A stretch of DNA of 64,000 nt. Source: Diplonema papillatum. Lineage: Eukaryota; Euglenozoa; Diplonemea; Diplonemida; Diplonemidae. Shown one piece after another: positions 1 through 64,000 of the stretch; position 1 is the stretch's first letter; each line of letters starts with the position of its first letter. The notes under the pieces were generated by a model. That model saw only the letters and a list, made by a program, of their open reading frames with translations, made no database searches and was not told the origin of the DNA. The position numbers were made by a program, and so were the translations under genes. The DNA lies in contig JAPJBO010000238.1 of assembly GCA_030068145.1 (NCBI GenBank), positions 203,771 through 267,770 on the forward strand, given 5' to 3'.

Positions 1-854
1 TCTTCGACACAACAGCTCCCAAGGGAGAGACTGGGTCGACTTCGAAGAGTTCCACAGCTACCCCCGACGTTGCCTCGCGCGGATTTGTGCTTTACCCCTT
101 CCGCTTCTGCTCAGACACGGTTGTAGGTGGGGCCATTTCACCAGGGATTGAACCATCCCCATGCGCGGGGCTCCTGGGCTCACGTCAAGCACACCAGAAA
201 ATGCTCGTCGTGAGTCAGCGCTTTCTCCCCCCCATCAGCACCGCGGGCTGACCGGCGTAAGCTGTTGCCCTTTAGAGAAAGCTCTCGCGTTAGATTAAAT
301 TAGATCGTTCGTCCGACGGACACTTTTTTGCGTTTGGCCCTCCCGCCGGCATTCTTGCGTAGATTCGAACGCAAGCTCTTATGCCATTTAGAAACCCTCT
401 CGTGTCAGGTGAAACTAGATTGTCCGGCCCACAACTTTGCGTTTGGCTTTCTCCCTTGTTTTGCACGCAGCAACCACGGCTACGTAGTCCTACGTGGATG
501 CGTCCACGTATGCTGTGTAGGTCGTTGCTGCTACCACATACCATCCTACAGTCCGTAGTATCCTCTCTGTAGGCTATTGCTCGAGGTTGCGGCGCAGAAG
601 CTCCGAGAGAAGCAAAAAGCGACGGTCTCACCCACGCGGCGCACTTCAGCCTTAGAAACGGGAGATGGGATCGTGCCCGAGTTGCACCCAAAAAGCGGGT
701 GTGCCCCACCCAGCGCGTGTAAATGTCACACACACGCAGAACCGGGGGAGTTCGGTCGTCTTATGCGACAGTAGAAACGTACGTCAGCCACCGGCACCTT
801 CTTTACGAGCATCGGACGGTTCCGGCGGTGTCACGCGATCCGGGGAACTTGGTA
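1..854. other. Non-coding sequence, no gene seen
   Basis: No open frame here has coding character. A short imperfect duplication is visible: two blocks near 285-350 and 395-460 share CTCTCG and TGCGTTTGGC followed by a C/T-rich stretch. Near 640-720 the text resembles the outer part of the hairpin repeat described at 11906-12010. Nothing else stands out. Confidence 0.5.
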
Positions 855-1050
855 GCAAGCTTGCTTGTCTATATCAAAAAGTGTCGGATGGCAGCGTACT
901 GTGTCAAATCACTCAAAACAGGGTTTACACACGTACAAACAAAATGCATTGGAAACACGAAAGAGCGTGTTTGGGAGAAGATTAGCCTAACGAGCATATT
1001 CACTCACAATCATCCACTAACAGGCGAATCCACCCCCGGCACGTACAATC
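855..1050 (+). repeat. Dispersed repeat P, copy 1
   Basis: The first part (855-930) matches 5091-5172, sharing AAAAAGTGTCGGATGGCAGC and the text around GGGTTTACACACGTAC. The second part (955-1050) matches 51325-51430 and more weakly 62465-62525, sharing GCGTGTTTGGGAGAAGATT. The family is therefore about 200 bases long and mostly found as halves. No inverted termini or target duplication were found, so its mobility class is unknown. Confidence 0.6.
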
Positions 1051-2143
1051 AAAAACGGCACTTACTCGGACTCATATCCTCGAGGATGAAGTCAACTAGG
1101 GCAGAGTGCCCGTTTGCAAGCTACCGCGCTGCGCGGAGTTTGACGACGGGAAGTTTAACTGCGTATTTGAAGTAGCACGTTCATTGCCGCATTAGGCATT
1201 CGTCAGGCACCTTGTTCACGAGCAGTGGGGGCAAGAGTTCTTCGTAGGACCACCCTACCCTGCACCTCAATCCGTGGTTTCAGGTGGCAGTTAACCCGGA
1301 TCAGAGGGTCCTAGGCGAGCGAGTTTGGACGTTGCATGCGGCGAAAAATAGAGCCCTCTGGAGTTTCGCTAGCTTTCTCTCACTCGAATACACGCAAACC
1401 AGGAATTTCTATTCTCTCCCGCTCTCTCCCCCCCTGTAGATCTTTTGTTTCTTCGCGTTTCAAGTAAAGATATAGAGCAGTCATCATGTTCACCGTCCTT
1501 TGCGCTGCCGACATGTTCGGCGTCAAGGTATCCTTTTTTCCGGTCAGATGTCTGAGGCCGCGGCTTTATATTTGCGTTTTCGCTGGATGGATCTGACGGG
1601 TGACTGGCCGCCAACCGCTCAGTCAGCAGAGAGCCAACGTGGAAGTTGTGACTCTGGATCAAGTTCAGCAGCCTTCGCTTTTCCAGTCCCTTTGCTTATC
1701 AAACCTCCTTACAACTCATCGGCTGGACACCGCCCAGAGAGCCATGATACCATTATGGTGACTAGTAAATTCAGGTATCGACGATGTTTTATCGTGGAAG
1801 TGCTCGGTCAGCGGAGAATTCTACTGCGGCACCTTGCACTGGTCACTTTGAACCAAGAAAGGTAGAAAGAGGAGCAGTGTCGATACTAGCGATGGGGTAA
1901 ACCCCGCAGAGGCCTTAGAGAGTGAGAGAAGAAGGCTACCGCGAGGTCACCAAATCAAATCGATTTGCCCAAACAACCCAAGTGCCCTGTACGTTTAGGT
2001 GCCTCAAGGATTCCCTCGATGAATCGGGAGAGTCTTTCTGGATGTGAGCCTCGGTCACGTGCAGAAGATAGGCTTCTCGCACTTGATCCGTGGGCGTTTC
2101 GACCTTTGGACATCAAACCCACCCACCACCCGCCCACCCACAG
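1051..2143. other. Non-coding sequence upstream of the EF-hand gene
   Basis: No convincing coding frame is seen. A short first exon with the start codon of the gene continuing at 2144 could lie here, but I could not identify one. The last 50 bases before 2144 are A/C-rich and T-poor and end in CCCACAG, the pattern seen before other predicted exons in this window. Confidence 0.4.
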
Positions 2144-2337
2144 CATAACCTGGAGATCCAGTTCCCTCGCAAGCCGACACTCCAGGAACTCGAAAGCCAC
2201 ATCGCCGCGACGTACAACGCAGAGATGCTGGCCCACAGGCCGCCAGACGTCCCGTCTCACGTATGGCACTTTCTTTCTCCCCCGCACAGTCGTGCGCTGG
2301 TGCTCCTCGAAGACGCCGACGGAACTGGCAGAGGATG
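2144..2337 (+). CDS. 5' coding segment of the EF-hand/coiled-coil protein gene
   Basis: After the acceptor-like CCCACAG the frame reads HNLEIQFPRKPTLQEL, then a conserved-looking EMLAHRPPDVPSH and finally RALVLLEDADG. From memory of the family, euglenozoan EF-hand flagellar proteins begin with such a module (an xFPxxPTLxEL stretch, then a RPxxxP turn, then a DD/ED-rich strand) that leads into a QLYxFQ segment. The exon at 8514 starts exactly with LYAFQ, so both pieces probably belong to one gene. A donor-like GTATGG at 2261 and an AG at 2288-2289 would define a 29-base intron, but removing it breaks the frame, whereas reading through keeps RALVLLED in frame. The frame stops at 2336-2338. Exon boundaries and the join to 8514 are uncertain. 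Confidence 0.5.
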
Positions 2338-2638
2338 ATGTTCCTTTGTTGGGGGTTTGACTTCCGATTGCTCAGACAGTTCATGGCGGGCCAGTTGTTT
2401 ACAAATCGCGCGCTGGTGCTCCTCGAAGACGCCGACGGAACTGGCAGAGGATGATGTTCCTTTGTTGGGGGTTTGACTTCCAATTGCTCAGACAGTTCAT
2501 GGCGGGCCAGTTGTTTACAAATCGCGCGCTGGTGCTCCTCGAAGACGCCGACGGAACTGGCAGAGGATGATGTTCCTTTGTTGGGGGGTTGACTTCCAAT
2601 TGCTCAGACAGTTCATGGCGGGCCAGTTGTTTACAAAA
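2291..2638 (+). repeat. 116-bp tandem repeat, three copies, carrying a coding segment
   Basis: Units begin at 2291, 2407 and 2523, each with GCGCTGGTGCTCCTCGAAG, and are nearly identical. Each unit contains the codons for ALVLLEDADG, so a coding segment of the EF-hand gene has been triplicated. Copies 2 and 3 are preceded by an in-frame FDF(R/Q)LLRQFMAGQLFTN instead of the acceptor found before copy 1. After the third copy the frame continues into WIFDSGEREAAYAIAKLVRC, which looks protein-like and ends at a GT at 2711. Confidence 0.8.
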
Positions 2639-2772
2639 TGTTGGATCTTCGACAGCGGAGAGCGCGAGGCCGCGTACGCAATCGCAAAGCTTGTCCGCTG
2701 TCAACTTGGTAAACCTTGACGTCAGCAGCCATGTACTAAGTCAATGCGGGTGTGAAAAAGTGCCGGAGTGGC

Positions 2773-3015
2773 CACTCCCGCATTGAGAGGGTCCCACTCC
2801 CGGATTGAGGGAGTTCCACTCCCTCATTGAGAGGGTCCCACTCCCGCATTGCGAGGGTCCCACTCCCGCATTGAGGGAGTTCCGCTCCCTCATTGAGAGG
2901 GTCCCACTCCCGCATTGCGAGGGTCCCACTCCCGCATTGAGGGAGTCCCACTCCCGCATTGAGGGAGTTCCACTCCCTCATTGAGAGGGTCCCACTCCCG
3001 CATTGAGGGAGTGAG
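2773..3015 (+). repeat. G/C-rich minisatellite with CCCACTCCCGCATTG core
   Basis: About six irregular units of roughly 40 bases are built from CCCACTCCCGCATTGAG and TTCCACTCCCTCATTGAG. The array stays open in several minus-strand frames because of unit periodicity. I do not regard these frames as genes. Confidence 0.85.
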
Positions 3016-3075
3016 GCCGACCGCACAAACGACGGCAAAACCACTCCCGCAATCCGGAGTGGGAGTCCGGGGGGT
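3016..3075 (+). repeat. Short dispersed repeat shared with 42800-42860
   Basis: The block around CGCACAAACGACGGCAAAAC followed by CACTCCCGCAATCCGGAGTG recurs in inverted orientation near 42800-42860. It contains the palindrome-like CACTCCCGCAATCCGGAGTG and sits at the edge of the minisatellite whose units share CACTCCCGCA, so the array may have grown from this repeat. Confidence 0.55.
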
Positions 3076-3264
3076 AGAAAAGACGCTGTCTCTCTACGGA
3101 CCTCCATGGCCCATCCCTGCTGCTCGCTCGTGCGAACCCGACCCACCGCTTCCCGACAGACGCCGCCTCACTCAGCGAGGCGAGCAGGCTAGCTTTCAAA
3201 TCATTTGGTCATTGTGTCAGTGCAGTCTGCAGCTTGTGCGGCATATATCAAGTTCAACTACTGC

Positions 3265-3450
3265 TACATAGAGGAGTCGAGATCTCGGACGCGAAGACAA
3301 CCTGCGAGGGAGAAAAGAAAATGCGCCGAATCATCTGGTGATTCCTCGGGCTCGTCAGACACCACAGCGGACGTGAAGCACGCACCGGAGACAAACAGTA
3401 CGCGGGGCAAGAAGCGACCGAAGCATGACACGACGCGTGCAAAGAGGTAG
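3265..3450 (+). CDS. Possible C-terminal exon of a basic, Ser/Thr-rich protein
   Basis: The frame ends in SSGDSSGSSDTTADVKHAPE, then a lysine/arginine-rich tail (RGKKRPKHDTTRAKR) before a stop at 3448-3450. A related stretch lies at about 4110-4320 (shared ATATCAAGTTCAA, then AGGCGACCGAAG versus AAGCGACCGAAG), but there it is interrupted by rRNA-derived sequence. The product is not recognised; the tail could be a nuclear localisation signal. This may be part of a mobile element rather than a host gene. Confidence 0.25.
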   Translation, partial: YIEESRSRTRRQPAREKRKCAESSGDSSGSSDTTADVKHAPETNSTRGKKRPKHDTTRAKR

Positions 3451-3576
3451 TCTGTTGCGGCTTGTGCAGTCTAGTCACAGATTGTCGCTACATATCGTCT
3501 TCCTGTTGCGTTAGTGGTATGGTCCTTTGACAGAGTGAGCCGATGCCGCTCATCTCACCTTTAAAACACGGCTGAG

Positions 3577-4047
3577 TCACGCATGCTCTTGACAGACGCT
3601 AGCGTCCGACATTTCGCACGCGCGTCGCAGTCGTTGGGTGGTATTGACAAGGGGTTTCATCGGACACTCGGATGAGCTTCGTTTCTTCACCGCCGCATGT
3701 TCCCCCCTGCCCTGGGAGGTCTGCTTGGCTGCCTTCGGTTTGCGTCTCCATGTTGGTGTTGTTGCTTCGCTTTTGGACTCCTTCTTCGGCTTGGGACGGT
3801 CCCAACGTCCTGATCTGCTCTTGGCGCCCGTCTTGCGCTCATTCTGCGCTGCTCGTCTCTCCTGCTTGACTTCGTGTTTCCATCGGGACTGCTTGCTTTC
3901 CCATCCCGACGGGTAATGCCTCTGGGGACGAAAGCTGCCGTTCAGCGTCGCAGCTTTGCGGAGTCCTGCTTGCGGTACGGCTCGCACCTTGTCGCCGGCC
4001 TTCTTCGCCGTCTGCTCTCGTGCGGCTGCCTCATACGCGCGCATCAT
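3577..4047 (-). CDS. Unrecognised basic 156-residue protein, possibly element-encoded
   Basis: A continuous minus-strand frame of 156 codons starts MMRAYEAAAREQTAKKAGDK and is very rich in Lys, Arg, Ala and Gln (KQERRAAQNERKTGAKSRSG), like a nucleic-acid-binding tail. Its C-terminal part (ECPMKP then a TTQRLRR-type end) and the following non-coding DNA are related to a degenerate minus-strand frame at 40320-40535 that also ends in ECPMKPPYQHHPTT. The family is therefore repeated, which suggests a mobile-element ORF (gag-like) more than a single-copy host gene. No domain is recognised. Confidence 0.35.
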   Translation of the reverse strand: MMRAYEAAAREQTAKKAGDKVRAVPQAGLRKAATLNGSFRPQRHYPSGWESKQSRWKHEVKQERRAAQNERKTGAKSRSGRWDRPKPKKESKSEATTPTWRRKPKAAKQTSQGRGEHAAVKKRSSSECPMKPLVNTTQRLRRACEMSDASVCQEHA

Positions 4048-4062
4048 GTCTTCGACTTCTTG

Positions 4063-4112
4063 TTGCGTTAGTGGGGAGTCATTTGCATGCGTATGAGTAC
4101 CACACTATGCTA
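4063..4112 (-). repeat. Mobile hairpin N, copy 1
   Basis: On the minus strand it reads TAGTGTGGTACTCAT, a near-palindromic tip ACGCATGCAA, then ATGACTCCCCACTAACG. The outer arms are those of the copies at 10451-10505 and 31155-31202, while the tip differs. The tip here is an imperfect palindrome. Confidence 0.7.
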
Positions 4113-4220
4113 CATATCAAGTTCAAACCACTACTACTACTACGTCCAGCCGCAAGCAAAGCTGCGACAACGAGCCTGCGAGTGCAAGGTTGTTCAGGGA
4201 GAAATCGAAGCCCCTTTCCA

Positions 4221-4262
4221 TGAATGGTGGTGCATGGCCGCTCCTGGTTGACGGTGTAATTT
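4221..4262 (+). pseudogene. Small-subunit rRNA fragment
   Basis: GGTGGTGCATGGCCGCTCCT followed by GGTTGACGGTGTAATTTGTC matches the universally conserved helix 34-35 neighbourhood of SSU rRNA (standard form GTGGTGCATGGCCGTTCTTA). The same region is present in a longer and better preserved copy at 41376-41480. About 40 bases remain, embedded in unrelated DNA, so this is not a functional rRNA gene. Confidence 0.8.
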
Positions 4263-4756
4263 GTCATTGATTTGGGCAAGAGGCGACCGAAGTACGACAC
4301 GGCGTGCGAAAGGAGTTTAGAACTGCCGAGAAGAAAAGGAACACGTCTAGCACGTGTCTTTGTAACTGATGTCACTCGAGCGCAAGAAAAGGTTGATTAC
4401 TCGGGGAAACGAGCTTGGACGAGGTCACCTATCAGGCTGTGGCACTCAACTGCTGATGGGCATGGGCGAACCCAGCCCGCTAATGCGTTCGACGACCTGA
4501 TGAGTCTCATGCTTCTGCAATTCTCATTGACTATCGCGTCTGGCCGCGGTCTTCATCGTTCCCAGAGCCAAGACATCCACCGATAAGTGCAATTGATGTC
4601 ACCCTCGATCAACCGCAGTTGAGCCGAGGGGAACAGTCGTTTTGCCTTTCCGTTGGCTCGGGATTTTCGATTTCCTTCATGACCATGTTTGAATCCTCGG
4701 TTTCCAATCTGTTTGAAAGTCGTTTCCTCATTCCATTCAGAATTGAAATCTTTGGT

Positions 4757-4857
4757 ACTGATCCTGCAGCAGGTTCACCTACAGCAACCTTGTTACGACT
4801 TTTGCTTCCTCTAGCTGAAAAGCATTGCTTGGATTCGGGCGCTGAACTTGTTGCCAA
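4757..4857 (-). pseudogene. 3' end of small-subunit rRNA, antisense fragment
   Basis: On the minus strand the block contains AGAGGAAGCAAAAGTCGTAA, then CAAGGTTGCTGTAGGTGAAC and CTGCTGCAGGATCA, the last helix and 3' end of an SSU rRNA. The GCTGTAGGTGAACCTGC variant with GGAAGCAAAAG upstream is the euglenozoan form; most other eukaryotes have TTCCGTAGGTGAACCTGCGG. The fragment begins abruptly next to an A-run at 4860-4873. Sequence beyond its 3' end (4600-4756) may be ITS1. It is a dispersed fragment, not a complete rDNA unit, but it is the best taxonomic marker here. Confidence 0.85.
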
Positions 4858-5090
4858 GAACAAAAAAAAAAAAACAGATTGTCGCTGCCTTGTAACAAGG
4901 TCAAACCTGAACCGAGCGCTGCTCTAAAAACTTTTTAAAACACGAACAGGCATCTTTCCTGCTGAGCAGGCTGCAGCTTTACGACGAGCAACTTCTTCGT
5001 TGGACCGACATGACAGCAGGAACGCAGCTCCGTGATGGCGTTCAGGTGTGCGGTTTACTTCGGCTCCGGCCTCCTTCATTCCTTATGGCA

Positions 5091-5172
5091 ACAAGCTTGC
5101 TTGTATGTATCAAAAAGTGTCGGATGGCAGCGTGCTGTGCTAAACCACTCACAGGGTTTACACACGTACGCA
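5091..5172 (+). repeat. Dispersed repeat P, copy 2 (left half)
   Basis: Matches 855-930 across AAGCTTGCTTGT, AAAAAGTGTCGGATGGCAGC and GGGTTTACACACGTAC with a few substitutions and indels. The right half of the family is absent. Confidence 0.6.
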
Positions 5173-5583
5173 CAAACAAAAACGATTATGCCGGCTGTGC
5201 CTACCCTAGAACAAATGGACCTCCCGAACGTAGATTGGGATACCTACTATATTCGGCGATAAGCCCGTCTGCTGTGGGATGAAGACAATGAGTTTTTGCC
5301 CCATCATGCGACACCGCCCATGACGTCGCCAACCGACGACACTGTTCGCGTTGTGGCGGTGTGGCTCGCATCACACGTGCATGAAGCAGTGTGTTCTGCC
5401 CGGACACTAAACTAAAGTTTCCCTCCGGGAAAGCCCACCGATCACTTCAAGCGAGTACAAAGCTGGCCATCACTAACGAGCGAAAAGGTCGAAAGACACC
5501 AATCTGGCATACCTTGTTCCGCGCTAACTGTTCTCTTTTAGACAACCTTCCATTCTCTTTTCCACTTTACTTCGATCATAGGC

Positions 5584-5752
5584 CGACGTCGACGGCAGGC
5601 GTCACGGCGACCGTTGGCCACGCGACGATGATCAACCCGCCGATGCTGCCCGACGACGCGTCGCACGACGAGAAGACGCGGGCGGTGTTCGAGGAGCTTG
5701 ACGTCAACGGCAACAAGGTCATCGAATCCGAGGAGTTCAAGCGTGGGTTCCG
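5584..5752 (+). pseudogene. Truncated duplicate of EF-hand exon
   Basis: This 169-base block is almost identical to 8688-8856 (one clear substitution inside) and encodes the stretch from STAGVTATVG through the first EF-hand loop to KRGF. It then breaks off into AAGGCCAAAAATGG and a G-run at the left end of a transposon. It lies upstream of the intact exon, in the same orientation. The near-identity means a recent duplication. The bases just before it (TTTACTTCGATCATAG) recur at 59480-59489, suggesting that the 5' flank belongs to another repeat. Confidence 0.85.
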
Positions 5753-5784
5753 AAGGCCAAAAATGGAGGGGGGGGGGGGGGGGT

Positions 5785-6991
5785 GGGGGGGTCAAAAGGT
5801 CTTTTTTTGCGTCAAAATGGTGACATTTTCAGCCTGTAGACTTAACGGCAGTTTAAGGCTAAAAAAACCTGCAACCCGCCTCAGAAATGCCCGGAAACGT
5901 GTTTTTGGGGAAAGTTTCATGGAAAATGGCCCAGGGGGGGGTGTATTAGTTGATGGTTTTAGGGTGGACACCGTTTGGTACCGGCTAGCTGCCTGTGTGT
6001 GTGCTTCACTGTTCATACCATGCAAAGATGAGGCTACAATCACGTGCAGGCAGCCACAAATGGAAGCAACAAAAGGGCAAACGACACCCAGGAGGAAGGC
6101 AGCTATGAACGTTGCTCGTCTGGATGGTTAACAACGTCCCAAAAGGCTCTCTGAGTCTTGCGCAAGCTGAGGTGTTGTTGACACCGCAGGCAGCAGCTCT
6201 TCCCCGAACTGCTGCTGGGGCGATATTCACAAAGTTCGATGTCTTTCCGAGAAAAACAATGAGATGCTCTCATCCGTAGTGGGATTTTCCAGATCCCAAC
6301 GTTTTTGTTGAAGGGATGCACGCGACAGTGTCTTTTATTCAAGTTCGCCTTTCGTACACCACCCCGAAAGGGTCGCATTGCACACGCACGGAAGACAATA
6401 CTGGTCACCGGGGTGTATCTGGTACCTAACCCCAACGCACGTTGAGCTTGAACAAAAATAGAAAACTGGACTTGAACGAAAAGGTTCGGCGGTGGATTCA
6501 TAGGGCTGCCACGACATAGCAGCTCAGGGCAGGGTATCTGCAGCTTGCGGTAGCACGCTACACGACACAGGCCACTACGAAAGCTGGCGCTGACGTCAAG
6601 GACTCGAGGGGGCGGCACGTTACGAAGCCGTACCTCATTGAGTCGCTTGTCGATGCCTCCTACGAAGCCCCACCATCCCCAACTCTCAGGAAAGTCTTTT
6701 GAGTAAAAATACATAGGTTTGGGCAGTGTTGTTTTCCTTCTTCGGTTCATGCTGTCACTATTTTTGGGGTTGTCACCTAAAAAGAAGAACACCGGTACCA
6801 AACGGTGTCCACCCTGAGTCCAAAAATTGGGCACTCGTAAAAAGGCCTTTTCGGGGCACTTCAGCAGCCAAAAAGCATGTTTTAGGCATTTCTATACGGT
6901 TCTGGGGCGGTTTACCAAATTTTATTGCCTTTTAGGAGCCCCTATGTGGTTCCCAAAAAAATGACCTATTTTGACAGCTTTTGACCCCCCC
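5785..6991. mobile_element. DNA element A, copy 1 (about 1.2 kb)
   Basis: The block is bounded by GGGGGGGTCAAAAG and its reverse complement CTTTTGACCCCCCC. It recurs at 19510-20718 with the same ends. A TA follows the right end (6992-6993), and copy 2 has TA on both sides, indicating a TA target duplication. On the left, copy 1 abuts a G-run and the base pair is GT instead of TA. Inside, 5962-5984 and 6792-6814 form a second perfect 23-base inverted repeat starting GGGTGGACACCGTTTGG. A minus-strand frame of 243 codons (6103-6834) is open in this copy but split by two extra bases near 20145 in copy 2. The frame has many Cys and His in its C-terminal part, yet I cannot assign it to a transposase family. 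Confidence 0.85.
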
Positions 6992-6993
6992 TA

Positions 6994-8243
6994 GGGCTAT
7001 GTAGGATGGAAACGTTGGAAACGTTTCCGTTTCCGTTTCCGTTTCCGTTTCCTTCTTTTTGGCGGTGGATGGAAACGCCGTTTCTTTTCAAAAGAAACGG
7101 CTGGTATGCCACTAGTATACTGGCTGAAGGTCCGACCGGAAATGTGTTCCGAACGGCGGACCCCGCAATCCAGTGGGAAACCATGGACAAGGAGGCTCCG
7201 AAAAGAGGGAGGAAAGAAGCATAAGAGTTGCGACCGCGTGGAGCAGACGCAACCACACGCATCCGGTTGTGCTGACTTTGAGGTCTGCAGCTCTTTACAC
7301 CAATGGCTGTTGTGGCGACGATGCTCTGTTATGCGAGGCTGTTGGCCAACGCGCTGAAGACGATCGGGAAAGCACATCCGCTTCCAATAATAGACTCTAC
7401 AGATACGATCGTTCAGCGCCACAGGCTACAAGACCGGGGTCTTTCGGCGGTGTAAGACAAAGAGGGAGTGCAATCAGCATCAGGAGGTGAGAAGGGCACA
7501 CGTATGCCGGGGCAATGTTGAACCTGCCAGAAAAGCGATGGCCACGCAGTAACGTGTGCGTTAAACATCGCTTGCCACAGTGCACCTTGCATACGACGAC
7601 GGGTGGCAACCGTCACCGGAAGGGGCGGTGTTGTCGGAGCATAGACAACGACGGCAGGAAGAAACCACCAACAATGCAGAAGAGGACGGCAGATTCAACA
7701 AGCCCCACTCACATGAGAACGTGGGTTGGAAGCAGCAGAAGACGAAGTGGTAGGCACAGAAGAGTGGAATCTGGTGTCAGAAAACATCCACATGTGACGA
7801 CATTCTGCATCATTAGCTTGTGGTTACCTATTTGCTCGTGTCAGATCGCCGACGAAAGAAAGCGGTGAGCACCGGCGACTGCTCTGCACAAACGAGGCCG
7901 CGACGACACACAAGAAGGGGCCGAGCCAAGTCGAAACAGCCCAGGAAGGGCCCTGAAGAGTCAGAGAGCCCGCCAGAAGACGGAGGAAGAGAAGTGCCCG
8001 CTGGTAGATCAAAAGAAGAAGGTGATCCCGCCCTCTGAAAGGAAAGCCAAAATTTGGCTGGAAACGGACACCCGACGGACACACAGAAGGACCCGTGAAG
8101 TGGTATCTTATAGGACCCCTCAGCATGAAGAGCCTTCCGGCGTTTCTTTTAAAAGAAACGGAAACGTTTCCGTTTCCGTTTCCGTTTCCGTTTCCTTATT
8201 TCGAAAAAACTAAAAGAAACGGCGTTTCCATCCAACTTAGCCC
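6994..8243. mobile_element. DNA element B, copy 1 (about 1.25 kb)
   Basis: Termini are inverted: left GGGCTATGTAGGATGGAAAC and right, reverse-complemented, GGGCTAAGTTGGATGGAAAC. TA dinucleotides flank both sides (6992-6993 and 8244-8245), within CCCCCTAGGG and CCCTAGGGGG. Just inside each end is an array of TTTCCG hexamers, in the same orientation at both ends, and a perfect hairpin made of GCCGTTTCTTTT and its complement. A second copy lies at 34656-35860. Internal frames are short and differ between copies; no transposase is recognised, so it is probably non-autonomous. Its left TA is also the right TA of element A. Confidence 0.88.
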
Positions 8244-8360
8244 TAGGGGGGGGGGGGGGGTGGGGGGGGGTTGGGCAGAAATGTTCTGGCATATCATTTG
8301 TTGTCGACAACGAACACGTAAAAGCAGAATATTTACAAAACTACGGTTTACACGGTGAAA

Positions 8361-8437
8361 TTCAGCCTCAGAAACTGGAGTTTGAAAAGCGGGTGTCACA
8401 CCGCTCCCTCTTTAACTCCAGCTTCTGAGGCTGGACC
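8361..8437 (+). repeat. Hairpin repeat J, copy
   Basis: Reads TTCAGCCTCAGAAACTGGAG on the left and CTCCAGCTTCTGAGGCTGGA on the right with GCGGGTGTCACACC between them, so the whole unit can fold back. Related copies are at 11906-12010, 28725-28855, 44500-44545 and, as right halves, 51428-51470 and 56468-56495. Confidence 0.75.
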
Positions 8438-8513
8438 TTCACTGTGCATATGACCCACTCGACTTTTGCAAACGAACTGCCACTCCAAGACAAACGAAGA
8501 AAAAAAACTACAG

Positions 8514-10007
8514 CTGTACGCGTTCCAGAGAGAGGCGCCGTGGCACCACGAGGTGCAGAAGGCGATTCCGCCCCCGGTGCGCCCGGGGATCGTGATGGGG
8601 GGTCAGACGGCGCCACAGGCGGCCGCTGCCGCCGTTGCTGCCTCTGCGGCCGCGTCGTCGGCCGCGGCGCACGCCGCCGCGCACGCACCGATGTCGACGG
8701 CAGGCGTCACGGCGACCGTTGGCCACGCGACGATGATCAACCCGCCGATGCTGCCCGACGACGCGTCGCACGACGAGAAGACGCGGGCGGTGTTCGAGGA
8801 GCTTGACGTCAACGGCAACAAGGTCATCGAATCCGAGGAGTTCAAGCGCGGGTTCCGGGCCCTCAACTTCGACCTGTCCGCAGCCACCGTCGTCGACCTC
8901 TTCGCGAAGGCGGACGCGAACAGGGACGGCGTCATCTCCTCCGGCGAGTGGCAGCGGTACACGGAAGTTTACCCCACCATGCTAGACTCGCTCTACTTCC
9001 GCGCCCGCGACCACTGGGAGGACTTCAGGCAGAAGCAGGAGATCAAAGCGGCGAGGGACGAGCTCGAGGCGAAGAAAGAGGCCGAGAAGCAGGCCCACGC
9101 CGTCCACCTCGAAGCCCAGCACGCGACGAACACGCAGGAAAAGCGCCTTGCCGCAGCGGAGCTCGCCCTCGCGGAGATCGTCGAAGCAGAGCGGGACGCC
9201 AAGAACAGGCTGCTCGACGGCCAACGCGACACCGAAGCTGCTCTGCGGGAACGCGCGCAGAGGTCGCAGGACTTGGAACTTGCGAGAGAGCGCGAACGGC
9301 AGAGGACCCTCGGCCACACGGAGACCCAGCGCGACACCGACCGGGCCGAGCAGAACCTCGCCCACCAAGAGGCCGAACAGGCTCGCTCTCAAGACAAGGA
9401 GAAGCAGTGCGCGCACCTCATGCTCGAAGCCCAGCGGGAGACCGAGCGCTGCCGCCGCGCGGAGCAGGAGGCGGCGGCGGACCTGCAAGCAGCCCGCGAT
9501 CGGGAGCAGCACGCGAACCTCGCCTTCCTCGAGGAGAAACGGCAGACCGAGCTCTCACAGGATCGCCTCGCGCAGGCGGAGATGGAGCTCCAGCAGCGGA
9601 TAGCCCGCGACCGAGACCTCGACGCGCGTTCCCGCGAAGCGGCGGTCACGACCGACCGGGAAAAAATCCGGCGCGACGATGAGGACAGAGTCCTGCAGAT
9701 AGCCCGAGACGCGGAGCAGCAGGCCCACATGCGGCACTTGGAGTCGCAGCGGGCGGTCGAAGACCAGGACAAAAAAGTGCTCGCCCAGGAGGCCGAGAAG
9801 CAGGCCGCCCACCAGCGCCGCAAGCAGGTGGAGGACCAGGAAAAACCTCTCCTCGAGCAAGAAGTGCGCCTGCGCGAGCAGCGCGACTCGCTGGAAGAGA
9901 AGGAGGCCAAGCTCCGGAACGATGCGACCCTCTTCCACGGAACGCGCACCATCTCCTCCACCAGCCCGTACCGCGTCATGCACGAGCGCTCGCCGAGGCT
10001 CGGGTGA
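8514..10007 (+). CDS. EF-hand and coiled-coil protein, main exon
   Basis: The exon starts after CTACAG and runs 497 codons to a TGA at 10005-10007. It opens LYAFQREAPWHHEVQKAIPP, continues with an Ala-rich linker (residues 34-58), then two EF-hands: loop 1 D98-E109 (DVNGNKVIESEE) and loop 2 D134-E145 (DANRDGVISSGE), both with acidic or polar ligands at positions 1, 3, 5 and 12. Residues 165-475 form a long charged coiled coil (repeated AExxAxxxR/Q and QRDTE patterns). The tail RTISSTSPYRVMH is basic and Ser-rich. The architecture suits a calcium-responsive cytoskeletal or flagellar protein. An in-frame ATG at 8466 exists, but the LYAFQ start fits an internal exon better; the N-terminal module is probably the segment at 2144. 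GC content is far above the surrounding DNA. Confidence 0.88.
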   Translation: MYAFQREAPWHHEVQKAIPPPVRPGIVMGGQTAPQAAAAAVAASAAASSAAAHAAAHAPMSTAGVTATVGHATMINPPMLPDDASHDEKTRAVFEELDVNGNKVIESEEFKRGFRALNFDLSAATVVDLFAKADANRDGVISSGEWQRYTEVYPTMLDSLYFRARDHWEDFRQKQEIKAARDELEAKKEAEKQAHAVHLEAQHATNTQEKRLAAAELALAEIVEAERDAKNRLLDGQRDTEAALRERAQRSQDLELARERERQRTLGHTETQRDTDRAEQNLAHQEAEQARSQDKEKQCAHLMLEAQRETERCRRAEQEAAADLQAARDREQHANLAFLEEKRQTELSQDRLAQAEMELQQRIARDRDLDARSREAAVTTDREKIRRDDEDRVLQIARDAEQQAHMRHLESQRAVEDQDKKVLAQEAEKQAAHQRRKQVEDQEKPLLEQEVRLREQRDSLEEKEAKLRNDATLFHGTRTISSTSPYRVMHERSPRLG

Positions 10008-10013
10008 AAAACA

Positions 10014-10201
10014 GAGAAGAAGAAGAAGAAAGAAAAAGGGTCGCTCGGGTCCAGGAACGTGACGGTCAACCACAGCTTCTGCAAAGCTTGAGGCAGCACA
10101 GTGCTGCAACCCCGTCCGCCCTGCCTGCCTGTGGCTGACCGTTTCGACGAGCGTGTGTTCAGCGCAAGCGCCAAGCCGAGTGGTCTAAGGCGTCGCATCA
10201 A
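10014..10201 (-). mobile_element. SINE-like element F, copy 1, inserted at the stop codon
   Basis: The sequence from the purine-rich tract through CCAGGAACGTGACGGTCAAC to GCGCAAGCGCCAAGCC matches the family also found at 14501, 40855, 54030 and 61600. It is flanked by GGTGAAAAACA at 10003-10013 and 10202-10212, an 11-base target duplication that includes the TGA stop of the EF-hand gene. Orientation is given as minus because the presumed tail (A/G-rich on plus, C/T-rich on minus) lies at the left end. The right end has AAGCCGAGTGGTCTAAGGCG, which resembles a tRNA A-box but is absent from the other copies. Confidence 0.75.
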
Positions 10202-10397
10202 GGTGAAAAACAAGAACCCAAAAGCAAACCCCAACGCTCTCCCAACCGTACGATATCTGCCAGCAAAAAGAAAATCCTGTAAAGTTCAGTTTTTCCGAGG
10301 GGAATAAAGCGAGACCGGCGCTTCTTTCTTTTTTTCTCTCTCTCTCTCTTTTCGTCGACCGCCTTTTTTTCGGGGTCTCTTTTGTTTTTTTGTGTAG

Positions 10398-10665
10398 GCA
10401 CCTGCTGTAGGAAATGCTTTGAGGGGACTGCCAGTTGCGAAAGATCAAAGTTAGTGTGGTGCTCATCGGCATGCCGATGACTTCCCACTATCACAACAAT
10501 ATTCCAAGATCAAAGGAGGTAAATGTGCTGTAACCCACACGAAACACAGGCAATCCTGGGTTTAGTGGCGGGCGTAAGCATTCAACGAAAACGACCCACT
10601 TTGTATTTGTGGTGCTTTCTCCCCCTCTAGCCTCCTTCGAAATGAGCACAAGGCAGTCCCTTATT
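10398..10665 (+). repeat. Dispersed repeat E, copy 1, carrying a hairpin insertion
   Basis: Shares GGGTTTAGTGGCGGGCGTAA, ACTGCCAGTTGCG and CCTCCTTCGAAATGAGCACA with copies at 23583-23690 (minus), 38100-38240, 55010-55211 (minus) and 62293-62425. The full unit is about 220 bases. In this copy a 55-base hairpin (10451-10505) interrupts the unit. No terminal inverted repeats are visible. Confidence 0.75.
10451..10505 (+). mobile_element. Mobile hairpin N, copy 2, with target duplication
   Basis: Reads TTAGTGTGGTGCTCAT, a perfect palindromic tip CGGCATGCCG, then ATGACTTCCCACTATCACAA. It splits repeat E and is flanked by AAGATCAAAG at 10441-10450 and 10506-10515; other E copies carry AGATCAAAG once. 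The insertion and its 9-10 base duplication can therefore be read directly. The arms match hairpins at 4063-4112 and 31155-31202. Confidence 0.8.
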
Positions 10666-11905
10666 ATTATTTCTTGCGATTCTTAAGCAATAAAACAGTC
10701 GAGAGAGTAAAGAACAAGGCGCTTCGACAGGTGGAGAGACGACGGTGCGACATGTGCTCGCATCACCCCGTGCCTTTCGGAAAAGCAGCCGAAATCGTCA
10801 CCATCTTCGGAGAAACACCCCCAAAATGTACAGACCATCCCCTCCTTCCCCCCCTTTCTTCCCTTTCACGGCCTTTGCTTTCTGCCGGTGGTTCGTCTTT
10901 TCCTTGAGCTCTGTCTCTTTCTGTTTCTACCTACATTCTCTTTGTCTTCCGGAGCCTACGGCACCCTTTCTCCCCTTTTGTACTGATGTGCCTAGGCTCT
11001 TGTTCCTGCAGATAAGCTTTCAAAAACAAAAAAGGGTAAACAAAAAAAAGCAAGCAACCCCGGAAAAGAAAGAAAGAACGATTCGACAGGGTGATGCAAC
11101 CTCGTTGAGTTCGTGGAGCTTTGCAAAAGCTTGGCCGACCATGGCGCTCATACCAGGGTTTATTCTAGGGAGGTCCAACGTCCACCCTCAAGAAAAAAAT
11201 TGAGAATCAATTAAGGGGTCCAACAGTCGTCTTCATCACGCACGGCGTTCAAATGAGGGGGGGGGGGGCAGTGCTGATACTAAGCCTGAGACCCAAAACG
11301 AAGTTGCTAACCCTGGGTGGGGGTGGGTACCCCCCCCCTCCTGGTGCAACCCACTGTGGACCTACTGTGGGACCCACCTTAGCTAAATTCTCCAAGGTGA
11401 AATGGTGGAAAAAGTGGGTCAAAAATCTTTTTTTTTCGAGTGCTTTTTTGGGAGGATTTGGGCCAAAAAAAAAAATTGTTTTTTCTTGGTCGCTGCTGAG
11501 AAACCACCTTAGAGCGGTCACCACCCTGCTGCACACAGGCCCTGCAGGAGGGGGGGGTACTCACCCACCCCTCGTTGCCGTCCGGCTGACAACGATGCCC
11601 AGTTTAGGGGCCTTAGCATCAGCACTGGGGGGGGGGGCGACTCGCCACACATGCATGCCCGCAGGTTTCCTGTTCTTGCTTATTCCACCACCCCCACACC
11701 CCCCCCCCCCCCCCCCCCCCTTGTGCCCTTCCTCCTCTAGATCCTTTTCACCCCATTATTTTCTTTTTCAAGGGTACCGTTGTACCGAAGGGAGCATTCT
11801 TCCGGAACAAGCCGGCCCACACACGCACACACAAGAAGAAAATGTTAAACCGCGAGACGACCCAGCCAGCGCCGGCCTACGTAGCACATCCTGTCTGACA
11901 CACGG
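10666..11905. other. Non-coding stretch with long homopolymer tracts
   Basis: No credible gene. It contains pyrimidine-rich DNA, a GGGTGGGTACCCCCCC palindrome-like junction near 11325 (similar to one near 38305), several G-runs and a C-run of about 20 bases near 11701-11720. One long plus frame (11253-11921) depends on these runs and is rejected as a gene. Confidence 0.5.
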
Positions 11906-12010
11906 TGGAGGCTGGAGTTAAAGCTGGAGTTAAAAAAGCGGGTGTCACACCCGCTTTTCGGGTGTGACTCGGGCACACCCTCTTTAACTCCAGCTTCTGA
12001 GGCTGGACCT
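11906..12010 (+). repeat. Hairpin repeat J, best copy
   Basis: Left part GAGGCTGGAGTTAAAGCTGG and right part CTCCAGCTTCTGAGGCTGGA flank the self-complementary centre GCGGGTGTCACACCCGC and then TTTTCGGGTGTGACTC. The whole unit is a nested palindrome. Its centre (CACACCCGCTTTTCGGGTGT) is the same motif that is amplified in the giant array at 44518-49130. Confidence 0.8.
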
Positions 12011-12099
12011 CACCGTGCAAGTGGTTACCCTTTCAGTACGGTAGCTTTGCGGGCTGCCCTGCATTGTATTGTGCATTCTTGAGTTTCGTTTGCTGAAGG

Positions 12100-12310
12100 A
12101 AGACGTAGCTGCTTCGACTCTGAATGGAAGGGAGGAAATATAGAGGTTGAGGGGCAAATACAGTACAAACACAATCTGATTTGTTCTTCGCTTACACCAC
12201 CGTGTGTTGTTTTCTCACTCAGGACTTTGACCTGCTGTGTTTGTGTGTATTTGTCGGGCAGCATCGTCGAGCATTTCCTTTCAAGCTGGCGCGTAAAAAA
12301 CAGGGCACAC
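12100..12310 (+). repeat. Dispersed repeat Q, copy 1
   Basis: Matches 29270-29430 plus 29515-29565: shared CTCTGAATGGAAGGGAGGAA, CGCTTACACCACCGTGTGTT and GCATTTCCTTTCAAGCTGGC. In the second copy about 85 bases of other sequence separate the last block. No coding function is seen. Confidence 0.75.
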
Positions 12311-12889
12311 AACCGTCGCATCAAGACCTGTGCTCTATGAACGGTGGTAATGGTGCCTTGCAAGTAATCTCTTCATCGGGATGAAAGCGCTTACGCGTAC
12401 ACCATACGCATACGGGTCGACCACCGATGTTACTGTGAACAAACCAGCGTGCCCAAAGCAGGCGTTCGCCGTGAATGATAAAGCATGGAATAACAAGGGA
12501 TCGATTCTCTCGCCGTGCGAAGTCGGTCAGTCCAGTACGCCCCAACACAAAGCGGAGCACCTGTCATTCGTCCTGTGGCCTGCATTCGAGCTCGATTGTT
12601 CGCTCCCTTTTTCGCGTATCCGTTTTCTTTTCCCCCCCCCCCCCCCCCCCCTTCTACTTTTTTCACCGAATTGTGGCTGTGCTGACCTTTCTCAAGTACC
12701 TTTTTTGCTTTCTCGCGTCATTTCCAGGTGTTGCGGCCCGAAATAAAGCGTGCGTTTTATGTGTTAACGCATACTGACATTGAGTAGGCTGCATACTAAC
12801 TAATCATGCAGCTTACCACAACAGAGTGCGAGCCAACAAAGGAAAGCACCGTCCCATTTTTTGTCGTGCTGGACCGAAGATCTTGGAAC
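12311..12889. other. Non-coding stretch
   Basis: No gene recognised. It contains an 18-base C-run near 12633-12650. Frames crossing this tract on both strands lack coding character. Confidence 0.45.
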
Positions 12890-13310
12890 AGTCTAAAATG
12901 TTGTTCCCTGAAGAAGTGGACTTGAAACACAGTCGAAAATGTTGTTCCCTGAAGAAGTAGGCTTGAAACACAGTCGAAAATGTTGTGTTCCCTGAAGAAG
13001 TGGACTTGAAACACAGTCGAAAATGTTGTTCCCTGAAGAAGTAGGCTTGAAACACAGTCGAAAATGTTGTGTTCCCTGAAGAAGTAGGCTTGAAACACAG
13101 TCGAAAATGTTGTGTTCCCTGAAGAAGTGGACTTGAAACACAGTCGAAAATGTTGTGTTCCCTGAAGAAGTAGGCTTGAAACACAGTCGAAAATGTTGTG
13201 TTCCCTGAAGAAGTGGACTTGAAACACAGTCGAAAATGTTGTGTTCCCTGAAGAAGTGGACTTGAAACACAATCGAAAATGTTGTTCCCTGAAGAAATGC
13301 CGCCACCCGC
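12890..13310 (+). repeat. Minisatellite of about 40-bp units
   Basis: About ten units built from TTCCCTGAAGAAGTGGACTT, then GAAACACAGTCGAAAATGTT. Units alternate between 39 and 41 bases (TGTTG versus TGTTGTG). Looser versions of the same unit (TTCCCTGAAGAAATGTACTC, GAAACAGTCTGAAAAAATG) occur singly in the upstream region of each LNG-gene copy at 13480-13570, 13905-14000 and 14405-14490. The array is thus an amplified piece of that gene's upstream region. Minus-strand frames through it are artefacts of the repeat. Confidence 0.9.
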
Positions 13311-13374
13311 AGGACTGGGATTGTAGGTATTCAAACAACACACAAAATAACACACAAAACAAAAAGAACCGACA

Positions 13375-13490
13375 ATGCGCGCCGACAGCGGACTGCTGCA
13401 TCCCGGCACGGAAGTCGAAGCCGTCGGCTTGGTGAACGCGGTGGGGCTTCGTCATCGGCCACCAACCAGTACCGACACTAAAATATCACT
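13375..13490 (+). pseudogene. LNG-module gene, 5' fragment 1
   Basis: Starts ATGCGCGCCGACAGCGGACT like the intact gene at 15006 but has a deletion of about 20 bases that removes the ELNGKR codons and shifts the frame. It then runs into the upstream-type sequence of the next copy. Orientation is the same as the intact gene. Confidence 0.8.
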
Positions 13491-13910
13491 CCCTGAAAAA
13501 ATGTACTCGAAACAGTAACCAGTACCGACACTAAAATATCGTTCCCTGAAGCAATGTACTCGTAACAGTCTGAAAAAAATGTCGTTCTCGAAAGAAGCAT
13601 AATCATGCCCCCAACCCTCATACTGCCCGCCTCACAGCCTCAATGGTCAACCGGAGACCCTAAAACACCGAACCTCTAAACCACAATGAACGCTAGAAGT
13701 GTAAGGCCCGCCACCCGCAGGATTGGGATTGTGAGTAATCAACCAACACAAACAACACACAAAACGAAGATACCCCGACAATGCGCGACGACAGCGGACT
13801 GCTGCACCCCGGCACGGAAGTTGAAGCCGTCGGCTTGGTGAACGCGGTGGAGCTCAACGGGAAGCGGGGCTTCGTCATCGGCCACCAACCAGTACCAACA
13901 CTAAAATATC
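13491..13910 (+). pseudogene. LNG-module gene, duplicated upstream region and 5' fragment 2
   Basis: A unit of about 420 bases comprising upstream DNA (CACAGCCTCAATGGTCAACC, CCACCCGCAGGATTGGGATT) plus the first 35 or so codons from ATG at 13781. The coding part keeps MRDDSGLLHPGTEVEAVGLV and ELNGKRGFVIGHQP, then fuses to the upstream region of the following copy and soon stops. If transcribed it could give only a short truncated peptide. Confidence 0.8.
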
Positions 13911-14449
13911 ACTCCCTGAAGAAATGTACTCGAAACAGGAACCAGTATCGACACTAAAATATCGTTCCCTGAAGCAATGTACTCGTAACAGTCTGAAAAA
14001 AATGTCGTTCTCGAAAGAAGCATAATCATGCCCCCAACCCTCATACTGCCCGCCTCACAGCCTCAATGGTCAACCGGAGACCCTAAAACACCGAACCTCT
14101 AAACCACAATGAACGCTAGAAGTGTAAGGCCCGCCACCCGCAGGATTGGGATTGTGAGTAATCAACCAACACAAGCAACACACAAAACGAAGATACCCCG
14201 ACAATGCGCGACGACAGCGGACTGCTGCACCCCGGCACGGAAGTCGAAGCCGTCGGCTTGGTGAACGCGGTGGAGCTCAACGGGAAGCGGGGCTTCGTCA
14301 TCGGCCACCAACCGGCACCCAACGGCAAGCTGCTGAATGCGGTGCGGTTCGAGCAGGGGCAGACCCGCCTGCTCGGCGGGAACAGCCTGAGGGGAGGCAC
14401 TAAAATATCGCTCCCTGAAGAAGTGTACTCGAAACACTCAAAGAAATGA
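13911..14449 (+). pseudogene. LNG-module gene, duplicated upstream region and 5' fragment 3
   Basis: The same upstream unit followed by ATG at 14204 and 64 codons closely matching the intact protein (through RLLGGNSLRGG), then a fusion at 14400 to AAAATATCG upstream-type sequence; the frame closes at 14449 after KISLPEEVYSKHSKK. This is the longest of the three truncated copies. The breakpoint GGAGGC/ACTAAAATATC resembles those of the other copies, in which ACTAAAATATC also follows the break. Confidence 0.82.
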
Positions 14450-14500
14450 CATTCCCTGCAGAAATGTACTCGAAACAGTCTGAAAAAATGTCGTTCTCGA

Positions 14501-14804
14501 GAAGAAGAAAAGAAAGAAAGAAAAAGAAAAAGGCCGCTCCGGGTCCAGGAACGTGACGGTCAACCACTGCTTGCAAGGCTTGAGTCGGAGGCAGCACAGT
14601 GCCACAACCCCGTCCGCTCTGCCCTGTGGCTGACCGTCTTGACGAGCTTGTGTTCAGCGCGAGCGCCAAGCCCGAAGGGGCGCCGAGCCTTGATGCTTTA
14701 GTTTGGGAAATCGGTAGCCACTTGACCCGTAGGCCCGTGGCTCTGCAGTACCGCCGAACACGTGAAGCTTGGCTCCCGTGTCGCAGGCTTTCCCTGGTAC
14801 CCAG
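14501..14804 (-). mobile_element. SINE-like element F, copy 2, with target duplication and empty-site paralogues
   Basis: About 300 bases from a GA-rich tract through GTCCAGGAACGTGACGGTCA to GCAGGCTTTCCCTGGTACC. The flanking TGTCGTTCTCGA occurs at 14489-14500 and again at 14805-14816. The corresponding position in two neighbouring duplicated units (near 13580 and 14000) carries this motif once, uninterrupted (TGTCGTTCTCGAAAGAAGC), so these are natural empty sites. This dates the insertion after the duplication of the upstream unit. Confidence 0.85.
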
Positions 14805-15005
14805 TGTCGTTCTCGAAAGAAGTATAATCATGCCCACAACCCTCATACTACCCGCCTCACAGCCTCAATGGTCAACCGGAGACCCTAAAACACCGAACCT
14901 CTAAACCACAATGAACGCTAGAAGTGTAAGGCCCGCCACCCGCAGGATTGGGATTGTGAGTAATCAACCAACACAAGCAACACACAAAACGAAGATACCC
15001 CGACA

Positions 15006-15755
15006 ATGCGCGACGACAGCGGACTGCTGCACCCCGGCACGGAAGTCGAAGCCGTCGGCTTGGTGAACGCGGTGGAGCTCAACGGGAAGCGGGGCTTCGT
15101 CATCGGCCACCAACCAGCACCCAACGGCAAGATGCTGAATGCGGTGCGGTTCGAGCAGGGGCAGACCCGCCTGCTCGGCGGGAACAACCTGAGGGGAGGC
15201 GTCGCGGCGCCTCTGCTGGATCTGACGGGGACCTGGGGCTGCTGGTACGGCCACCCGCACGTGTTCCAGCAGGAGAGAGAGCACCTGCACATCATCGACC
15301 TGAGCACCGGCCAGACGCACCAGGGACACGTGCTGAGGGGGAAGCGGGCGAGGCCTGACCCGTCGATGAAGGTCATCCGTGCAGACCACCCGAGGGATTG
15401 GTGGGGGCCGTTTGACGAGGAGCCGAGAGGGAAGAGCCAGGAGCCTTCTTCGCCGCGGGTGAAAAAGCTCGAGCTGCCGTGGGCCGAGAAGCGGAAGAAG
15501 ACGCTGCTGACCGTCTTCGCGATGGGCACGTCCGGAGAGTTCGACGGCGACAAGATCTACTGGAAGACCGGGAGCACGTGGGTCCGCAAGGGGGTCAACC
15601 CGACGACGCCGCCGCGGCTCGCGGCGCAGTCGTTGCCGCCGAACCTGAGCCAGCGCGCCACCCCGCGGCCGGTGACCATCTCCCCGGACCTCAGCCCAGC
15701 ACCGGCGGAAGCTCGTCGTGCGGCGAATGACACGTCAGACGAGTTCATGATCTAG
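15006..15755 (+). CDS. Protein with SH3-like LNG module, intact copy
   Basis: A 249-residue intronless frame. The N-terminus has GLVNAVELNGKRGFVIG, then RFEQGQTRLLGGNNLRGG. This matches the small beta-barrel module common in protist and algal proteins (consensus LNGxxGxVxG, then a charged strand and NL). Residues 74-110 are rich in His, Trp and Gly (GTWGCWYGHPHVFQQE), followed by a basic segment, a TVFAMGTSGEFDGDKIYWK block and a Pro/Ser-rich disordered tail to EFMI. The start ATG is in a GACAATG context like other genes here. Three 5' fragments precede it and one 3' fragment follows, so this is the only complete copy. Molecular role is not known; such modules often mediate protein or RNA contacts. 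Confidence 0.8.
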   Translation: MRDDSGLLHPGTEVEAVGLVNAVELNGKRGFVIGHQPAPNGKMLNAVRFEQGQTRLLGGNNLRGGVAAPLLDLTGTWGCWYGHPHVFQQEREHLHIIDLSTGQTHQGHVLRGKRARPDPSMKVIRADHPRDWWGPFDEEPRGKSQEPSSPRVKKLELPWAEKRKKTLLTVFAMGTSGEFDGDKIYWKTGSTWVRKGVNPTTPPRLAAQSLPPNLSQRATPRPVTISPDLSPAPAEARRAANDTSDEFMI

Positions 15756-15769
15756 ATCTAGTCAGTGGC

Positions 15770-16075
15770 CTGCATTCATCATGATGTTCACATGGACGAA
15801 AGTCACGGTCAGAGTGGACTTCATTTCATAATGCTCAGAGGGTGGTAGTATCCTATCCAGCAAATTCATGATATTCAGATAGAAGCCAATCATATTCAGA
15901 ATAAGCTCAATGCATGAGAAGAGAGTCATGTTCAGGATGAGCTCAGTTCGTGATGTCCAGATGGAAGTAAGTCATGTTCAGCAAGTTCACGATGATCAAA
16001 TGGAATGGCGTGTGCTCAACCCATGATGTTCAGGTGGAATACAGCCGTGTTCATCAAATTCTCATGCTGTTGCAG
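15770..16075 (+). repeat. Degenerate tandem repeat with GATGTTCAGATGGAA
   Basis: Loose repeats of TTCATGATGTTCAGATGGAA and GTCATGTTCAGCAAGTTC, each about 40-45 bases, occupy the 3' flank of the LNG gene. The same motif continues after the 3' fragment at 16535-16690. No coding potential. Confidence 0.65.
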
Positions 16076-16084
16076 CGGTGATTC

Positions 16085-16440
16085 CTCAGCGGAACTCAGC
16101 TCGCCGCTTTCGCGATGGGCACGTCCGGCGACTTCGGCTGCCTGAGAAGAAAATGGCAGTGGAGCTGCAGCTGAAGTCACTCTCTGCCGACGTAGATGAT
16201 CAGTTGTCATGGAAGTACTCTCCGAATCATCCCATTGGCACCCTTCGGAGCCGCACGTCGCTTCGCGTGTTCCGCACTCGACGAGCACGCTTTCCGACGG
16301 CGACAAAATCTACTGGAAGACCGGCAACACGTGGTCCCGCAAGGGTCAACTCTCGGCGCAGTCGAACCTCAGCCGGCTCAGCTCGGCACCGGCGGAAGCT
16401 CGTCGCGCAGCGAATGACACGACAGATGAAAGTCAGTGGC
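16085..16440 (+). pseudogene. LNG-module gene, 3' fragment
   Basis: 16100-16131 matches TTCGCGATGGGCACGTCCGG of the intact gene, then about 160 bases of other sequence intervene, and from about 16297 the copy resumes (DGDKIYWKTGNTW in frame, then SAPAEARRAANDT). The original stop is lost and the frame runs to 16490. It is downstream of, and parallel to, the intact gene, mirroring the 5' fragments upstream. Confidence 0.8.
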
Positions 16441-17059
16441 CTGCGCTCATCAGTTCGTCATCATGCTGCTCAGAGTTCAAATGGAAGTAAGCCATGTGAT
16501 GAGCTCATGACCACAATAAACGCTAGATGACATGTTTTGATTGAGCATCATTGTAATGATGCTCAGATGGAATATAGTCATGTTCAGGGTGAGGTCAATT
16601 TCTGATGTTCAGATAGAAGAAAGGTCATGTTCAGTGAGCTCAATTCATGCTGTGGATTATATACTTCACGTTCAGCAAACTCGTGGGCTTACGCCAGGAT
16701 TCTCCAGCCGAGCTCAGCTCGTTGGATTCTAGCCTCAAGTTGTCAGCGCCGAGGGGGGGGGGGCGAAGCACGGACGCATGGGTCTAAATAGGCGACGCCG
16801 AACGCCACCCCCCCCCCTAGGCATGCATAAAAATAAGAATCGGCCTTCTGGGGGGGCGTTACCCGTTACCCGTTACCCGTCCTTATTTTTATCCGACTGT
16901 GGCTGAGGTGGGCTGCTCCTGAGGCCCAGCATGGTGGGTGCGTTGCTGCGGCCCAGCGCGCCGAGTGGACTGCGCGTGGACTGCGCCGGGGCCCGGCGTG
17001 CGTGAGGCCCAGTACGTCGGGTGGACTGTGCCTGAGGCCCGGCATACTGGGTGGGCTAT

Positions 17060-17515
17060 TGCTGAGGTGGACTGCCGAAGCCCAGCACGCTGGGTGGACT
17101 GTGGCTGAAGTGGACTGGGCTTGAGGCCAGCGCGCCTGAGGTGCAGCATGCTGGTGGACTGCGGCTGAGGCCCAAACTGGACCAAAAAGAATGCTCAAGA
17201 CTCACGAAAGATGACACTAGGTGGAATGCCGAAGCCCAGCACGCTGGGTGGACTGTGGCTGAAGTGGACTGGGCTTGAGGCCAGCGCGCCTGAGGTGCAG
17301 CATGCTGGTGGACTGCGGCTGAGGCCCAAACTGGACCAAAAAGAATGCTCAAGACTCACGAAAGATGACACTAGGTGGAATGCCGAAGCCCAGCACGCTG
17401 GGTGGACTGTGGCTGAAGTGGACTGGGCTTGAGGCCAGCGCGCCTGAGGTGCAGCATGCTGGTGGACTGCGGCTGAGGCCCAAACTGGACCAAAAAGAAT
17501 GCTCAAGACTCACGA
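17060..17515. repeat. 154-bp tandem repeat inside element C
   Basis: Three units, each containing GATGACACTAGGTGGAATGC, CCCAGCACGCTGGGTGGACT and GGACCAAAAAGAATGCTCAA. A looser, shorter variant extends left to about 16900. The minus-strand frame of element C ends inside the last unit, so its C-terminus (SLEHSFWSSLGLSRSPPACC) is repeat-derived. Confidence 0.9.
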
Positions 17516-18944
17516 AAGACATACAAAACAAAATGAGTACTGCAAAAACGCAGCCAGCAAAGTACTCGGAGTTCTGATCGATGATGCATTCACCGTCCTC
17601 ACGATCGCCACGCGGAATGGCAACCAACCCTACGAACACCTCAGTGTACTTCGAAAGCTCGTAGAATCGAATACGTACTTCGATCACTTGTTTTTTTGTA
17701 AGGGAAAGCGTAGCACCGTCAGTGCTGATCACGAAGAAAGAAACTGGAGCCAGACGCACATGCAACTGGAATCGAAGAATTCGTGCCCAAAGGTAGGTCA
17801 TTTGTTTGATGTGCTCTTCGTTCCTGTACTGCGGATGCATGGCGATCCCCCGACTTACATCTGCGTCAAGCTGCCTCAGGCTTTGGGAGATCGAGAGTTT
17901 GTTGTGAAGGCTGACGTAGAAATTGACGTGCATCGACTCGAGGGTTGCGTCCTGCACATCGGCCTCTGCAATTTTGACTTGCTTCACAGCTTCGTTGGTA
18001 CCGACCTTCAGCGCACCACTGTCGCCAGTCTCTGCAATTTCGTCCTCGTCGTCTTCCTCCTCATCCGTTTCCTCGTGCACGACACTCAGTGTCGGAAACG
18101 AGGGGCAGCAGTTGAACACCACACCCAGTACGGCAGCAGCAGAGACCACAGCACAGACCGTACGAATGCGCCTTAGAGCTGTTTTGTGGTACTCCCGTCC
18201 GAGGTGCTTGCTCTTCGCTGTTCGAAGCGGTGCTCCCCGAGAATTCACGGACCCCTTTAAAAACGCTTCGTTTTTTGGAGTAGAGCTCAGCACGCCAAGG
18301 CCGTGCGCGTCACGACAAACGATGCAGCCGATACCTTCCGGCGTCGAGAAAAAGACCTCTGCAAACTCGTCTGCAGGAGGTGCTGCCGGCTTCACAGGTT
18401 CTGCGCTCGCAGCTGCCTTTTGTTTGGGTGCAAACAGCGGGAAAACGCCGGTTGTCGGTCTTGGCTCTGAACGTGGGGGACGAAAGCGAAGGACAAAGAA
18501 ATGTCCCATTTTTTGCCTTCCCACAGGGGGTGCAAACACAATGACAATTGTGCTTTCACACGCAGAGGCCATCAGTCTCGGAACACGCTGTGCATCCATT
18601 ATCTTGATGGGCGTTGGATACTGCCTGCCGAGGTGGACAGTGCAGTCAGTCACCTCAACTGTCGTCAGGGCGAGGGGCGACTCGTCGTTGAGAGACAGTA
18701 GTAGCTCCTGTTTTCTCTCGTTCGAAAGCCAGCCAGGAGGAAACCTTTGCAGCCATGATTGAAGCTCCTTCAAAGTAGGCAGGCTCTGTACACTGTGTCC
18801 CCGAGCCAGCTGCCCGGCAACAAAGAGAGCGACGCTCCCACACTCAGCCCCCTTCTGCGCCTTCGCCTCGACCCTGTCGCCCTCCTTGCACCCTGCATCG
18901 ATGAGATGGCTGCTCAGACTGTCGAATACATCAAACACCAGCAT
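17349..18944 (-). CDS. Element C protein of about 530 residues, function unknown
   Basis: Starts MLVFDVFDSLSSHLIDAGCK. Residues 34-50 read AECGSVALFVAGQLARG and residues 145-152 GHFFVLRF; a Cys followed by a His in such contexts recalls papain-fold peptidases (a CGxxAL motif and a HFxVL motif). This is only a motif impression. Near residues 265-285 there is a hydrophobic segment (TVCAVVSAAAVLGVVF) followed by an acidic run (ETDEEEDDEDEIAE). The last 50 residues are encoded by the tandem repeat and are probably not original. The frame is long, non-repetitive over about 480 codons and confined to the element, so it is probably element-encoded or captured. No DDE transposase signature was recognised. 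Confidence 0.5.
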   Translation of the reverse strand: MLVFDVFDSLSSHLIDAGCKEGDRVEAKAQKGAECGSVALFVAGQLARGHSVQSLPTLKELQSWLQRFPPGWLSNERKQELLLSLNDESPLALTTVEVTDCTVHLGRQYPTPIKIMDAQRVPRLMASACESTIVIVFAPPVGRQKMGHFFVLRFRPPRSEPRPTTGVFPLFAPKQKAAASAEPVKPAAPPADEFAEVFFSTPEGIGCIVCRDAHGLGVLSSTPKNEAFLKGSVNSRGAPLRTAKSKHLGREYHKTALRRIRTVCAVVSAAAVLGVVFNCCPSFPTLSVVHEETDEEEDDEDEIAETGDSGALKVGTNEAVKQVKIAEADVQDATLESMHVNFYVSLHNKLSISQSLRQLDADVSRGIAMHPQYRNEEHIKQMTYLWARILRFQLHVRLAPVSFFVISTDGATLSLTKKQVIEVRIRFYELSKYTEVFVGLVAIPRGDREDGECIIDQNSEYFAGCVFAVLILFCMSFVSLEHSFWSSLGLSRSPPACCTSGALASSPVHFSHSPPSVLGFGIPPSVIFRES

Positions 18945-19509
18945 CAGAACTGAACGTCTTTGTCTTCACCACCACCCCCCCACCCCCGGATGTTTTTGGA
19001 GGGCCCCCCCTGGATGTTTCGAGGAGTCAGCCCAAGGGCAGGTAAGGGACAGCGGGAAATCTGTCAGCAGGTTATGGATGGATGGACGGGGAAGACGGAG
19101 GGGCAGCAAAGAAAGCCGTGTGGACAAGGAGCGGGTCACGATCACACAGGGGAGCCTAGACCCTGCCGCCTGCAGATTCCAAGGATAGCGTGAGCAGGTG
19201 ACGTACCCTAACACCGAGCACGCTGGCTGGCACGCTGGCTGACTGCCGCCGACCACCCGTGGGGTGCGGGCCTGGCCTGGAGCATGTCGATATTTGGGTA
19301 GACTATGGCCGGCTGGCCCGCCATATTCGCCCTTGAAAGGAGGATCTGGGGTTTCTGTCAGCTCCTGAGCACATCCGGTCCATATGCCGGGGGTTAGGCA
19401 TGTACATAATGTGACATCGCGTGTTCATAGTGTGGGTGACCCGGGATCCGGAGATACCCCCGTTACCCGTTACCCGTTACCCGTGGCCTTATTTTTATGC
19501 ATGCCCCTA

Positions 19510-20718
19510 GGGGGGGTCAAAAGGTCTTTTTTTGCGTCAAAATGGTGACATTTTCAGCCTGTAGACTTAACGGCAGTTTAAGGCTAAAAAAACATGCAAC
19601 CCGCCTCAGAAATGCCCGGAAACGTGTTTTTGGGGAAAGTTTCATGGAAAATGGCCCAGGGGGGGGTGTATTAGTTGATGGTTTTAGGGTGGACACCGTT
19701 TGGTACCGGCTAGCTGCCTGTGTGTGTGCTTCACTGTTCATACCATGCAAAGATGAGGCTACAATCACGTGCAGGCAGCCACAAATGGAAGCAACAAAAG
19801 GGCAAACGACACCCAGGAGGAAGGCAGCTATGAACGTTGCTCGTCTGGATGGTTAACAACGTCCCAAAAGGTTCTCTGGGTCTTGCGCAAGCTGAGGTGT
19901 TGTTGACACCGCAGGCAGCAGCTCTTCCCCGAACTTCTGCTGGGGCGATATTCACAAAGTTCGATGTCTTTCCGAGAAAAACAATGAGATGCTCTCATCC
20001 GTAGTGGGATTTTCCAGATCCCAACGTTTTTGTTGAAGGGATGCACGCGACAGTGTCTTTTATTCAAGTTCGCCTTTCGTACACCACCCCGAAAGGGTCG
20101 CATTGCACACGCACGGAAGACAATACTGGTCACCGGGGTGTATCTCTGGTACCTAACCCCAACGCACGTTGAGCTTGAACAAAAATAGAAAACTGGACTT
20201 GAACGAAAAGGTTCGGCGGTGGATTTATAGGACTGCCACGACATAGCAGCTCAGGGCAGGGTATCTGCAGCTTGCGGTAGCACGCTACACGACACAGGCC
20301 ACTACGAAAGCTGGCGCTGACGTCAAGGACTCGAGGGGGCGGCACGTTACGAAGCCGTACCTCATTGAGTCGCTTGTCGATGCCTCCTACGAAGCCCCAC
20401 CATCCCCAACTCTCAGGAAAGTCTTTTGAGTAAAAATACATAGGTTTGGGCAGTGTTGTTTTCCTTCTTCGGTTCATGCTGTCACTATTTTTGGGGTTGT
20501 CACCTAAAAAGAAGAACACCGGTACCAAACGGTGTCCACCCTGAGTCCAAAAATTGGGCACTCGTAAAAAGGCCTTTTCGGGGCACTTCAGCAGCCAAAA
20601 AGCATGTTTTAGGCATTTCTATACGGTTCTGGGGCGGTTTACCAAATTTTATTGCCTTTCAGGAGCCCCTATGTGGTTCCCAAAAAAATGACCTATTTTG
20701 ACAGCTTTTGACCCCCCC
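19510..20718. mobile_element. DNA element A, copy 2
   Basis: Begins GGGGGGGTCAAAAGGTC directly at the TA that ends element C and finishes CTTTTGACCCCCCC followed by TA (20719-20720). It is close to copy 1 throughout, including the internal 23-base inverted repeat. A two-base insertion (TATCTCTGG versus TATCTGG near 20145) breaks the 243-codon frame present in copy 1. Confidence 0.88.
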
Positions 20719-20720
20719 TA

Positions 20721-21183
20721 ACCCCCCCCCTTTACATCAATGTAATGGGCCTCAAGAATCAGTTTCACGAGGAGAAACATCGGCGACACTTTGCAGGTTT
20801 TCGGAAACCTTAAGTACAAATGGTCACCCACACTGGGAACCCCCCAGAAACATAGCCTGACGCCGGACGCCGGGCCCGGATCCTTATTTAGACCCTTTCA
20901 CGCACGGCACCTGCTTTTCGGGTGTGAATGCACCAGCGGCACGCGCTCCTTCCTCCCCTTCGCCACACCCGAAAAAACAAGTCGATTATAAGGCTTAAGG
21001 TCCAGCAAAGGATCTTGTATTGTACTGTACCATACAGCTTTGGCCCGTGTTTCTTCTCTCCTTCCTTCCCGCACGGACTTCGTTCTGCTTTCATTTCTCG
21101 CGCGGTGGAGACAGCTGTTGCATGTTGCAGGGGTTGTGTGAAGACGGTCGCAGGATTTACGCTGACCCAGGTTCCAGCATTAC
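20721..21183. other. Non-coding stretch
   Basis: C-run right of element A, then unremarkable DNA. CTGCTTTTCGGGTGTGAATG near 20911 resembles the core of repeat J. No gene is seen. Confidence 0.4.
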
Positions 21184-21485
21184 CCGTGAGAAGGAGGTCT
21201 CGCCGCCGTTCGACCTGCTCAACTAAAGGGGGGGGTCGCATAATAACACCAGCGATTATTATTTATTATTCGATTTTGTCGAATACTAAAAAAAGTTCCG
21301 GGTAGCCGAACAGTAGCAGAATCAAGTAGTGGTAGTGTCTTTAGCAACCAGACGTGTGTCAAATAACTGTCATTTTGCGACCCCCTTTACCAGCCCGGGT
21401 CCGAGCGGCAGAAGTGCGACTTCAGGGAGATCCGCATCGACGAGGCAGAGCTCCGCCTGCGGCCTTACCCGCCGGCGCCCGAGTG
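21184..21485 (+). pseudogene. ML-like gene, 5'/middle fragment interrupted by a MITE
   Basis: CCGTTCGACCTGCTCAACTA (21206-21225) and CCCGGGTCCGAGCGGCAGAA (from about 21393) onward are contiguous in the intact gene (21877-21990), but here element H sits between them at the TA. After the match ends (near 21470) the reading frame is not maintained. The fragment lies upstream of the intact gene in the same orientation. Confidence 0.85.
21226..21387. mobile_element. MITE-like element H, copy 1 (162 bp)
   Basis: Ends are AAGGGGGGGGTCGCA and, reverse-complemented from the right, AAGGGGGTCGCA. TA flanks both sides (21224-21225, 21388-21389). Its target is known exactly because the intact paralogue (AACTACGAACCCGGG) lacks it. 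A related copy, diverged on the left, lies at 56231-56363. Confidence 0.85.
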
Positions 21486-21732
21486 GCAGGCTGGAGAAGA
21501 CAAGTCCTGTTTAGGGTGATCCGTTCGGGATTCAAACCTCCGGCAACCGTGAGCAGCACAAACGAAAAATCGCAAGAGACTGTGTATCACCCGCCTATAC
21601 TGTCGACCGTAGACAGCACGGTTCCTTAAAACTTGAAACAGTCCAACAAGCTGCCGAACTCACGAGCCAACAAAAAAAAGGTCTAAATACACGGGATCGA
21701 AAACACACAAAAGTACGAAACCTCACATAACA

Positions 21733-22551
21733 ATGTCGCTGTCCACTATGTCGGCCCCGTTGCTGATCCTTTTCTGCGTGTGTTTGGCGGCGGGGGATCT
21801 GTCGGTCAACGACGCGAAGCGCAGCGTGCTGGCCGGGCCCGCGCTGCGGGTGTGGCGGAAGCACCGGTGCATGAAGCCGTTCGACCTGCTCAACTACGAA
21901 CCCGGGTCCGAGCGGCAGAAGTGCGACTTCAGGGAGATCCGCATCGACGAGGCGGAGCTCCGCCTGCGGCCCCCTTCGGCCGAGTCCACGGGGGACGAAG
22001 CTGGCGGCATCGCATTGGAGGTGTGGGCAAAGGGAGCGTCCGACGACGGCACGTTCTCCGGAACGTTCGAAATCGAGGTGGAAAACGCAGACCTCGGCAC
22101 CGTGGCGCACTACCAGCGGACCGACGCGGGCGGGTCTTCGGTCGAGGTCGTCGCGAAGGACGACGTAGATTCCTCTTCCCCCGGCGGCGAAGCTGGCGCC
22201 CCAGCTGCCAGAGGCAGCAAGCGGCAGTTCTCGTTCTGCTGCGAATTCTTCGGCAGCGCGCACTGCGCGCCAGACGCAGCCGGGAACACGCCGCCGGGGG
22301 CTGCGATCACGGTGTGTCCGACGCTCACCGCCGGCGAGGAGTTCGAGGGCAGCGCCGTCGTGCATTTGCCCGGCTCGTTCGTCGCCGCACGGACGGCGTA
22401 CAAAGCGCGGATGGTGGTGCGGGCCAACTCAGGCGACGTCATCGGCCGGGTGGGCTTCTCCTTCAAGCTGTCGCCGGAAGTGCTCGAGAAACTCGCTGCG
22501 TATCGCGCCAACGAAAGCTCCCGTGCCCAGCAGCCGGCGGAAGAGCTTTGA
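21733..22551 (+). CDS. Secreted protein, probable ML (MD-2-related lipid-recognition) type
   Basis: A 272-residue intronless frame with ATG in AACAATG context. Residues 1-21 (SAPLLILFCVCLAAG core) are a signal peptide. The mature part has PFDLLNYEPGSERQKCDF, a strand FSGTFEIEVENADLG, a Cys pair in FSFCCEFFGSAHC, then ITVCPTLTAGEEFEGS and a late strand-rich block with AYKARMVVRANSGDVIG. The order (lipid-pocket strands, paired Cys, CP...G, then xYxxxxxxxDxxG-like end) suggests an ML/NPC2-type lipid-binding fold, but the match is by pattern only. It likely acts in the secretory pathway, vacuole or outside the cell. A fragment with a MITE lies upstream and a shrunken 3' fragment downstream. Confidence 0.7.
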   Translation: MSLSTMSAPLLILFCVCLAAGDLSVNDAKRSVLAGPALRVWRKHRCMKPFDLLNYEPGSERQKCDFREIRIDEAELRLRPPSAESTGDEAGGIALEVWAKGASDDGTFSGTFEIEVENADLGTVAHYQRTDAGGSSVEVVAKDDVDSSSPGGEAGAPAARGSKRQFSFCCEFFGSAHCAPDAAGNTPPGAAITVCPTLTAGEEFEGSAVVHLPGSFVAARTAYKARMVVRANSGDVIGRVGFSFKLSPEVLEKLAAYRANESSRAQQPAEEL

Positions 22552-22559
22552 AACCCCAA

Positions 22560-23060
22560 ACATAATATAATGGCTAGACACGAAGCGAACGGCAGAAGTC
22601 GAATAACCTGCAACAGACTACAATGCCACACATTTTCTTGCACTAACACTCGCACACACCGACATGTGCTCTATCGTGCCAACGAATGTGAACTCAGTGT
22701 CAGTCGAATGATCCCCGGATATGGCTAGACACAACGCGAAATGATAGCGGGTCCTCAATGAAGTCGAATGGCCTGCAGCAGGGTACAAAAGACAGACCTG
22801 CATGCAGTTCCAGCACGAATACGATGTGCACACCAATATGCGGGATCGTGTTAAGACGAATGTGAACTCGGTGTCAGTCGCATGATCCCCGGATATGGCT
22901 AGACACAACGCGAAACGATAGCGGGTCCTCAATGAAGTCGAATGGCCTGCAGCAGGCTACAAAAGACACACACCTGCATGCAGTTCCAGCACGAGTACGA
23001 TGTGCACACCAATATGCGGGATCGTGTTAAGACGAATGTGAACTCGGTGCCGGTCGCAAG
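22560..23060 (+). repeat. Tandem repeat of about 180 bp in the 3' flank of the ML-like gene
   Basis: Two good units (about 22690-22865 and 22866-23045) and a degenerate first one share GATCCCCGGATATGGCTAGA, GTCGAATGGCCTGCAGCAGG and CAATATGCGGGATCGTG. ATGGCTAGACACAACGCGAA resembles the text near 58780 after the fatty-acid-synthase exon, so this 3'-flank motif is dispersed. Confidence 0.82.
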
Positions 23061-23063
23061 AAC

Positions 23064-23205
23064 AACACGCCGCTTGGGGCTGCGATCACGGTGTGTCTGA
23101 CGCTCGCCGCCGGCGGCGGCGTAAGCTGTCGCCGGAGGTGCTCGAGAACCTCGCTGCGTACCGCGCCAACGAAAGCTTAGCAGCCCGCGGAAGAGCTTTG
23201 ATAAC
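23064..23205 (+). pseudogene. ML-like gene, 3' fragment with internal deletion
   Basis: GGGGCTGCGATCACGGTGTG (matching 22299-22318) is joined after a deletion of about 150 bases to AAGCTGTCGCCGGAGGTGCT (matching 22467 onward), then CGCGCCAACGAAAGC and GAAGAGCTTTGA. The frame is broken. It is downstream of and parallel to the intact gene. Confidence 0.85.
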
Positions 23206-23582
23206 TCAACGTCGAAGAAGTCGAATGGCCTGGAACGGACAGACTACAAAGACACACCACCACTCGCACGAATAAAATATGACCAATACGCGGTATATCG
23301 TGCGAACGAATGCGAACTCGGGTGTCTCAAAAGAAGTTGAATAGCTAGCAAAAGACACACCTACCCTGCACTACCACCCCGCACGAATACAATTATGCAC
23401 ACCTACATTTGGTATTGTACTTACGAATGTGAACTCGGACGTAAACCTCCCGGATTCTCCCAGCCAATTTATACTCTAAACCCCGCTTGTGCCGGGTGGC
23501 CCAGCATGCAAGCCGGTTGTTCTTCAGCCCATCCCTCTCACGGTGCTGAAGGGAAGCACCAGGCAACGAAGAAATACTCGAG

Positions 23583-23690
23583 GGACTGCCTTGTGCTCAT
23601 CTCGAAGGAGGCTTGAGGGGGAGAAAACAATGCAACTGTCTATCGCACCTGGCAGTCTCCTCAAGCATTTCCTAAAAAGCAGGTGCTTAT
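23583..23690 (-). repeat. Dispersed repeat E, copy 2
   Basis: The reverse complement of the outer parts of the unit at 10398: CTTGTGCTCATCTCGAAGGA at one end, AGCATTTCC and GCAGGTGCTT at the other. The middle (TTTAGTGGCGGGCGTAAG) is deleted. Confidence 0.7.
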
Positions 23691-23973
23691 ACAAAAATAA
23701 TTTTCTGAGCACGGGGGCACTGCGTAGAGCTCAAGGCGCCTCTCAGGACAGAGTAACGAGCCCGCCTGACGCAGTACCACGAAGGTGAGACAAGAGGCGC
23801 TAGCACTCTCTCTCTCTTTCTCTGAAAAGGACAGCACAATTGCACGACTGCTTCTCGACCGAGTAGCAGGCCAGGGCGATGGATTTCTTCAATCGGCTGT
23901 TTAAAGCCAAGGACGGCGCCGGTCATCCACTTTCGGGACCGGTGCATTCGGCAGGCGAGTTGTTGCACACTCA

Positions 23974-24403
23974 TTATCGGATGCCGACTTCTACCATGGC
24001 CACCGTCTTGCTGTCGACATGAACCGACACCCTTTGTGGGATCTGATGAGCGACCACTCGACACCTGAAGTCAGCCCTAGGTTCATCCCTCATCGCCATT
24101 CCTTGCTTTACCTCAACTGGCCACTCACCACCAGTCCCGTACCAGGAAATGCACACGCTTTTCTCGATTGTTCAGCTCGAAGTCAACGGCGAGCTCGAAG
24201 TACGAGACGGAGACCTCCTTGCCGGTCAGGTCCATCGCTTCGTCGAGCACCATTCTGCCAGCACCACGAGCATCGTGGGTGTCCTTCCATGCGTTGCGGT
24301 CCGGCGGCCGCCGACGTTGATGGTTTGGCTGGCCGTCGTCCGTTGCAGCTCCCATGTAACTTTGTTGCATTTCAATGAAGCTCCGAACGAAGACATTCGC
24401 CAC
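23974..24403 (-). pseudogene. Possible coding remnant on the minus strand, frameshifted
   Basis: The minus-strand frame starting at 24403 reads MANVFVRSFIEMQQSYMGAA, then MVLDEAMDLTGKEVSVSYFE and LAVDFELNNREK. Near 24165 the protein-like text moves to another frame and continues VCISWYGTGGEWPVEVKQG, then RCRVVAHQIPQRVSVHVDSK to a stop near 23974. Neither segment is repetitive and both have natural amino-acid composition, so this is probably one coding region with a single frameshift. No family is recognised. Confidence 0.35.
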
Positions 24404-24843
24404 TCTCTCTGTCCCTTCCTCTCTCCCGAGCCTCGTGCCCGGGATACCGCTGGGCTATTTGTTGCCACCCCCCTAGCTTAAACATCATGCAGCCCTAGCC
24501 GCGCTTCTCTCGCAGTGAAAGGGAAGCATCCGGCTTGAAAAAAAAATGAAGGAACTTTCTGGGTATGCAGGCGGCATGCGGAACGTACGGATTTCCGCAT
24601 CTGTCTTCTCCTCGGTCGAGACCGGCTCCATTCCATTTTTCAGGCGTTTTACAGAGGTCACTGCAAGTCTGGCAGTCGCTCAATAACGCACGAGTGCTCT
24701 TGGCTGCCTTCGTGGCACCTGCACTTTACTGCTCTTGATGCTCAAGATGCTGTGCAAGGAGAAAGAAACTGCGCATCAACTTCGGTTGGTTGTCGGCAAC
24801 ACCAACGAGTCCAGGGATAGCTGAGTAGGAATCAATGAGTAGA
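24404..24843. other. Non-coding stretch
   Basis: No gene or repeat structure recognised in these 440 bases. Confidence 0.4.
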
Positions 24844-24889
24844 AAGTGAGTGATAACGTGCGTCTTGTTCGCCGCAGTGGCGGTGCCAT
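24844..24889 (+). pseudogene. Esterase gene, 5' fragment 1
   Basis: GTGAGTGATAACGTGCGTCT followed by TGTTCGCCGCAGTGGCGGTG matches the signal-peptide codons of the gene at 26713, but the ATG is lost and only about 45 bases remain. Confidence 0.7.
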
Positions 24890-24975
24890 GTTTGCGCGCT
24901 AGCGGAACTCACCTGCTTTGGTAAGTTTCACGTACGCTGCCAGCTACTAATTTGTTGGAACGATGCGTTGTTGAC

Positions 24976-25045
24976 GGAGATCCCCCCCGCGCCTCTACCC
25001 TATGAAGCGAGTGATAACGTGCGCGCAGTGGTGGTGGTTTGTGCG
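24976..25045 (+). pseudogene. Esterase gene, 5' fragment 2
   Basis: Keeps part of the 5' flank (GAGATCCCCCCCGCGCCTCT) and ATGAAGCGAGTGATAACGTG, then a deletion removes the LLAA codons and shifts the frame. Confidence 0.75.
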
Positions 25046-25164
25046 CACTATGAAACGTAACAAAGCAGATGAGTTCCGCTTTAGTACGCTGCCAACTACT
25101 TCTCGGTGCCAAACCATGCAGTGTTAATGCAAAAAAGAGCAGAAACGAGTCTCGCGATTGACAC

Positions 25165-25430
25165 CTCCAGGAGATCACCCCCGCGCCTCTGCCCAACTCG
25201 GTAAATGTGAAGCGAGTGATAACGTGCGCCTTGCTCGCCGCAGTGGTGATGCCAGGCGTCGCCCTGGACGCATGGACCCGCTGGCGCGGTTTACGCGCGG
25301 TGGACGGGACCTGTGGGGCCTTCTACCTACTTGGAAGGCGTGGAGAGTGCACGACGGAGGACGCGTGCAGGGGGAAGCTCGACTCCGCGCTGGGATCGTC
25401 GAAGACGACGATCGTCAGGGCTCAAAATAA
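25165..25430 (+). pseudogene. Esterase gene, 5' fragment 3
   Basis: Includes the 5' flank (CACCTCCAGGAGATC), the start region (now GTG at 25207 instead of ATG) and codons through KLDSALGSSK, with deletions in the FVIHLEGGG region and after ALDA. It then breaks into unrelated sequence and an E-like piece (CTGCCTTGTGCACAT). It is the longest of three upstream fragments. Confidence 0.85.
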
Positions 25431-25554
25431 TACTCGACGGGCTGCCTTGTGCACATATTGACGGAGGCTAGAGGGAGCAACATCACCTGCTTTGGTACGT
25501 TTCATGTAGTACGTTACCAACTACTAATTCTTAATAGGCAGATTTCTTCTTTAG

Positions 25555-26620
25555 CCCTAAGGTATTTTCGACTTTCTCTTATATCCCTAGCTATTTTCCC
25601 TTTTATCCCTAACTAGGGGTATAAGGGAAAATAGCTAGGGATATAAGAGAAAACAACTAGGGATATAAGAGAACCTATTAGGGATATAAGAGAAAACATT
25701 AGGGATATAAGAGAATGGTTTGTCTCACTGTTCTGCCCACGTGTCCTTCGTGTTTTTTTTTGCCCATTTTTTTGAAACTGCAGGAAGGCGGCTGCGAATG
25801 GGAAGAAGCCATACCGCACCCCTGGCATCGTCAAGTAGCCGGAGTTTCAGCTATGAAGGAATGGCATGGCGGCAATGGGTTTCGGAAGAATACAAACGAA
25901 GAAAACATGTCTGCACTGGATATACTAGTTGCAATCAGCCATAGTTGATTCTGACAATGCCCTGGGAACCTTGTTGGCACAGCAGTGACAGGAGTGTCCA
26001 ACGTCGTTTCTGCACTAAAGGAAGTACCAGGAGTGCTACTGGCGACACTGTGCAACATATTTGCATCCACTGTCTGCCGAAAGAAGCAAGTCCGCCGAAT
26101 TTGTTTGGGTTAGAATGCAAAGAATCTGTGGCGATAATCTGCATCGCCGACGGCGCTGTTATCTCTTCGCACGTCTCTCCGCCGAATTCGTCCTGTTACC
26201 ACCGCAGGCAAATGCTCCAGCCCCAGCCCCAAAGCCTGTTCCCGGCACGACACCCACACGTTTGACACGGCGGATTCAAAGCTCCGCTTATACACAGCCC
26301 ATGTGCTAGAGCATGACGAAGGCAGTGTTGTTGGTGTGAAGGAAACTGATGGCGTATTCGAGGTTGCTTGTGTCATTCGCAGCTCTGGTGCATGCTGCGA
26401 AAAAGTCCCTCTCGTGTCTGTTGATGGACCACACCTAACATATGGGGCATCTTGTTCACCGCAATGACAGTGGACGTAGAACAGCAGAGTATCCCTCTTT
26501 TCTCTTATATCCCTAAAGAGTTTCTCTTATATCCCTAATGCCATTCCCCTATATCCCTAATTAGGGATATAAGGGAAAACTTTTTCAACCCTAGGGATAT
26601 AAGGTAATTACACCCTTCTT
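25555..26620. mobile_element. Candidate element K bounded by AGGGATATAAG arrays
   Basis: At 25570-25715 the motif CTCTTATATCCCTA occurs twice and then AGGGATATAAGAGAA four times in the opposite orientation. At 26500-26612 the same motif occurs in both orientations again. The roughly 1 kb between the two arrays has no recognisable gene. Arrays of one motif at both ends suggest one element, but I could not find matching termini or a target duplication. Confidence 0.45.
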
Positions 26621-26712
26621 AATACCAGCAATGCTTTGCTGACACGCGAAAGTTGCGAGAGATATCACACCTCCAGGAGATCCCCCCCGCGCCTCTGCCC
26701 AACTCGGTAAAT

Positions 26713-27870
26713 ATGAAGCGAGTGATAGCGTGCGCCTTGCTCGCCGCAGCGGTGGTGCCAGGCGTCGCCCTGGACGCCACTTTGTACAGTCTGCAGGACA
26801 TCGACCCGCTTGCGCGGTGTATGGACGGGACCTTCGGGGCCTTCTACCTGCAGCCCAACACGACCGCGGAGGGAGGGAAGAAGTTCGTCATCCACTTGGA
26901 AGGCGGCGGAGAGTGCACGACGGAGGACGCGTGCAAGGGGAAGCTCGACTCCGCGCTGGGGAGCTCGAAGGGGTACGCGAAGACGCTCCGCGGGCTGCCG
27001 TTTTTGATGGACGCCGACGCGGGGAGGAACCCGGACTTCCACGACGCGAGCCACGCGTACGTGAAGTACTGCAGCCAGGACCTGCACACCGGGCAGCACA
27101 CGGAGCCGAACGCCTGGGGGGTCATCTTCGCGGGGCACCACGTCGTCAACGCGACGTTCCGCGCCCTCTTGAAGAATCATGGGTTGTCCGCCGCAGCGTC
27201 TGTCATCCTGTCCGGAGACAGCGCTGGCGGCATCGGGGTGTGGCCCCACGTAGACCAGCTTTCCCAGCTACTCGCGCCGTACGGAACGCGGGTGGTAGCA
27301 GTCCCGATAGCCGGATTCTACTTCGACGCGAATGTACCGTACCGGGGTGTGAACCACACGTCCTCTGGTCTTGCGAACTTCAGCTCCGAAGGGCTTGCGG
27401 AGGCGTATTCGCTGTGGGGGTCCTTCGTCAACCCTGTGTGCGAGCTCACCCTCGGGCCGGTGAACAAGGCGTCCGAGTGCCTGTTGGCGAACAATTCGTT
27501 CCCCTTCGTCTCCTCCGAGAGCTTCGCTGTAGAGGCGCAAACCGACATGGTCGTGCTCACCGCCCACGACTGGATGCCTGGTCCCCCGGACCTCTGCAAT
27601 GCGCCGCAGCAGCAGTACCTTTCCGAGTGGAGTGGCTGGATGCAGGCCGCGCTGCAGCCCCTTTTGGAGCCCGCGAACGAGCGGCACGGGGTGTTCAACC
27701 CGGCGTGCTTCATCCACACGGCGTTCAACTCTTCGGCTCCGTTGATCGACGGAGTTTCGTACATCACCGCCCTCGGCAACTGGTTCTTCAAGCGTCCCGG
27801 CCCCTACAAGCTGAAGGACACCTGCGGCATCTTGTGCAACCCGTCGTGCGTTTCGCCTTGTCCGAAGTAG
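26713..27870 (+). CDS. Secreted Notum/pectin-acetylesterase-family carboxylesterase
   Basis: A 385-residue intronless frame from ATG at 26713 (an in-frame upstream extension to 26653 is unlikely because the signal peptide starts here). Residues 1-20 (MKRVIACALLAAAVVPGVAL) form a signal peptide. HLEGGGECT (61-69) is the oxyanion-hole loop, SGDSAGGIG (167-175) carries the probable nucleophile Ser170, Asp278 in AQTDMVV is the likely acid and His335 in CFIHTAF the likely base; spacing agrees with the family. Several NxS/T sites fit secretion, and Cys residues are numerous. Members deacylate sugar or protein esters: pectin acetylesterases release acetate, Notum removes palmitoleate from Wnt. The substrate here cannot be told. 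Three 5' fragments precede and one 3' fragment follows. Confidence 0.85.
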   Translation: MKRVIACALLAAAVVPGVALDATLYSLQDIDPLARCMDGTFGAFYLQPNTTAEGGKKFVIHLEGGGECTTEDACKGKLDSALGSSKGYAKTLRGLPFLMDADAGRNPDFHDASHAYVKYCSQDLHTGQHTEPNAWGVIFAGHHVVNATFRALLKNHGLSAAASVILSGDSAGGIGVWPHVDQLSQLLAPYGTRVVAVPIAGFYFDANVPYRGVNHTSSGLANFSSEGLAEAYSLWGSFVNPVCELTLGPVNKASECLLANNSFPFVSSESFAVEAQTDMVVLTAHDWMPGPPDLCNAPQQQYLSEWSGWMQAALQPLLEPANERHGVFNPACFIHTAFNSSAPLIDGVSYITALGNWFFKRPGPYKLKDTCGILCNPSCVSPCPK

Positions 27871-28258
27871 TGTATCGTGTCACTGTGTGTTCCTCCGCCT
27901 CGTTTGTCCAGATTCTTTCCAGCATCTCTTTTCAATCCCCCAACGTCGTCAAGAGGCCTGATCAGCCTGTTTGCAACACGGATTGGAGGAGAGGTGAGCG
28001 TGTGGATACGTGCTTCATCGACCTGGCGTTCAACTCCAACTCTTCGGCTCCTTCAATCGGCGGCGTTTCGTACATCACCGCCCTCGGCAACTGGTTCTTC
28101 AAGCATCCCGGCCCCTACAAGCTGAAGGACACCTGCGGCATCTTGTACAACCCGTCGTGCGTTTCGCCTTGTCTGAAGAAGTAGTGTACCGTGTGTTCAT
28201 CCGTCTCGTTTCCTCAGGTTCTTTCTAACGTCTCTTTCAATCCCAACGTCGTCCGAGG
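27871..28258 (+). pseudogene. Esterase gene, 3' fragment with duplicated 3' flank
   Basis: 28010-28184 repeats the last 55 or so codons (CFIDLAFNSNSSAP, then YITALGNWFFK and CGILYNPSC) to a TAG at 28182-28184. The following flank (TCTTTCAATCCCAACGTCGTC) repeats the flank of the intact gene (27930-27950). The duplicated unit is therefore the gene's 3' end plus downstream DNA. It has no start and is probably not expressed alone. Confidence 0.88.
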
Positions 28259-28724
28259 TCCGCTTGTTCGCAGCAATTACGGAAGAAACACATATTTGTG
28301 CCTGCAGGAGGAAGGCGTGGTCCGAGTAGCAGGAATCCGCGTAACACAGAGCGTGGGATGGAAGGGTGTCAACGAGCACCGTAATGGGCACCAGCCCTAC
28401 ACCGCGGTTTGACAAAGGTTCGCACCATAGCACGCCAAAACGGTCAAAACTACCAGCGCAATCGTGTTGTTTCGTCGGGGTCAAATGCCAAAAAACGTAC
28501 CCTGCGGGAATTGACAATTTCACGTGCACAGGCATTGGAACCAGGAAATATGAAATGAAAACCTTCGCTTTCCACAATTTCCATTTTTTCACGCGGATCC
28601 ACGTCCCGGTCCCTCGCTCGACGAACCACGTACCAACACTATGGCCCCCGGGTCTATTTTCCACAGATATCGCGTATCCAAACCCGCGCTCCCCTGCTTC
28701 ATCCACACGTTAGAGTCCACCCTC
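28259..28724. other. Non-coding stretch
   Basis: No gene recognised. CCCCGGGTCTATTTTC near 28650 recurs at 31835 and 32037 as part of a small dispersed repeat. Confidence 0.4.
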
Positions 28725-28855
28725 TGCAGCTGGAGTGTTAAAGAGGGTGTGCTACACCCCCCAAACGCGTGTAGCCGTGCACCCGAAAAGCGGACGTGAC
28801 GCCCGCTTGTTAACACCAACTCCAGCACCAGCTTCTGCCGGACTCCACCGTGCTT
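28725..28855 (+). repeat. Hairpin repeat J, diverged copy
   Basis: CAGCTGGAGTGTTAAAGAGG on the left and AACACCAACTCCAGCACCAG on the right, with AAAGCGGACGTGACGCCCGC in the centre. Nested palindromic structure is retained although the sequence differs from the 11906 copy. Confidence 0.65.
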
Positions 28856-29102
28856 TGCGGCCAACCCACCTCCTCTCGGCTCCTTTGATTGGCGACGCGT
28901 CTTCGTCGATGTTTGAAGGAAAAAAGGATCGTTCCATTTTGGACCGATATCTTTTGTTCATCGATCTCGCGGTTATAATCCGCTGTACCACACTGAGATG
29001 CCACGTTTGCGAAAGGTACACTACTCATCCGAATGCTGTCACGGCTTGACAATTTCTGCTGCCACCGCACTTGAATCGTTTGAATGCAAACACTGCTCCG
29101 TT

Positions 29103-29165
29103 TTACTCCCGTATCTGCGGGGGTGAGACGACAACTACTACTACTACTACTACTACTACTACATC
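29103..29165 (+). repeat. ACT trinucleotide repeat
   Basis: About eleven ACT units at 29130-29163. Shorter CTACTACTAC tracts occur at 4130-4142 and 32684-32696. Confidence 0.9.
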
Positions 29166-29269
29166 GATCTCACCTGGGGGGCGCGTTTGGAAAGTCTCCT
29201 GGCACACCTGCACATCGGCAACTATCGGGTCTTTCTGAGATGTGTCACTCTGGGAGGACGCAGCGTGAA

Positions 29270-29565
29270 GAAAAAATACTCGACGTTGCTGCTTAGACTC
29301 TGAATGGAAGGGAGGAAATATAGAGGTAAAGGGCAAATACAATACAAACATAATCTGATCTGTTCTTCGCTTACACCACCGTGTGTTGTTTTCTCACTCA
29401 GGACTCTGACATGTTGTGTTTGTGTGATTTGTCGTGTAGGGGTAGACCCGCATGACCTCACGTCCGTTCAACACGTGGTTCGGTAGTTACAGCACTTGGG
29501 ATCCCTTCTGTTCTTTGTCGGGCAGCATCGTCGAGCATTTCCTTTCAAGCTGGCGCTAACGTAAC
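29270..29565 (+). repeat. Dispersed repeat Q, copy 2
   Basis: Matches 12100-12310, including GGAGGAAATATAGAGGT and TTGTTTTCTCACTCAGGACT. An extra block of roughly 85 bases separates the final GCATCGTCGAGCATTTCCTT. Confidence 0.72.
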
Positions 29566-29934
29566 ACACCTTTTGTTTTCACGATGTGAACGGACATATC
29601 CCCCCGCCGTAGAGAGGTAGCACACCCCCCGAAGGTTTCCTCTGGTGTTTTACTCACCAGTCAAAACGTGTACCGACGCATCAAGAGTGAAAACATAAAA
29701 TGTCTAGCCGGGAGGTGGAGCAGCCCTACTCGGTTTCTTTCGACGTATATTTCCCGTCTTGCTTTTTTGTTGAAGGTCAGCGTCGTTGATTGCAAGTAAG
29801 CGTCCAGAAGAAAACGAAGAACGGAGCAGGAAAGGTTCCTAGAGCGTAGCTTAGTTTTGACGACGGGTTAGTTTGCAAATGACGGAGCGGAAAAAGCTAA
29901 ACGCGCATTTTAGTTTTGAAGGATGTCAACACCG

Positions 29935-30795
29935 GAGGCTTTTAGTTTGGAAGAAAGTCAACACGCTTTACCTAGTTTTGACGGAGCAGGGAACGTTCCC
30001 AGAGCGTAGTTGCGTAGTTTAGTTTTTGAAGAAAGTCAACACGCTTTACCTAGTTTTGACGGAGCAGGGAAGGTTCCCAGAGCGTAGTTGCGTAGTTTAG
30101 TTTTTGAAGAAAGTCAACACGCTTTACCTAGTTTTGACGGAGCAGGGAAGGTTCCCAGAGCGTAGTTGCGTAGTTTAGTTTTTGAAGAAAGTCAACACGC
30201 TTTACCTAGTTTTGACGGAGCAGGGAAGGTTCCCAGAGCGTAGTTGCGTAGTTTAGTTTTTGAAGAAAGTCAACACGCTTTACCTAGTTTTGACGGAGCA
30301 GGGAAGGTTCCCAGAGCGTAGTTGCGTAGTTTAGTTTTTGAAGAAAGTCAACACGCTTTACCAAGTTTTGACGGAGCAGGGAAGGTTCCCAGAGCGTAGT
30401 TGCGTAGTTTAGTTTTTGAAGAAAGTCAACACGCTTTACTAAGTTTTGACGGAGCAGGGAAGGTTCCCAGAGCGTAGTTGCGTAGTTTAGTTTTTGAAGA
30501 AAGTCAACACGCTTTACCAAGTTTTGACGGAGCAGGGAAGGTTCCCAGAGCGTAGTTGCGTAGTTTAGTTTTTGAAGAAAGTCAACACGCTTTACCAAGT
30601 TTTGACGGAGCAGGGAAGGTTCCCAGAGCGTAGTTGCGTAGTTTAGTTTTTGAAGAAAGTCAACACGCTTTACCTAGTTTTGACGGAGCAGGGAAGGTTC
30701 CCAGAGCGTAGTTGCGTAGTTTAGTTTTTGAAGAAAGTCAACACGCTTTACCAAGTTTTGACGGAGCAGGGAAGGTTCCCAGAGCGTAGTTTAGT
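29935..30795 (+). repeat. 78-bp minisatellite, about ten copies
   Basis: The unit contains AGTTTTGACGGAGCAGGGAA, GGTTCCCAGAGCGTAGTTGC and GAAGAAAGTCAACACGCTTT. Copies are nearly identical, differing mainly at CCTAG/CCAAG. Since 78 is a multiple of three and no stop falls in one minus frame, a 26-residue repeated peptide can be read, but the array has no other coding feature. Diverged half-units extend left to about 29790. Confidence 0.93.
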
Positions 30796-31059
30796 TTCGA
30801 CGAATGCCAACAGGGGGCTTTACTTAGCTTTCGAAGGTCAACACCGGCAGGCTTTATGCGTCGGAGTCCGAAGGCAACTTTCCATTCTGAAACCAGGAAG
30901 AAGAAACCGATCTGGGTTTGAAAGAAAAAGAGGGGAAACCATGTACCGCTCCCAGTCAGTTGCGCTGCCGAAGGTTGTCGCCGTTGTGGTGTGCCTTTTT
31001 TTTTTTTTTGTATACGCAGTGGGGTGATCCACCTATTTTTTAGCACAAGAAATCACAAC

Positions 31060-31315
31060 TTTTCATAATTAGGTTTGACACATTGTTCTTGCAGAGCTCT
31101 GCAAAGGTCTGCAAAGTTATGTTCTGGAGTCACGTAGCGAAAAGCTGGCATAGTGTGGTACTCATTTGCTTGCAAATGACTCCCCACTAACGCAACAAGA
31201 CGACGCAAAGTTGTGAAAAGTTGTGAATTGATTTTGTTTTCCTGGAGTTTTTTTCGTGCCCCTACTACGAAAAACACAAAGACCGCAGGAGCACACAGCA
31301 ACTCCCACTTTGTAG
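31060..31315 (+). repeat. Region with hairpin N copy 3 and a repeat E end
   Basis: 31155-31202 reads TAGTGTGGTACTCAT, tip TTGCTTGCAA, ATGACTCCCCACTAACG: the arms of hairpin N with a different self-complementary tip. Text just before 31315 (CCCACTTTGTAGTTGTATTG) matches the inner part of repeat E. A flanking duplication is not obvious for this copy. Confidence 0.65.
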
Positions 31316-31536
31316 TTGTATTGTTTCTTGAGTGGGATAAAGACTAGTCTTTTTCGACCGATCTTTCGTTATCTGATTGAAACTTTGGCTAGCCAACGTG
31401 AAAGTGTGCACGTGTATGCCTTCGCCCCCATCACTGTCCGAATAGCTTCAATGATCCGATGATGCTAAAATACTGGACCTTCAAACCTCCGAAGACTCGA
31501 ACACTGACTAGTTGCAAAAAAAAAACAACACAACAG

Positions 31537-31698
31537 TTCGGCCTTTTCGCCCTGATCGCAATCAGCTCCAGCAGCGGAAACAGAGAGCACCACGCGCACA
31601 ATCCGGATGTGTCCAGCCATCAGCGCGGCCCGCACGAGCACGGACCTGAGTCGGCCACCGTCAAGGCATTCGCTGTCAAAGAAGTTGCGACCGCTGAG
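31537..31698 (+). CDS. Putative internal exon of an unrecognised gene
   Basis: Acceptor-like CAACACAACAG precedes TTCGGCCTTTTC and donor-like GTGTGT follows GCTGAG. The 54 codons between (FGLFALIAISSSSGNREHHA ... TVKAFAVKEVATAE) are open, in phase 0 at both ends, and GC-rich like other exons here. A short hydrophobic start is followed by a His-rich stretch. Neighbouring exons were not found, so this could be an isolated fragment. Confidence 0.3.
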
Positions 31699-31824
31699 GT
31701 GTGTAGTTCTCCTACGTTGGGGGGGGGGGGGGGGATCCTGCAACTTTCCCGAAAAAGAAATAGAAAAAAGTACCACAAACCCGGAACCCGCGGGAGCCCC
31801 CTTCTTCTTGGAAGACGCACGTAA

Positions 31825-32100
31825 GTTGTGGTCCCCGGGTCTATTTTTCACGGTTCTCTTCATCGGAGCTGAACGCGAGCACAAATTCGCCGAAAAAGGT
31901 CTGCCGCACGAGCCAGCAAAGAAATGTCACCAACCAGTGGGTCGATTCCCGTCCTTTTCATTGAAAACCTGTGGGTTCCATGCCCGGTGCCCCGCATCTG
32001 GTAAAGACCCACGAACCACGCACATAATTCTTGGTCCCCGGGTCTATTTTTCACGGTTCTCTTCATAGGAGCTCATCGCGATCAGAAAACCGTCGAAAAG
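31825..32100 (+). repeat. Tandem duplicate of a dispersed repeat
   Basis: Two units share GGTCCCCGGGTCTATTTTTC, ACGGTTCTCTTCAT and GTCGAAAAGGTCTG/GCCGAAAAAGGTCTG. A third, shorter match lies near 28645. No coding content recognised. Confidence 0.65.
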
Positions 32101-32904
32101 GTCTGTTATGCGGACCAAGAAGAAATCCAACCTTTTTCCAAATTTCCAAAATGCCTCTTGTATTCGAGGTACCTCTTCTATTCAAGGTACCTCCTGTATT
32201 CGACCCCCCCCAGTAAGAATGACAGATATAACGTGTGACTTTCTCCGTAACCTTTGGACTCCAACTTTTGCTGTTCAATTTTTTGGCTCCCCAGCCTCAC
32301 TGGGTTTAGCACCAGCTTTTAACACCAGCTTTAGCTTTTATCTTTAGCTCCAACCTCGTTTATCAGTGCAAGCCCCGACTCCGGAAATGTCCTTTCTACG
32401 TGTTTTCTCGGCAAAGGCAAAAGAAAACGGGGCAAAGAGCGAGTGTTCAGGAAAATAACCCGCGAGAAGGCTGGAGGCAAGAAGTTCCCAAAGACACAAA
32501 AGAACTGCAGCAGTCAGTCCCGGTTTGTGGTTAACTGACAGGTGCGTCGCGACGCCTCCCGATGAAAGCAGCGAAGTATCCTGGGAGTCATCTGTCTCCA
32601 GTCCCTCGTGGGGGGCCTGGCGTCTACGACCCTCAACCCCTCCCTTTTGTTCCCCACTGCCATTCCATTTGAGGGTTGACGGCCTCTACTACTACTAGCT
32701 TGCCGGGTGTATGTGGGCAACTGCACCTATATACCACAGACACCCTCTGGGTGCTTCCAGGTTACGCGCAATCGGGGGTTTGAAACACGGTGATTACTAT
32801 CAAAAACCCGCACCCACGCGGCGTTGACAGTGGCTGGTCTTTGCAAGGGCTGCTTTGATGTTACTTATGCAAATGAGTACCACACTATTTACCACCACAT
32901 TTAT

Positions 32905-33045
32905 GCATGTTTTTTTTTTTTTTTTTTTTGGTAACTGAGGGGAAAAATGCCTTACGCACTGACCACAAGCCGGACCAAACTTGCGAGTGTGGGACTGCCG
33001 CTTTTTCTGGCGGGATTTACCCACTAAAAAACCTTAACTCAGGAT
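32905..33045 (-). mobile_element. Poly(A)-tailed 3' end of a retroelement
   Basis: On the minus strand GTCCCACACTCGCAAGTTTG, GTCCGGCTTGTGGTC and CCCCTCAGTTACC are followed by about 20 A. The same end, with a shorter A tract, lies on the plus strand at 62740-62815 within an insertion that has a 19-base target duplication. It may be the 3' end of the element that includes the proline-rich frame upstream on the same strand. Confidence 0.6.
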
Positions 33046-33078
33046 TAGTCGTTTAAGGAGCGGGAATTACCCGTGGGC

Positions 33079-35930
33079 TCACATGGAGAGGCCAACCTCC
33101 ATGCGGGACTTGGCCAGTCCTGACGCCCCCTCCCGTAGGGGTTCCAGTGGCGAGTTGGATTCCCCTACGCACTTCGGCAACGCGCGGCTCATCCTCCCTA
33201 AAGACGAGGATGGTAACGGACCAGTCTGGGGGGCCTGGCGGGGCAACCTGGCAGACTGTGGCAGAAATCCGTTTGCGGGGCTCATCTTGCTCGAGGGGGC
33301 GACACACTCCGGAAGTGACTGTTCTGCGAGCAGTCTTGGAGTGGGCCCCGGGCAAGGTTGGTGTTCCTGGGTGTTGTGGGCGCTCTTGTTCAGGTTAGGG
33401 TCCTGATGGCGGGCTTTTTTGGGGCGGTCTTTTTCACCCAGGAATGTGGAGCGGGGGGGGTCTTTTCGCTTCAACCGGGGCGGTGGCTGATGGGCGGCGA
33501 TTATTATTATTTCTGGGGGGGCTGGTGCCTTTTTCGGGGGGGGCGGTGGTGGCTGGACGTCCCCCGGGGGGCGCGGTTTTTTCAAGAGTTGTGGGTTGCT
33601 CAGTCCCACCGGGGGGTCTTTCCTCTTGAGTGCCTGCGGGTTTGTTTTTGATGCAGGTGCGTTTTTCGGGGGGGGTGGCTCTTGTCTTTGGGGGGGTGCC
33701 TGCGGGGTTTTCGGGGGGGGGAGCTCTCGTTTTGGGGGGGGTGCCTGTGGGTTTGTTTCAGATACAGAGGCGCTTTTCGGGGGGGGGGAGCTCCCGTCTT
33801 TGGGGGGGTGGTTGGCGATTTTCGGGGGGCTGGAGGGCTTTCGCGGCTGCCTGCAGCCTGAGCGCCTGTGTGTGTGGATTGGGGCCTTTTGGTAGCCCTT
33901 GCTTTTTTGGTGGGGGTCGACCTTTTCCGGGGGGATCTAGGGGCTTCGAAGTGGCCGGGGCGGTCTCCCCCTTGCGGAGCTGCGGCTTTGGGGTTGGGCC
34001 GGCCGGTGGCAGCGGCGGCACGATCGACGAGGATGGCCCATCCTCGACCCCCAACGGGTCCCGCCTGGTTCCCGTCGACTGCTGTCTCTGCCTGTACGGC
34101 TCGGACGGGGCTGCCCTCGGTGGTGCGCATCGCCAGCCGTCGCGCGATGATGCCGTGCCCGCCCTGCCTGCTTCGAGTGGCTTGAGGGTGGCCTTCCTCG
34201 CCGCCTCTGCCTCGACCTGCATGAGGGTGTCGTGTTGGGTGGGGGGGTGCTTTGGGGGGCTCCGGATCCCGCTCCCTGTTGCCCCTGTGCCTTCCACCCG
34301 CGCTCCCTCTGCCGTTTTGGCCGCGACGTGCTGGAGGGGCTGGGGTGCCACCGTTTCTTTTGGGGGTGCTGGCGGCACTGGGGGTGTTGCTGTTGGGGGG
34401 GGGACTCCGCCTTCCCGCCGCGTCGCCTTCGGTCGCTCGGCGCCCACCTGCGCGTCAACCCCCGGGCTCGCGTCTGAAGCCGGAATCTCCTCGTCTTCCG
34501 GGACGGCCACTCGCTTCTCCGGGGGCATCCGCCCCAGCGCACCCTCCGTGCCCCCAAGGAGGGAGCCACCCTCCCCAGGGACACAGAGAATGCGCTCCTC
34601 CGGCGCTGCTGCAGGCCCTGCCATCTGTCCGTCCGCCGCTGGTGAGCCCCCCCTAGGGCTATGTAGGATGGAAACGTTGGAAACGTTTCCGTTTCCGTTT
34701 CCGTTTCCGTTTCCTTCTATTTGGCGGTGGATGGAAACGCCGTTTCTTTTCAAAAGAAACGGCTGGTATGCCACTAGTATACTGGCTGAAGGTCCGACCG
34801 GAAATGTGTTCCGAACGGCGGACCCCGCAATCCAGTGGGAAACCATGGACAAGGAGGCTCCGAAAAAGAGGGAGGAAAGAAGCATAAGAGTTGCGACCGC
34901 GTGGAGCAGACGCAACCACACGCATCCGGTTGTGATGACTTTGAGGTCTGCAGCTCTTTATACCAATGGCTGTTGTGGCGACGATGCTCTGTTATGCGAG
35001 GCCGTTGGCCAACGCGCTGAAGACGATCGGGAAAGCACATCCGCTTCCAATAATAGGCTATACAGATACGATCGTTCAGGACAGCGGGAGCACCGCCGCG
35101 CCACAGGCTACAAGACCGGGGTTTTTCGGCGGCGTAAGACAAAGAGGGAGTGCAATCAGCATCAGGAGGTGAGAAGGGCACACGTATGCCGGGGCAATGT
35201 TGAACCCGCCAGAAAAGCGATGGCCACGCAGTAACGTGTGCGTTAAACATCGCTTGCCACAGTGCACCTTGCATACGACGACGGGTGGCAACCGTCACCG
35301 GAAGGGGCACCATCGGGCGGTGTTGTCGGAGCATAGACAGCGACGGCAGGAAGAACCCCACCGACAATGCAGAAGAGGACGGCAGATTCAAAAAGCCCCA
35401 CTCGGCACGGCCGCCGATACAAGTAAACATGAGAACGTGGGTTGGAAGCAGCAGAGGACGAAGTGGTAGGCACAGAAGAGTGGAACCTGGTGTCAGAAAA
35501 CCTCAGCATCCGCATGTGACGACATTCTGCATCATTAGCTTGTGGTTACCGATTTGCTCGTGTCAGATTGCCGATGAAAGAAAACGGTGAGCATCAGCGA
35601 CTGCTCTGCACAAACGAGACCGCGACGACACACAAGAAGGGGCCGAGCCAAGTCGAAGAACAGCCCAGGAAGGGCCCTGAAGAGTCAGAGAGCGGGCCAG
35701 AAGACGGAGGAAGAGAAGTGCCCGCTGGTAGATCAAAAGAAGAAGGTGATCCCAGCCTTCCGGCGTTTCTTTTAAAAGAAACGTTTCCGTTTCCGTTTCC
35801 GTTTCCGTTTCCATATTTCGAAAAAACTAAAAGAAACGGCGTTTCCATCCAACTTAGCCCTAGGGGGCACCGCTGGACTTCCCTCCCTGACCCCCGAGGG
35901 CCGGTGCAGGAAGTCGCTCTGCTCAATGGC
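33079..35930 (-). pseudogene. Proline-rich ORF, frameshifted and split by element B
   Basis: Minus-strand coding text begins near 35930 (FVAIEQSDFLHRPSGVREGS), is interrupted by element B, and resumes at 34653 with GGSPAADGQMAGPAAAPEER. Removing the element and one TA joins the two parts in one frame (AVPP to RGGSP). It continues as a Pro/Ala/Lys-rich chain to a stop near 33758; similar composition continues in other frames to 33079 (PPPPPPKKAPAPPE), so at least one frameshift is present. The plus-strand long frame over the same DNA is Gly/Phe-rich and is rejected. The composition resembles a gag-like or linker region; with the poly(A)-tailed end at 32905 it could be a decayed retroelement. 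No reverse transcriptase was seen. Confidence 0.45.
34656..35860. mobile_element. DNA element B, copy 2
   Basis: Same termini as copy 1 (GGGCTATGTAGGATGG and CCATCCAACTTAGCCC), with TA at 34654-34655 and 35861-35862 in GCCCCCCCTAGGG and CCCTAGGGGGC contexts. TTTCCG arrays lie at both ends, again in the same orientation. The plus-strand inner frame (EGPTGNVFRTADPAIQWETM ... ) is open over about 150 codons here but shifted in copy 1, which argues that the element is not under coding constraint. Confidence 0.88.
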
Positions 35931-36835
35931 GACAAACGCAAAGAAGAAGAAACACGAAAACAACACCAGAATCGTTGATGCAAGAGACTGGGTCGCCTGG
36001 CAGTGCAAGCCAAGCGGTGACGCCAAGGTGTTTTTAAGCAATGGTATTGTATTAATGTCGCCCCATAATGTACTTCAAGCATTTAAGCCTTCTTCGCTCG
36101 CGTGTTCGCGCCTTCTGTCGTGGTCCGATGATTCCCAAAAAAAACGAACGAATGAGCGCAATGCTTGCACAAAGCTTGGCCGTGCACTTCCAGCTCTCAG
36201 ATGCTCTGTCAGTAGTTTCGCTGTCTCGGTACTTTCGCGGTGGTACTGATCGCCCAGCGATAGCTCGACCTTTCCCCCAGCCCAACCGTCCCACCGTTTG
36301 GGCACCCTTTCTTTTCGTACCACTTTGGTATGAACGTATCGAGGCCGGCAGTGCGAATCACCGCAAGTCCCAGCACTTCATCAAAGCGGTTGTGGGTAAG
36401 CCGCGGTGAAAAGGCAGGACGTGACTATGGTGCTTGCAGAAGACAGCCCGAAGAACCGGCAGAAGATCACAAGCAGGCCGTACATTCCGCGTGCAAATGA
36501 ACGTGAAATGACACAGGATCTTATTGTCTGCTTCGGTCGGGTTCCAGCGAATGCCGATCATCAAAGGCCACATGCAACGGACTGTATGCCCAGCGAACGG
36601 GATTCGTGCTCAAAAGAAGGTTTCCCAGATGGAGTTAGACCCCCATTCTGCCCTAAGAATACGGGTTCTGGCGGGTAGAGGTCGCATACCCCACATGCCA
36701 CATCATCGTCCTCTGCCAGGATCTTGCCTCAAACCTCTCCTACCTCTTTTGGCATCCCTCCTTTTCGACTTAGCAACAAACGGAATTGCGAACGGGGTGA
36801 AAGGAACGGTTTGGACGCACGAACACCCACCGTGA
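35926..36835 (+). other. Coding-like stretch broken over several frames
   Basis: Three overlapping plus frames have natural composition: MATNAKKKKHENNTRIVDAR (from 35926), MIPKKNERMSAMLAQSLAVH (inside the frame 36068-36409) and MPIIKGHMQRTVCPANGIRA (inside 36524-36835). They alternate between two frames, as expected for a decayed coding region with frameshifts. No domain is recognised; an old transposon protein is plausible. Confidence 0.25.
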
Positions 36836-36889
36836 CGATCACCTTCCACTCCTAGGGGCACTTTTGCTGTGAGAATGCATGGGAAAGTC

Positions 36890-37051
36890 AGGTAATAATG
36901 GATTATTACCTGGTAATAATATCTAATAATGGGTAATAATTTCTAATAATCAGGTAATAATATCTAATAATTTCTAATAAAATCTAATAATTTGGGGCGG
37001 ATTTCGGAAATCTAATAATAGGTAATAATCGTGATTATCTGCCAACCGTGA
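36890..37051 (+). repeat. TAATAAT-rich array
   Basis: About twelve degenerate units of GGTAATAAT and TCTAATAAT are interrupted by TTTGGGGCGGATTTCGG. The array ends at the left boundary of element D. A terminal-array role like that in elements B and C is possible, but no partner array was found on the other side. Confidence 0.75.
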
Positions 37052-37054
37052 TAA

Positions 37055-38096
37055 GGGCTGACTATTTTTTATTTTTGGCTCGCGCTCGCGCGCGCCCGAA
37101 TTTTTGCGAAACCTCAAAAAAAAAAAAAATAGTTGGGAAAAAAAATAGTTTGTGCAGGGTCGACATGACAACTCGGACGACTCCGCCACTTCTGGTCACC
37201 TGTGGACCACTTCGGGCACTCGAGTTATCTCGGACGCAAAAGTCCCCGCCTGGGAATACCTGCAAACTGCAGACACGACTCCAATGGCGGCCAATACCAG
37301 GTGCCCAGCCAAAAGGGATCTCAACCATTGTTGTTCCGGCAGCCCCAGGGCTGGCTGTTTTTGGCATGGCAAGAAACTATGCCTTGAACGATGCACGGTG
37401 CAAGAAAATGAGAACCCTTCAAGAAAAGTCACAAGACTTTCAATTCTGTGGTGCAGACGATGCCCATTGGAGCACCTGTGCAGCACTACGGCTGCAGGCG
37501 CAACACTGCTACATAGGAAGGAAGGTAGGGAAACGAGAACGCTTGCAAGCGAGTCGGATGAGCCACCCATGGTGATCGACTCTTCTGCAAACCCGAGCAC
37601 TTCCCGTGGGGATGTATCTGTGCGAGGTCCTTCAGCAATTGAGAGGTCCAAAGCAAGCAGCCAACCTCGAGCATGTGCCAAAAGACACAAACTGGATCCA
37701 TCGACGCCAACTTCACATCTATGATCTCTCTCCACGTCCGCTTCTACGTATCTCGTTGGCTTCATGGGAACCACGGGAAGTCCATGTGGACTCGCTGTTC
37801 ATCAGCAAATCCCCAGCAACGGTGTACCTGGTCTTGTCTTTTAGATACTTTGTGAACTCGTGTTGGCGTTGTCGGTATGTTTTCGGGTTATTTTGAGGGG
37901 TTGAACTTAAAATGCATCCGAGAAGGGTGGATGCCAACCCAAGATTGGACTCAGGGGTCGAATGGCACTGCGGCCAGGTGTCCGTCAAACTATTTTTTTT
38001 TTGTAATTTTCTGCCCTATTATTTTTTTTTTAGCGCGCGCGCCCAGATTTTTTTGAGGTGCCCGAGCGCGAGCCAAAAATAAAAAATAGTCAGCCC
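37055..38096. mobile_element. DNA element D with 34-bp inverted termini
   Basis: Left end GGGCTGACTATTTTTTATTT then TTGGCTCGCGCTCG; the right end is its exact reverse complement over about 34 bases. TAA occurs on both sides (37052-37054 and 38097-38099), so the target duplication is TAA (or TA). A 3-bp TWA duplication with G-rich termini is typical of PIF/Harbinger-type elements, but no transposase domain is visible; inner frames such as 37048-37575 (GISTIVVPAAPGLAVFGMAR) are short. It is probably non-autonomous. Confidence 0.85.
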
Positions 38097-38097
38097 T

Positions 38098-38240
38098 AAG
38101 CACCTGCTTTGTAGGAAATGCTTGAGGAGACTGCCAGTTGCGATAGATCAAAGGAGGTAAATGTGCTGTAGACCACACGAAACACAGGTAAATCTGGGTT
38201 TAGTGGCGGGCGTAAGCGTTCAACAAAAAAGACCCACTTT
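38098..38240 (+). repeat. Dispersed repeat E, copy 3
   Basis: GCACCTGCTTTGTAGGAAAT, ATAGATCAAAGGAGGTAAAT and GGGTTTAGTGGCGGGCGTAA are uninterrupted here, giving the empty-site sequence for the hairpin insertion seen at 10451. Confidence 0.8.
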
Positions 38241-38299
38241 GGGACGACGTTTTTGGAATACCAACGGACAATGTCCCACCCTGGGGCCGTGGCCGGGGT

Positions 38300-38420
38300 G
38301 GGTGGGTACCCCCCCCCTAATACTGGTCCAATTTTGGTCCAATTTTGGTCAAGTTTTGGTCAAATTTTGGTCCAACTTTGGTCCAATTTTGGTCCAATTT
38401 TGGTAATATATATATATCCG
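38300..38420 (+). repeat. TTGGTCCAATTT array and AT microsatellite
   Basis: About nine units of TTTTGGTCCAA/TTTTGGTCAAG follow GGTGGGTACCCCCCCCTAATAC and lead into ATATATATAT. The preceding palindrome-like GGGTGGGTACCCCCCC resembles one near 11325. Confidence 0.75.
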
Positions 38421-38663
38421 ACGAATACCTAACACTCGTTACAGGTTAAATAACCCCGTCGCTATCCCGAAAACATCGTAACTTCACCCCTCGCTTGCCC
38501 ACCCACCCTTGCCCCCTTTTTCTGAAGCCGTGTCCTGAGGCGTCACGACGATTGTGACAAACACACCGAATCACTGCCTGACTTTTCTACTTTCGATTTA
38601 TGCATCATCCGCGACGGTGAAGACGAAGCAGCAGACGGAGCCAGTATACGCAGTAGGAGGAGG

Positions 38664-39755
38664 ATGTATTATCTCACTCAGTGTCAGCACTGCCCCACCC
38701 GAACCACCTTTGCACAGCCGACCAAGAACGAAGCCAGCTCAGCGTCTTCTGAGAAGGTTGTGTACAACATCTACATCGCCGGCGAGAAGGTGTCCGCGAG
38801 CGAAGCCAAAGCCGCAGCCGTGGAGGCCGTGAGGGAGAACCAGGAGAAGGCCACCCCGAAGGCGTCGGCCGCCGACGCGCCCGACGCGTGCGACTGCCAG
38901 AAGAACAGCAGCTGCTGCCACCAGCAGAAGCACGAGCAGAAGCACGAGCAGGAGCAGAAGCACGGGAAGGACGCGGAGGCCAAGAGCACCGCCGGCCCGG
39001 TCACTGCGGCGACGGCCGAAAAAGTGTCGGTCCGCGCGGCGGCCAACCACAGCCACAAGCCGTCCGCCAAGTCGTCGTCGGTCCCGGCGGCCGTGCTGGT
39101 CATCCCGATGGTCGCCCTCGCCGCCGCCCTCGTCGCCGTCAAGTACAGGAAGCCCGGGTACCTCCCGGACGTCTTCGAGGTTTGCGCCTTTTTCTTTTTT
39201 AGCCACATGCAACGTGTGAGGAAACTGAACCGCCCAAGTAGGATCTTCTGATCATGATCGTTTGCCAATTTGCCACCTGAAGCGGTCAACGAAAACTCTC
39301 ACTCGCAATGTGAGCACGAGTAGCTGAGGATTGCATCCGCGAGCTCGTGACGAGGACCTCGAGATCATCAGGAGATGGTAGATGCTGCAGTATGGGAGGA
39401 ATTTGAAAAGTTCTTCGTAAACTCAGATGCTGCAGTATGGGAGGAAATTGAGAAAGTCTTGTCTCTCTTTGTCCCACCAAGTAACTCCCACGTAAACTCA
39501 GATGCTGCAGTATGGGAGGAAATTGAAAAGGTCTTGTCCTCTCTTTGTCCCACCACGTAACCACTACGTAAACTCAGATGCTACAGTATCGAAGGAAATT
39601 GAAAGGTTCTTGTCCTCTCTTTGAAGAAGCCACTCTCTTTACCACCCAAACAGGAGCGCCTGGAGGCCGCAGGCCTGCCCGCCGCCGGACGCGCTCCGCG
39701 CACCTACAACTCGTGGACTAGCTCGCCCAGCCGATCTATGTACGGCTCTGTGTAG
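38664..39755 (+). CDS. Single-pass membrane protein, two exons
   Basis: Exon 1 is 38664-39179 (172 codons), the intron 39180-39653 (GTTTGC ... AAACAG), exon 2 39654-39755 (33 codons and TAG). The join is phase 0 and gives a 205-residue protein. Features in order: Cys-containing N-terminus (YYLTQCQHC), VVYNIYIAGEKVSASEA, an Ala/Glu helix, a Cys cluster DACDCQKNSSCC, a His/Lys/Gln/Glu repeat (EQKHEQEQKHG), a Ser/Ala linker, a transmembrane helix at about 140-159 (PAAVLVIPMVALAAALVAV) and a short tail with RTYNSWTSSPSRSMYGSV. The Ser/Tyr-rich tail may be cytosolic. The start could be in an upstream exon because an ACAG at 38709-38712 might be an acceptor. No family is recognised. The His/Cys content may mean metal binding. 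Confidence 0.65.
39375..39625 (+). repeat. Intronic minisatellite, four units of about 65 bp
   Basis: Units contain GATGCTGCAGTATGGGAGGA, AATTGAAAAGGTCTTGTC and CTCTTTGTCCCACCA. They lie inside the intron of the membrane-protein gene. Short peptides read across them are repeat artefacts. Confidence 0.88.
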
Positions 39756-40240
39756 GCACCCCCCGCAGACACTTCTTGGTGTCCCTTCGCTGTTTTTCTC
39801 CTTTTTTTTTTTCTTCTCTCCTTTTTTTCTCCTTCTTTCTCTTTCCTTTCCCCCCTCGGAGCGCGGGACAAGGAACCCCACCGAATGTTGGTTCAGGAAC
39901 CGTGGAATCGGTCCTCGAAAAAACGGGGGAAAAAGAAGAAAAGAAGAAGCCAAAGCAAAATGCTTCCAGACACTAAGTGTGAACGCTTTCCCCGTACAGT
40001 GACACTGTCACTAAGCCGGTCCATCCCCTCCTTTGATAGACTGTGATAGACAGAAGAATGCAGCTCCAGGGGATAGGGATAGATCTGATAGACTGTGGTG
40101 GACCTCGATTCGCTACAATGAATAGCGGCAGGCAATTCGATGCAGTTCCAGGAGATAGGGATGGACCAGCTTTCGCGTAGACGCAGGTCCGGCTGAGAGG
40201 TAAACGTGTTTCGCACAGTTCGGGCTCTTGCTGCGTTCGT
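39756..40240. other. 3' flank with pyrimidine tract
   Basis: A strongly T/C-rich tract at 39785-39855 follows the stop codon. 40040-40165 contains a duplicated GCAGCTCCAGGGGATAGGGA / GCAGTTCCAGGAGATAGGGA block. No gene is seen. Confidence 0.4.
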
Positions 40241-40244
40241 GGTG

Positions 40245-40535
40245 GTGGTCCTTTGACAGAGTGAGCCGATGCCTCCCACCTTTGAAACACCGCTGAGCCA
40301 CGCATGCTCTTGACAGACGCTAGCACCCGGTCGTCGTTGGGTGGTGTTGATAAGGGGGTTTCATCGGACACTCGGCTCTTGCTCCGGTCGCGGGGAGGTC
40401 GTTCGCACGCAAATGAGACGGCATCCCGCCCGGCTCTGCCTCAACCCTGGTGGGTGGAAACGCAGCTGAGCCAGAGTCTTTGGCACGAACACGTTCCGCC
40501 TTCTGCCCGTAGGCAGCGGCCAACGTTTGCAGCAC
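40245..40535 (-). pseudogene. Degenerate copy of the basic 156-residue ORF and flank
   Basis: GCCACGCATGCTCTTGACAG (near 40297) and GGGGTTTCATCGGACACTCG match the region 3530-3680. The minus-strand frame 40320-40535 ends ECPMKPPYQHHPTT, like ECPMKPLVNTTQ at 3577-4047, while its N-terminal half is unrelated. The family is repeated and decayed. Confidence 0.6.
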
Positions 40536-40854
40536 GTAGGGATCACGAGGGGGCCGAACGCCATCTTCGATTGGTCTGAAGAGTCGTCACGAAGAGGCGA
40601 ATGCCGCCATCTACCCTAGTTTGTACTCAAAAAGGTCCCGTTGGCGAACAGTATCAACCTTTGAGTGACGGGCTGAGTTTGAAGTGGCAATTTCCGAGCT
40701 TAGTCGGGGCTGCGACGACACACGAAACCACCGCGCGAAAAAAGAGTTTCTCAGGAGCAATCATAGCGGGTGTCGCACCTGGCTCGAAATCTCCCCTCAC
40801 CATCGCCCATAAAGAGGCGCGTGTTTTCTTCTTTGTTTTTCTTCTTCATATCCT

Positions 40855-41128
40855 CAGCCTGCTACACGGGAGCCAAGCTTCACGTGTTCGGCGGCACTGC
40901 AGAGCCACGGGCCTACGGGTCAAGTGGCTACCGATTTCCCAAGCTAAAGCATCAAGGCGTGGCGCACCTTGGGGCTTGGCGCTTGCGCTGAACACAAGCT
41001 CGTCGAGACGGTCAGCCACAGGGCAGAGCGGACGGGGTTGTGGCACTGTGCTGCCTCCGACTCAAGCTTTGCAAGCTGTGGTTGACCGTCACGTTCCTGG
41101 ACCGGGAGCGGCCTTTTTCTTCTTCTTC
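40855..41128 (+). mobile_element. SINE-like element F, copy 3, with 16-bp target duplication
   Basis: Inverted relative to copies 1, 2, 4 and 5: starts GCCTGCTACACGGGAGCCAA and ends ACGTTCCTGGACCGGGAGCG plus a TTTTTCTTCTTC tail. TTCTTCTTCATATCCT occurs at 40839-40854 and 41129-41144, a clear target duplication. This establishes the element's limits and its pyrimidine-rich 3' tail. Confidence 0.85.
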
Positions 41129-41375
41129 TTCTTCTTCATATCCTTCTTCTTTTTCCTTCGCCCGACCCCTTTTTCCGTTGCTCTTTCCCACCCCCGTTGG
41201 GGTTTTGCGCCTTCTTAATCAGTTGCACGTGCATGCGAATCATGCAAAGAATAGTTTGTCGGACCTCATGAGTGTTCGTGCTGCTACTGGCGTATTCGAA
41301 GCAGGATCGAATCCCTCCTCTCGTTAAGGTTGCCCTGTTTGGGTTATCTGTCGAGAGTGGCGACTGAACTATTCT

Positions 41376-41480
41376 TCAGAGCTCTTTCTCGATGAATTGT
41401 GTGGTGGTGCATGGCCGCTCCTGGTTGGCGGAGTGATTTGTCAGGTTGATTCCGTTAACGAACGAGATCTCGACCCTTAA
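41376..41480 (+). pseudogene. Small-subunit rRNA fragment, longer copy
   Basis: CAGAGCTCTTTCTCGATGAA, GTGGTGGTGCATGGCCGCTC and TTCCGTTAACGAACGAGATC follow the conserved order of SSU rRNA helices 32-36. Upstream and downstream sequence is not rRNA. It overlaps the part present at 4221-4262. Confidence 0.88.
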
Positions 41481-41499
41481 AATAGGTGGGCGTGTCGTT

Positions 41500-42800
41500 G
41501 TTGGGGGTGTCTTTTGGCATCGGCGGCTTGCTGCTTACCCGAGACGCGCACTACTTCTTAAGGGGACTGCGCGCGACTTATAGCGCGCGGAAGAGCGAGC
41601 CAATAGCAGGTCTGTGATGCTCCTGAATGTCCTAGGCTGCACGCGCACTACACTGACGCATTAAACGAGTTTGAGACGTGACCCTACGTGATAAAAACTG
41701 TATCGAAGCGCGGAGCCTACTCGGCTTCGGTCAGGTAGACGAGACACATTTCAGAAAAGGGAGATGCACATCGAACGTAAAGAACGTGGTTCAACTGCAC
41801 CGAGTCAAAAAGCTGGAGTTGCACCCGATTTCACAGTGGGGTGTGCTTTACCCAGCTTTTGTGTGCGTTGTGTGCCCCCAAAAAGCGGGTGTGTTAAACT
41901 CTCAGCACCGCCGTGTGCACTCCCCCCAGCTGATAGCTGGCACGGCACGGTTGTACTTTGCTCTCAATCAGCTGCCTGACCAAGCAGACACGCACCGCCT
42001 GTGTCCTGTTTGCAGGCACTCACGTTGCACGACGAGAAACGGTCTGTCTGTTCGCGGTTCGGATGGGTGGTCTGCTGCATGTCCGTAGCTTTAAAGACCG
42101 AAACACGGTGCCAATAGGGCACGGTACGGCCTTGGGCACACGACTTGCAACCCAACCCACAATCAAGTTCCCGCCGTGTTGAGTGGGCTTCGAAGCGACG
42201 CCGTTTCCCACAGGCACGCATTCAGCCCCGAAGCCGGTTCGGGACGAAAGAGAGAAACGCAGCAAGAAAAAAAAAAAACACAAGCCGCGAGGCCGGCGGC
42301 TACTGGTTCCGCCAAACTTCGCGAAGCCCCGCCGCGTCCGGAACGAATGTTCCTTCCAGCAGGTGCTTGCCACACCCGCACAATGGACCACGCGGTATAC
42401 CTCCTCTACCTGGTGCTGTGGACTCCACACCGTGTACGCGTACGCGTTTGCCCTCCAGCCCCCCCAGATTCGCCTGTGCTCTGGTAGCACGGGTGGTCCT
42501 GGCTCTGACGAGCTACGAACAGCCGCCTGACAAACCAGACTCCCAGCTGCCCTGTCTGACGTGTCCGTGGCTTCAAGGACCGAAACACGGCGCCAGACGG
42601 GATCCGTGCGATGTTGTGCACAAATCCGTTCCAAGCACGTTCTTGCAAACCAGCCCCCCCCCCCGCCCCCCCCATTTCTTCACCTTCCTGCAGACGACAC
42701 TTCCTCTAGCTTCCCGTCGGCGTGGCTGCGTGCTTGATGGGCATCCGAAGCATACGTATATCAGGGGTGCAAAGTACATCGTATGTTTGTCCCCCTGTGC
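41500..42800. other. Non-coding region with diverged duplications
   Basis: Two related blocks, near 42045-42140 and 42525-42610, share GTCCGTAGCTTTAAAGACCG / GTCCGTGGCTTCAAGGACCG and AAACACGG. A third relative lies near 57310-57360 (TACGAACAGCCGCCTGACAA is shared with 42515-42534). J-like text (AAAGCTGGAGTTGCACCCGA, AAAAAGCGGGTGTGTTAAAC) occurs at 41808-41900. No gene is convincing. Confidence 0.45.
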
Positions 42801-43170
42801 ACCCCGTACTCCCACTCCGGATTGCGGGAGTGGTTTTGCGGTCGTTTGTGCGGTGCCTCAAATCCTTGCTCAGCCACTCACAAAGCTGCCGGCAACCAAG
42901 TTTCTTCTTCTTTGATAAGACATCTCAAGGTAACTCTCAGCCACTGGAATGTTCCCGACCGAAAAACTGAGCGGCGGATCTTTTGCCAACGCACAGGGTG
43001 TCGAAATCCACGAGCGCACCTGTGCAAAAAACCCCGCATGCCACCAAAATACCTAGCCCAGTCCTATCTGGAGCGCTGGCCCGGCGGTACGAGGGCACAA
43101 ACCTTTTCCTTCCCCCCCCCCCCCGCATGAGAGGCAGTGTCCTGCCTAAACATTAAACTAAGTTTTCCCC
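42801..43170. repeat. Dispersed repeat pieces
   Basis: 42800-42860 is the inverted match of 3016-3075. 43127-43170 (GAGAGGCAGTGTCCTGCCTA, AACATTAAACTAAGTTTTCC) recurs at 62536-62580 and, weaker, at 5383-5420. Between them no gene is recognised. Confidence 0.6.
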
Positions 43171-43257
43171 CCCGTTCTTTTCCATTCTTGCATTTCATGC
43201 CTGCATGCCCATCAAAAGCAATCGAAAAGAAACAAAAGAGCGTTTTACCACCTTGCG

Positions 43258-43780
43258 CGGTGTCACGTGATGTTTGGCAGCCGCTGCTAAACATCCAGTG
43301 CATGTTAATCCGTGTGGTTCATGTACTTAAAAGAACTCAATGCTACACACCAACGCCAGGAACCAGCAAACGACCAGCGCTGAAGAAGAGGGTGCTCGGC
43401 ACCCCGAAGGAAGGCCCGATCGCCGGCCGCAAGCGGAAGAAGACGAAGGCGACCACACCCGACTCAGGGGTGCATCGAAGGAAGAAGAAGGTACCGAGGG
43501 CAAGCAGCTCTCAGAAACGACCGGGGACCACGGGCACACCAATGCCCTCGAAAGTGGAAAACAGGCACTCCTGCCCGCCCTTGTACTCGCCGACTCAGAC
43601 TTTGGAATCGCAAGAAAGCCAAATCCCGCTAGCGCCACAAATGCTCGACCTTGACGACGCAATGGCAGGTGACGACGTCATCCCATAACCTGGCTATCGA
43701 GGCAGTGCATGCTAATCCATGTGGTTCATGTACTTAAAAGAACTCAATGCTAAACAAACATAACGTGGGCGGCGCCGAAG
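43258..43780 (+). repeat. Covarying hairpin O, copy 1, split by a coding-like insert
   Basis: The left arm GTCACGTGATGTTTGGCAGC and right arm AACATAACGTGGGCGGC pair apart from one mismatch. A block with TTAATCC, TGTGGTTCATGTACTTAAAA and GAACTCAATGCTA occurs at 43303-43350 and again at 43706-43752, enclosing the frame that ends at 43688. The related copies are at 55426-55535 and 59243-59296. Confidence 0.6.
43296..43688 (+). CDS. Possible basic protein segment
   Basis: The plus frame ends at TAA 43686-43688. From about 43345 it reads TPTPGTSKRPALKKRVLGTP, GRKRKKTKATTPDSGVHRRK and later LESQESQIPLAPQMLDLDDA. It is rich in Lys, Arg, Ser and Pro with bipartite nuclear-signal-like clusters and an acidic end. 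It is enclosed by 48-base direct repeats, so it may be inserted cargo of a mobile element. An alternative frame over the same DNA is Glu/Gly-rich and less natural. Confidence 0.3.
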   Translation, partial: QCMLIRVVHVLKRTQCYTPTPGTSKRPALKKRVLGTPKEGPIAGRKRKKTKATTPDSGVHRRKKKVPRASSSQKRPGTTGTPMPSKVENRHSCPPLYSPTQTLESQESQIPLAPQMLDLDDAMAGDDVIP

Positions 43781-44500
43781 CTTTACCAGCTTCGGCTGAC
43801 ACCATTTGCGCGCTTAACCATGGTTAAGAAGACGACTGAAAGCACAGACACAAAGATAGCTCAAAGCATCTGCAGAATAACACGAAAAGCCTCTAGGCAA
43901 AAACCCGTTTTCACACTTCTTCCATCTTCTTTCCTTTTTCTTGTCCCAGGGGGGGTATTCTTTTTTTCTGTATCACCGTCGTTTGGAGTTTTGTTTTCTT
44001 CTTCTTTTTTCTGTTTGACAGTGCGCAAAAACTGGGAATGGTAGGGGACTCGACCCTCTTCATGTAACCTACAGCAGAGAAATAGCGAAGGGCAAAAGCA
44101 TCCTCTTTTCATAGTCCAATCTGTTTTGCCAAAGAGCTATTTGAAATGGATGAAAACACGCGGGACTTTCCTTAGGGTTCAGCCAGAAATGTGCTTCATA
44201 TATTGCGAGCCCGCCTTTTACCCGTCGGTGATTCGCACCCTTCGAAAACTCCCGAAGGCCGCTCTTTGTATGCGGACGGGTGCTTTGTAGAGGGTGAAAT
44301 TTCAAACCCCCCCTCCTTTTTGCCCTCTCCCCTCCTAAAGCGTTTTCCCGTCTGATTATGCCTTCGTTTCTCTGCTTCCACCCTGCTTGTTGTCGTACGT
44401 CGCGTTCGTTTACTTTTGTTCTGCTCCTGAGCCGAAACACACATTCGCACGGTGGACCGGCCGTATGCTGCATACAAGCCATCTACGCGGCGAGTCCAGT
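43781..44500. other. Non-coding stretch
   Basis: No gene recognised. Pyrimidine-rich DNA is followed by the left edge of the giant array at about 44505, where a J-type arm (CAGACGCTGGAGTTAGAAAG) is seen. Confidence 0.4.
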
Positions 44501-44504
44501 CTCA

Positions 44505-47500
44505 GACGCTGGAGTTAGAAAGGCGAGTGTCACACCCGCTTTTCGGGTGTACATACACACGCACTTTGAACGTAGCACACCGATTCTGAGTGAAATACAC
44601 ACGCACTTTGTATGTAGCACACCCGCTTTTCGAGTGTACATACACACGCACTTTGAACGTAGCACACCGATTCTGAGTGAAATACACACGCACTTTGTAT
44701 GTAGCACACCCGCTTTTCGAGTGTACATACACACGCACTTTGGATGCAGCACACCCGATTTTGAGTTTACTTGCACACGCACTTTGGATGTAGCACACCT
44801 GCACTTTGGATGTAGCACACCCGCTTTTCGAGTGTACATACACACACGCTTTGAACGTAGCACACCGATTCTGAGTGAAATACACACGCACTTTGTATGT
44901 AGCACACCCGCTTTTCGAGTGTACATACACACGCACTTTGGATGCAGCACACCCGATTTTGAGTTTACTTGCACACGCACTTTGGATGTAGCACACCTGC
45001 ACTTTGGATGTAGCACACCCGCTTTTCGAGTGTACATACACACACGCTTTGAACGTAGCACACCGATTCTGAGTGAAATACACACGCACTTTGTATGTAG
45101 CACACCCGCTTTTCGAGTGTACATACACACGCACTTTGGATGCAGCACACCCGATTTTGAGTTTACTTGCACACGCACTTTGGATGTAGCACACCTGCAC
45201 TTTGGATGTAGCACACCCGCTTTTCGAGTGTACATACACAAACACTTTGGAGGTAGCACATCCACACACACACTTTGAATATAGCACACCCGCTTTTCGA
45301 GTACATACACACACACTTTGGAGGTAGCACATCCACACACACTTTAATTATAGCACACCCGCTTTTCGAGTGTACATACACAAACACTTTGGAGGTAGCA
45401 CACCCCCTTTTCGAGTACATACACACACACACTTTGGAGGTAGCACATCCACACACACTTTGATTATAGCACACCCGCTTTTCGAGTACATACACAAACA
45501 CTTTGGAGGTAGCACATCCACACACACACTTTGAATATAGCACACCCGCTTTTCGAGTACATACACACACACTTTGGAGGTAGCACATCCACACACACTT
45601 TAATTATAGCACACCCGCTTTTCGAGTGTACATACACAAACACTTTGGAGGTAGCACATCCACACACACACTTTGAATATAGCACACCCGCTTTTCGAGT
45701 ACATACACACACACTTTGGAGGTAGCACATCCACACACACTTTAATTATAGCACACCCGCTTTTCGAGTGTACATACACAAACACTTTGGAGGTAGCACA
45801 CCCCCTTTTCGAGTACATACACACACACTTTGGAGGTAGCACATCCACACACACTTTAATTATAGCACACCCGCTTTTCGAGTGTACATACACAAACACT
45901 TTGGAGGTAGCACACCCCCTTTTCGAGTACACATACACACACACTTTGGAGGTAGCACATCCACACACACTTTGATTATAGCACACCCGCTTTTCGAGTA
46001 CATACACACACACCTTGGAGGTAGCACATCCACACACACTTTAATTATAGCACACCCGCTTTTCGAGTGTACATACACACGCACTTTGGATGCAGCACAC
46101 CCGATTTTGAGTTTACTTGCACACGCACTTTGGATGTAGCACACCTGCACTTTGGATGTAGCACACCCGCTTTTCGAGTGTACATACACAAACACTTTGG
46201 AGGTAGCACATCCACACACACACTTTGAATATAGCACACCCGCTTTTCGAGTACATACACACACACTTTGGAGGTAGCACATCCACACACACTTTAATTA
46301 TAGCACACCCGCTTTTCGAGTGTACATCCACACACACTTCACACACACACTTTGAATATAGCACACCCGCTTTTCGAGTGTACATACACAAACACTTTGG
46401 AGGTAGCACACCCCCTTTTCGAGTACATACACACACACACGTTGGAGGTAGCACACCCCCTTTTCGAGTACATACACACACACCTTGGAGGTAGCACATC
46501 CACACACACTTTAATTATAGCACACCCGCTTTTCGAGTGTACATCCACACACACTTCACACACACACTTTGAATATAGCACACCCGCTTTTCGAGTACAT
46601 ACACACACACTTTGGAGGTAGCACATCCACACACACTTTAATTATAGCACACCCGCTTTTCGAGTGTACATCCACACACACTTCACACACACACTTTGAA
46701 TATAGCACACCCGCTTTTCGAGTACATACACACACACCTTGGAGGTAGCACATCCACACACACTTTAATTATAGCACACCCGCTTTTCGAGTGTACATAC
46801 ACACGCACTTTGGATGCAGCACACCCGATTTTGAGTTTACTTGCACACGCACTTTGGATGTAGCACACCTGCACTTTGGATGTAGCACACCCGCTTTTCG
46901 AGTGTACATACACAAACACTTTGGAGGTAGCACATCCACACACACACTTTGAATATAGCACACCCGCTTTTCGAGTACATACACACACACTTTGGAGGTA
47001 GCACATCCACACACACTTTAATTATAGCACACCCGCTTTTCGAGTGTACATCCACACACGCTTCACACACACACTTTGAATATAGCACACCCGCTTTTCG
47101 AGTGTACATACACAAACACTTTGGAGGTAGCACACCCCCTTTTCGAGTACATACACACACACACGTTGGAGGTAGCACACCCCCTTTTCGAGTACATACA
47201 CACACACCTTGGAGGTAGCACATCCACACACACTTTAATTATAGCACACCCGCTTTTCGAGTGTACATACACAAACACTTTGGAGGTAGCACACCCCCTT
47301 TTCGAGTACATACACACACACACGTTGGAGGTAGCACACCCCCTTTTCGAGTACATACACACACACCTTGGAGGTAGCACATCCACACACACTTTAATTA
47401 TAGCACACCCGCTTTTCGAGTGTACATCCACACACACTTCACACACACACTTTGAATATAGCACACCCGCTTTTCGAGTGTACATACACAAACACTTTGG

Positions 47501-49135
47501 AGGTAGCACACCCCCTTTTCGAGTACATACACACACACTTTGGAGGTAGCACATCCGCACACACTTTGATTATAGCACACCCGCTTTTCGAGTGTACATC
47601 CACACACACTTCACACACACACTTTGAATATAGCACACCCGCTTTTCGAGTGTACATACACAAACACTTTGGAGGTAGCACACCCCCTTTTCGAGTACAT
47701 ACACACACACACGTTGGAGGTAGCACACCCCCTTTTCGAGTACATACACACACACCTTGGAGGTAGCACATCCACACACACTTTAATTATAGCACACCCG
47801 CTTTTCGAGTGTACATACACAAACACTTTGGAGGTAGCACACCCCCTTTTCGAGTACATACACACACACACGTTGGAGGTAGCACACCCCCTTTTCGAGT
47901 ACATACACACACACCTTGGAGGTAGCACATCCACACACACTTTAATTATAGCACACCCGCTTTTCGAGTGTACATCCACACACACTTCACACACACACTT
48001 TGAATATAGCACACCCGCTTTTCGAGTGTACATACACAAACACTTTGGAGGTAGCACACCCCCTTTTCGAGTACATACACACACACTTTGGAGGTAGCAC
48101 ATCCGCACACACTTTGATTTTAGCACACCCGCTTTTCGAGTGTACATCCACACACACTTCACACACACACTTTGAATATAGCACACCCGCTTTTCGAGTG
48201 TACATACACAAACACTTTGGAGGTAGCACACCCCCTTTTCGAGTACATACACACACACTTTGGAGGTAGCACATCCGCACACACTTTGATTATAGCACAC
48301 CCGCTTTTCGAGTGTACATCCACACACACTTCACACACACACTTTGAATATAGCACACCCGCTTTTCGAGTGTACATACACAAACACTTTGGAGGTAGCA
48401 CACCCCCTTTTCGAGTACATACACACACACTTTGGAGGTAGCACATCCGCACACACTTTGATTTTAGCACACCCGCTTTTCGAGTACATACACACACACC
48501 TTGGAGGTAGCACATCCACACACACTTTAATTATAGCACACCCGCTTTTCGAGTGTACATCCACACACACTTCACACACACACTTTGAATATAGCACACC
48601 CGCTTTTCGAGTGTACATACACAAACACTTTGGAGGTAGCACACCCCCTTTTCGAGTACATACACACACACTTTGGAGGTAGCACATCCGCACACACTTT
48701 GATTTTAGCACACCCGCTTTTCGAGTGTACATCCACACACACTTCACACACACACTTTGAATATAGCACACCCGCTTTTCGAGTGTACATACACAAACAC
48801 TTTGGAGGTAGCACACCCCCTTTTCGAGTACATACACACACACACTTTGGAGGTAGCACATCCACACACACTTTGATTATAGCACACCCGCTTTTCGAGT
48901 GTACACACACTTTGAATATAGCACACCCGCTTTTCGAGTGTACATACACAAACACTTTGGAGGTAGCACACCCCCTTTTCGAGTACATACACACACACTT
49001 TGGAGGTAGCACATCCGCACAAACTTTGATTATAGCACACCCGCTTTTCGAGTGTACATTCACACACACTTTGGAGGTAGCACATCCACACACACTTCGA
49101 ATATAGCACACCCGCTTTTCGAGTGAACATACCGA
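44505..49135 (+). repeat. Giant minisatellite (4.6 kb) with higher-order structure
   Basis: Roughly one hundred units of about 45 bases, built from TAGCACACCCGCTTTTCGAG, TGTACATACACACGCACTTT and GGAGG or GGATG. Variant units (CCGATTTTGAGTTTACTTGC, CCGATTCTGAGTGAAATAC) form higher-order blocks: 44767-44952 recurs 198 bases later, 46045-46505 recurs 724 bases later, 47076-47549 recurs 548 bases later, 48000-48269 recurs 172 bases later. The left edge contains a J-type hairpin (GTGTCACACCCGCTTTTCGG), the probable founder. Long open frames on both strands (up to about 300 codons) exist because the units lack stops in several frames; I find no start context, domain or non-repetitive part and do not call genes. 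Confidence 0.95.
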
Positions 49136-49293
49136 CTGAACTACTTCGAGTGCTTGACGTCGTATCGGCGCAACGGGCCTGTAGTCTATTGCCGTCGGCG
49201 AGTGCCAAAGAGAGACGGTTGCCGGAATGGAAGCACATCTGTGTAGGGGGAAAAAAAGACACACAAACAAGAAAACACCCCAACCCATCCAAA

Positions 49294-50637
49294 ATGCCGC
49301 ACTTGGTCGTCAACTGCACGTTCAACCCGCCCGTGATAAAGATCATGGGGGCGACTCTCCGAGAGGTCTGCTTGCTTATTTTTTATATTCACTCTTTTCT
49401 TCAAAAGAATGTGTTAGCAGCGTACTACGTGCGACTTAGGGCACATCAATATGACTCGAGGTTGTCCAGTCAGCCATCACTAGCTAGTCATCTTGACTAG
49501 CTAGGGCTCATCAATATGACTCGAAGTTGTCCAGTCATCTTAACTAGCTAGGGCTCATCAATATGACTCGAAGTTGTCCAGTCATCTTGACTAGCTAGTC
49601 ATCTTGACTAGCTAGGGCTCATCAATATGACTCGAAGTTGTCCAGTCATCTTAACTAGCTAGGGCTCATCAATATGACTCGAAGTTGTCCAGTCATCTTG
49701 ATTTGCTAGGGCTCATCAATATGACTCGAGGTTGTCCAGTCATCTTGACTAGCTAGTCATCTTGACTAGCTAGGGCTCATCAATATGACTCGAAGTTGTC
49801 CAGTCATCTTGCCTAGCTAGGGCTCATCAATATGACTCGAAGTTGTCCAGTCATCTTGACTAGCTAGGGCTCATCAATATGACTCGAAGTTGTCCAGTCA
49901 TCTTGACTAGCTAGGGCTCATCAATATGACTCGAAGTTGTCCAGTCATCTTGACTAGCTAGGGCTCATCAATATGACTCGAAGTTGTCCAGTTAGCCATC
50001 TTGACTAGCTAGTCATCTTGACTAGCTAGGGCTCATCAACATGACTCAAGGTTGTCCAGTCATCTTGACCAGCTTGAGACGGTGTCGGCATTGTGACTAC
50101 TGGTTGTCTAGTGAATATGAGGGGCGAAATTCTTAGTTTAATGTAAAGGGGCGCGTATGTCGCACTCTTTCAAACGCCACGCAGCTTTGGAGTGAGCTAA
50201 ATGCAGTGCGTTGGTGAATCGTCCCTAGTCAGTATTGCTCTCGCACCTCAGGGGCAACCTCGAGTCATATTGACAACCTCGAGTCATATTGATGAAACTC
50301 TCCAGCTAGTCCAGTATTACTCTCGCACCTCAGGTCATGTTGACTGGGCAACCGCTTGTCATAGTGACCAGACAACCAACAGACCGTGCAGCACCCACGC
50401 GCAGCACCTTTCACCGCAACGCACCCACAGGAGACTGTCCACAAGCTCGACCAACGACTCCCCGCCGTGACGACGACGTCCGTGTCTCCCAAAAAGGAGC
50501 TCCCAAAGTTTGTGTACATCCAGAACCCGCCCCACTGGCACACCGACCTCGGGCAGCACTTCTGCGATCAGCTCGGGCGGTCGATGATTTTCCTTACCCT
50601 CGTCGAGTGCTTGGAAGGTGAAGACTGGAGGCTCAAG
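49294..50637 (+). CDS. Unrecognised protein, first two exons
   Basis: Exon 1 (49294-49365) encodes MPHLVVNCTFNPPVIKIMGA then TLRE, followed by GTCTGC. Exon 2 (50431-50637, after CCACAG) encodes ETVHKLDQRLPAVTTTSVSP, then LPKFVYIQNPPHWHTDLGQH and SMIFLTLVECLEGEDWRLK, followed by GTATGC. Both exons are phase 0, and the joined frame is open. Sequence upstream of the ATG is A/C-rich with AG at 49270-49271, a possible spliced-leader acceptor. Later exons were not identified to the right. The alternation of short strands with an amphipathic helix (FLTLVECLEGEDW) suggests a small alpha/beta domain; I know no family for it. The intron carries a 47-bp minisatellite. Confidence 0.6.
49437..50075 (+). 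repeat. Intronic 47-bp minisatellite
   Basis: About twelve units of GGGCTCATCAATATGACTCG, AAGTTGTCCAGTCATCTTG and ACTAGCTA. Some units have an extra TAGTCATCTTGACTAGC. Degenerate echoes (CTCGAGTCATATTGA) continue to about 50340. The array lies wholly inside the predicted intron 49366-50430. Confidence 0.93.
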
Positions 50638-51324
50638 GTATGCCGAGAGAGGTATTCCGATGGATAGCGATCTCGAGTATCCGGTCCATTCTTTTTACCA
50701 AGCATGAAATGTTGGAGGAAACGAGAAGCTCGTCGCCACAAACCGTGGCGTTTTCACTTGCGTCCTGAATCCAGCTTTGCGTAAAAACGATCAGGCACTG
50801 CGTTCAACGAAACAACTCTCTCCCATCATCATCATACTACTATAACATACTATATGGCGTAGTTAATACAAGTTAATTCGCGGGTATCTGCAAGAAGCCA
50901 CGGGTGCCCGTCCGGGGTCACTTCCGTGTGTATTCATTCAGCGTCGAGGTGCGCATTTGAAAGATCTGCCACGAAACCTTTCAAATGCGCCCCTGGGTTC
51001 CCATTTTTGACCTACGAAACCCCCTTCTTGCGTATGACCAAGGTTTGCCTTGAAAAATCCATATCCCAAAACTAACACCATGTCGTTGATTTTGTATCAG
51101 CCGCGGTTGCGCGAGTAACGAGCTCTTGTTTCTCCTGGAACTGCGTCGAGTTGCCTGCCGCTGTTTATCACAGCCAACCGCGGCCCACCACGGTCCACCA
51201 AGGAAGGAAGCAGCTAATGACGCGCAACCATTGAACCTGGACGAGCAATCGAAGGAGAAGCGAAAGCACCAAACGCGCGCCTGAGCATGACGGTCAAGAC
51301 GAGCTGAAGAGGCGTCTATGAACA
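50638..51324. other. Non-coding stretch, perhaps intron
   Basis: Follows the donor at 50638. GCGCATTTGAAAGATCTGCC and its near-complement CCTTTCAAATGCGC form an inverted repeat at 50951-50992. No further exon was recognised. Confidence 0.35.
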
Positions 51325-51690
51325 ATGCGTTGTAAGCACGAAAGAGAACGCTGGCAGCGTGTTTGGGAGAAGATTGGCCTAACAGTCACTTTCACTCACT
51401 ACCAGGCTAATCCTTCCCCGGCACGTACAAAACAGCTTCGGCTCCAGCTTCTGAGGCTGGACTCCACCGTGGTGAGGCTAATTCTGGTGAAAGCAAAGTT
51501 CGGGCGAAGCAAAGCAAAGTACGGGCGATGCTAAGTTCTGGTGAAGCAAAGTCCGGGCGAAGCAAAGCATAGTTCGGGTGAAGCTACGTTCTGATGAAGC
51601 AAAGTTCGGGCGATGCTAAGTTCTGGCGAAGCAAAGTACGGGCGAAGAAAAGCATAGTTCGGGCGATGCTAAGTTCTCATGAGTACGGTT
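51325..51690 (+). repeat. Repeat P (right half), J half, and GGGCGAAGCAAAG array
   Basis: 51325-51430 matches 955-1050. 51435-51470 is the right half of J (CTCCAGCTTCTGAGGCTGGA). 51475-51680 is an irregular tandem array of AAGTTCGGGCGAAGCAAAG, AGTTCTGGTGAAGC and GGGCGATGCTAAG units. Confidence 0.75.
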
Positions 51691-51749
51691 AAAAACTGCT
51701 CAACATAGTGCTCGCCTGCCTTGATGGCACTTGCACCTTAAAGAACTCA

Positions 51750-51960
51750 ATGCTCAACATGCATGCGCGTGGGGGGGCCCAAGACTAAATTCAAAGCGAA
51801 TTTCTTCTTGGTGTCGGTCGCAACACTTACAAACATGGCTAGCCGTAGTTGAAGTGTATAAGCATACCTACTACCCTCATACCACCCGCCTCACAGCCTC
51901 AGTGGTCAACCGGAGACCCTAAAACACCGAACCTCTAAACCACAATAAACGCTAGAAATA
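51750..51960 (+). repeat. Dispersed repeat G, copy near 51.8 kb
   Basis: Matches 58885-59080 along ACATGCATGCGCGTGGGG, GTGTCGGTCGCAACACTTAC and TCAACCGGAGACCCTAAAAC. The last 65 bases also occur in each LNG-gene upstream unit (13633-13695, 14055-14115, 14866-14925). In both large copies the unit ends CACAATAAACGCTA. Looser relatives (CAACCGGAGACTATAGG) are near 59936. Confidence 0.8.
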
Positions 51961-52187
51961 CCGACGACCTACCAAACCCCATGGATGCAAATGACACCAA
52001 TTCCACACAGGGCACGAACACAGTGACACACCCCGACACCGGCAAAGACACCACCAAGTTCTTCTTTTTCCGGGAATGACGCCGATCGCCTGACCACCCG
52101 TAAGTGAAAGAACCCCCCCGCAAACAAAAAGAGTGCCTTAACTACCTCCCCCCATACCTACCCCCATTGATTCTAGCCGCAATAGCC

Positions 52188-52271
52188 GAGCGGAATGTGA
52201 CTTCTGCCCAGTGCCCTGAATGTCAACGCTGAGAGATCAGGTCAAGCGCGGGTGTACGGCGGGAGTAACTG

Positions 52272-52302
<31 letters not shown>

Positions 52303-52460
52303 TTTTAATTTAAGACGCGCATGAATGGACCAATGAGATTCCTTCTGTACCTACCTACCATCTGGCGAAACAGCAGTCAGAAACGGTCAGCGGGGAAAGA
52401 AGACCCTGTTGAGTTTGGCTCTATTCTGACCACATCGTGGGAAAGTTGTGAGTGCAGAGT
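52188..52460 (+). pseudogene. Large-subunit rRNA fragment (domain IV-V region)
   Basis: ATGTGACTTCTGCCCAGTGC, GGCGGGAGTAACTGTGACTC, TCTTAAGGTAGCCAAATGCC, GACGCGCATGAATGGACCAA and GGGGAAAGAAGACCCTGTTG occur in the correct order of the LSU rRNA, including the deeply conserved CTCTCTTAAGGTAGC segment. About 270 bases are well preserved and then the match stops. It could be an isolated fragment or one piece of a discontinuous rRNA, but no adjoining rRNA pieces are present, so a pseudogene is more likely. Confidence 0.88.
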
Positions 52461-52464
52461 ACTG

Positions 52465-52632
52465 CTCACACTGCTGTCTCGTCGGGTTCGCGTTCGCAGC
52501 TGCTACGCCGCCAAAATCTTTGATTTCAATGGCATCTTCCTTCTGCTCCGGAGTTTCAGTCATCGTTGCCAAGAGTGCTGAAGTTCTTGCATCGAAGGTC
52601 ACTGTTTGCGTTCTCCACATGTTTGCAGACAC
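52465..52632 (-). other. Coding-like minus-strand segment beside the rRNA fragment
   Basis: From ATG at 52632 the minus strand reads MSANMWRTQTVTFDARTSAL, LATMTETPEQKEDAIEIKDF and GGVAAANANPTRQQCEQYSA, non-repetitive and natural in composition, before entering the antisense of the rRNA fragment. It may be a truncated exon. No family is recognised. Confidence 0.3.
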
Positions 52633-52714
52633 TCAGGTTCTGCGCTGGTGAGCACAGCGCACCGGTGTGCTGTCGAGCACCAGTTCATTCGCGTTCTTGC
52701 ATCCCCATCTCAAC

Positions 52715-53015
52715 TGTTGAGTGGGTGGCAGTCGCAATGGGCTGCACCAGTGGGCTGTGTCGTGGTGGGTTGCTCCCACCACGACGACGCAACCCTCCCA
52801 ACTGCGTGGGTGGCAGTCGCAGTGGGCTGCATTTCTGAATTGCTCATGGTTGTAGAGCCCTCTTCCCACTGTCACATACTCGTAGGATCTGCACCAATGG
52901 GCTGAACACGACGACGCAACCCTCCCAACTGTTGAGTGGGTGGCAGTCGCAGTGAGAGCCCTCTTCCCACTGTGGGCCCTGTCTCATGCTCATAAGATCT
53001 GCACCAGTGGGCTGT
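52715..53015 (+). repeat. Irregular tandem repeat with GTGGGTGGCAGTCGCA
   Basis: Repeats of GAGTGGGTGGCAGTCGCA, ACGACGACGCAACCCTCCCA, AGAGCCCTCTTCCCACTGT and ATAAGATCTGCACCAGTGGG/GTAGGATCTGCACCAATGGG recur two to three times in changing order. No gene is seen in the flanks up to 53380. Confidence 0.75.
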
Positions 53016-53389
53016 GCTGTTGTCAACCAAGGACCCAGACGCGGTGCAGACAGCGGGATCTCCTATCCGGGATCTCTCCTGGCAGTTTCCCTGAGTTTTT
53101 ACCCCAGGCGGGAAGGAATGGGAGAAGATAGACCAGAAATGGTAAGGTCGGAATTCATCAACAGTGGCCCGCTGTCGGTTTTGAAGCAGAAATCGCTGCT
53201 GCACACACGGTCCTGAAGGCGAAGACCGTCTAACCGATTCCAAGGACGTTCTTGCATCCCCCAACCCCTCTGCGCTGCTTTTACGTGGGTACGCTGCTGG
53301 CTGGACTTTCCTCCCACGTCACCGGCCTCTGTCATCTCCCTGCGCAAGGACGCCCGGAGAACAGCGCCGCGAGGCGGTTAAGAGAAGGG

Positions 53390-53945
53390 GGTAAAACCTG
53401 GGACACCTGGGTATGTAGGACAAGCTAGCAGCAGATCCTACAGCCCGTGCCGCTGTCATAGGATGCAGGACGACCACTCGTAGATACGATGGCACATCTT
53501 GCCTTGGGGTGAGCTGATTATTGTGCAGGCGAACTCGATATGCCGCAAAGTACGCAAACCCCGAAAAAAGCCGAACCGGGTATAACCTGGGGCACCTGGG
53601 TATGTAGGACCAGCTAGCAGCAGATCCTGCAGCCCGTGCCGTTGTCGTAGGATGCAGGACCACCACTCGTAGATACGATGGCACATCTTGCCTTGGGGTG
53701 AGCTGATTATTGAGCAGGCGAACTCGATATGCTGCAAAGTACGCAAACCCCGAAAAAAAGCCGAACCGGGTGTAACCTGGGGCACCTGGGTATGTAGGAC
53801 CAGCTAGCAGCAGATCCTGCAGCCCGTGCCGCTGTCGTAGGATGCAGGACCACCACTCGTAGATACGATGGCACATCTTGCCTTGGGGGTCGATATTCTG
53901 CAAAGTACGCAAACCCCGAAAAGCCGAACCGGGCAAAACCTGGGA
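53390..53945 (+). repeat. Tandem repeat of about 185 bp, three copies
   Basis: Units start near 53390, 53580 and 53770 and share CACCTGGGTATGTAGGAC, GCAGCAGATCCTGCAGCCCG, CACTCGTAGATACGATGGCA and GCAAACCCCGAAAAAAGCCG. The third has an internal deletion (GGTGAGCTGATTATT lost). Minus-strand frames here are repeat-borne. Confidence 0.92.
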
Positions 53946-54029
53946 CACCCGGTGAAGGAAGGTCGCAAGCCCCGGGAGCGATTCACGAAAACGCCCCCCC
54001 GACCAAACTTTAGGCCCCAGGAAAGGAAG

Positions 54030-54305
54030 AAGGAAAAAAAGGCCGCTCCGGGTCCAGGAACGTGACGGTCAACCACAGCTTGCAAAGCTTGAGTCGGAGG
54101 CAGCATAGTGCTTTTCAAACCCCTGTCCGCTCTGCCCTGTGGCTGACCGTCTCGACGAGCTTGTGTTCAGCGCAAGCGCCAAGCCCCAAGGTGCGCCACG
54201 CCTTGATGCTTTAGCTCGCGAAATCGGCAGCCACTTGGCCCGCAGGCCCGTGGCTCTGCAGTACCGCCGAACACGTGCAGCTTGGCTCCCGCGCAGCAGG
54301 CTTCC
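54030..54305 (-). mobile_element. SINE-like element F, copy 4
   Basis: From GGAAGAAGGAAAAAAAGGCC through GTCCAGGAACGTGACGGTCA and GACGAGCTTGTGTTCAGCGC to GCGCAGCAGGCTTCCC. A clean target duplication is not visible; A/G-rich text on both sides (CCCCAGGAAAGGAAG versus CCCCTCAAAAGAAG) may be a decayed one. Confidence 0.8.
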
Positions 54306-55009
54306 CCTCAAAAGAAGCAAAAGAAAACGCGCCCAGCGACGAGTCTCCCGGCCGTGCTTTGTGTTTTTTCTCTCCCCCCCCTCCCACCCCCTTCGGTTTC
54401 CTTTTCAGTTTGTGAATAGCCACCTCAAGTTGGCCCTTTTTTTCAGCAACCCGCGAGTGTGTGAGGAAACTGAACCGCTCGATGGGGGGGATCCTCTGAT
54501 CATGATCAACCGCCGCCCGAATCCACGTCCAGGTTTTGGTAGAGGGTGAGGCGGTCAAAAGAGGTTCTTCTCGTTTGTTCTTCACACACGTACACACTCA
54601 CACTCACCCCCCCCCCACGGCTCGCAGCCTTCGACATCATTTACCATTTCCACCCACACGCTTCCCGTTGGGGAGGTCTGTCAGTGTCTGTGTCAGTGCT
54701 CTTTTGAGGCGTCTCACACGAACGTCCACCTAACAACTCGATACGGCCGGAAAGCCAGCACACAGTCACCACGCTTGCAGTTGTCCTTTGTGCCTCCTCG
54801 TGCAAATGATCGTGGCATCCAAGCGTTGACTGCGGTGTTAGCAAACGCGCTGTCGGCGCTGGAAGTTGACAGTTGGCGGCGTACCACACGCAGCACCAAA
54901 GCAGGTGAGTTCCGCCTAGAAAACACCCCTTCGGGTTCATCCATACCAGAAGTGTAATTCCATTTTGGTGTCGCGAATGCGGGGAAAGCACCCCCCGAAA
55001 ATACTCGAG
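54306..55009. other. Non-coding stretch
   Basis: No gene is convincing. Minus frame 54641-55105 has mixed composition and crosses repeat E, so it is not called. Confidence 0.35.
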
Positions 55010-55211
55010 GGACTGCCTTGTGCTCATTTCGAAGGAGGCTAGAGGAGGAGAAAACAATACAACTGCCAAGTGGGTCTTTTTTGTTGAACGCTTACGCCCC
55101 GCCACTAAACCCAGATTTACCTGTGTTTCGTGTGGGCTACAGCACTTTTACCTCCCCTTGATCTTTCGCAACTGGCAGTCTCGTCAAGCATTTCCTTCAA
55201 AGCAGGTGCTT
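55010..55211 (-). repeat. Dispersed repeat E, copy 4, near full length
   Basis: Antisense of the 38098 and 10398 copies: CTTGTGCTCATTTCGAAGGA at the left, CGCTTACGCCCCGCCACTAA in the middle and AGCATTTCCTTCAAAGCAGG at the right. It shows the full unit of about 200 bases without hairpin insertion. Confidence 0.82.
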
Positions 55212-55425
55212 GTCAAAAACCTTAACTCTAAAAAATGTGACACCTATTCAACTCCTCCATTTGTCCTTTACGATTTGGGCAACATCGCCGCGCGTGCTAA
55301 TTTGTCTGAAACGGTAACATACCCAGTTTCGGCGAGCTACGAGGGAACGAACCTGTAAGAATGCCAATGCTACTCTTTCTATAACGTGGTCTAATCATGA
55401 TAAACCTACAACTACGTATAAAAGG

Positions 55426-55536
55426 TGTCACGGGATAAGCCGGCAGCCGCTGCTTAACGGTGCATGTTAATCCATGTGGTTCATGTACTTAAAAGAACTC
55501 AATGCTTAACGGCATATCCCGTGGGCGGCCCTGATA
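55426..55536 (+). repeat. Covarying hairpin O, copy 2
   Basis: Left arm GTCACGGGATAAGCCGGCAG, loop segment GCCGCTGCTTAACGG, the TGTGGTTCATGTACTTAAAA insert, then right arm CGGCATATCCCGTGGGCGGC. CACGGGATA and TATCCCGTG pair fully, followed by GCCG with CGGC. TGCTTAACGG occurs on both sides of the internal insert. Confidence 0.7.
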
Positions 55537-56230
55537 TTACCCCACCACATTATCTTTAGCCATACTTCAACTTTCTTTGTCTAACAATGCAGCAAAAGCC
55601 GATCGAGTCGAGGAGAGTGAGCGAACCCAATAGGCCAGCACATTGCGACGGCAATCCGTGGTGGCACGAGAGGGAATCCGGGATTCTAGTCCCCTGGTAT
55701 CTGCTTGACCGACAATGCCGTGATGCTACCACTGGATGGAACGCCTGGCCAGAACAGAGGAATGCGTGAATACTCAGGGGAGCATCGGATTTATCGCTAG
55801 ATGGACTTGATGCAGAGCCGGTTCCCCATCCCCACCCCACACACACACACACTCTCTCTCCCTCTACCCCCGTTCTACTTCCCTTCTCGTCGTTTGCAGC
55901 CCCCCCACCCCCACGGCGGTGTCCAGCCCTCAAAGCTGGAATTAACGAAGGTGTGTCCGACAAACGACACCCGAACTGAAATGAGCGGGTGTGAAAGGCA
56001 TTTCTTTTTTGGGCAAATACAATTGAGTCGGGGGATTCGTTTACGTTGCAGATTTAGACCTACGGTCTAAAGCTGCAAACCGGGGTAGACCGGGGGAAAA
56101 GTAAAAAAGATCGTCGGAAAAACGCAAAACACAGCGTTTCCAGGAAAGATAGGTGGGGGGTGGTATTTACACGGTGCGCGCGAAGGCGCTCGGGGCGCTG
56201 GAGGGCAGACCCGTGATACAAGCCGCACCT
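55537..56230. other. Non-coding stretch
   Basis: No gene recognised. CACACACACACACTCTCTCTCC near 55838 is a microsatellite; CTCAAAGCTGGAATTAACGA near 55930 resembles repeat J. Confidence 0.35.
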
Positions 56231-56363
56231 GTTATTATTCGATTGATTGTCGAATACTAAAAAAAGTTTCGGGTAGCCGAACAGTGGCAGGATCAAGTCG
56301 TGGTTGTGTTTTTAGACAACCAGACGTGTCAAATAACTGTAATTATTCGACCCCCCCCCCCTT
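56231..56363. mobile_element. MITE-like element H, copy 2 (left end diverged)
   Basis: TTGTCGAATACTAAAAAAAG, GGGTAGCCGAACAGT and AACCAGACGTGT match copy 1 at 21226-21387. The right end TTCGACCCCCCCCCCCTT is followed by TA. The left terminus of copy 1 (AAGGGGGGGGTCGCA) is not present in the expected place. Confidence 0.75.
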
Positions 56364-57640
56364 TAGTACCCTGAATTTGCCAGGAACAAAAGAAATAACT
56401 GTTCGATGCCAGCGTACTATCCTCGATGAAGGAAGCGCGCACAACCAAAGTCGCGGCCTTTTTGCTCGAGCTTCTGAGGCTGGACGCCACCGTTGCACTT
56501 CTTGGTCGGAACCATTTTTCTTCTTTCTTTTTTTTTCCGTCTCTTATCTCTTCTTCTGTCCTAAATGCCACCTCCCTTCACACCGAACTCCCCAGTTTAC
56601 ATGGGTAAAGTCCTAAACACGAGAAAAAGACCGTTCGATGTCTCCTTTCTAGATTGGGGGTCTGCTCCCGCGTCTGCGCCACCATGACATCACTTAAGTG
56701 ATCTGCTGGCCCAACATGCGTGCCTTCGCCACCATGATCAAAAGCCGCTGTACGCATGTTGCGGTCAAAAAACACGCAGTCATCTCGGGGCCTCAAGTGG
56801 CAACTGTGCAATGAGCTTGACCTGACAAGCTATTCCAAACTCCTGGTGCAAGCACCCGTCATGGTCGGCAGTCGCCACCTGGGTCACAGTTTTGAATCCT
56901 GTTCCGAGACTCGCTCGCACGGGGAAAAGGCGCGAATCACTTGTCGTCAAGCATTCTGCAATACTGACGACTGCTACCCCCTGCGTGTGTTTGTAATAAG
57001 GTGTCGGTGAGTACTCATTGTTTGGACGGTTTTTAGACTGTTTTTAAGACAAGTTGAATGTGTGTTCCCTGACCCACGAAGACATGCAAACAGCGGCTTA
57101 TGATCACGGTAGCGAAGGCACACATTTTTTAACCAGCAGAAATGCTTTGAGCACCAAGACAGCTTCTTCATCTTGACTCGGGTGAGATGTGCCGCCTGGT
57201 GCACGGGGCCGAAACCCCGTGCAAACCGAAACACGGCTACTACACGTACGCGACGGCGTGGGGAAGGACCGTGCATGTGAGTGGTCCAGAGACGGGTTTT
57301 ACCCGCTGCCCCCGTAGCATGGGTGATAGCTACGAACAGCCGCCTGACAAACCAGGCTCGCATCGTACAGCTCCGAGGCACCGTCGGTGGAAGCGGACAC
57401 TGCAGTCGTACGGCCGCCGGTCTAACACCGCAACATGAAAACAGAAGTCTTGAGCCGGGTGCCGGATGGAGAAAGCTGACAGCCTCCCACGCCAAAGGAT
57501 CCCGCCCCCACCCACCCTTCGGAGAGGAGTCACAGGACCCAAAAGCAGCGTGTCGGAAACTCAAAGCCGACTGGTGAAAGTGACAAGTGGGCTATACTTC
57601 GACTCAGACGTTTCCAGACCACTCGAAAGCCCTGAACGTA
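56364..57640. other. Non-coding stretch
   Basis: GAGCTTCTGAGGCTGGACGC near 56470 is a J half. 57320-57360 shares TACGAACAGCCGCCTGACAA with 42515. No exon or gene could be supported. Confidence 0.35.
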
Positions 57641-57859
57641 AATAGAGTAGGTCTGTCGTGGCGAGCAAGCTCGCTGCCTTCAGCGGCAAGGGCGTCAACA
57701 TGGTGCAGGACCTAGCCCGGGAGCACACCGCGATCCTGAAGCCATTCTTGGTGCAGTGCGGCGACGCGCTCGGGAACTGCTACCCGGACCTGTACGGAGA
57801 CGACGATGGTCATGCAGCACGGAAAGTTCGACCTCCTGCACGCGCTCGAGACCGACACG
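57641..57859 (+). pseudogene. Fatty-acid-synthase gene, 5' fragment
   Basis: Matches the intact first exon at 58188 (GGCAAGGGCGTCAACATGGT, AACTGCTACCCGGACCTGTA, GCACGGAAAGTTCGACCTCC) but the start codon and neighbouring bases are deleted (GAGTAGGTCTGTCGTGG), nine bases are missing after GACCTAGCCCGG, and two bases are missing at GACGATGGTCATG, which shifts the frame. It breaks off after GAGACCGACACG. It is upstream of and parallel to the intact exon. Confidence 0.88.
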
Positions 57860-58009
57860 CTGCCTTTCAGTCGTTGCTCACTCTGCGCCTTCGGCACGTC
57901 ACATTTCTGAGCGAGCTACACATATCCAGTCGCCAAAGCGAGGTTGGAGACATCAGCCAAAAAGCTTTAACCCCCCGGATCCCAAAGCGAACTTGCTCTC
58001 TAAAAAGCT

Positions 58010-58135
58010 TTCACTCTAAAAAACGACGATCCTTCGAAGGCTTCACACAAAGACCAGGCTACAACTCTGAAAAACAGTCTAAAAAGCAGTCTAAGAGACA
58101 ACCTAAAAAACAGTCTAAACAATTACTTTAATACA
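58010..58135 (+). repeat. CAGTCTAAAAAG short tandem repeat
   Basis: Five or so units of AAACAGTCTAAAAAGCAGTC-type sequence lie between the fragment and the intact gene. Confidence 0.7.
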
Positions 58136-58187
58136 CACACGCAGGAAGAACACTAGAAAACAACAAAAGAGTAGAGTAGGTAAGACA

Positions 58188-58667
58188 ATGTCTGTCGTGG
58201 CGAACAAGCTCGCTGCCTTCAGCGGCAAGGGCGTCAACATGGTGCAGGACCTCGCCCGGACAGCCCGGGAGCACACTGCGATCCTGAAGCCGTTCTTGGT
58301 GCAGTGCGGCGACGCGCTCGGGAACTGCTACCCGGACCTGTACGGAGACGACGATGTCGTCATGCAGCACGGAAAGTTCGACCTCCTGCACGCGCTCGAG
58401 ACCGACACGTTGAGGAACCAGCTGGATTCGCCGGCAGTGAACGGGTCACTGTCAACGATCTCCCAGATGACCCACTTCTTCCTGCACATGAAACACGCAG
58501 GGAAGGGCGTCGACGAAGCCGGCGGCGAGTTCTCCGGCTTCTCCGGGGACAGGGAAGGTCTGTTGTCCGCCGTCGCAGCCGCCAGCAGCGCCTCTGACGC
58601 CGAATTCGGCTCGAACGCCGCGAAGGCCATCAGGGCCGCCTTCTACGCGGGACTGCACCCGGACAAG
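58188..58667 (+). CDS. Fatty-acid synthase, starter acyltransferase domain, first exon
   Basis: 160 codons from ATG (GACAATG context) to AAG before the donor GTATTC. The protein runs ANKLAAFSGKGVNMVQDLAR, then LYGDDDVVMQHGKFDLLHAL, LDSPAVNGSLSTISQMTHFF and FSGFSGDREGLLSAVAAASS, ending AIRAAFYAGLHPDK. Order and spacing match the acetyl/starter-unit transferase at the N-terminus of the fungal-type FAS beta subunit (a QLxHY-type helix, then the GxSxG elbow, then a conserved helix ending xFxxGxR). In the elbow the usual GHSQG is GDREG, so the nucleophilic Ser is absent. The domain is either catalytically altered or inactive. The A/C-rich CACACACGCAG 44 bases before ATG could be a spliced-leader acceptor. 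Confidence 0.6.
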
Positions 58668-58884
58668 GTATTCGGTTACTCACCCGCCCGCCAACTTTTC
58701 TACACAGCTCGTGGGCTAACTTTTCGCTACGAAGGTCCCCAACAAAATGTACTTGGTGTCGGTCACAAACAGTCCCGGACATGGCTAGCCATAACCCATA
58801 ACGAAAGCGTGCACTAAATAGTCCTCCTCAACCCAAAGGAAGTAAGAACGCATATTACAGACCGATACGAGCTGCATGGCAACC
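58668..58884. other. Start of intron
   Basis: Contains GGTGTCGGTCACAAACAGTC and GGACATGGCTAGCCATAACC, degenerate relatives of repeat G and of the motif in the 3' flank of the ML-like gene. The predicted frame continues a short way beyond the donor but ends at 58817. Confidence 0.4.
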
Positions 58885-59080
58885 CCTGCTCAACATGCAT
58901 GCGCGTGGGGGGCCCAAGACTAAATTCAAAGCGAATTTCTTCTTGGTGTCGGTCGCAACACTTACAAACATGGCCAGCCGTATTTAAGCATACCTACTAC
59001 CCACATACCACCCGCCTCACAGCCTCAATGGTCAACCGGAGACCCTAAAACACCGAACCTCTAAACCACAATAAACGCTA
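58885..59080 (+). repeat. Dispersed repeat G, copy near 59 kb
   Basis: Close match to 51750-51960, including ATTCAAAGCGAATTTCTTCT and CCTCTAAACCACAATAAACG, with a small deletion after CAGCCGTA. Confidence 0.85.
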
Positions 59081-59242
59081 AATATACAACCCGTAACCAC
59101 ATAGCCCTTTCTTGCTCTAAGAGAACCCATGCATGAACGGACACACGGAGACCCTAAAACCCCGGACTTTCAAGAGAACTTTAACTCTAAAATGTCAACC
59201 TCCCAATTACTGCCGACCTTCTCCTTTACATTGCATCAAATA

Positions 59243-59296
59243 GGTGTCACGGCAAGTTTTGGCAGCCGCTGCTTAACAAAATTTGACGTGGGCGGC
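59243..59296 (+). repeat. Covarying hairpin O, copy 3, compact form
   Basis: GTCACGGCAAGTTTTGGCAG, loop CCGCTGCTTAA, then CAAAATTTGACGTGGGCGGC. CACG.CAA.TTTTG pairs with CAAAATTTGACGTG through one mismatch and one G-T. The internal insert of the other copies is absent. A left arm alone (GTCGCGGCAAGTTTTGGCAG) lies at 59491-59510. Confidence 0.7.
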
Positions 59297-59584
59297 TTTA
59301 GATCTACATCTGAATGACACCTCAACCACAATATGTTGTCGACAACAAGTTTAAGAATAAAACAAAACTACGCATCTCTTTCACTGTAGAGGCGCACCTT
59401 TCGCGAGCTACAGGGTCAAAACGTATTGTCTACCCCCTTTCACATTTTGAGACAAATTCATTCTCTTTTCCTCTTTACTTTGATCATAGGTGTCGCGGCA
59501 AGTTTTGGCAGCCTTCATGGCACTTGCACTTTGGGAAGGGACAGAACTCACTCACGATTTCACATCAGTGACCAAAGCATGTCA

Positions 59585-59725
59585 GCACAGGTCAAATCGA
59601 GTCTTCAAGGGCACAGGTCAATTGAACACGATTTCAAGCCAGTCAATTCGAGTGGCGAATACACGATTTCAAGCCAGTCAATTTGAGTGACGAATGCACG
59701 ATTTCAAGCCAGTCAATTCGAGTGA
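59585..59725 (+). repeat. Tandem repeat of about 41 bp, three units
   Basis: Units contain ACGATTTCAAGCCAGTCAAT and TCGAGTGACGAATGC-type text. They lie in the intron between the two fatty-acid-synthase exons. Confidence 0.85.
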
Positions 59726-60571
59726 CAGTCTGCGACCATCCTTCCACACCACACACAAAAGTCGGAGTTTAATGCCGAAACTCCCTGGCTTTTCACGCTG
59801 ATGTAGAACTACTACACCCTACCCAATCCCAAACACGTGGGGGCATCACATGGTTTCACAACGGAGTGACCACAAACGGGCGGCACCTTCTCATTGTTTT
59901 CCTTCAACCCCCCTCCCAGTCAAGCCTCTACAGTCAACCGGAGACTATAGGATACCGACCTTCTAATCCACAAATACTGCTACAAAGATGCTGAGGAGCG
60001 CCTACTGTAAGTAAGGTATGTGGATAGATGGCCGAAACCACCAATTACCAACAACCAAGGTACCCACCGATTCTCTTACCCCGTGTAACCACCACTCTTA
60101 CGACACTCAGAGCACAAAGGATACAGTGCGGGCGGTACTTATGTCGTTTTTAATTATGTCGGATTTGGTCGTGAGCCGACATAATTAACTCCGACAAATA
60201 GCTCTAGCTAGTCACTGAAGAGATTGATGGGAAGACGGCCGCTGCTCCCTTGTGGGGTTAGGGTCGAGTCTGTGTACTCACTGGCATAGGTCGCGAAGTG
60301 CTGTACCACACCACCAGGTAGTAGTTCCGTCAGAGATGATCAGCACCCGGGACAAAAATAATTAAAGTCGAAAAAGCAGAAAAGCTATGAAGAAAAATGG
60401 GCCCGACAAAATTAAAAACGACATAATTAAAATACACGAATTAAAGCCGCACTAATTACGAGCCAGACTGTATCTTCCCGTATTGACGAAGGTCAGCCGG
60501 AGACTTCAAAACCCGGAGTTTCAAGCGAACTGCCACAGTGTCACTCTAAAAAAAAAAAAAAAAAAAAACAG
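59726..60571. other. Remainder of intron, no exon found
   Basis: AT-rich stretches with TAATTAT motifs (60140-60460) include an inverted TATGTCGGATTTGGTC/GAGCCGACATAATTA pair near 60155-60188. Pieces related to repeat G (AACCGGAGACTATAGG, GCCGGAGACTTCAAAAC) occur at 59938 and 60495. The roughly 110 residues expected in the middle of the acyltransferase domain were not found here. Confidence 0.4.
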
Positions 60572-60981
60572 GTGGCGGAAGAGTGGAACGAGAAAGGAAT
60601 CTCGTTCTCGAACCTGCGCCTGCCGTGCGTCTCCGGCGAGACGACGAAGGACTTGAGGGACTCGAAGGACCTCACCCGCGAGCTGGCTGACCTGATGTCG
60701 AAGCAGTACCAGGTCGACTGGAAGAAGGCCGTCGAGTCGACGTCCAGCACGGAGATCCTCGCCTTCGGGTCGGACAGGCCGGCCCTGGCGATCTTCAGGG
60801 AAGCCGTTGAATCCGCAGGAGGCCGCGCCGAGGACTGGCAACTGGAAGCCGCCGGCGAGGGAGGCGTCGCCTGGGCGTCCATCGGACTCGACTCGCGCGA
60901 GAAGGAAGCGACGCTTCTGCGCGTGCTTCGCAGGCTGCCGTGCGGCGCTTCGTTGCCCGATGAATTGTTCATCACGCACCG
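60572..60981 (+). CDS. Fatty-acid synthase, acyltransferase domain, later exon
   Basis: Begins after a run of A ending ACAG with VAEEWNEKGISFSNLRLPCV, then SGETTKDLRDSKDLTRELAD, VDWKKAVESTSSTEILAFGS and later GGVAWASIGLDSREKEATLL. In fungal-type FAS the transferase domain ends with a P-V-Y-x-T-x-x-G-x-DLR segment, a short helix, VxW and then TH(I/V)LxFGPGG. The order here (LPCVSGETTKDLR, then VDW, then TEILAFG) corresponds. The exon ends in phase 2 at ACGCACCG before GTATGC. With the exon at 58188 it supports one gene, but the middle of the domain is missing between them. The final GPGG is replaced by SDRP. Confidence 0.6.
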
Positions 60982-60999
60982 GTATGCCACGTTTCGAGC

Positions 61000-61120
61000 T
61001 AATTTCACCTACCCCGTCACAATTTGGAAACGATCGTTTACGAGAATTCGTGATTTTTGGCCTGAAACAAAAAAACGATCGTGAAAAAAAAAAACGATCG
61101 TTTTTTTTCCATAGGGGTTT
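61000..61120. repeat. AACGATCGT palindrome cluster
   Basis: AAACGATCGTTT, AAAAACGATCGTGAAAAA and AAAAACGATCGTTTTTT occur within 90 bases. ACGATCGT is self-complementary, and the outer copies are in inverted A/T context, so a strong stem can form. It lies just after the FAS exon. Confidence 0.7.
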
Positions 61121-61560
61121 GCTTCGGTGTGTCGAGTGACGAGTAGTTCGAGTAAGGTTTTGTGTATCACGTTATTGCCACGACAGCGCTAACGAACAGA
61201 CAGTCGAGGGTAGGCATCAGATTCGTCTTTGAAGGAGCCCCTATCTCGCAACTCGTCGGAACGGTTCATCGTAGTTCGCCGGAGTCGAAGCATTGCCTTA
61301 AGTGAAGGAGTCAGGACTCAAGTTAATCATGAAGAAGTACATCAAAATTGACGAAGAAGAAAGTGCGAGACCAGGGGGAGGAAGGTGTCAGTAAACATTC
61401 ACCTAAAACCTGGACGGACGAGCTGGGAATAGCGAAAATTTGTTGGCTTGGTCAAGAGTGCCACAAGCCGCCACAGCACAGGACAAACACGGTCAACCGA
61501 AGACTTCCTAATCCACAAATAACGGAAACAGAAAAATTGAGCGGAATCAAGTGTAATCCC
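61121..61560. other. Non-coding stretch
   Basis: No exon recognised. A piece of repeat G (GTCAACCGAAGACTTCCTAA, CCACAAATAACG) is present near 61492-61520. Confidence 0.4.
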
Positions 61561-61895
61561 CCGTGTGGCAGGCTTTCCCTGGTACCTGTCTAGATCGTCG
61601 GAAGAAGAAGAAGAAAGAAAGAGGCCGCTCCTGGTCCAGGAACGTGACGCTCAACCACAGCTTGCAAAGCTTGAGTCGGAGGCAGCACCGTGTCACAACC
61701 CCGTCCGCTCTGCCCTGCGGCTGACCGTCTCGACGAGCTTGTGTTCAGCGCGAGCGCCAAGCCCCAAGGTGCGCCAAGCCTTGATGCTTTAGTTTGGGAA
61801 ATCGGTAGCCACTTGACCCGTAGGCCCGTGGCTCTGCAGTACCGCCGAACACGTGAAGCTTGGCTCCCGTGTAGCAGGCTTTCCCTGGTACCCTA
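61561..61895 (-). mobile_element. SINE-like element F, copy 5, with a partial second unit
   Basis: GGAAGAAGAAGAAGAAAGAA, then GTCCAGGAACGTGACGCTCA to GCAGGCTTTCCCTGGTACC. The same terminal piece (GTGGCAGGCTTTCCCTGGTA) also lies just left of the element at 61564-61587, either the end of a second, truncated unit or an insertion next to an older copy. ATCGTCGGAA occurs on both sides (61594-61603 and 61905-61914), a possible target duplication. Confidence 0.8.
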
Positions 61896-61939
61896 GATGG
61901 CTACATCGTCGGAAACAAAAGAAATGCCTCCACACACAG

Positions 61940-62154
61940 CTCGCCGGGAGACCTCCTGAAGGCGATGAAGAAAAGCGACGCAGCAACGGCTGTCGACAAC
62001 AGGGATGCCTGGCAGTGGGGAGACGTCAACTGGGCCATGGTCACCCTCTTTGCGGTCACGCACGTGTTGGGAATCTGGGGCCTGTTCCTCTCGTGGAACC
62101 ACCCGAACTTCTACACGCTTTGGGCGATGGCGTTCGGCCTCTACATGGTGACAG
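61940..62154 (+). CDS. Acyl-CoA desaturase, N-terminal exon
   Basis: After CACACACAG the frame gives SPGDLLKAMKKSDAATAVDN, then WQWGDVNWAMVTLFAVTHVL, GIWGLFLSWNHPNFYTLWAM and AFGLYMVTG before donor GTGTGT (phase 1 end). This is the start of a membrane delta-9-type fatty-acyl-CoA desaturase: a Trp-rich lead, first transmembrane helix with THVLGIWGLF, and the second helix up to the position where the first His box (GxxxTAGxHR) would follow in the next exon. Because the exon starts in phase 2 after a good acceptor, a 5' exon probably exists upstream. The next exon is not in the window or was missed. Its product would desaturate acyl-CoA in the ER membrane, downstream of the FAS. Confidence 0.65.
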
Positions 62155-62292
62155 GTGTGTCATTCTACTATACCTCGTCTTTCGTCCGTTTCAACACTTT
62201 TTTCTGAGACTGCAAAAAACCGAGCGTAGCGAGCTTTTTGTGAGATGGCTTTATTGTCCAAACAACCAGGCCTGCTCTCTCATTTTTATTGT

Positions 62293-62425
62293 ACAAGCAC
62301 CTGCTTTGTAGGAAATGCTTGAGGAACTGCCAGTTGCGATAGATCGAAGGAGGTAAATGTGCTGTAGCCCACGAAACGCAGGTAAATCTGGGTTTAGTGG
62401 CGGGCGTAAGCGTTCGACAACCTCC
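62293..62425 (+). repeat. Dispersed repeat E, copy 5
   Basis: GCACCTGCTTTGTAGGAAAT, GCCAGTTGCGATAGATCGAA and GGGTTTAGTGGCGGGCGTAA, as at 38098. The end of the unit is missing. 62465-62525 then resembles the right half of repeat P (GCTGGCAGCGTGTTTGGGAG). Confidence 0.8.
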
Positions 62426-62594
62426 CTCGAGTATTTCTCGCACAAAGCCCTTTCGTTGTACACTCGAAGAAGAACGCTGGCAGCGTGTTTGGGAGGAGAT
62501 TTGCCCAACGACCAGGCTTACTCCCCCCCCCCCGATGAGAGGCAGTGCTCTGCCTAAACATTAAACTAAGATTTTCCCCCCTCCCCTATACATA

Positions 62595-62891
62595 ATTACC
62601 CCAAAAAAAAAACCCGCGTGGAGGGTGGCCCCTCCATCGCGCCGCGTACACGGTGAGAACCGTGGGTAGCACCCTCTGCATCTCTCGAATCTCTGAGTTT
62701 TGAGTTTTAGTGGGTAAGTCCCGACGGAAAAACGGACAGTCCCACACTCACAAGTTTGGTCCGGCTTGTGGTCGTGCGTCACGCATTTCTCCCCTCAGTT
62801 ACCAAAAAAAAAAAACACAAACCGACGGTGACCCCCAAAACCTTTTTCAACCTTTCCAATTCCCTTCAAGATAAACCATTATACAACGGCC
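62595..62891 (+). mobile_element. Retroposon insertion with 19-bp target duplication
   Basis: CCCCCCTCCCCTATACATA occurs at 62576-62594 and 62892-62910. The 297 bases between contain TCCCACACTCACAAGTTTGG, TCCGGCTTGTGGTCGTGCGT and CCCCTCAGTTACCAAAAAAA, matching the poly(A)-tailed end at 32905-33045. The A tract is internal and about 75 further bases follow it before the target duplication. The left part (CGCGCCGCGTACACGGTGAG) is unmatched elsewhere in the window. Confidence 0.8.
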
Positions 62892-62914
62892 CCCCCCTCC
62901 CCTATACATAGGTG

Positions 62915-63025
62915 GCGGGCGAGTCACGACTCGCCCAGACTCGTCTTCACTCGCCCTGTCACTCGCCCTCACTCGCCCTTCACTCGCCCTTCACTCGCCC
63001 TCACTCGCCCTTCACTCGCCCTCAG
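62915..63025 (-). repeat. ACTCGCCCT array, inverted relative to the right-end array
   Basis: About nine units of TCACTCGCCCT are the reverse complement of the GGGCGAGT units at 63455-64000. The array starts with GGGCGAGTCACGACTCGCCC, itself a palindrome. Confidence 0.88.
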
Positions 63026-63133
63026 TATCATACAGGGTCAGCTTTTTGTGCCCTCTCCGACCCACTCAGGTGCGGGATTTAACGACAAAAATCTCGGCAA
63101 AACTACCCCGTCGCAAAAAAAAAACCCCCCATT

Positions 63134-63328
63134 ATGGTGGAGAAACACGTGTTGGAGGGGAAACGGCAGCAGGCGCTGTCGACCTACATCACGGCGGTGC
63201 TGGCCGCACAGCTAAGCGTGACGGGGGTCGACAGCGTCTTCTCGATGACGAACGCCATGGAGAAGATACGCTGCCACCATGAATCCGCAGACATTCGTCA
63301 ACCGACTGTTTCTGCGGATGCATGGTGA
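63134..63328 (+). CDS. Possible small exon, alternative frame 1
   Basis: GC-rich frame MVEKHVLEGKRQQALSTYIT, AVLAAQLSVTGVDSVFSMTN and AMEKIRC, helical and non-repetitive up to about 63275. After that the other small frame looks better. It lies between two inverted GGGCGAGT arrays. No family is recognised. Confidence 0.3.
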   Translation: MVEKHVLEGKRQQALSTYITAVLAAQLSVTGVDSVFSMTNAMEKIRCHHESADIRQPTVSADAW

Positions 63329-63404
63329 TGATGCATTTGTCGCTGACGACGATGACAACGACACCGACGATGACGACCTGGAAGCTCCCGACCTGAGGGC
63401 ATGA
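63279..63404 (+). CDS. Possible short acidic ORF (41 residues)
   Basis: ATG in GCCACCATG context, reading MNPQTFVNRLFLRMHGDDAF, then an Asp-rich tail (ADDDDNDTDDDD) and LEAPDLRA before TGA at 63402-63404. Such a tail resembles the acidic C-terminus of a larger protein, so it may be a last exon joined by splicing to an upstream frame such as 63134. Confidence 0.3.
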   Translation: MNPQTFVNRLFLRMHGDDAFVADDDDNDTDDDDLEAPDLRA

Positions 63405-63454
63405 GACCTTCAGCACACTGGGCAGTATTCTGCCATGCCACAACATCTATCATC

Positions 63455-64000
63455 ATCTGGGGCGAGTCTGGGGCGAGTCTGGGGCGAGTGGGCGAGTCAA
63501 AAGGCGAGTTTTGGGGCTCGAGGGCCCTAGGGCGAGTCTGGGGCGAGTCTGGGGCGAGTCTGGGGCGAGTCTGGGGCGAGTCTGGGGCGAGTCTGGGGCG
63601 AGTCTGGGCGAGTCAAAAGGCGAGTTTTGGGGCTCGAGGGCCCTAGGGTGAGTCTGGGGCGAGTCTGGGCGAGTCTGGGGCGAGTCTGGGGCGAGTCTGG
63701 GGCGAGTCTGGGGCGAGTGGGCGAGTCAAAAGGCGAGTTTGGGGGCTCGAGGGCCCTAGGGCGAGTCTGGGGCGAGTGGGCGAGTCAAAAGGCGAGTTTG
63801 GGGGCTCGAGGGCCCTAGGGCGAGTCTGGGGCGAGCGGGCGAGTCAAAAGGCGAGTTTGGGGGCTCGAGGGCCCTAGGGCGAGTCTGGGGCGAGTGGGCG
63901 AGTCAAAAGGCGAGTTTGGGGGCTCGAGGGCCCTAGGGCGAGTCTGGGGCGAGTCTGGGCGAGTCTGAAGGCGAGTTTGGGGGCTCGAGGGCCCTAGGGC
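63455..64000 (+). repeat. GGGCGAGTCT array with higher-order unit
   Basis: Short units of GGGGCGAGTCT (11 bases) are interspersed with a larger motif: GGGCGAGTCAAAAGGCGAGT, then TTGGGGGCTCGAGGGCCCTA, GGGCGAGT. The larger motif recurs about seven times up to the end of the window and contains the palindromes CTCGAG and GGGCCC. Continues beyond 64000. Confidence 0.93.

Follow-up and report, generated by a model that had tools for sequence, protein, structure and literature searches.

What process leaves partial copies of a gene on fixed sides of the intact gene, 5' parts upstream and 3' parts downstream, as a first-pass annotation described for five genes in one stretch of Diplonema papillatum DNA? 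The window (the whole stretch analyzed, 64,000 nucleotides) was searched with blastn for 6 kb around each of these genes, and parallel partial copies were found beside all five, as the annotation had stated.

Direction, order and local confinement of the pieces

The genes and their pieces are located as follows.

8595-10007, + strand: EF-hand gene; two in-frame ATGs (8595 and 8691), either a candidate start
5583-5752, + strand: EF-hand upstream piece, 98.8% identity
15006-15755, + strand: intact LNG-module gene, 249 aa
13300-13473, + strand: LNG upstream copy 1; about 73 bases of 5' flank, then gene bases 1-116 (13375-13473; 83% in the gene part)
13580-13896, + strand: LNG upstream copy 2; about 200 bases of 5' flank, then gene bases 1-116 (13781-13896; 98%)
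14003-14398, + strand: LNG upstream copy 3; about 200 bases of 5' flank, then gene bases 1-195 (14204-14398; 98.5%)
16109-16136, 16295-16350 and 16377-16429, + strand: LNG downstream 3'-part pieces (blastn)
16570-16642, + strand: LNG 3'-flank piece, downstream
21733-22551, + strand: intact ML-like gene, 272 aa
21205-21225 and 21388-21464, + strand: ML-like upstream internal piece; gene bases 144-239, start codon absent
23064-23115 and 23123-23201, extending to 23209, + strand: ML-like downstream 3' piece with an internal deletion
26713-27870, + strand: intact pectinacetylesterase gene (Pfam PAE, E 6.7e-57)
24844-24888, 25002-25024 and 25208-25394, + strand: three esterase 5'-end copies, upstream (blastn)
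28009-28181, homology to 28253, + strand: esterase 3'-end copy, downstream; gene bases 992-1158 and 3' flank, 85-90%
58188-58745, + strand: first part of the FAS-like gene (Pfam SAT)
57651-57862, + strand: FAS upstream 5' piece, 93%, frame lost

The order described in the annotation was borne out: no 5' piece lies downstream and no 3' piece upstream, with first-half copies upstream and second-half copies downstream at 8/8 gene-sides. Over 6 kb around the five genes, blastn detected no partial copy in inverted orientation, either at E up to 1e-3 or, in a second run, at E up to 1e-4. In that second run the weakest match in the window has E 3.9e-5, for a piece of 23 bases, and the two strongest have 1.6e-95 and 5.5e-96; note that pieces of 21-28 bases are weak taken singly.

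Upstream 5' pieces together with downstream 3' pieces had been claimed at three loci. This holds for the LNG-module gene and the esterase, but the upstream piece of the ML-like gene is internal (bases 144-239). At the two loci described as having upstream pieces only, EF-hand and FAS, both pieces are present; a 10-base gap has removed the ATG of the FAS piece, however, and the 5' status of the EF-hand piece varies with the start codon. The latter piece starts 3 bases ahead of the in-frame ATG at 8691 and has ACG at that site. Judged from sequence, it would be a 5' end if translation starts at 8691 and an internal piece if it starts at the first ATG, 8595. The EF-hand gene and its piece fall outside the span (13375-58667) that had been assigned to the pattern. 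Pfam gave no match at E 0.01 for either the LNG-module or the ML-like gene. A match downstream of the FAS-like gene (58942-58982, E 7.7e-4) was discarded as dispersed repeat, because the last 72 bases of the ORF (58746-58817) are themselves such a repeat, with 39 other matches at 97-100% identity (40 of 898 candidates scored). In whole-genome searches, close copies of the LNG, ML-like, esterase and EF-hand genes were confined to the window, and otherwise only relatives at 67-76% identity were obtained.

For wider counts, genes were called as ORFs with a home-made coding score rather than taken from an annotation. Window ORFs 14204, 24125 and 61965 were excluded as fragments or doubtful from the 49-ORF, repeat-direction and boundary counts. 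The 49 ORFs gave 42 local match rows, none of them inverted; as a control, three unrelated 12-kb stretches per ORF gave one match in total. Before the order was counted, 19 of the 42 rows were removed, which came from a gene array of five copies, two long related ORFs and one fragmentary ORF. The order was obeyed by 22 of the 23 fragment rows kept and by 12 of 13 gene-sides. The sole exception, a poor copy, adjoins a doubtful 109-aa ORF close to where a sampled block ends (contig C35, 99339-99665). The independent sample is small, with 5 gene-sides, three of which are based on 19-32-base matches, and one such gene also matches an unrelated stretch.

Origin of the pieces

We consider the pieces to be decaying remnants of recurrent small head-to-tail duplications, of the kind seen throughout the sampled sequence, with a probability of about 0.84. 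Head-to-tail duplication of ∼0.1-1 kb would recur, and an event with one breakpoint in a gene and the other outside would give a complete gene accompanied, in the same direction, by a 5' part on its upstream side or a 3' part on its downstream side. One intact copy and a fixed order of pieces would result because the breakpoint falls inside the gene. Duplications sparing an intact copy would be tolerated and would then drift, and dispersed-repeat insertions and deletions would subsequently erode the pieces and part them. The striking regularity would then be the outcome expected from simple tandem duplication.

Small tandem duplication followed by loss had already been proposed in the first-pass annotation. 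The parallel, local copies and the flanks of the LNG and esterase pieces agree with it, but the EF-hand, ML-like and FAS flanks lend it no support. In alignments, each of the LNG upstream copies keeps the ATG and some DNA ahead of it, and the longest of the upstream esterase copies carries 46 bases of 5' flank (25161-25206, equivalent to 26667-26712). Such genomic DNA past the gene ends argues against retroposition, in which reverse-transcribed parts of mRNA would have been inserted close to the gene, although for the FAS, ML-like and EF-hand pieces this criterion is silent. Spliced-leader sequences do occur embedded in genomic DNA upstream of ORFs, and the FAS piece, as well as the EF-hand piece if the start is 8691, begins near the ATG, as expected for a copy of mRNA; but the spliced-leader core is absent from the window at up to 4 mismatches, and the close copies are local and parallel. 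We regard retroposition as highly improbable.

Homology of the EF-hand, ML-like and FAS upstream pieces reaches no more than a few bases into the flanks, while their gene part is 93-99% identical; most piece junctions are diverged, as judged from alignments inspected by eye. These three pieces are where another origin could apply, namely transposable elements that capture and transport gene fragments, or patches left by local templated repair. The EF-hand piece, at 98.8% identity, adjoins repeats, and nearly all of the sequence between it and the gene (5785-8250) recurs elsewhere in the window. A dispersed repeat extends to at least 57640, beside the FAS upstream piece, and the ML-like piece is interrupted by a 162-base stretch that recurs for the most part (21263-21385) at 56232-56355. 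Against this origin, no second copy of the three pieces was found elsewhere among the candidates scored (40 of 898 for FAS), and all pieces run parallel to their genes, on the side expected from tandem duplication. Nor was the same fragment found with an element at several places, the close copies among those candidates lying in the window alone. Capture or patching is judged unlikely. We infer tandem duplication as the origin of every single piece, although the upstream flanks of these three no longer show it; at the DNA level slippage, microhomology-mediated repair and unequal exchange would all fit alike.

Two of the three flankless pieces start within ∼20 bases of an ATG. Edges this close to an ATG are not predicted by tandem duplication.

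Gene boundaries and the local duplication rate

Local repeats in 314 kb comprised 47 direct clusters versus 4 inverted ones, and 32 of the 47 direct clusters were wholly intergenic. A clear case outside the window is ORF 21937-23577 of the C35 sample, in which the final 0.3 kb and its flank are present in about three copies arranged head-to-tail. The annotation had spoken of a very active process, which describes the window, where 23% of intergenic points are inside a local direct duplicate, better than the 250-kb sample from three other contigs, where the value is 5.3%.

Boundaries were compared for 43 of the 49 ORFs (≥120 aa, score ≥0.15 per residue). No boundary excess is present in the 250-kb sample: 3/72 ORF boundaries are covered by a local direct duplicate versus 5.3% of intergenic points, or 3/72 versus 3.25% when short-period arrays are removed (P 0.42), and two of these three boundaries are the opposite ends of a single fragmentary ORF. 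Window boundaries gave 5/14 versus 23% of intergenic points (P 0.21), and 5/14 versus 10.7% once short-period arrays were removed (P 0.012), an excess found in a window chosen for showing the pattern. This excess counts against the tandem-duplication explanation.

It would be in keeping with 5' pieces retained for a putative function, either as transcribed decoys or as alternative first exons with competing trans-splice sites, as would the ATG and preceding DNA in all three LNG upstream copies, two of which are 98% identical. The LNG identity is, however, equally explained by youth, and the independent sample has no boundary enrichment. Other pieces are poorly suited to such a role: the FAS piece is frameshifted and its start is gone, the ML-like piece has no start, the longest esterase copy has GTG replacing ATG as well as several deletions, and in the EF-hand piece the sole candidate start covered, at the piece edge, reads ACG. 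Moreover, 3' pieces exist too, and one such array is reported to lie outside the mature mRNA (PMC10161547). Retention for function is therefore considered very unlikely, and the pieces are presumably neutral.

The window also contains the following array.

12888-13299, no strand: minisatellite with a 43-base unit

Related 53-base units (13464-13569 and 13887-13991) come after LNG 5' copies. Parts of the genome such as the window might be hot spots of small head-to-tail duplication, seeded by minisatellites (here the 43-base array) and biased there toward gene ends, which would be continually re-copied; we hold this to be quite unlikely. If it were so, re-copied gene ends could supply new 5' ends or 3'-UTRs to polycistronic transcription.

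Repeat-bounded genes and genome context

Gene-end copies of this kind are already known in this species. The D. papillatum genome paper (Valach et al. 2023, PMC10161547) describes “repeat-bounded gene structures” for dozens of genes, and a term search of the literature for such structures in Diplonema returned this paper alone. According to its text, the 5' region of these genes, with part of the 5'-UTR and CDS, is repeated in tandem upstream, and the exon 3' end is repeated in the first intron, or in the 3'-UTR of single-exon genes. The LNG and esterase loci likewise have upstream 5' copies with flank and part of the CDS, and the 3' end is likewise repeated downstream at the LNG, ML-like and esterase genes and the C35 ORF. 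The abstract, section 7 and related passages of that paper present one figure, and the order rule, the rate and the intergenic comparison are not stated there. Small tandem duplication would bring both classes of repeat-bounded genes under one cause, with a rate that is testable genome-wide. Tandem duplications that cut genes are described in Drosophila yakuba (PMC5460883), and partial duplicates are reported there and in a review (PMC3449122) to be common; these systems differ in that they concern polymorphic duplications and young gene duplicates in animals and yeast.

The gene shown in PMC10161547 has degenerate copies (71-96% identity, one 47%), and for one such structure long-read support and absence from mature mRNA are reported. 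That long-read support speaks against an assembly artefact, as do the fewer than 600 variant sites reported in 142 Mb, with the genome taken as haploid. Assemblies are prone to fail at repeats and minisatellites, but the copies in the window are unequal in length and differ by up to a third, and an artefact is most improbable. Automated gene models are reported to be misled by such repeats (PMC10161547), and annotation is affected by gene-end repeats of this kind.

Spliced leader, U2 arrays and rRNA make it very probable that the DNA comes from the marine flagellate D. papillatum and from the genome described in that paper. The spliced-leader core used here (23 bases) has 604 exact copies in the genome, versus 0 for the reversed control, and on contigs C66, C164 and C240 a core is located no more than 1 kb from a U2 gene. 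Contig C1335 carries at least 27 U2 genes (46 of 2120 candidates scored), for the most part spaced at 1.2 kb, with wider intervals at two places; runs of up to 27 have been reported (PMC10161547). Pieces of rRNA were also detected.

Partial gene copies and their orientation

Partial copies were sought by comparing the window (positions 203771-267770 of contig C238, in a 271-Mb assembly made up of 2910 contigs) with itself and by comparing each gene with the 6 kb on either side of it. These comparisons recovered the partial copies that the first-pass annotation had listed at five genes, and every copy found was parallel to its intact gene, as had been claimed. In Pfam searches, the esterase gene matched PAE and the FAS-like exon matched SAT.

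Partial copies found by flank comparison, all parallel to the intact gene
LNG-module gene (LNG; 15006-15755, +), three upstream copies: gene bases 1-116, 1-116 and 1-195
LNG, downstream pieces: between gene bases 511 and 737
ML-like gene (21733-22551, +), upstream piece: gene bases 144-239
ML-like gene, downstream: gene bases 553-604 and 733-819
Esterase gene (26713-27870, +), upstream copies: gene bases 1-23, 4-48 and 2-248
Esterase gene, downstream copy: gene bases 992-1158
FAS-like exon (58188-58745, +), upstream piece: exon bases 3-225
EF-hand gene (8595-10007, +), single upstream piece: bases 94-263 from the ATG at 8595

The further claim, that upstream fragments are 5' ends, failed at the ML-like gene, whose upstream piece is, as aligned, an internal part of the gene; it stood elsewhere, at the EF-hand gene only conditionally. 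The EF-hand piece starts three bases ahead of the second in-frame ATG (8691), a codon that reads ACG in the piece; it counts as a 5' end only on the condition that translation starts at 8691.

Head-to-tail duplication as the probable source of the copies

A head-to-tail duplication with one breakpoint within a gene keeps one intact copy and places a parallel 5' part upstream or a parallel 3' part downstream of it. By this breakpoint geometry, the two regularities described in the first-pass annotation, direction and order, are therefore one fact. Two of the LNG upstream copies carry ∼200 bases of DNA from 5' of the gene and the third carries 73, an esterase upstream copy carries 46 bases of 5' DNA, and DNA downstream of the gene is also included in copies at both. 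At the level of sequence, this flanking DNA shows that DNA, not mRNA, was copied at LNG and the esterase. The LNG copies are followed by 53-base units akin to the 43-base array at 12888-13299, and the stretch between the last LNG copy and the gene's flank (14500-14802) has three further copies in the window.

Pieces without flank homology (FAS-like, ML-like and EF-hand) adjoin repeats. A dispersed repeat of ∼220 bases, found at 39 other places among the best 40 of 1456 candidates, extends at least to 57640 and adjoins the FAS-like piece; the ML-like piece is broken up by a stretch that recurs in the window self-comparison; and the EF-hand piece and gene are set apart by 2.5 kb of recurring sequence. 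Insertion and deletion following duplication may account for the lost flanks.

The starts of the FAS-like and EF-hand upstream pieces (57641-57655 and 5580-5590) coincide with an ATG of the intact gene or lie no more than ∼20 bases from one, with no further homology upstream of either start. The near-ATG start of the FAS-like piece, and perhaps of the EF-hand piece, is not explained by insertion or deletion after duplication. The end of the FAS-like ORF (58746-58817) belongs to a dispersed repeat, of which the best 40 of 898 candidates included 39 copies elsewhere, and the first exon therefore probably ends before 58746. Long repeat pairs were also seen at 5785-6993 and 19510-20720 (99.3% identical) and at 6985-8250 and 34647-35867 (92-94% identical), and nested degenerate repeats make up a 4.6-kb array (44531-49132).

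The fragments had also been proposed as putative decoys, for which we found no evidence in the sequence. Frames and starts are disrupted in several pieces: the FAS-like piece lacks the ATG and has gaps of 9 and 2 bases, and the longest esterase upstream copy has GTG for the start and gaps of 22, 44, 7 and 1 bases. The ATG is retained in the LNG copies. Substitutions are few, below the number needed for a selection test.

Order of the copies and targeting of genes beyond the window

A sample of 250 kb outside the window was drawn from contigs C10, C35 and C120, with ORFs called by hexamer score, and 49 ORFs (seven from the window) were each compared with their 6-kb flanks. None of the 42 resulting rows was inverted. 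After 19 rows were dropped (a five-copy gene array, related long ORFs and one ORF that is itself a fragment), the order was kept in 22 of the remaining 23. Counted by gene-side (one flank of one gene), it was kept in 12 of 13 overall and in 8 of 8 within the window; the single exception was a poor copy next to an ORF of 109 aa, close to where one of the sampled blocks ends. Long matches at the five gene-sides outside the window were limited to C35 21937 and C35 99339, the remaining three having matches 19-32 bases long, and the sole control match came from one of these three short-match genes (C10 2202). With about three head-to-tail copies of the ORF's last 0.3 kb plus flank, C35 21937 provides a textbook case of head-to-tail duplication. 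The C35 sample also contains, at 70046-85286 (G000:C35:120046-135286), a tandem array in which a 570-aa ORF is present in five nearly identical copies.

Local repeats (40 bases or longer, lying within 2.5 kb of each other, overlapping palindromes excluded) were scanned for in 314 kb, the window and sample together, and formed 47 direct versus 4 inverted clusters. Direct clusters were purely intergenic in 32 cases, joined a gene to its outside in 10 and lay inside ORFs in 5; all four inverted clusters were intergenic. Boundaries of 43 ORFs were then counted using intergenic points as background. Five of 14 boundaries in the window lay inside a local direct duplicate (background 23.4%), as did 3 of 72 in the sample (background 5.3%), two of those three being both ends of one ORF, itself a fragment. 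Binomial P values for at least the observed count were 0.21 (window) and 0.74 (sample) with all intergenic points as background; removing short-period arrays lowered the backgrounds to 10.7% and 3.25% and gave P = 0.012 and 0.42. The boundary excess in the window hinges on the treatment of arrays, and the window was chosen for this very pattern. Note that the excess of window over sample boundaries (Fisher P 0.0024) is no independent result for the same reason, the window having been picked for the pattern. Targeting of genes, judged by ORF boundaries versus intergenic points, was not seen in the independent 250-kb sample.

Published gene-end repeats and scattered RNA gene pieces

Adjacent gene-end repeats in D. 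papillatum have already been described in section 7 of the genome paper (PMC10161547), which reports dozens of gene models with adjacent repeats, in many of which part of the 5' region (bits of 5'-UTR and CDS) is tandemly repeated. Thirteen upstream copies are present at the gene shown in its figure 2, where 12 of them are 71-96% identical and the most distal one 47%; the assembly there is backed by long reads, and the array appears, from RNA-seq coverage, to be absent from mature mRNA. Searching the literature for “repeat-bounded” with Diplonema gave no description beyond this paper. Scattered 28S pieces were found in the window; the same paper reports ∼3600 of them in D. papillatum, with a genome size of ∼280 Mb.

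Pieces of rRNA in the window, by rRNA model match
4440-4591, -, 5.8S rRNA piece, full model length
23852-24160, -, 28S rRNA piece
41362-41631, +, 18S rRNA piece
52202-52329, +, 28S rRNA piece

A 23-base query, which we take to be the Diplonema spliced-leader (SL) core, had 604 exact copies genome-wide, true SL RNA genes included, versus 0 for the reversed control. SL cores lie <1 kb from a U2 gene on contigs C66, C164 and C240. On C1335, at least 27 U2 genes were found among the best 46 of 2120 candidates, with a spacing of mostly ∼1.24 kb and two wider gaps. U2, 5S and SL RNA genes are reported to alternate in runs of as many as 27 repeats (PMC10161547); the match between the two numbers may be luck, 27 being a lower bound here. 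The SL cores, U2 genes and rRNA pieces make D. papillatum the very probable source of this DNA.

SL exons were also seen within genomic DNA, 5' of long ORFs, at G000:C35:81163-81185 (locus L020) and in loci L032, L033 and L034. The ATG lies 35 bases past the SL core in L020 (C35; ORF 1221-2261, 346 aa) and 107-174 bases past it in L032-L034, where the ORFs (442-464 aa) run to or nearly to the locus ends and have only a sub-threshold Pfam match. By their layout, these SL-preceded ORFs resemble trans-spliced mRNAs that were retroposed, or else a retroelement bearing an SL, a situation described for dinoflagellate retrogenes.
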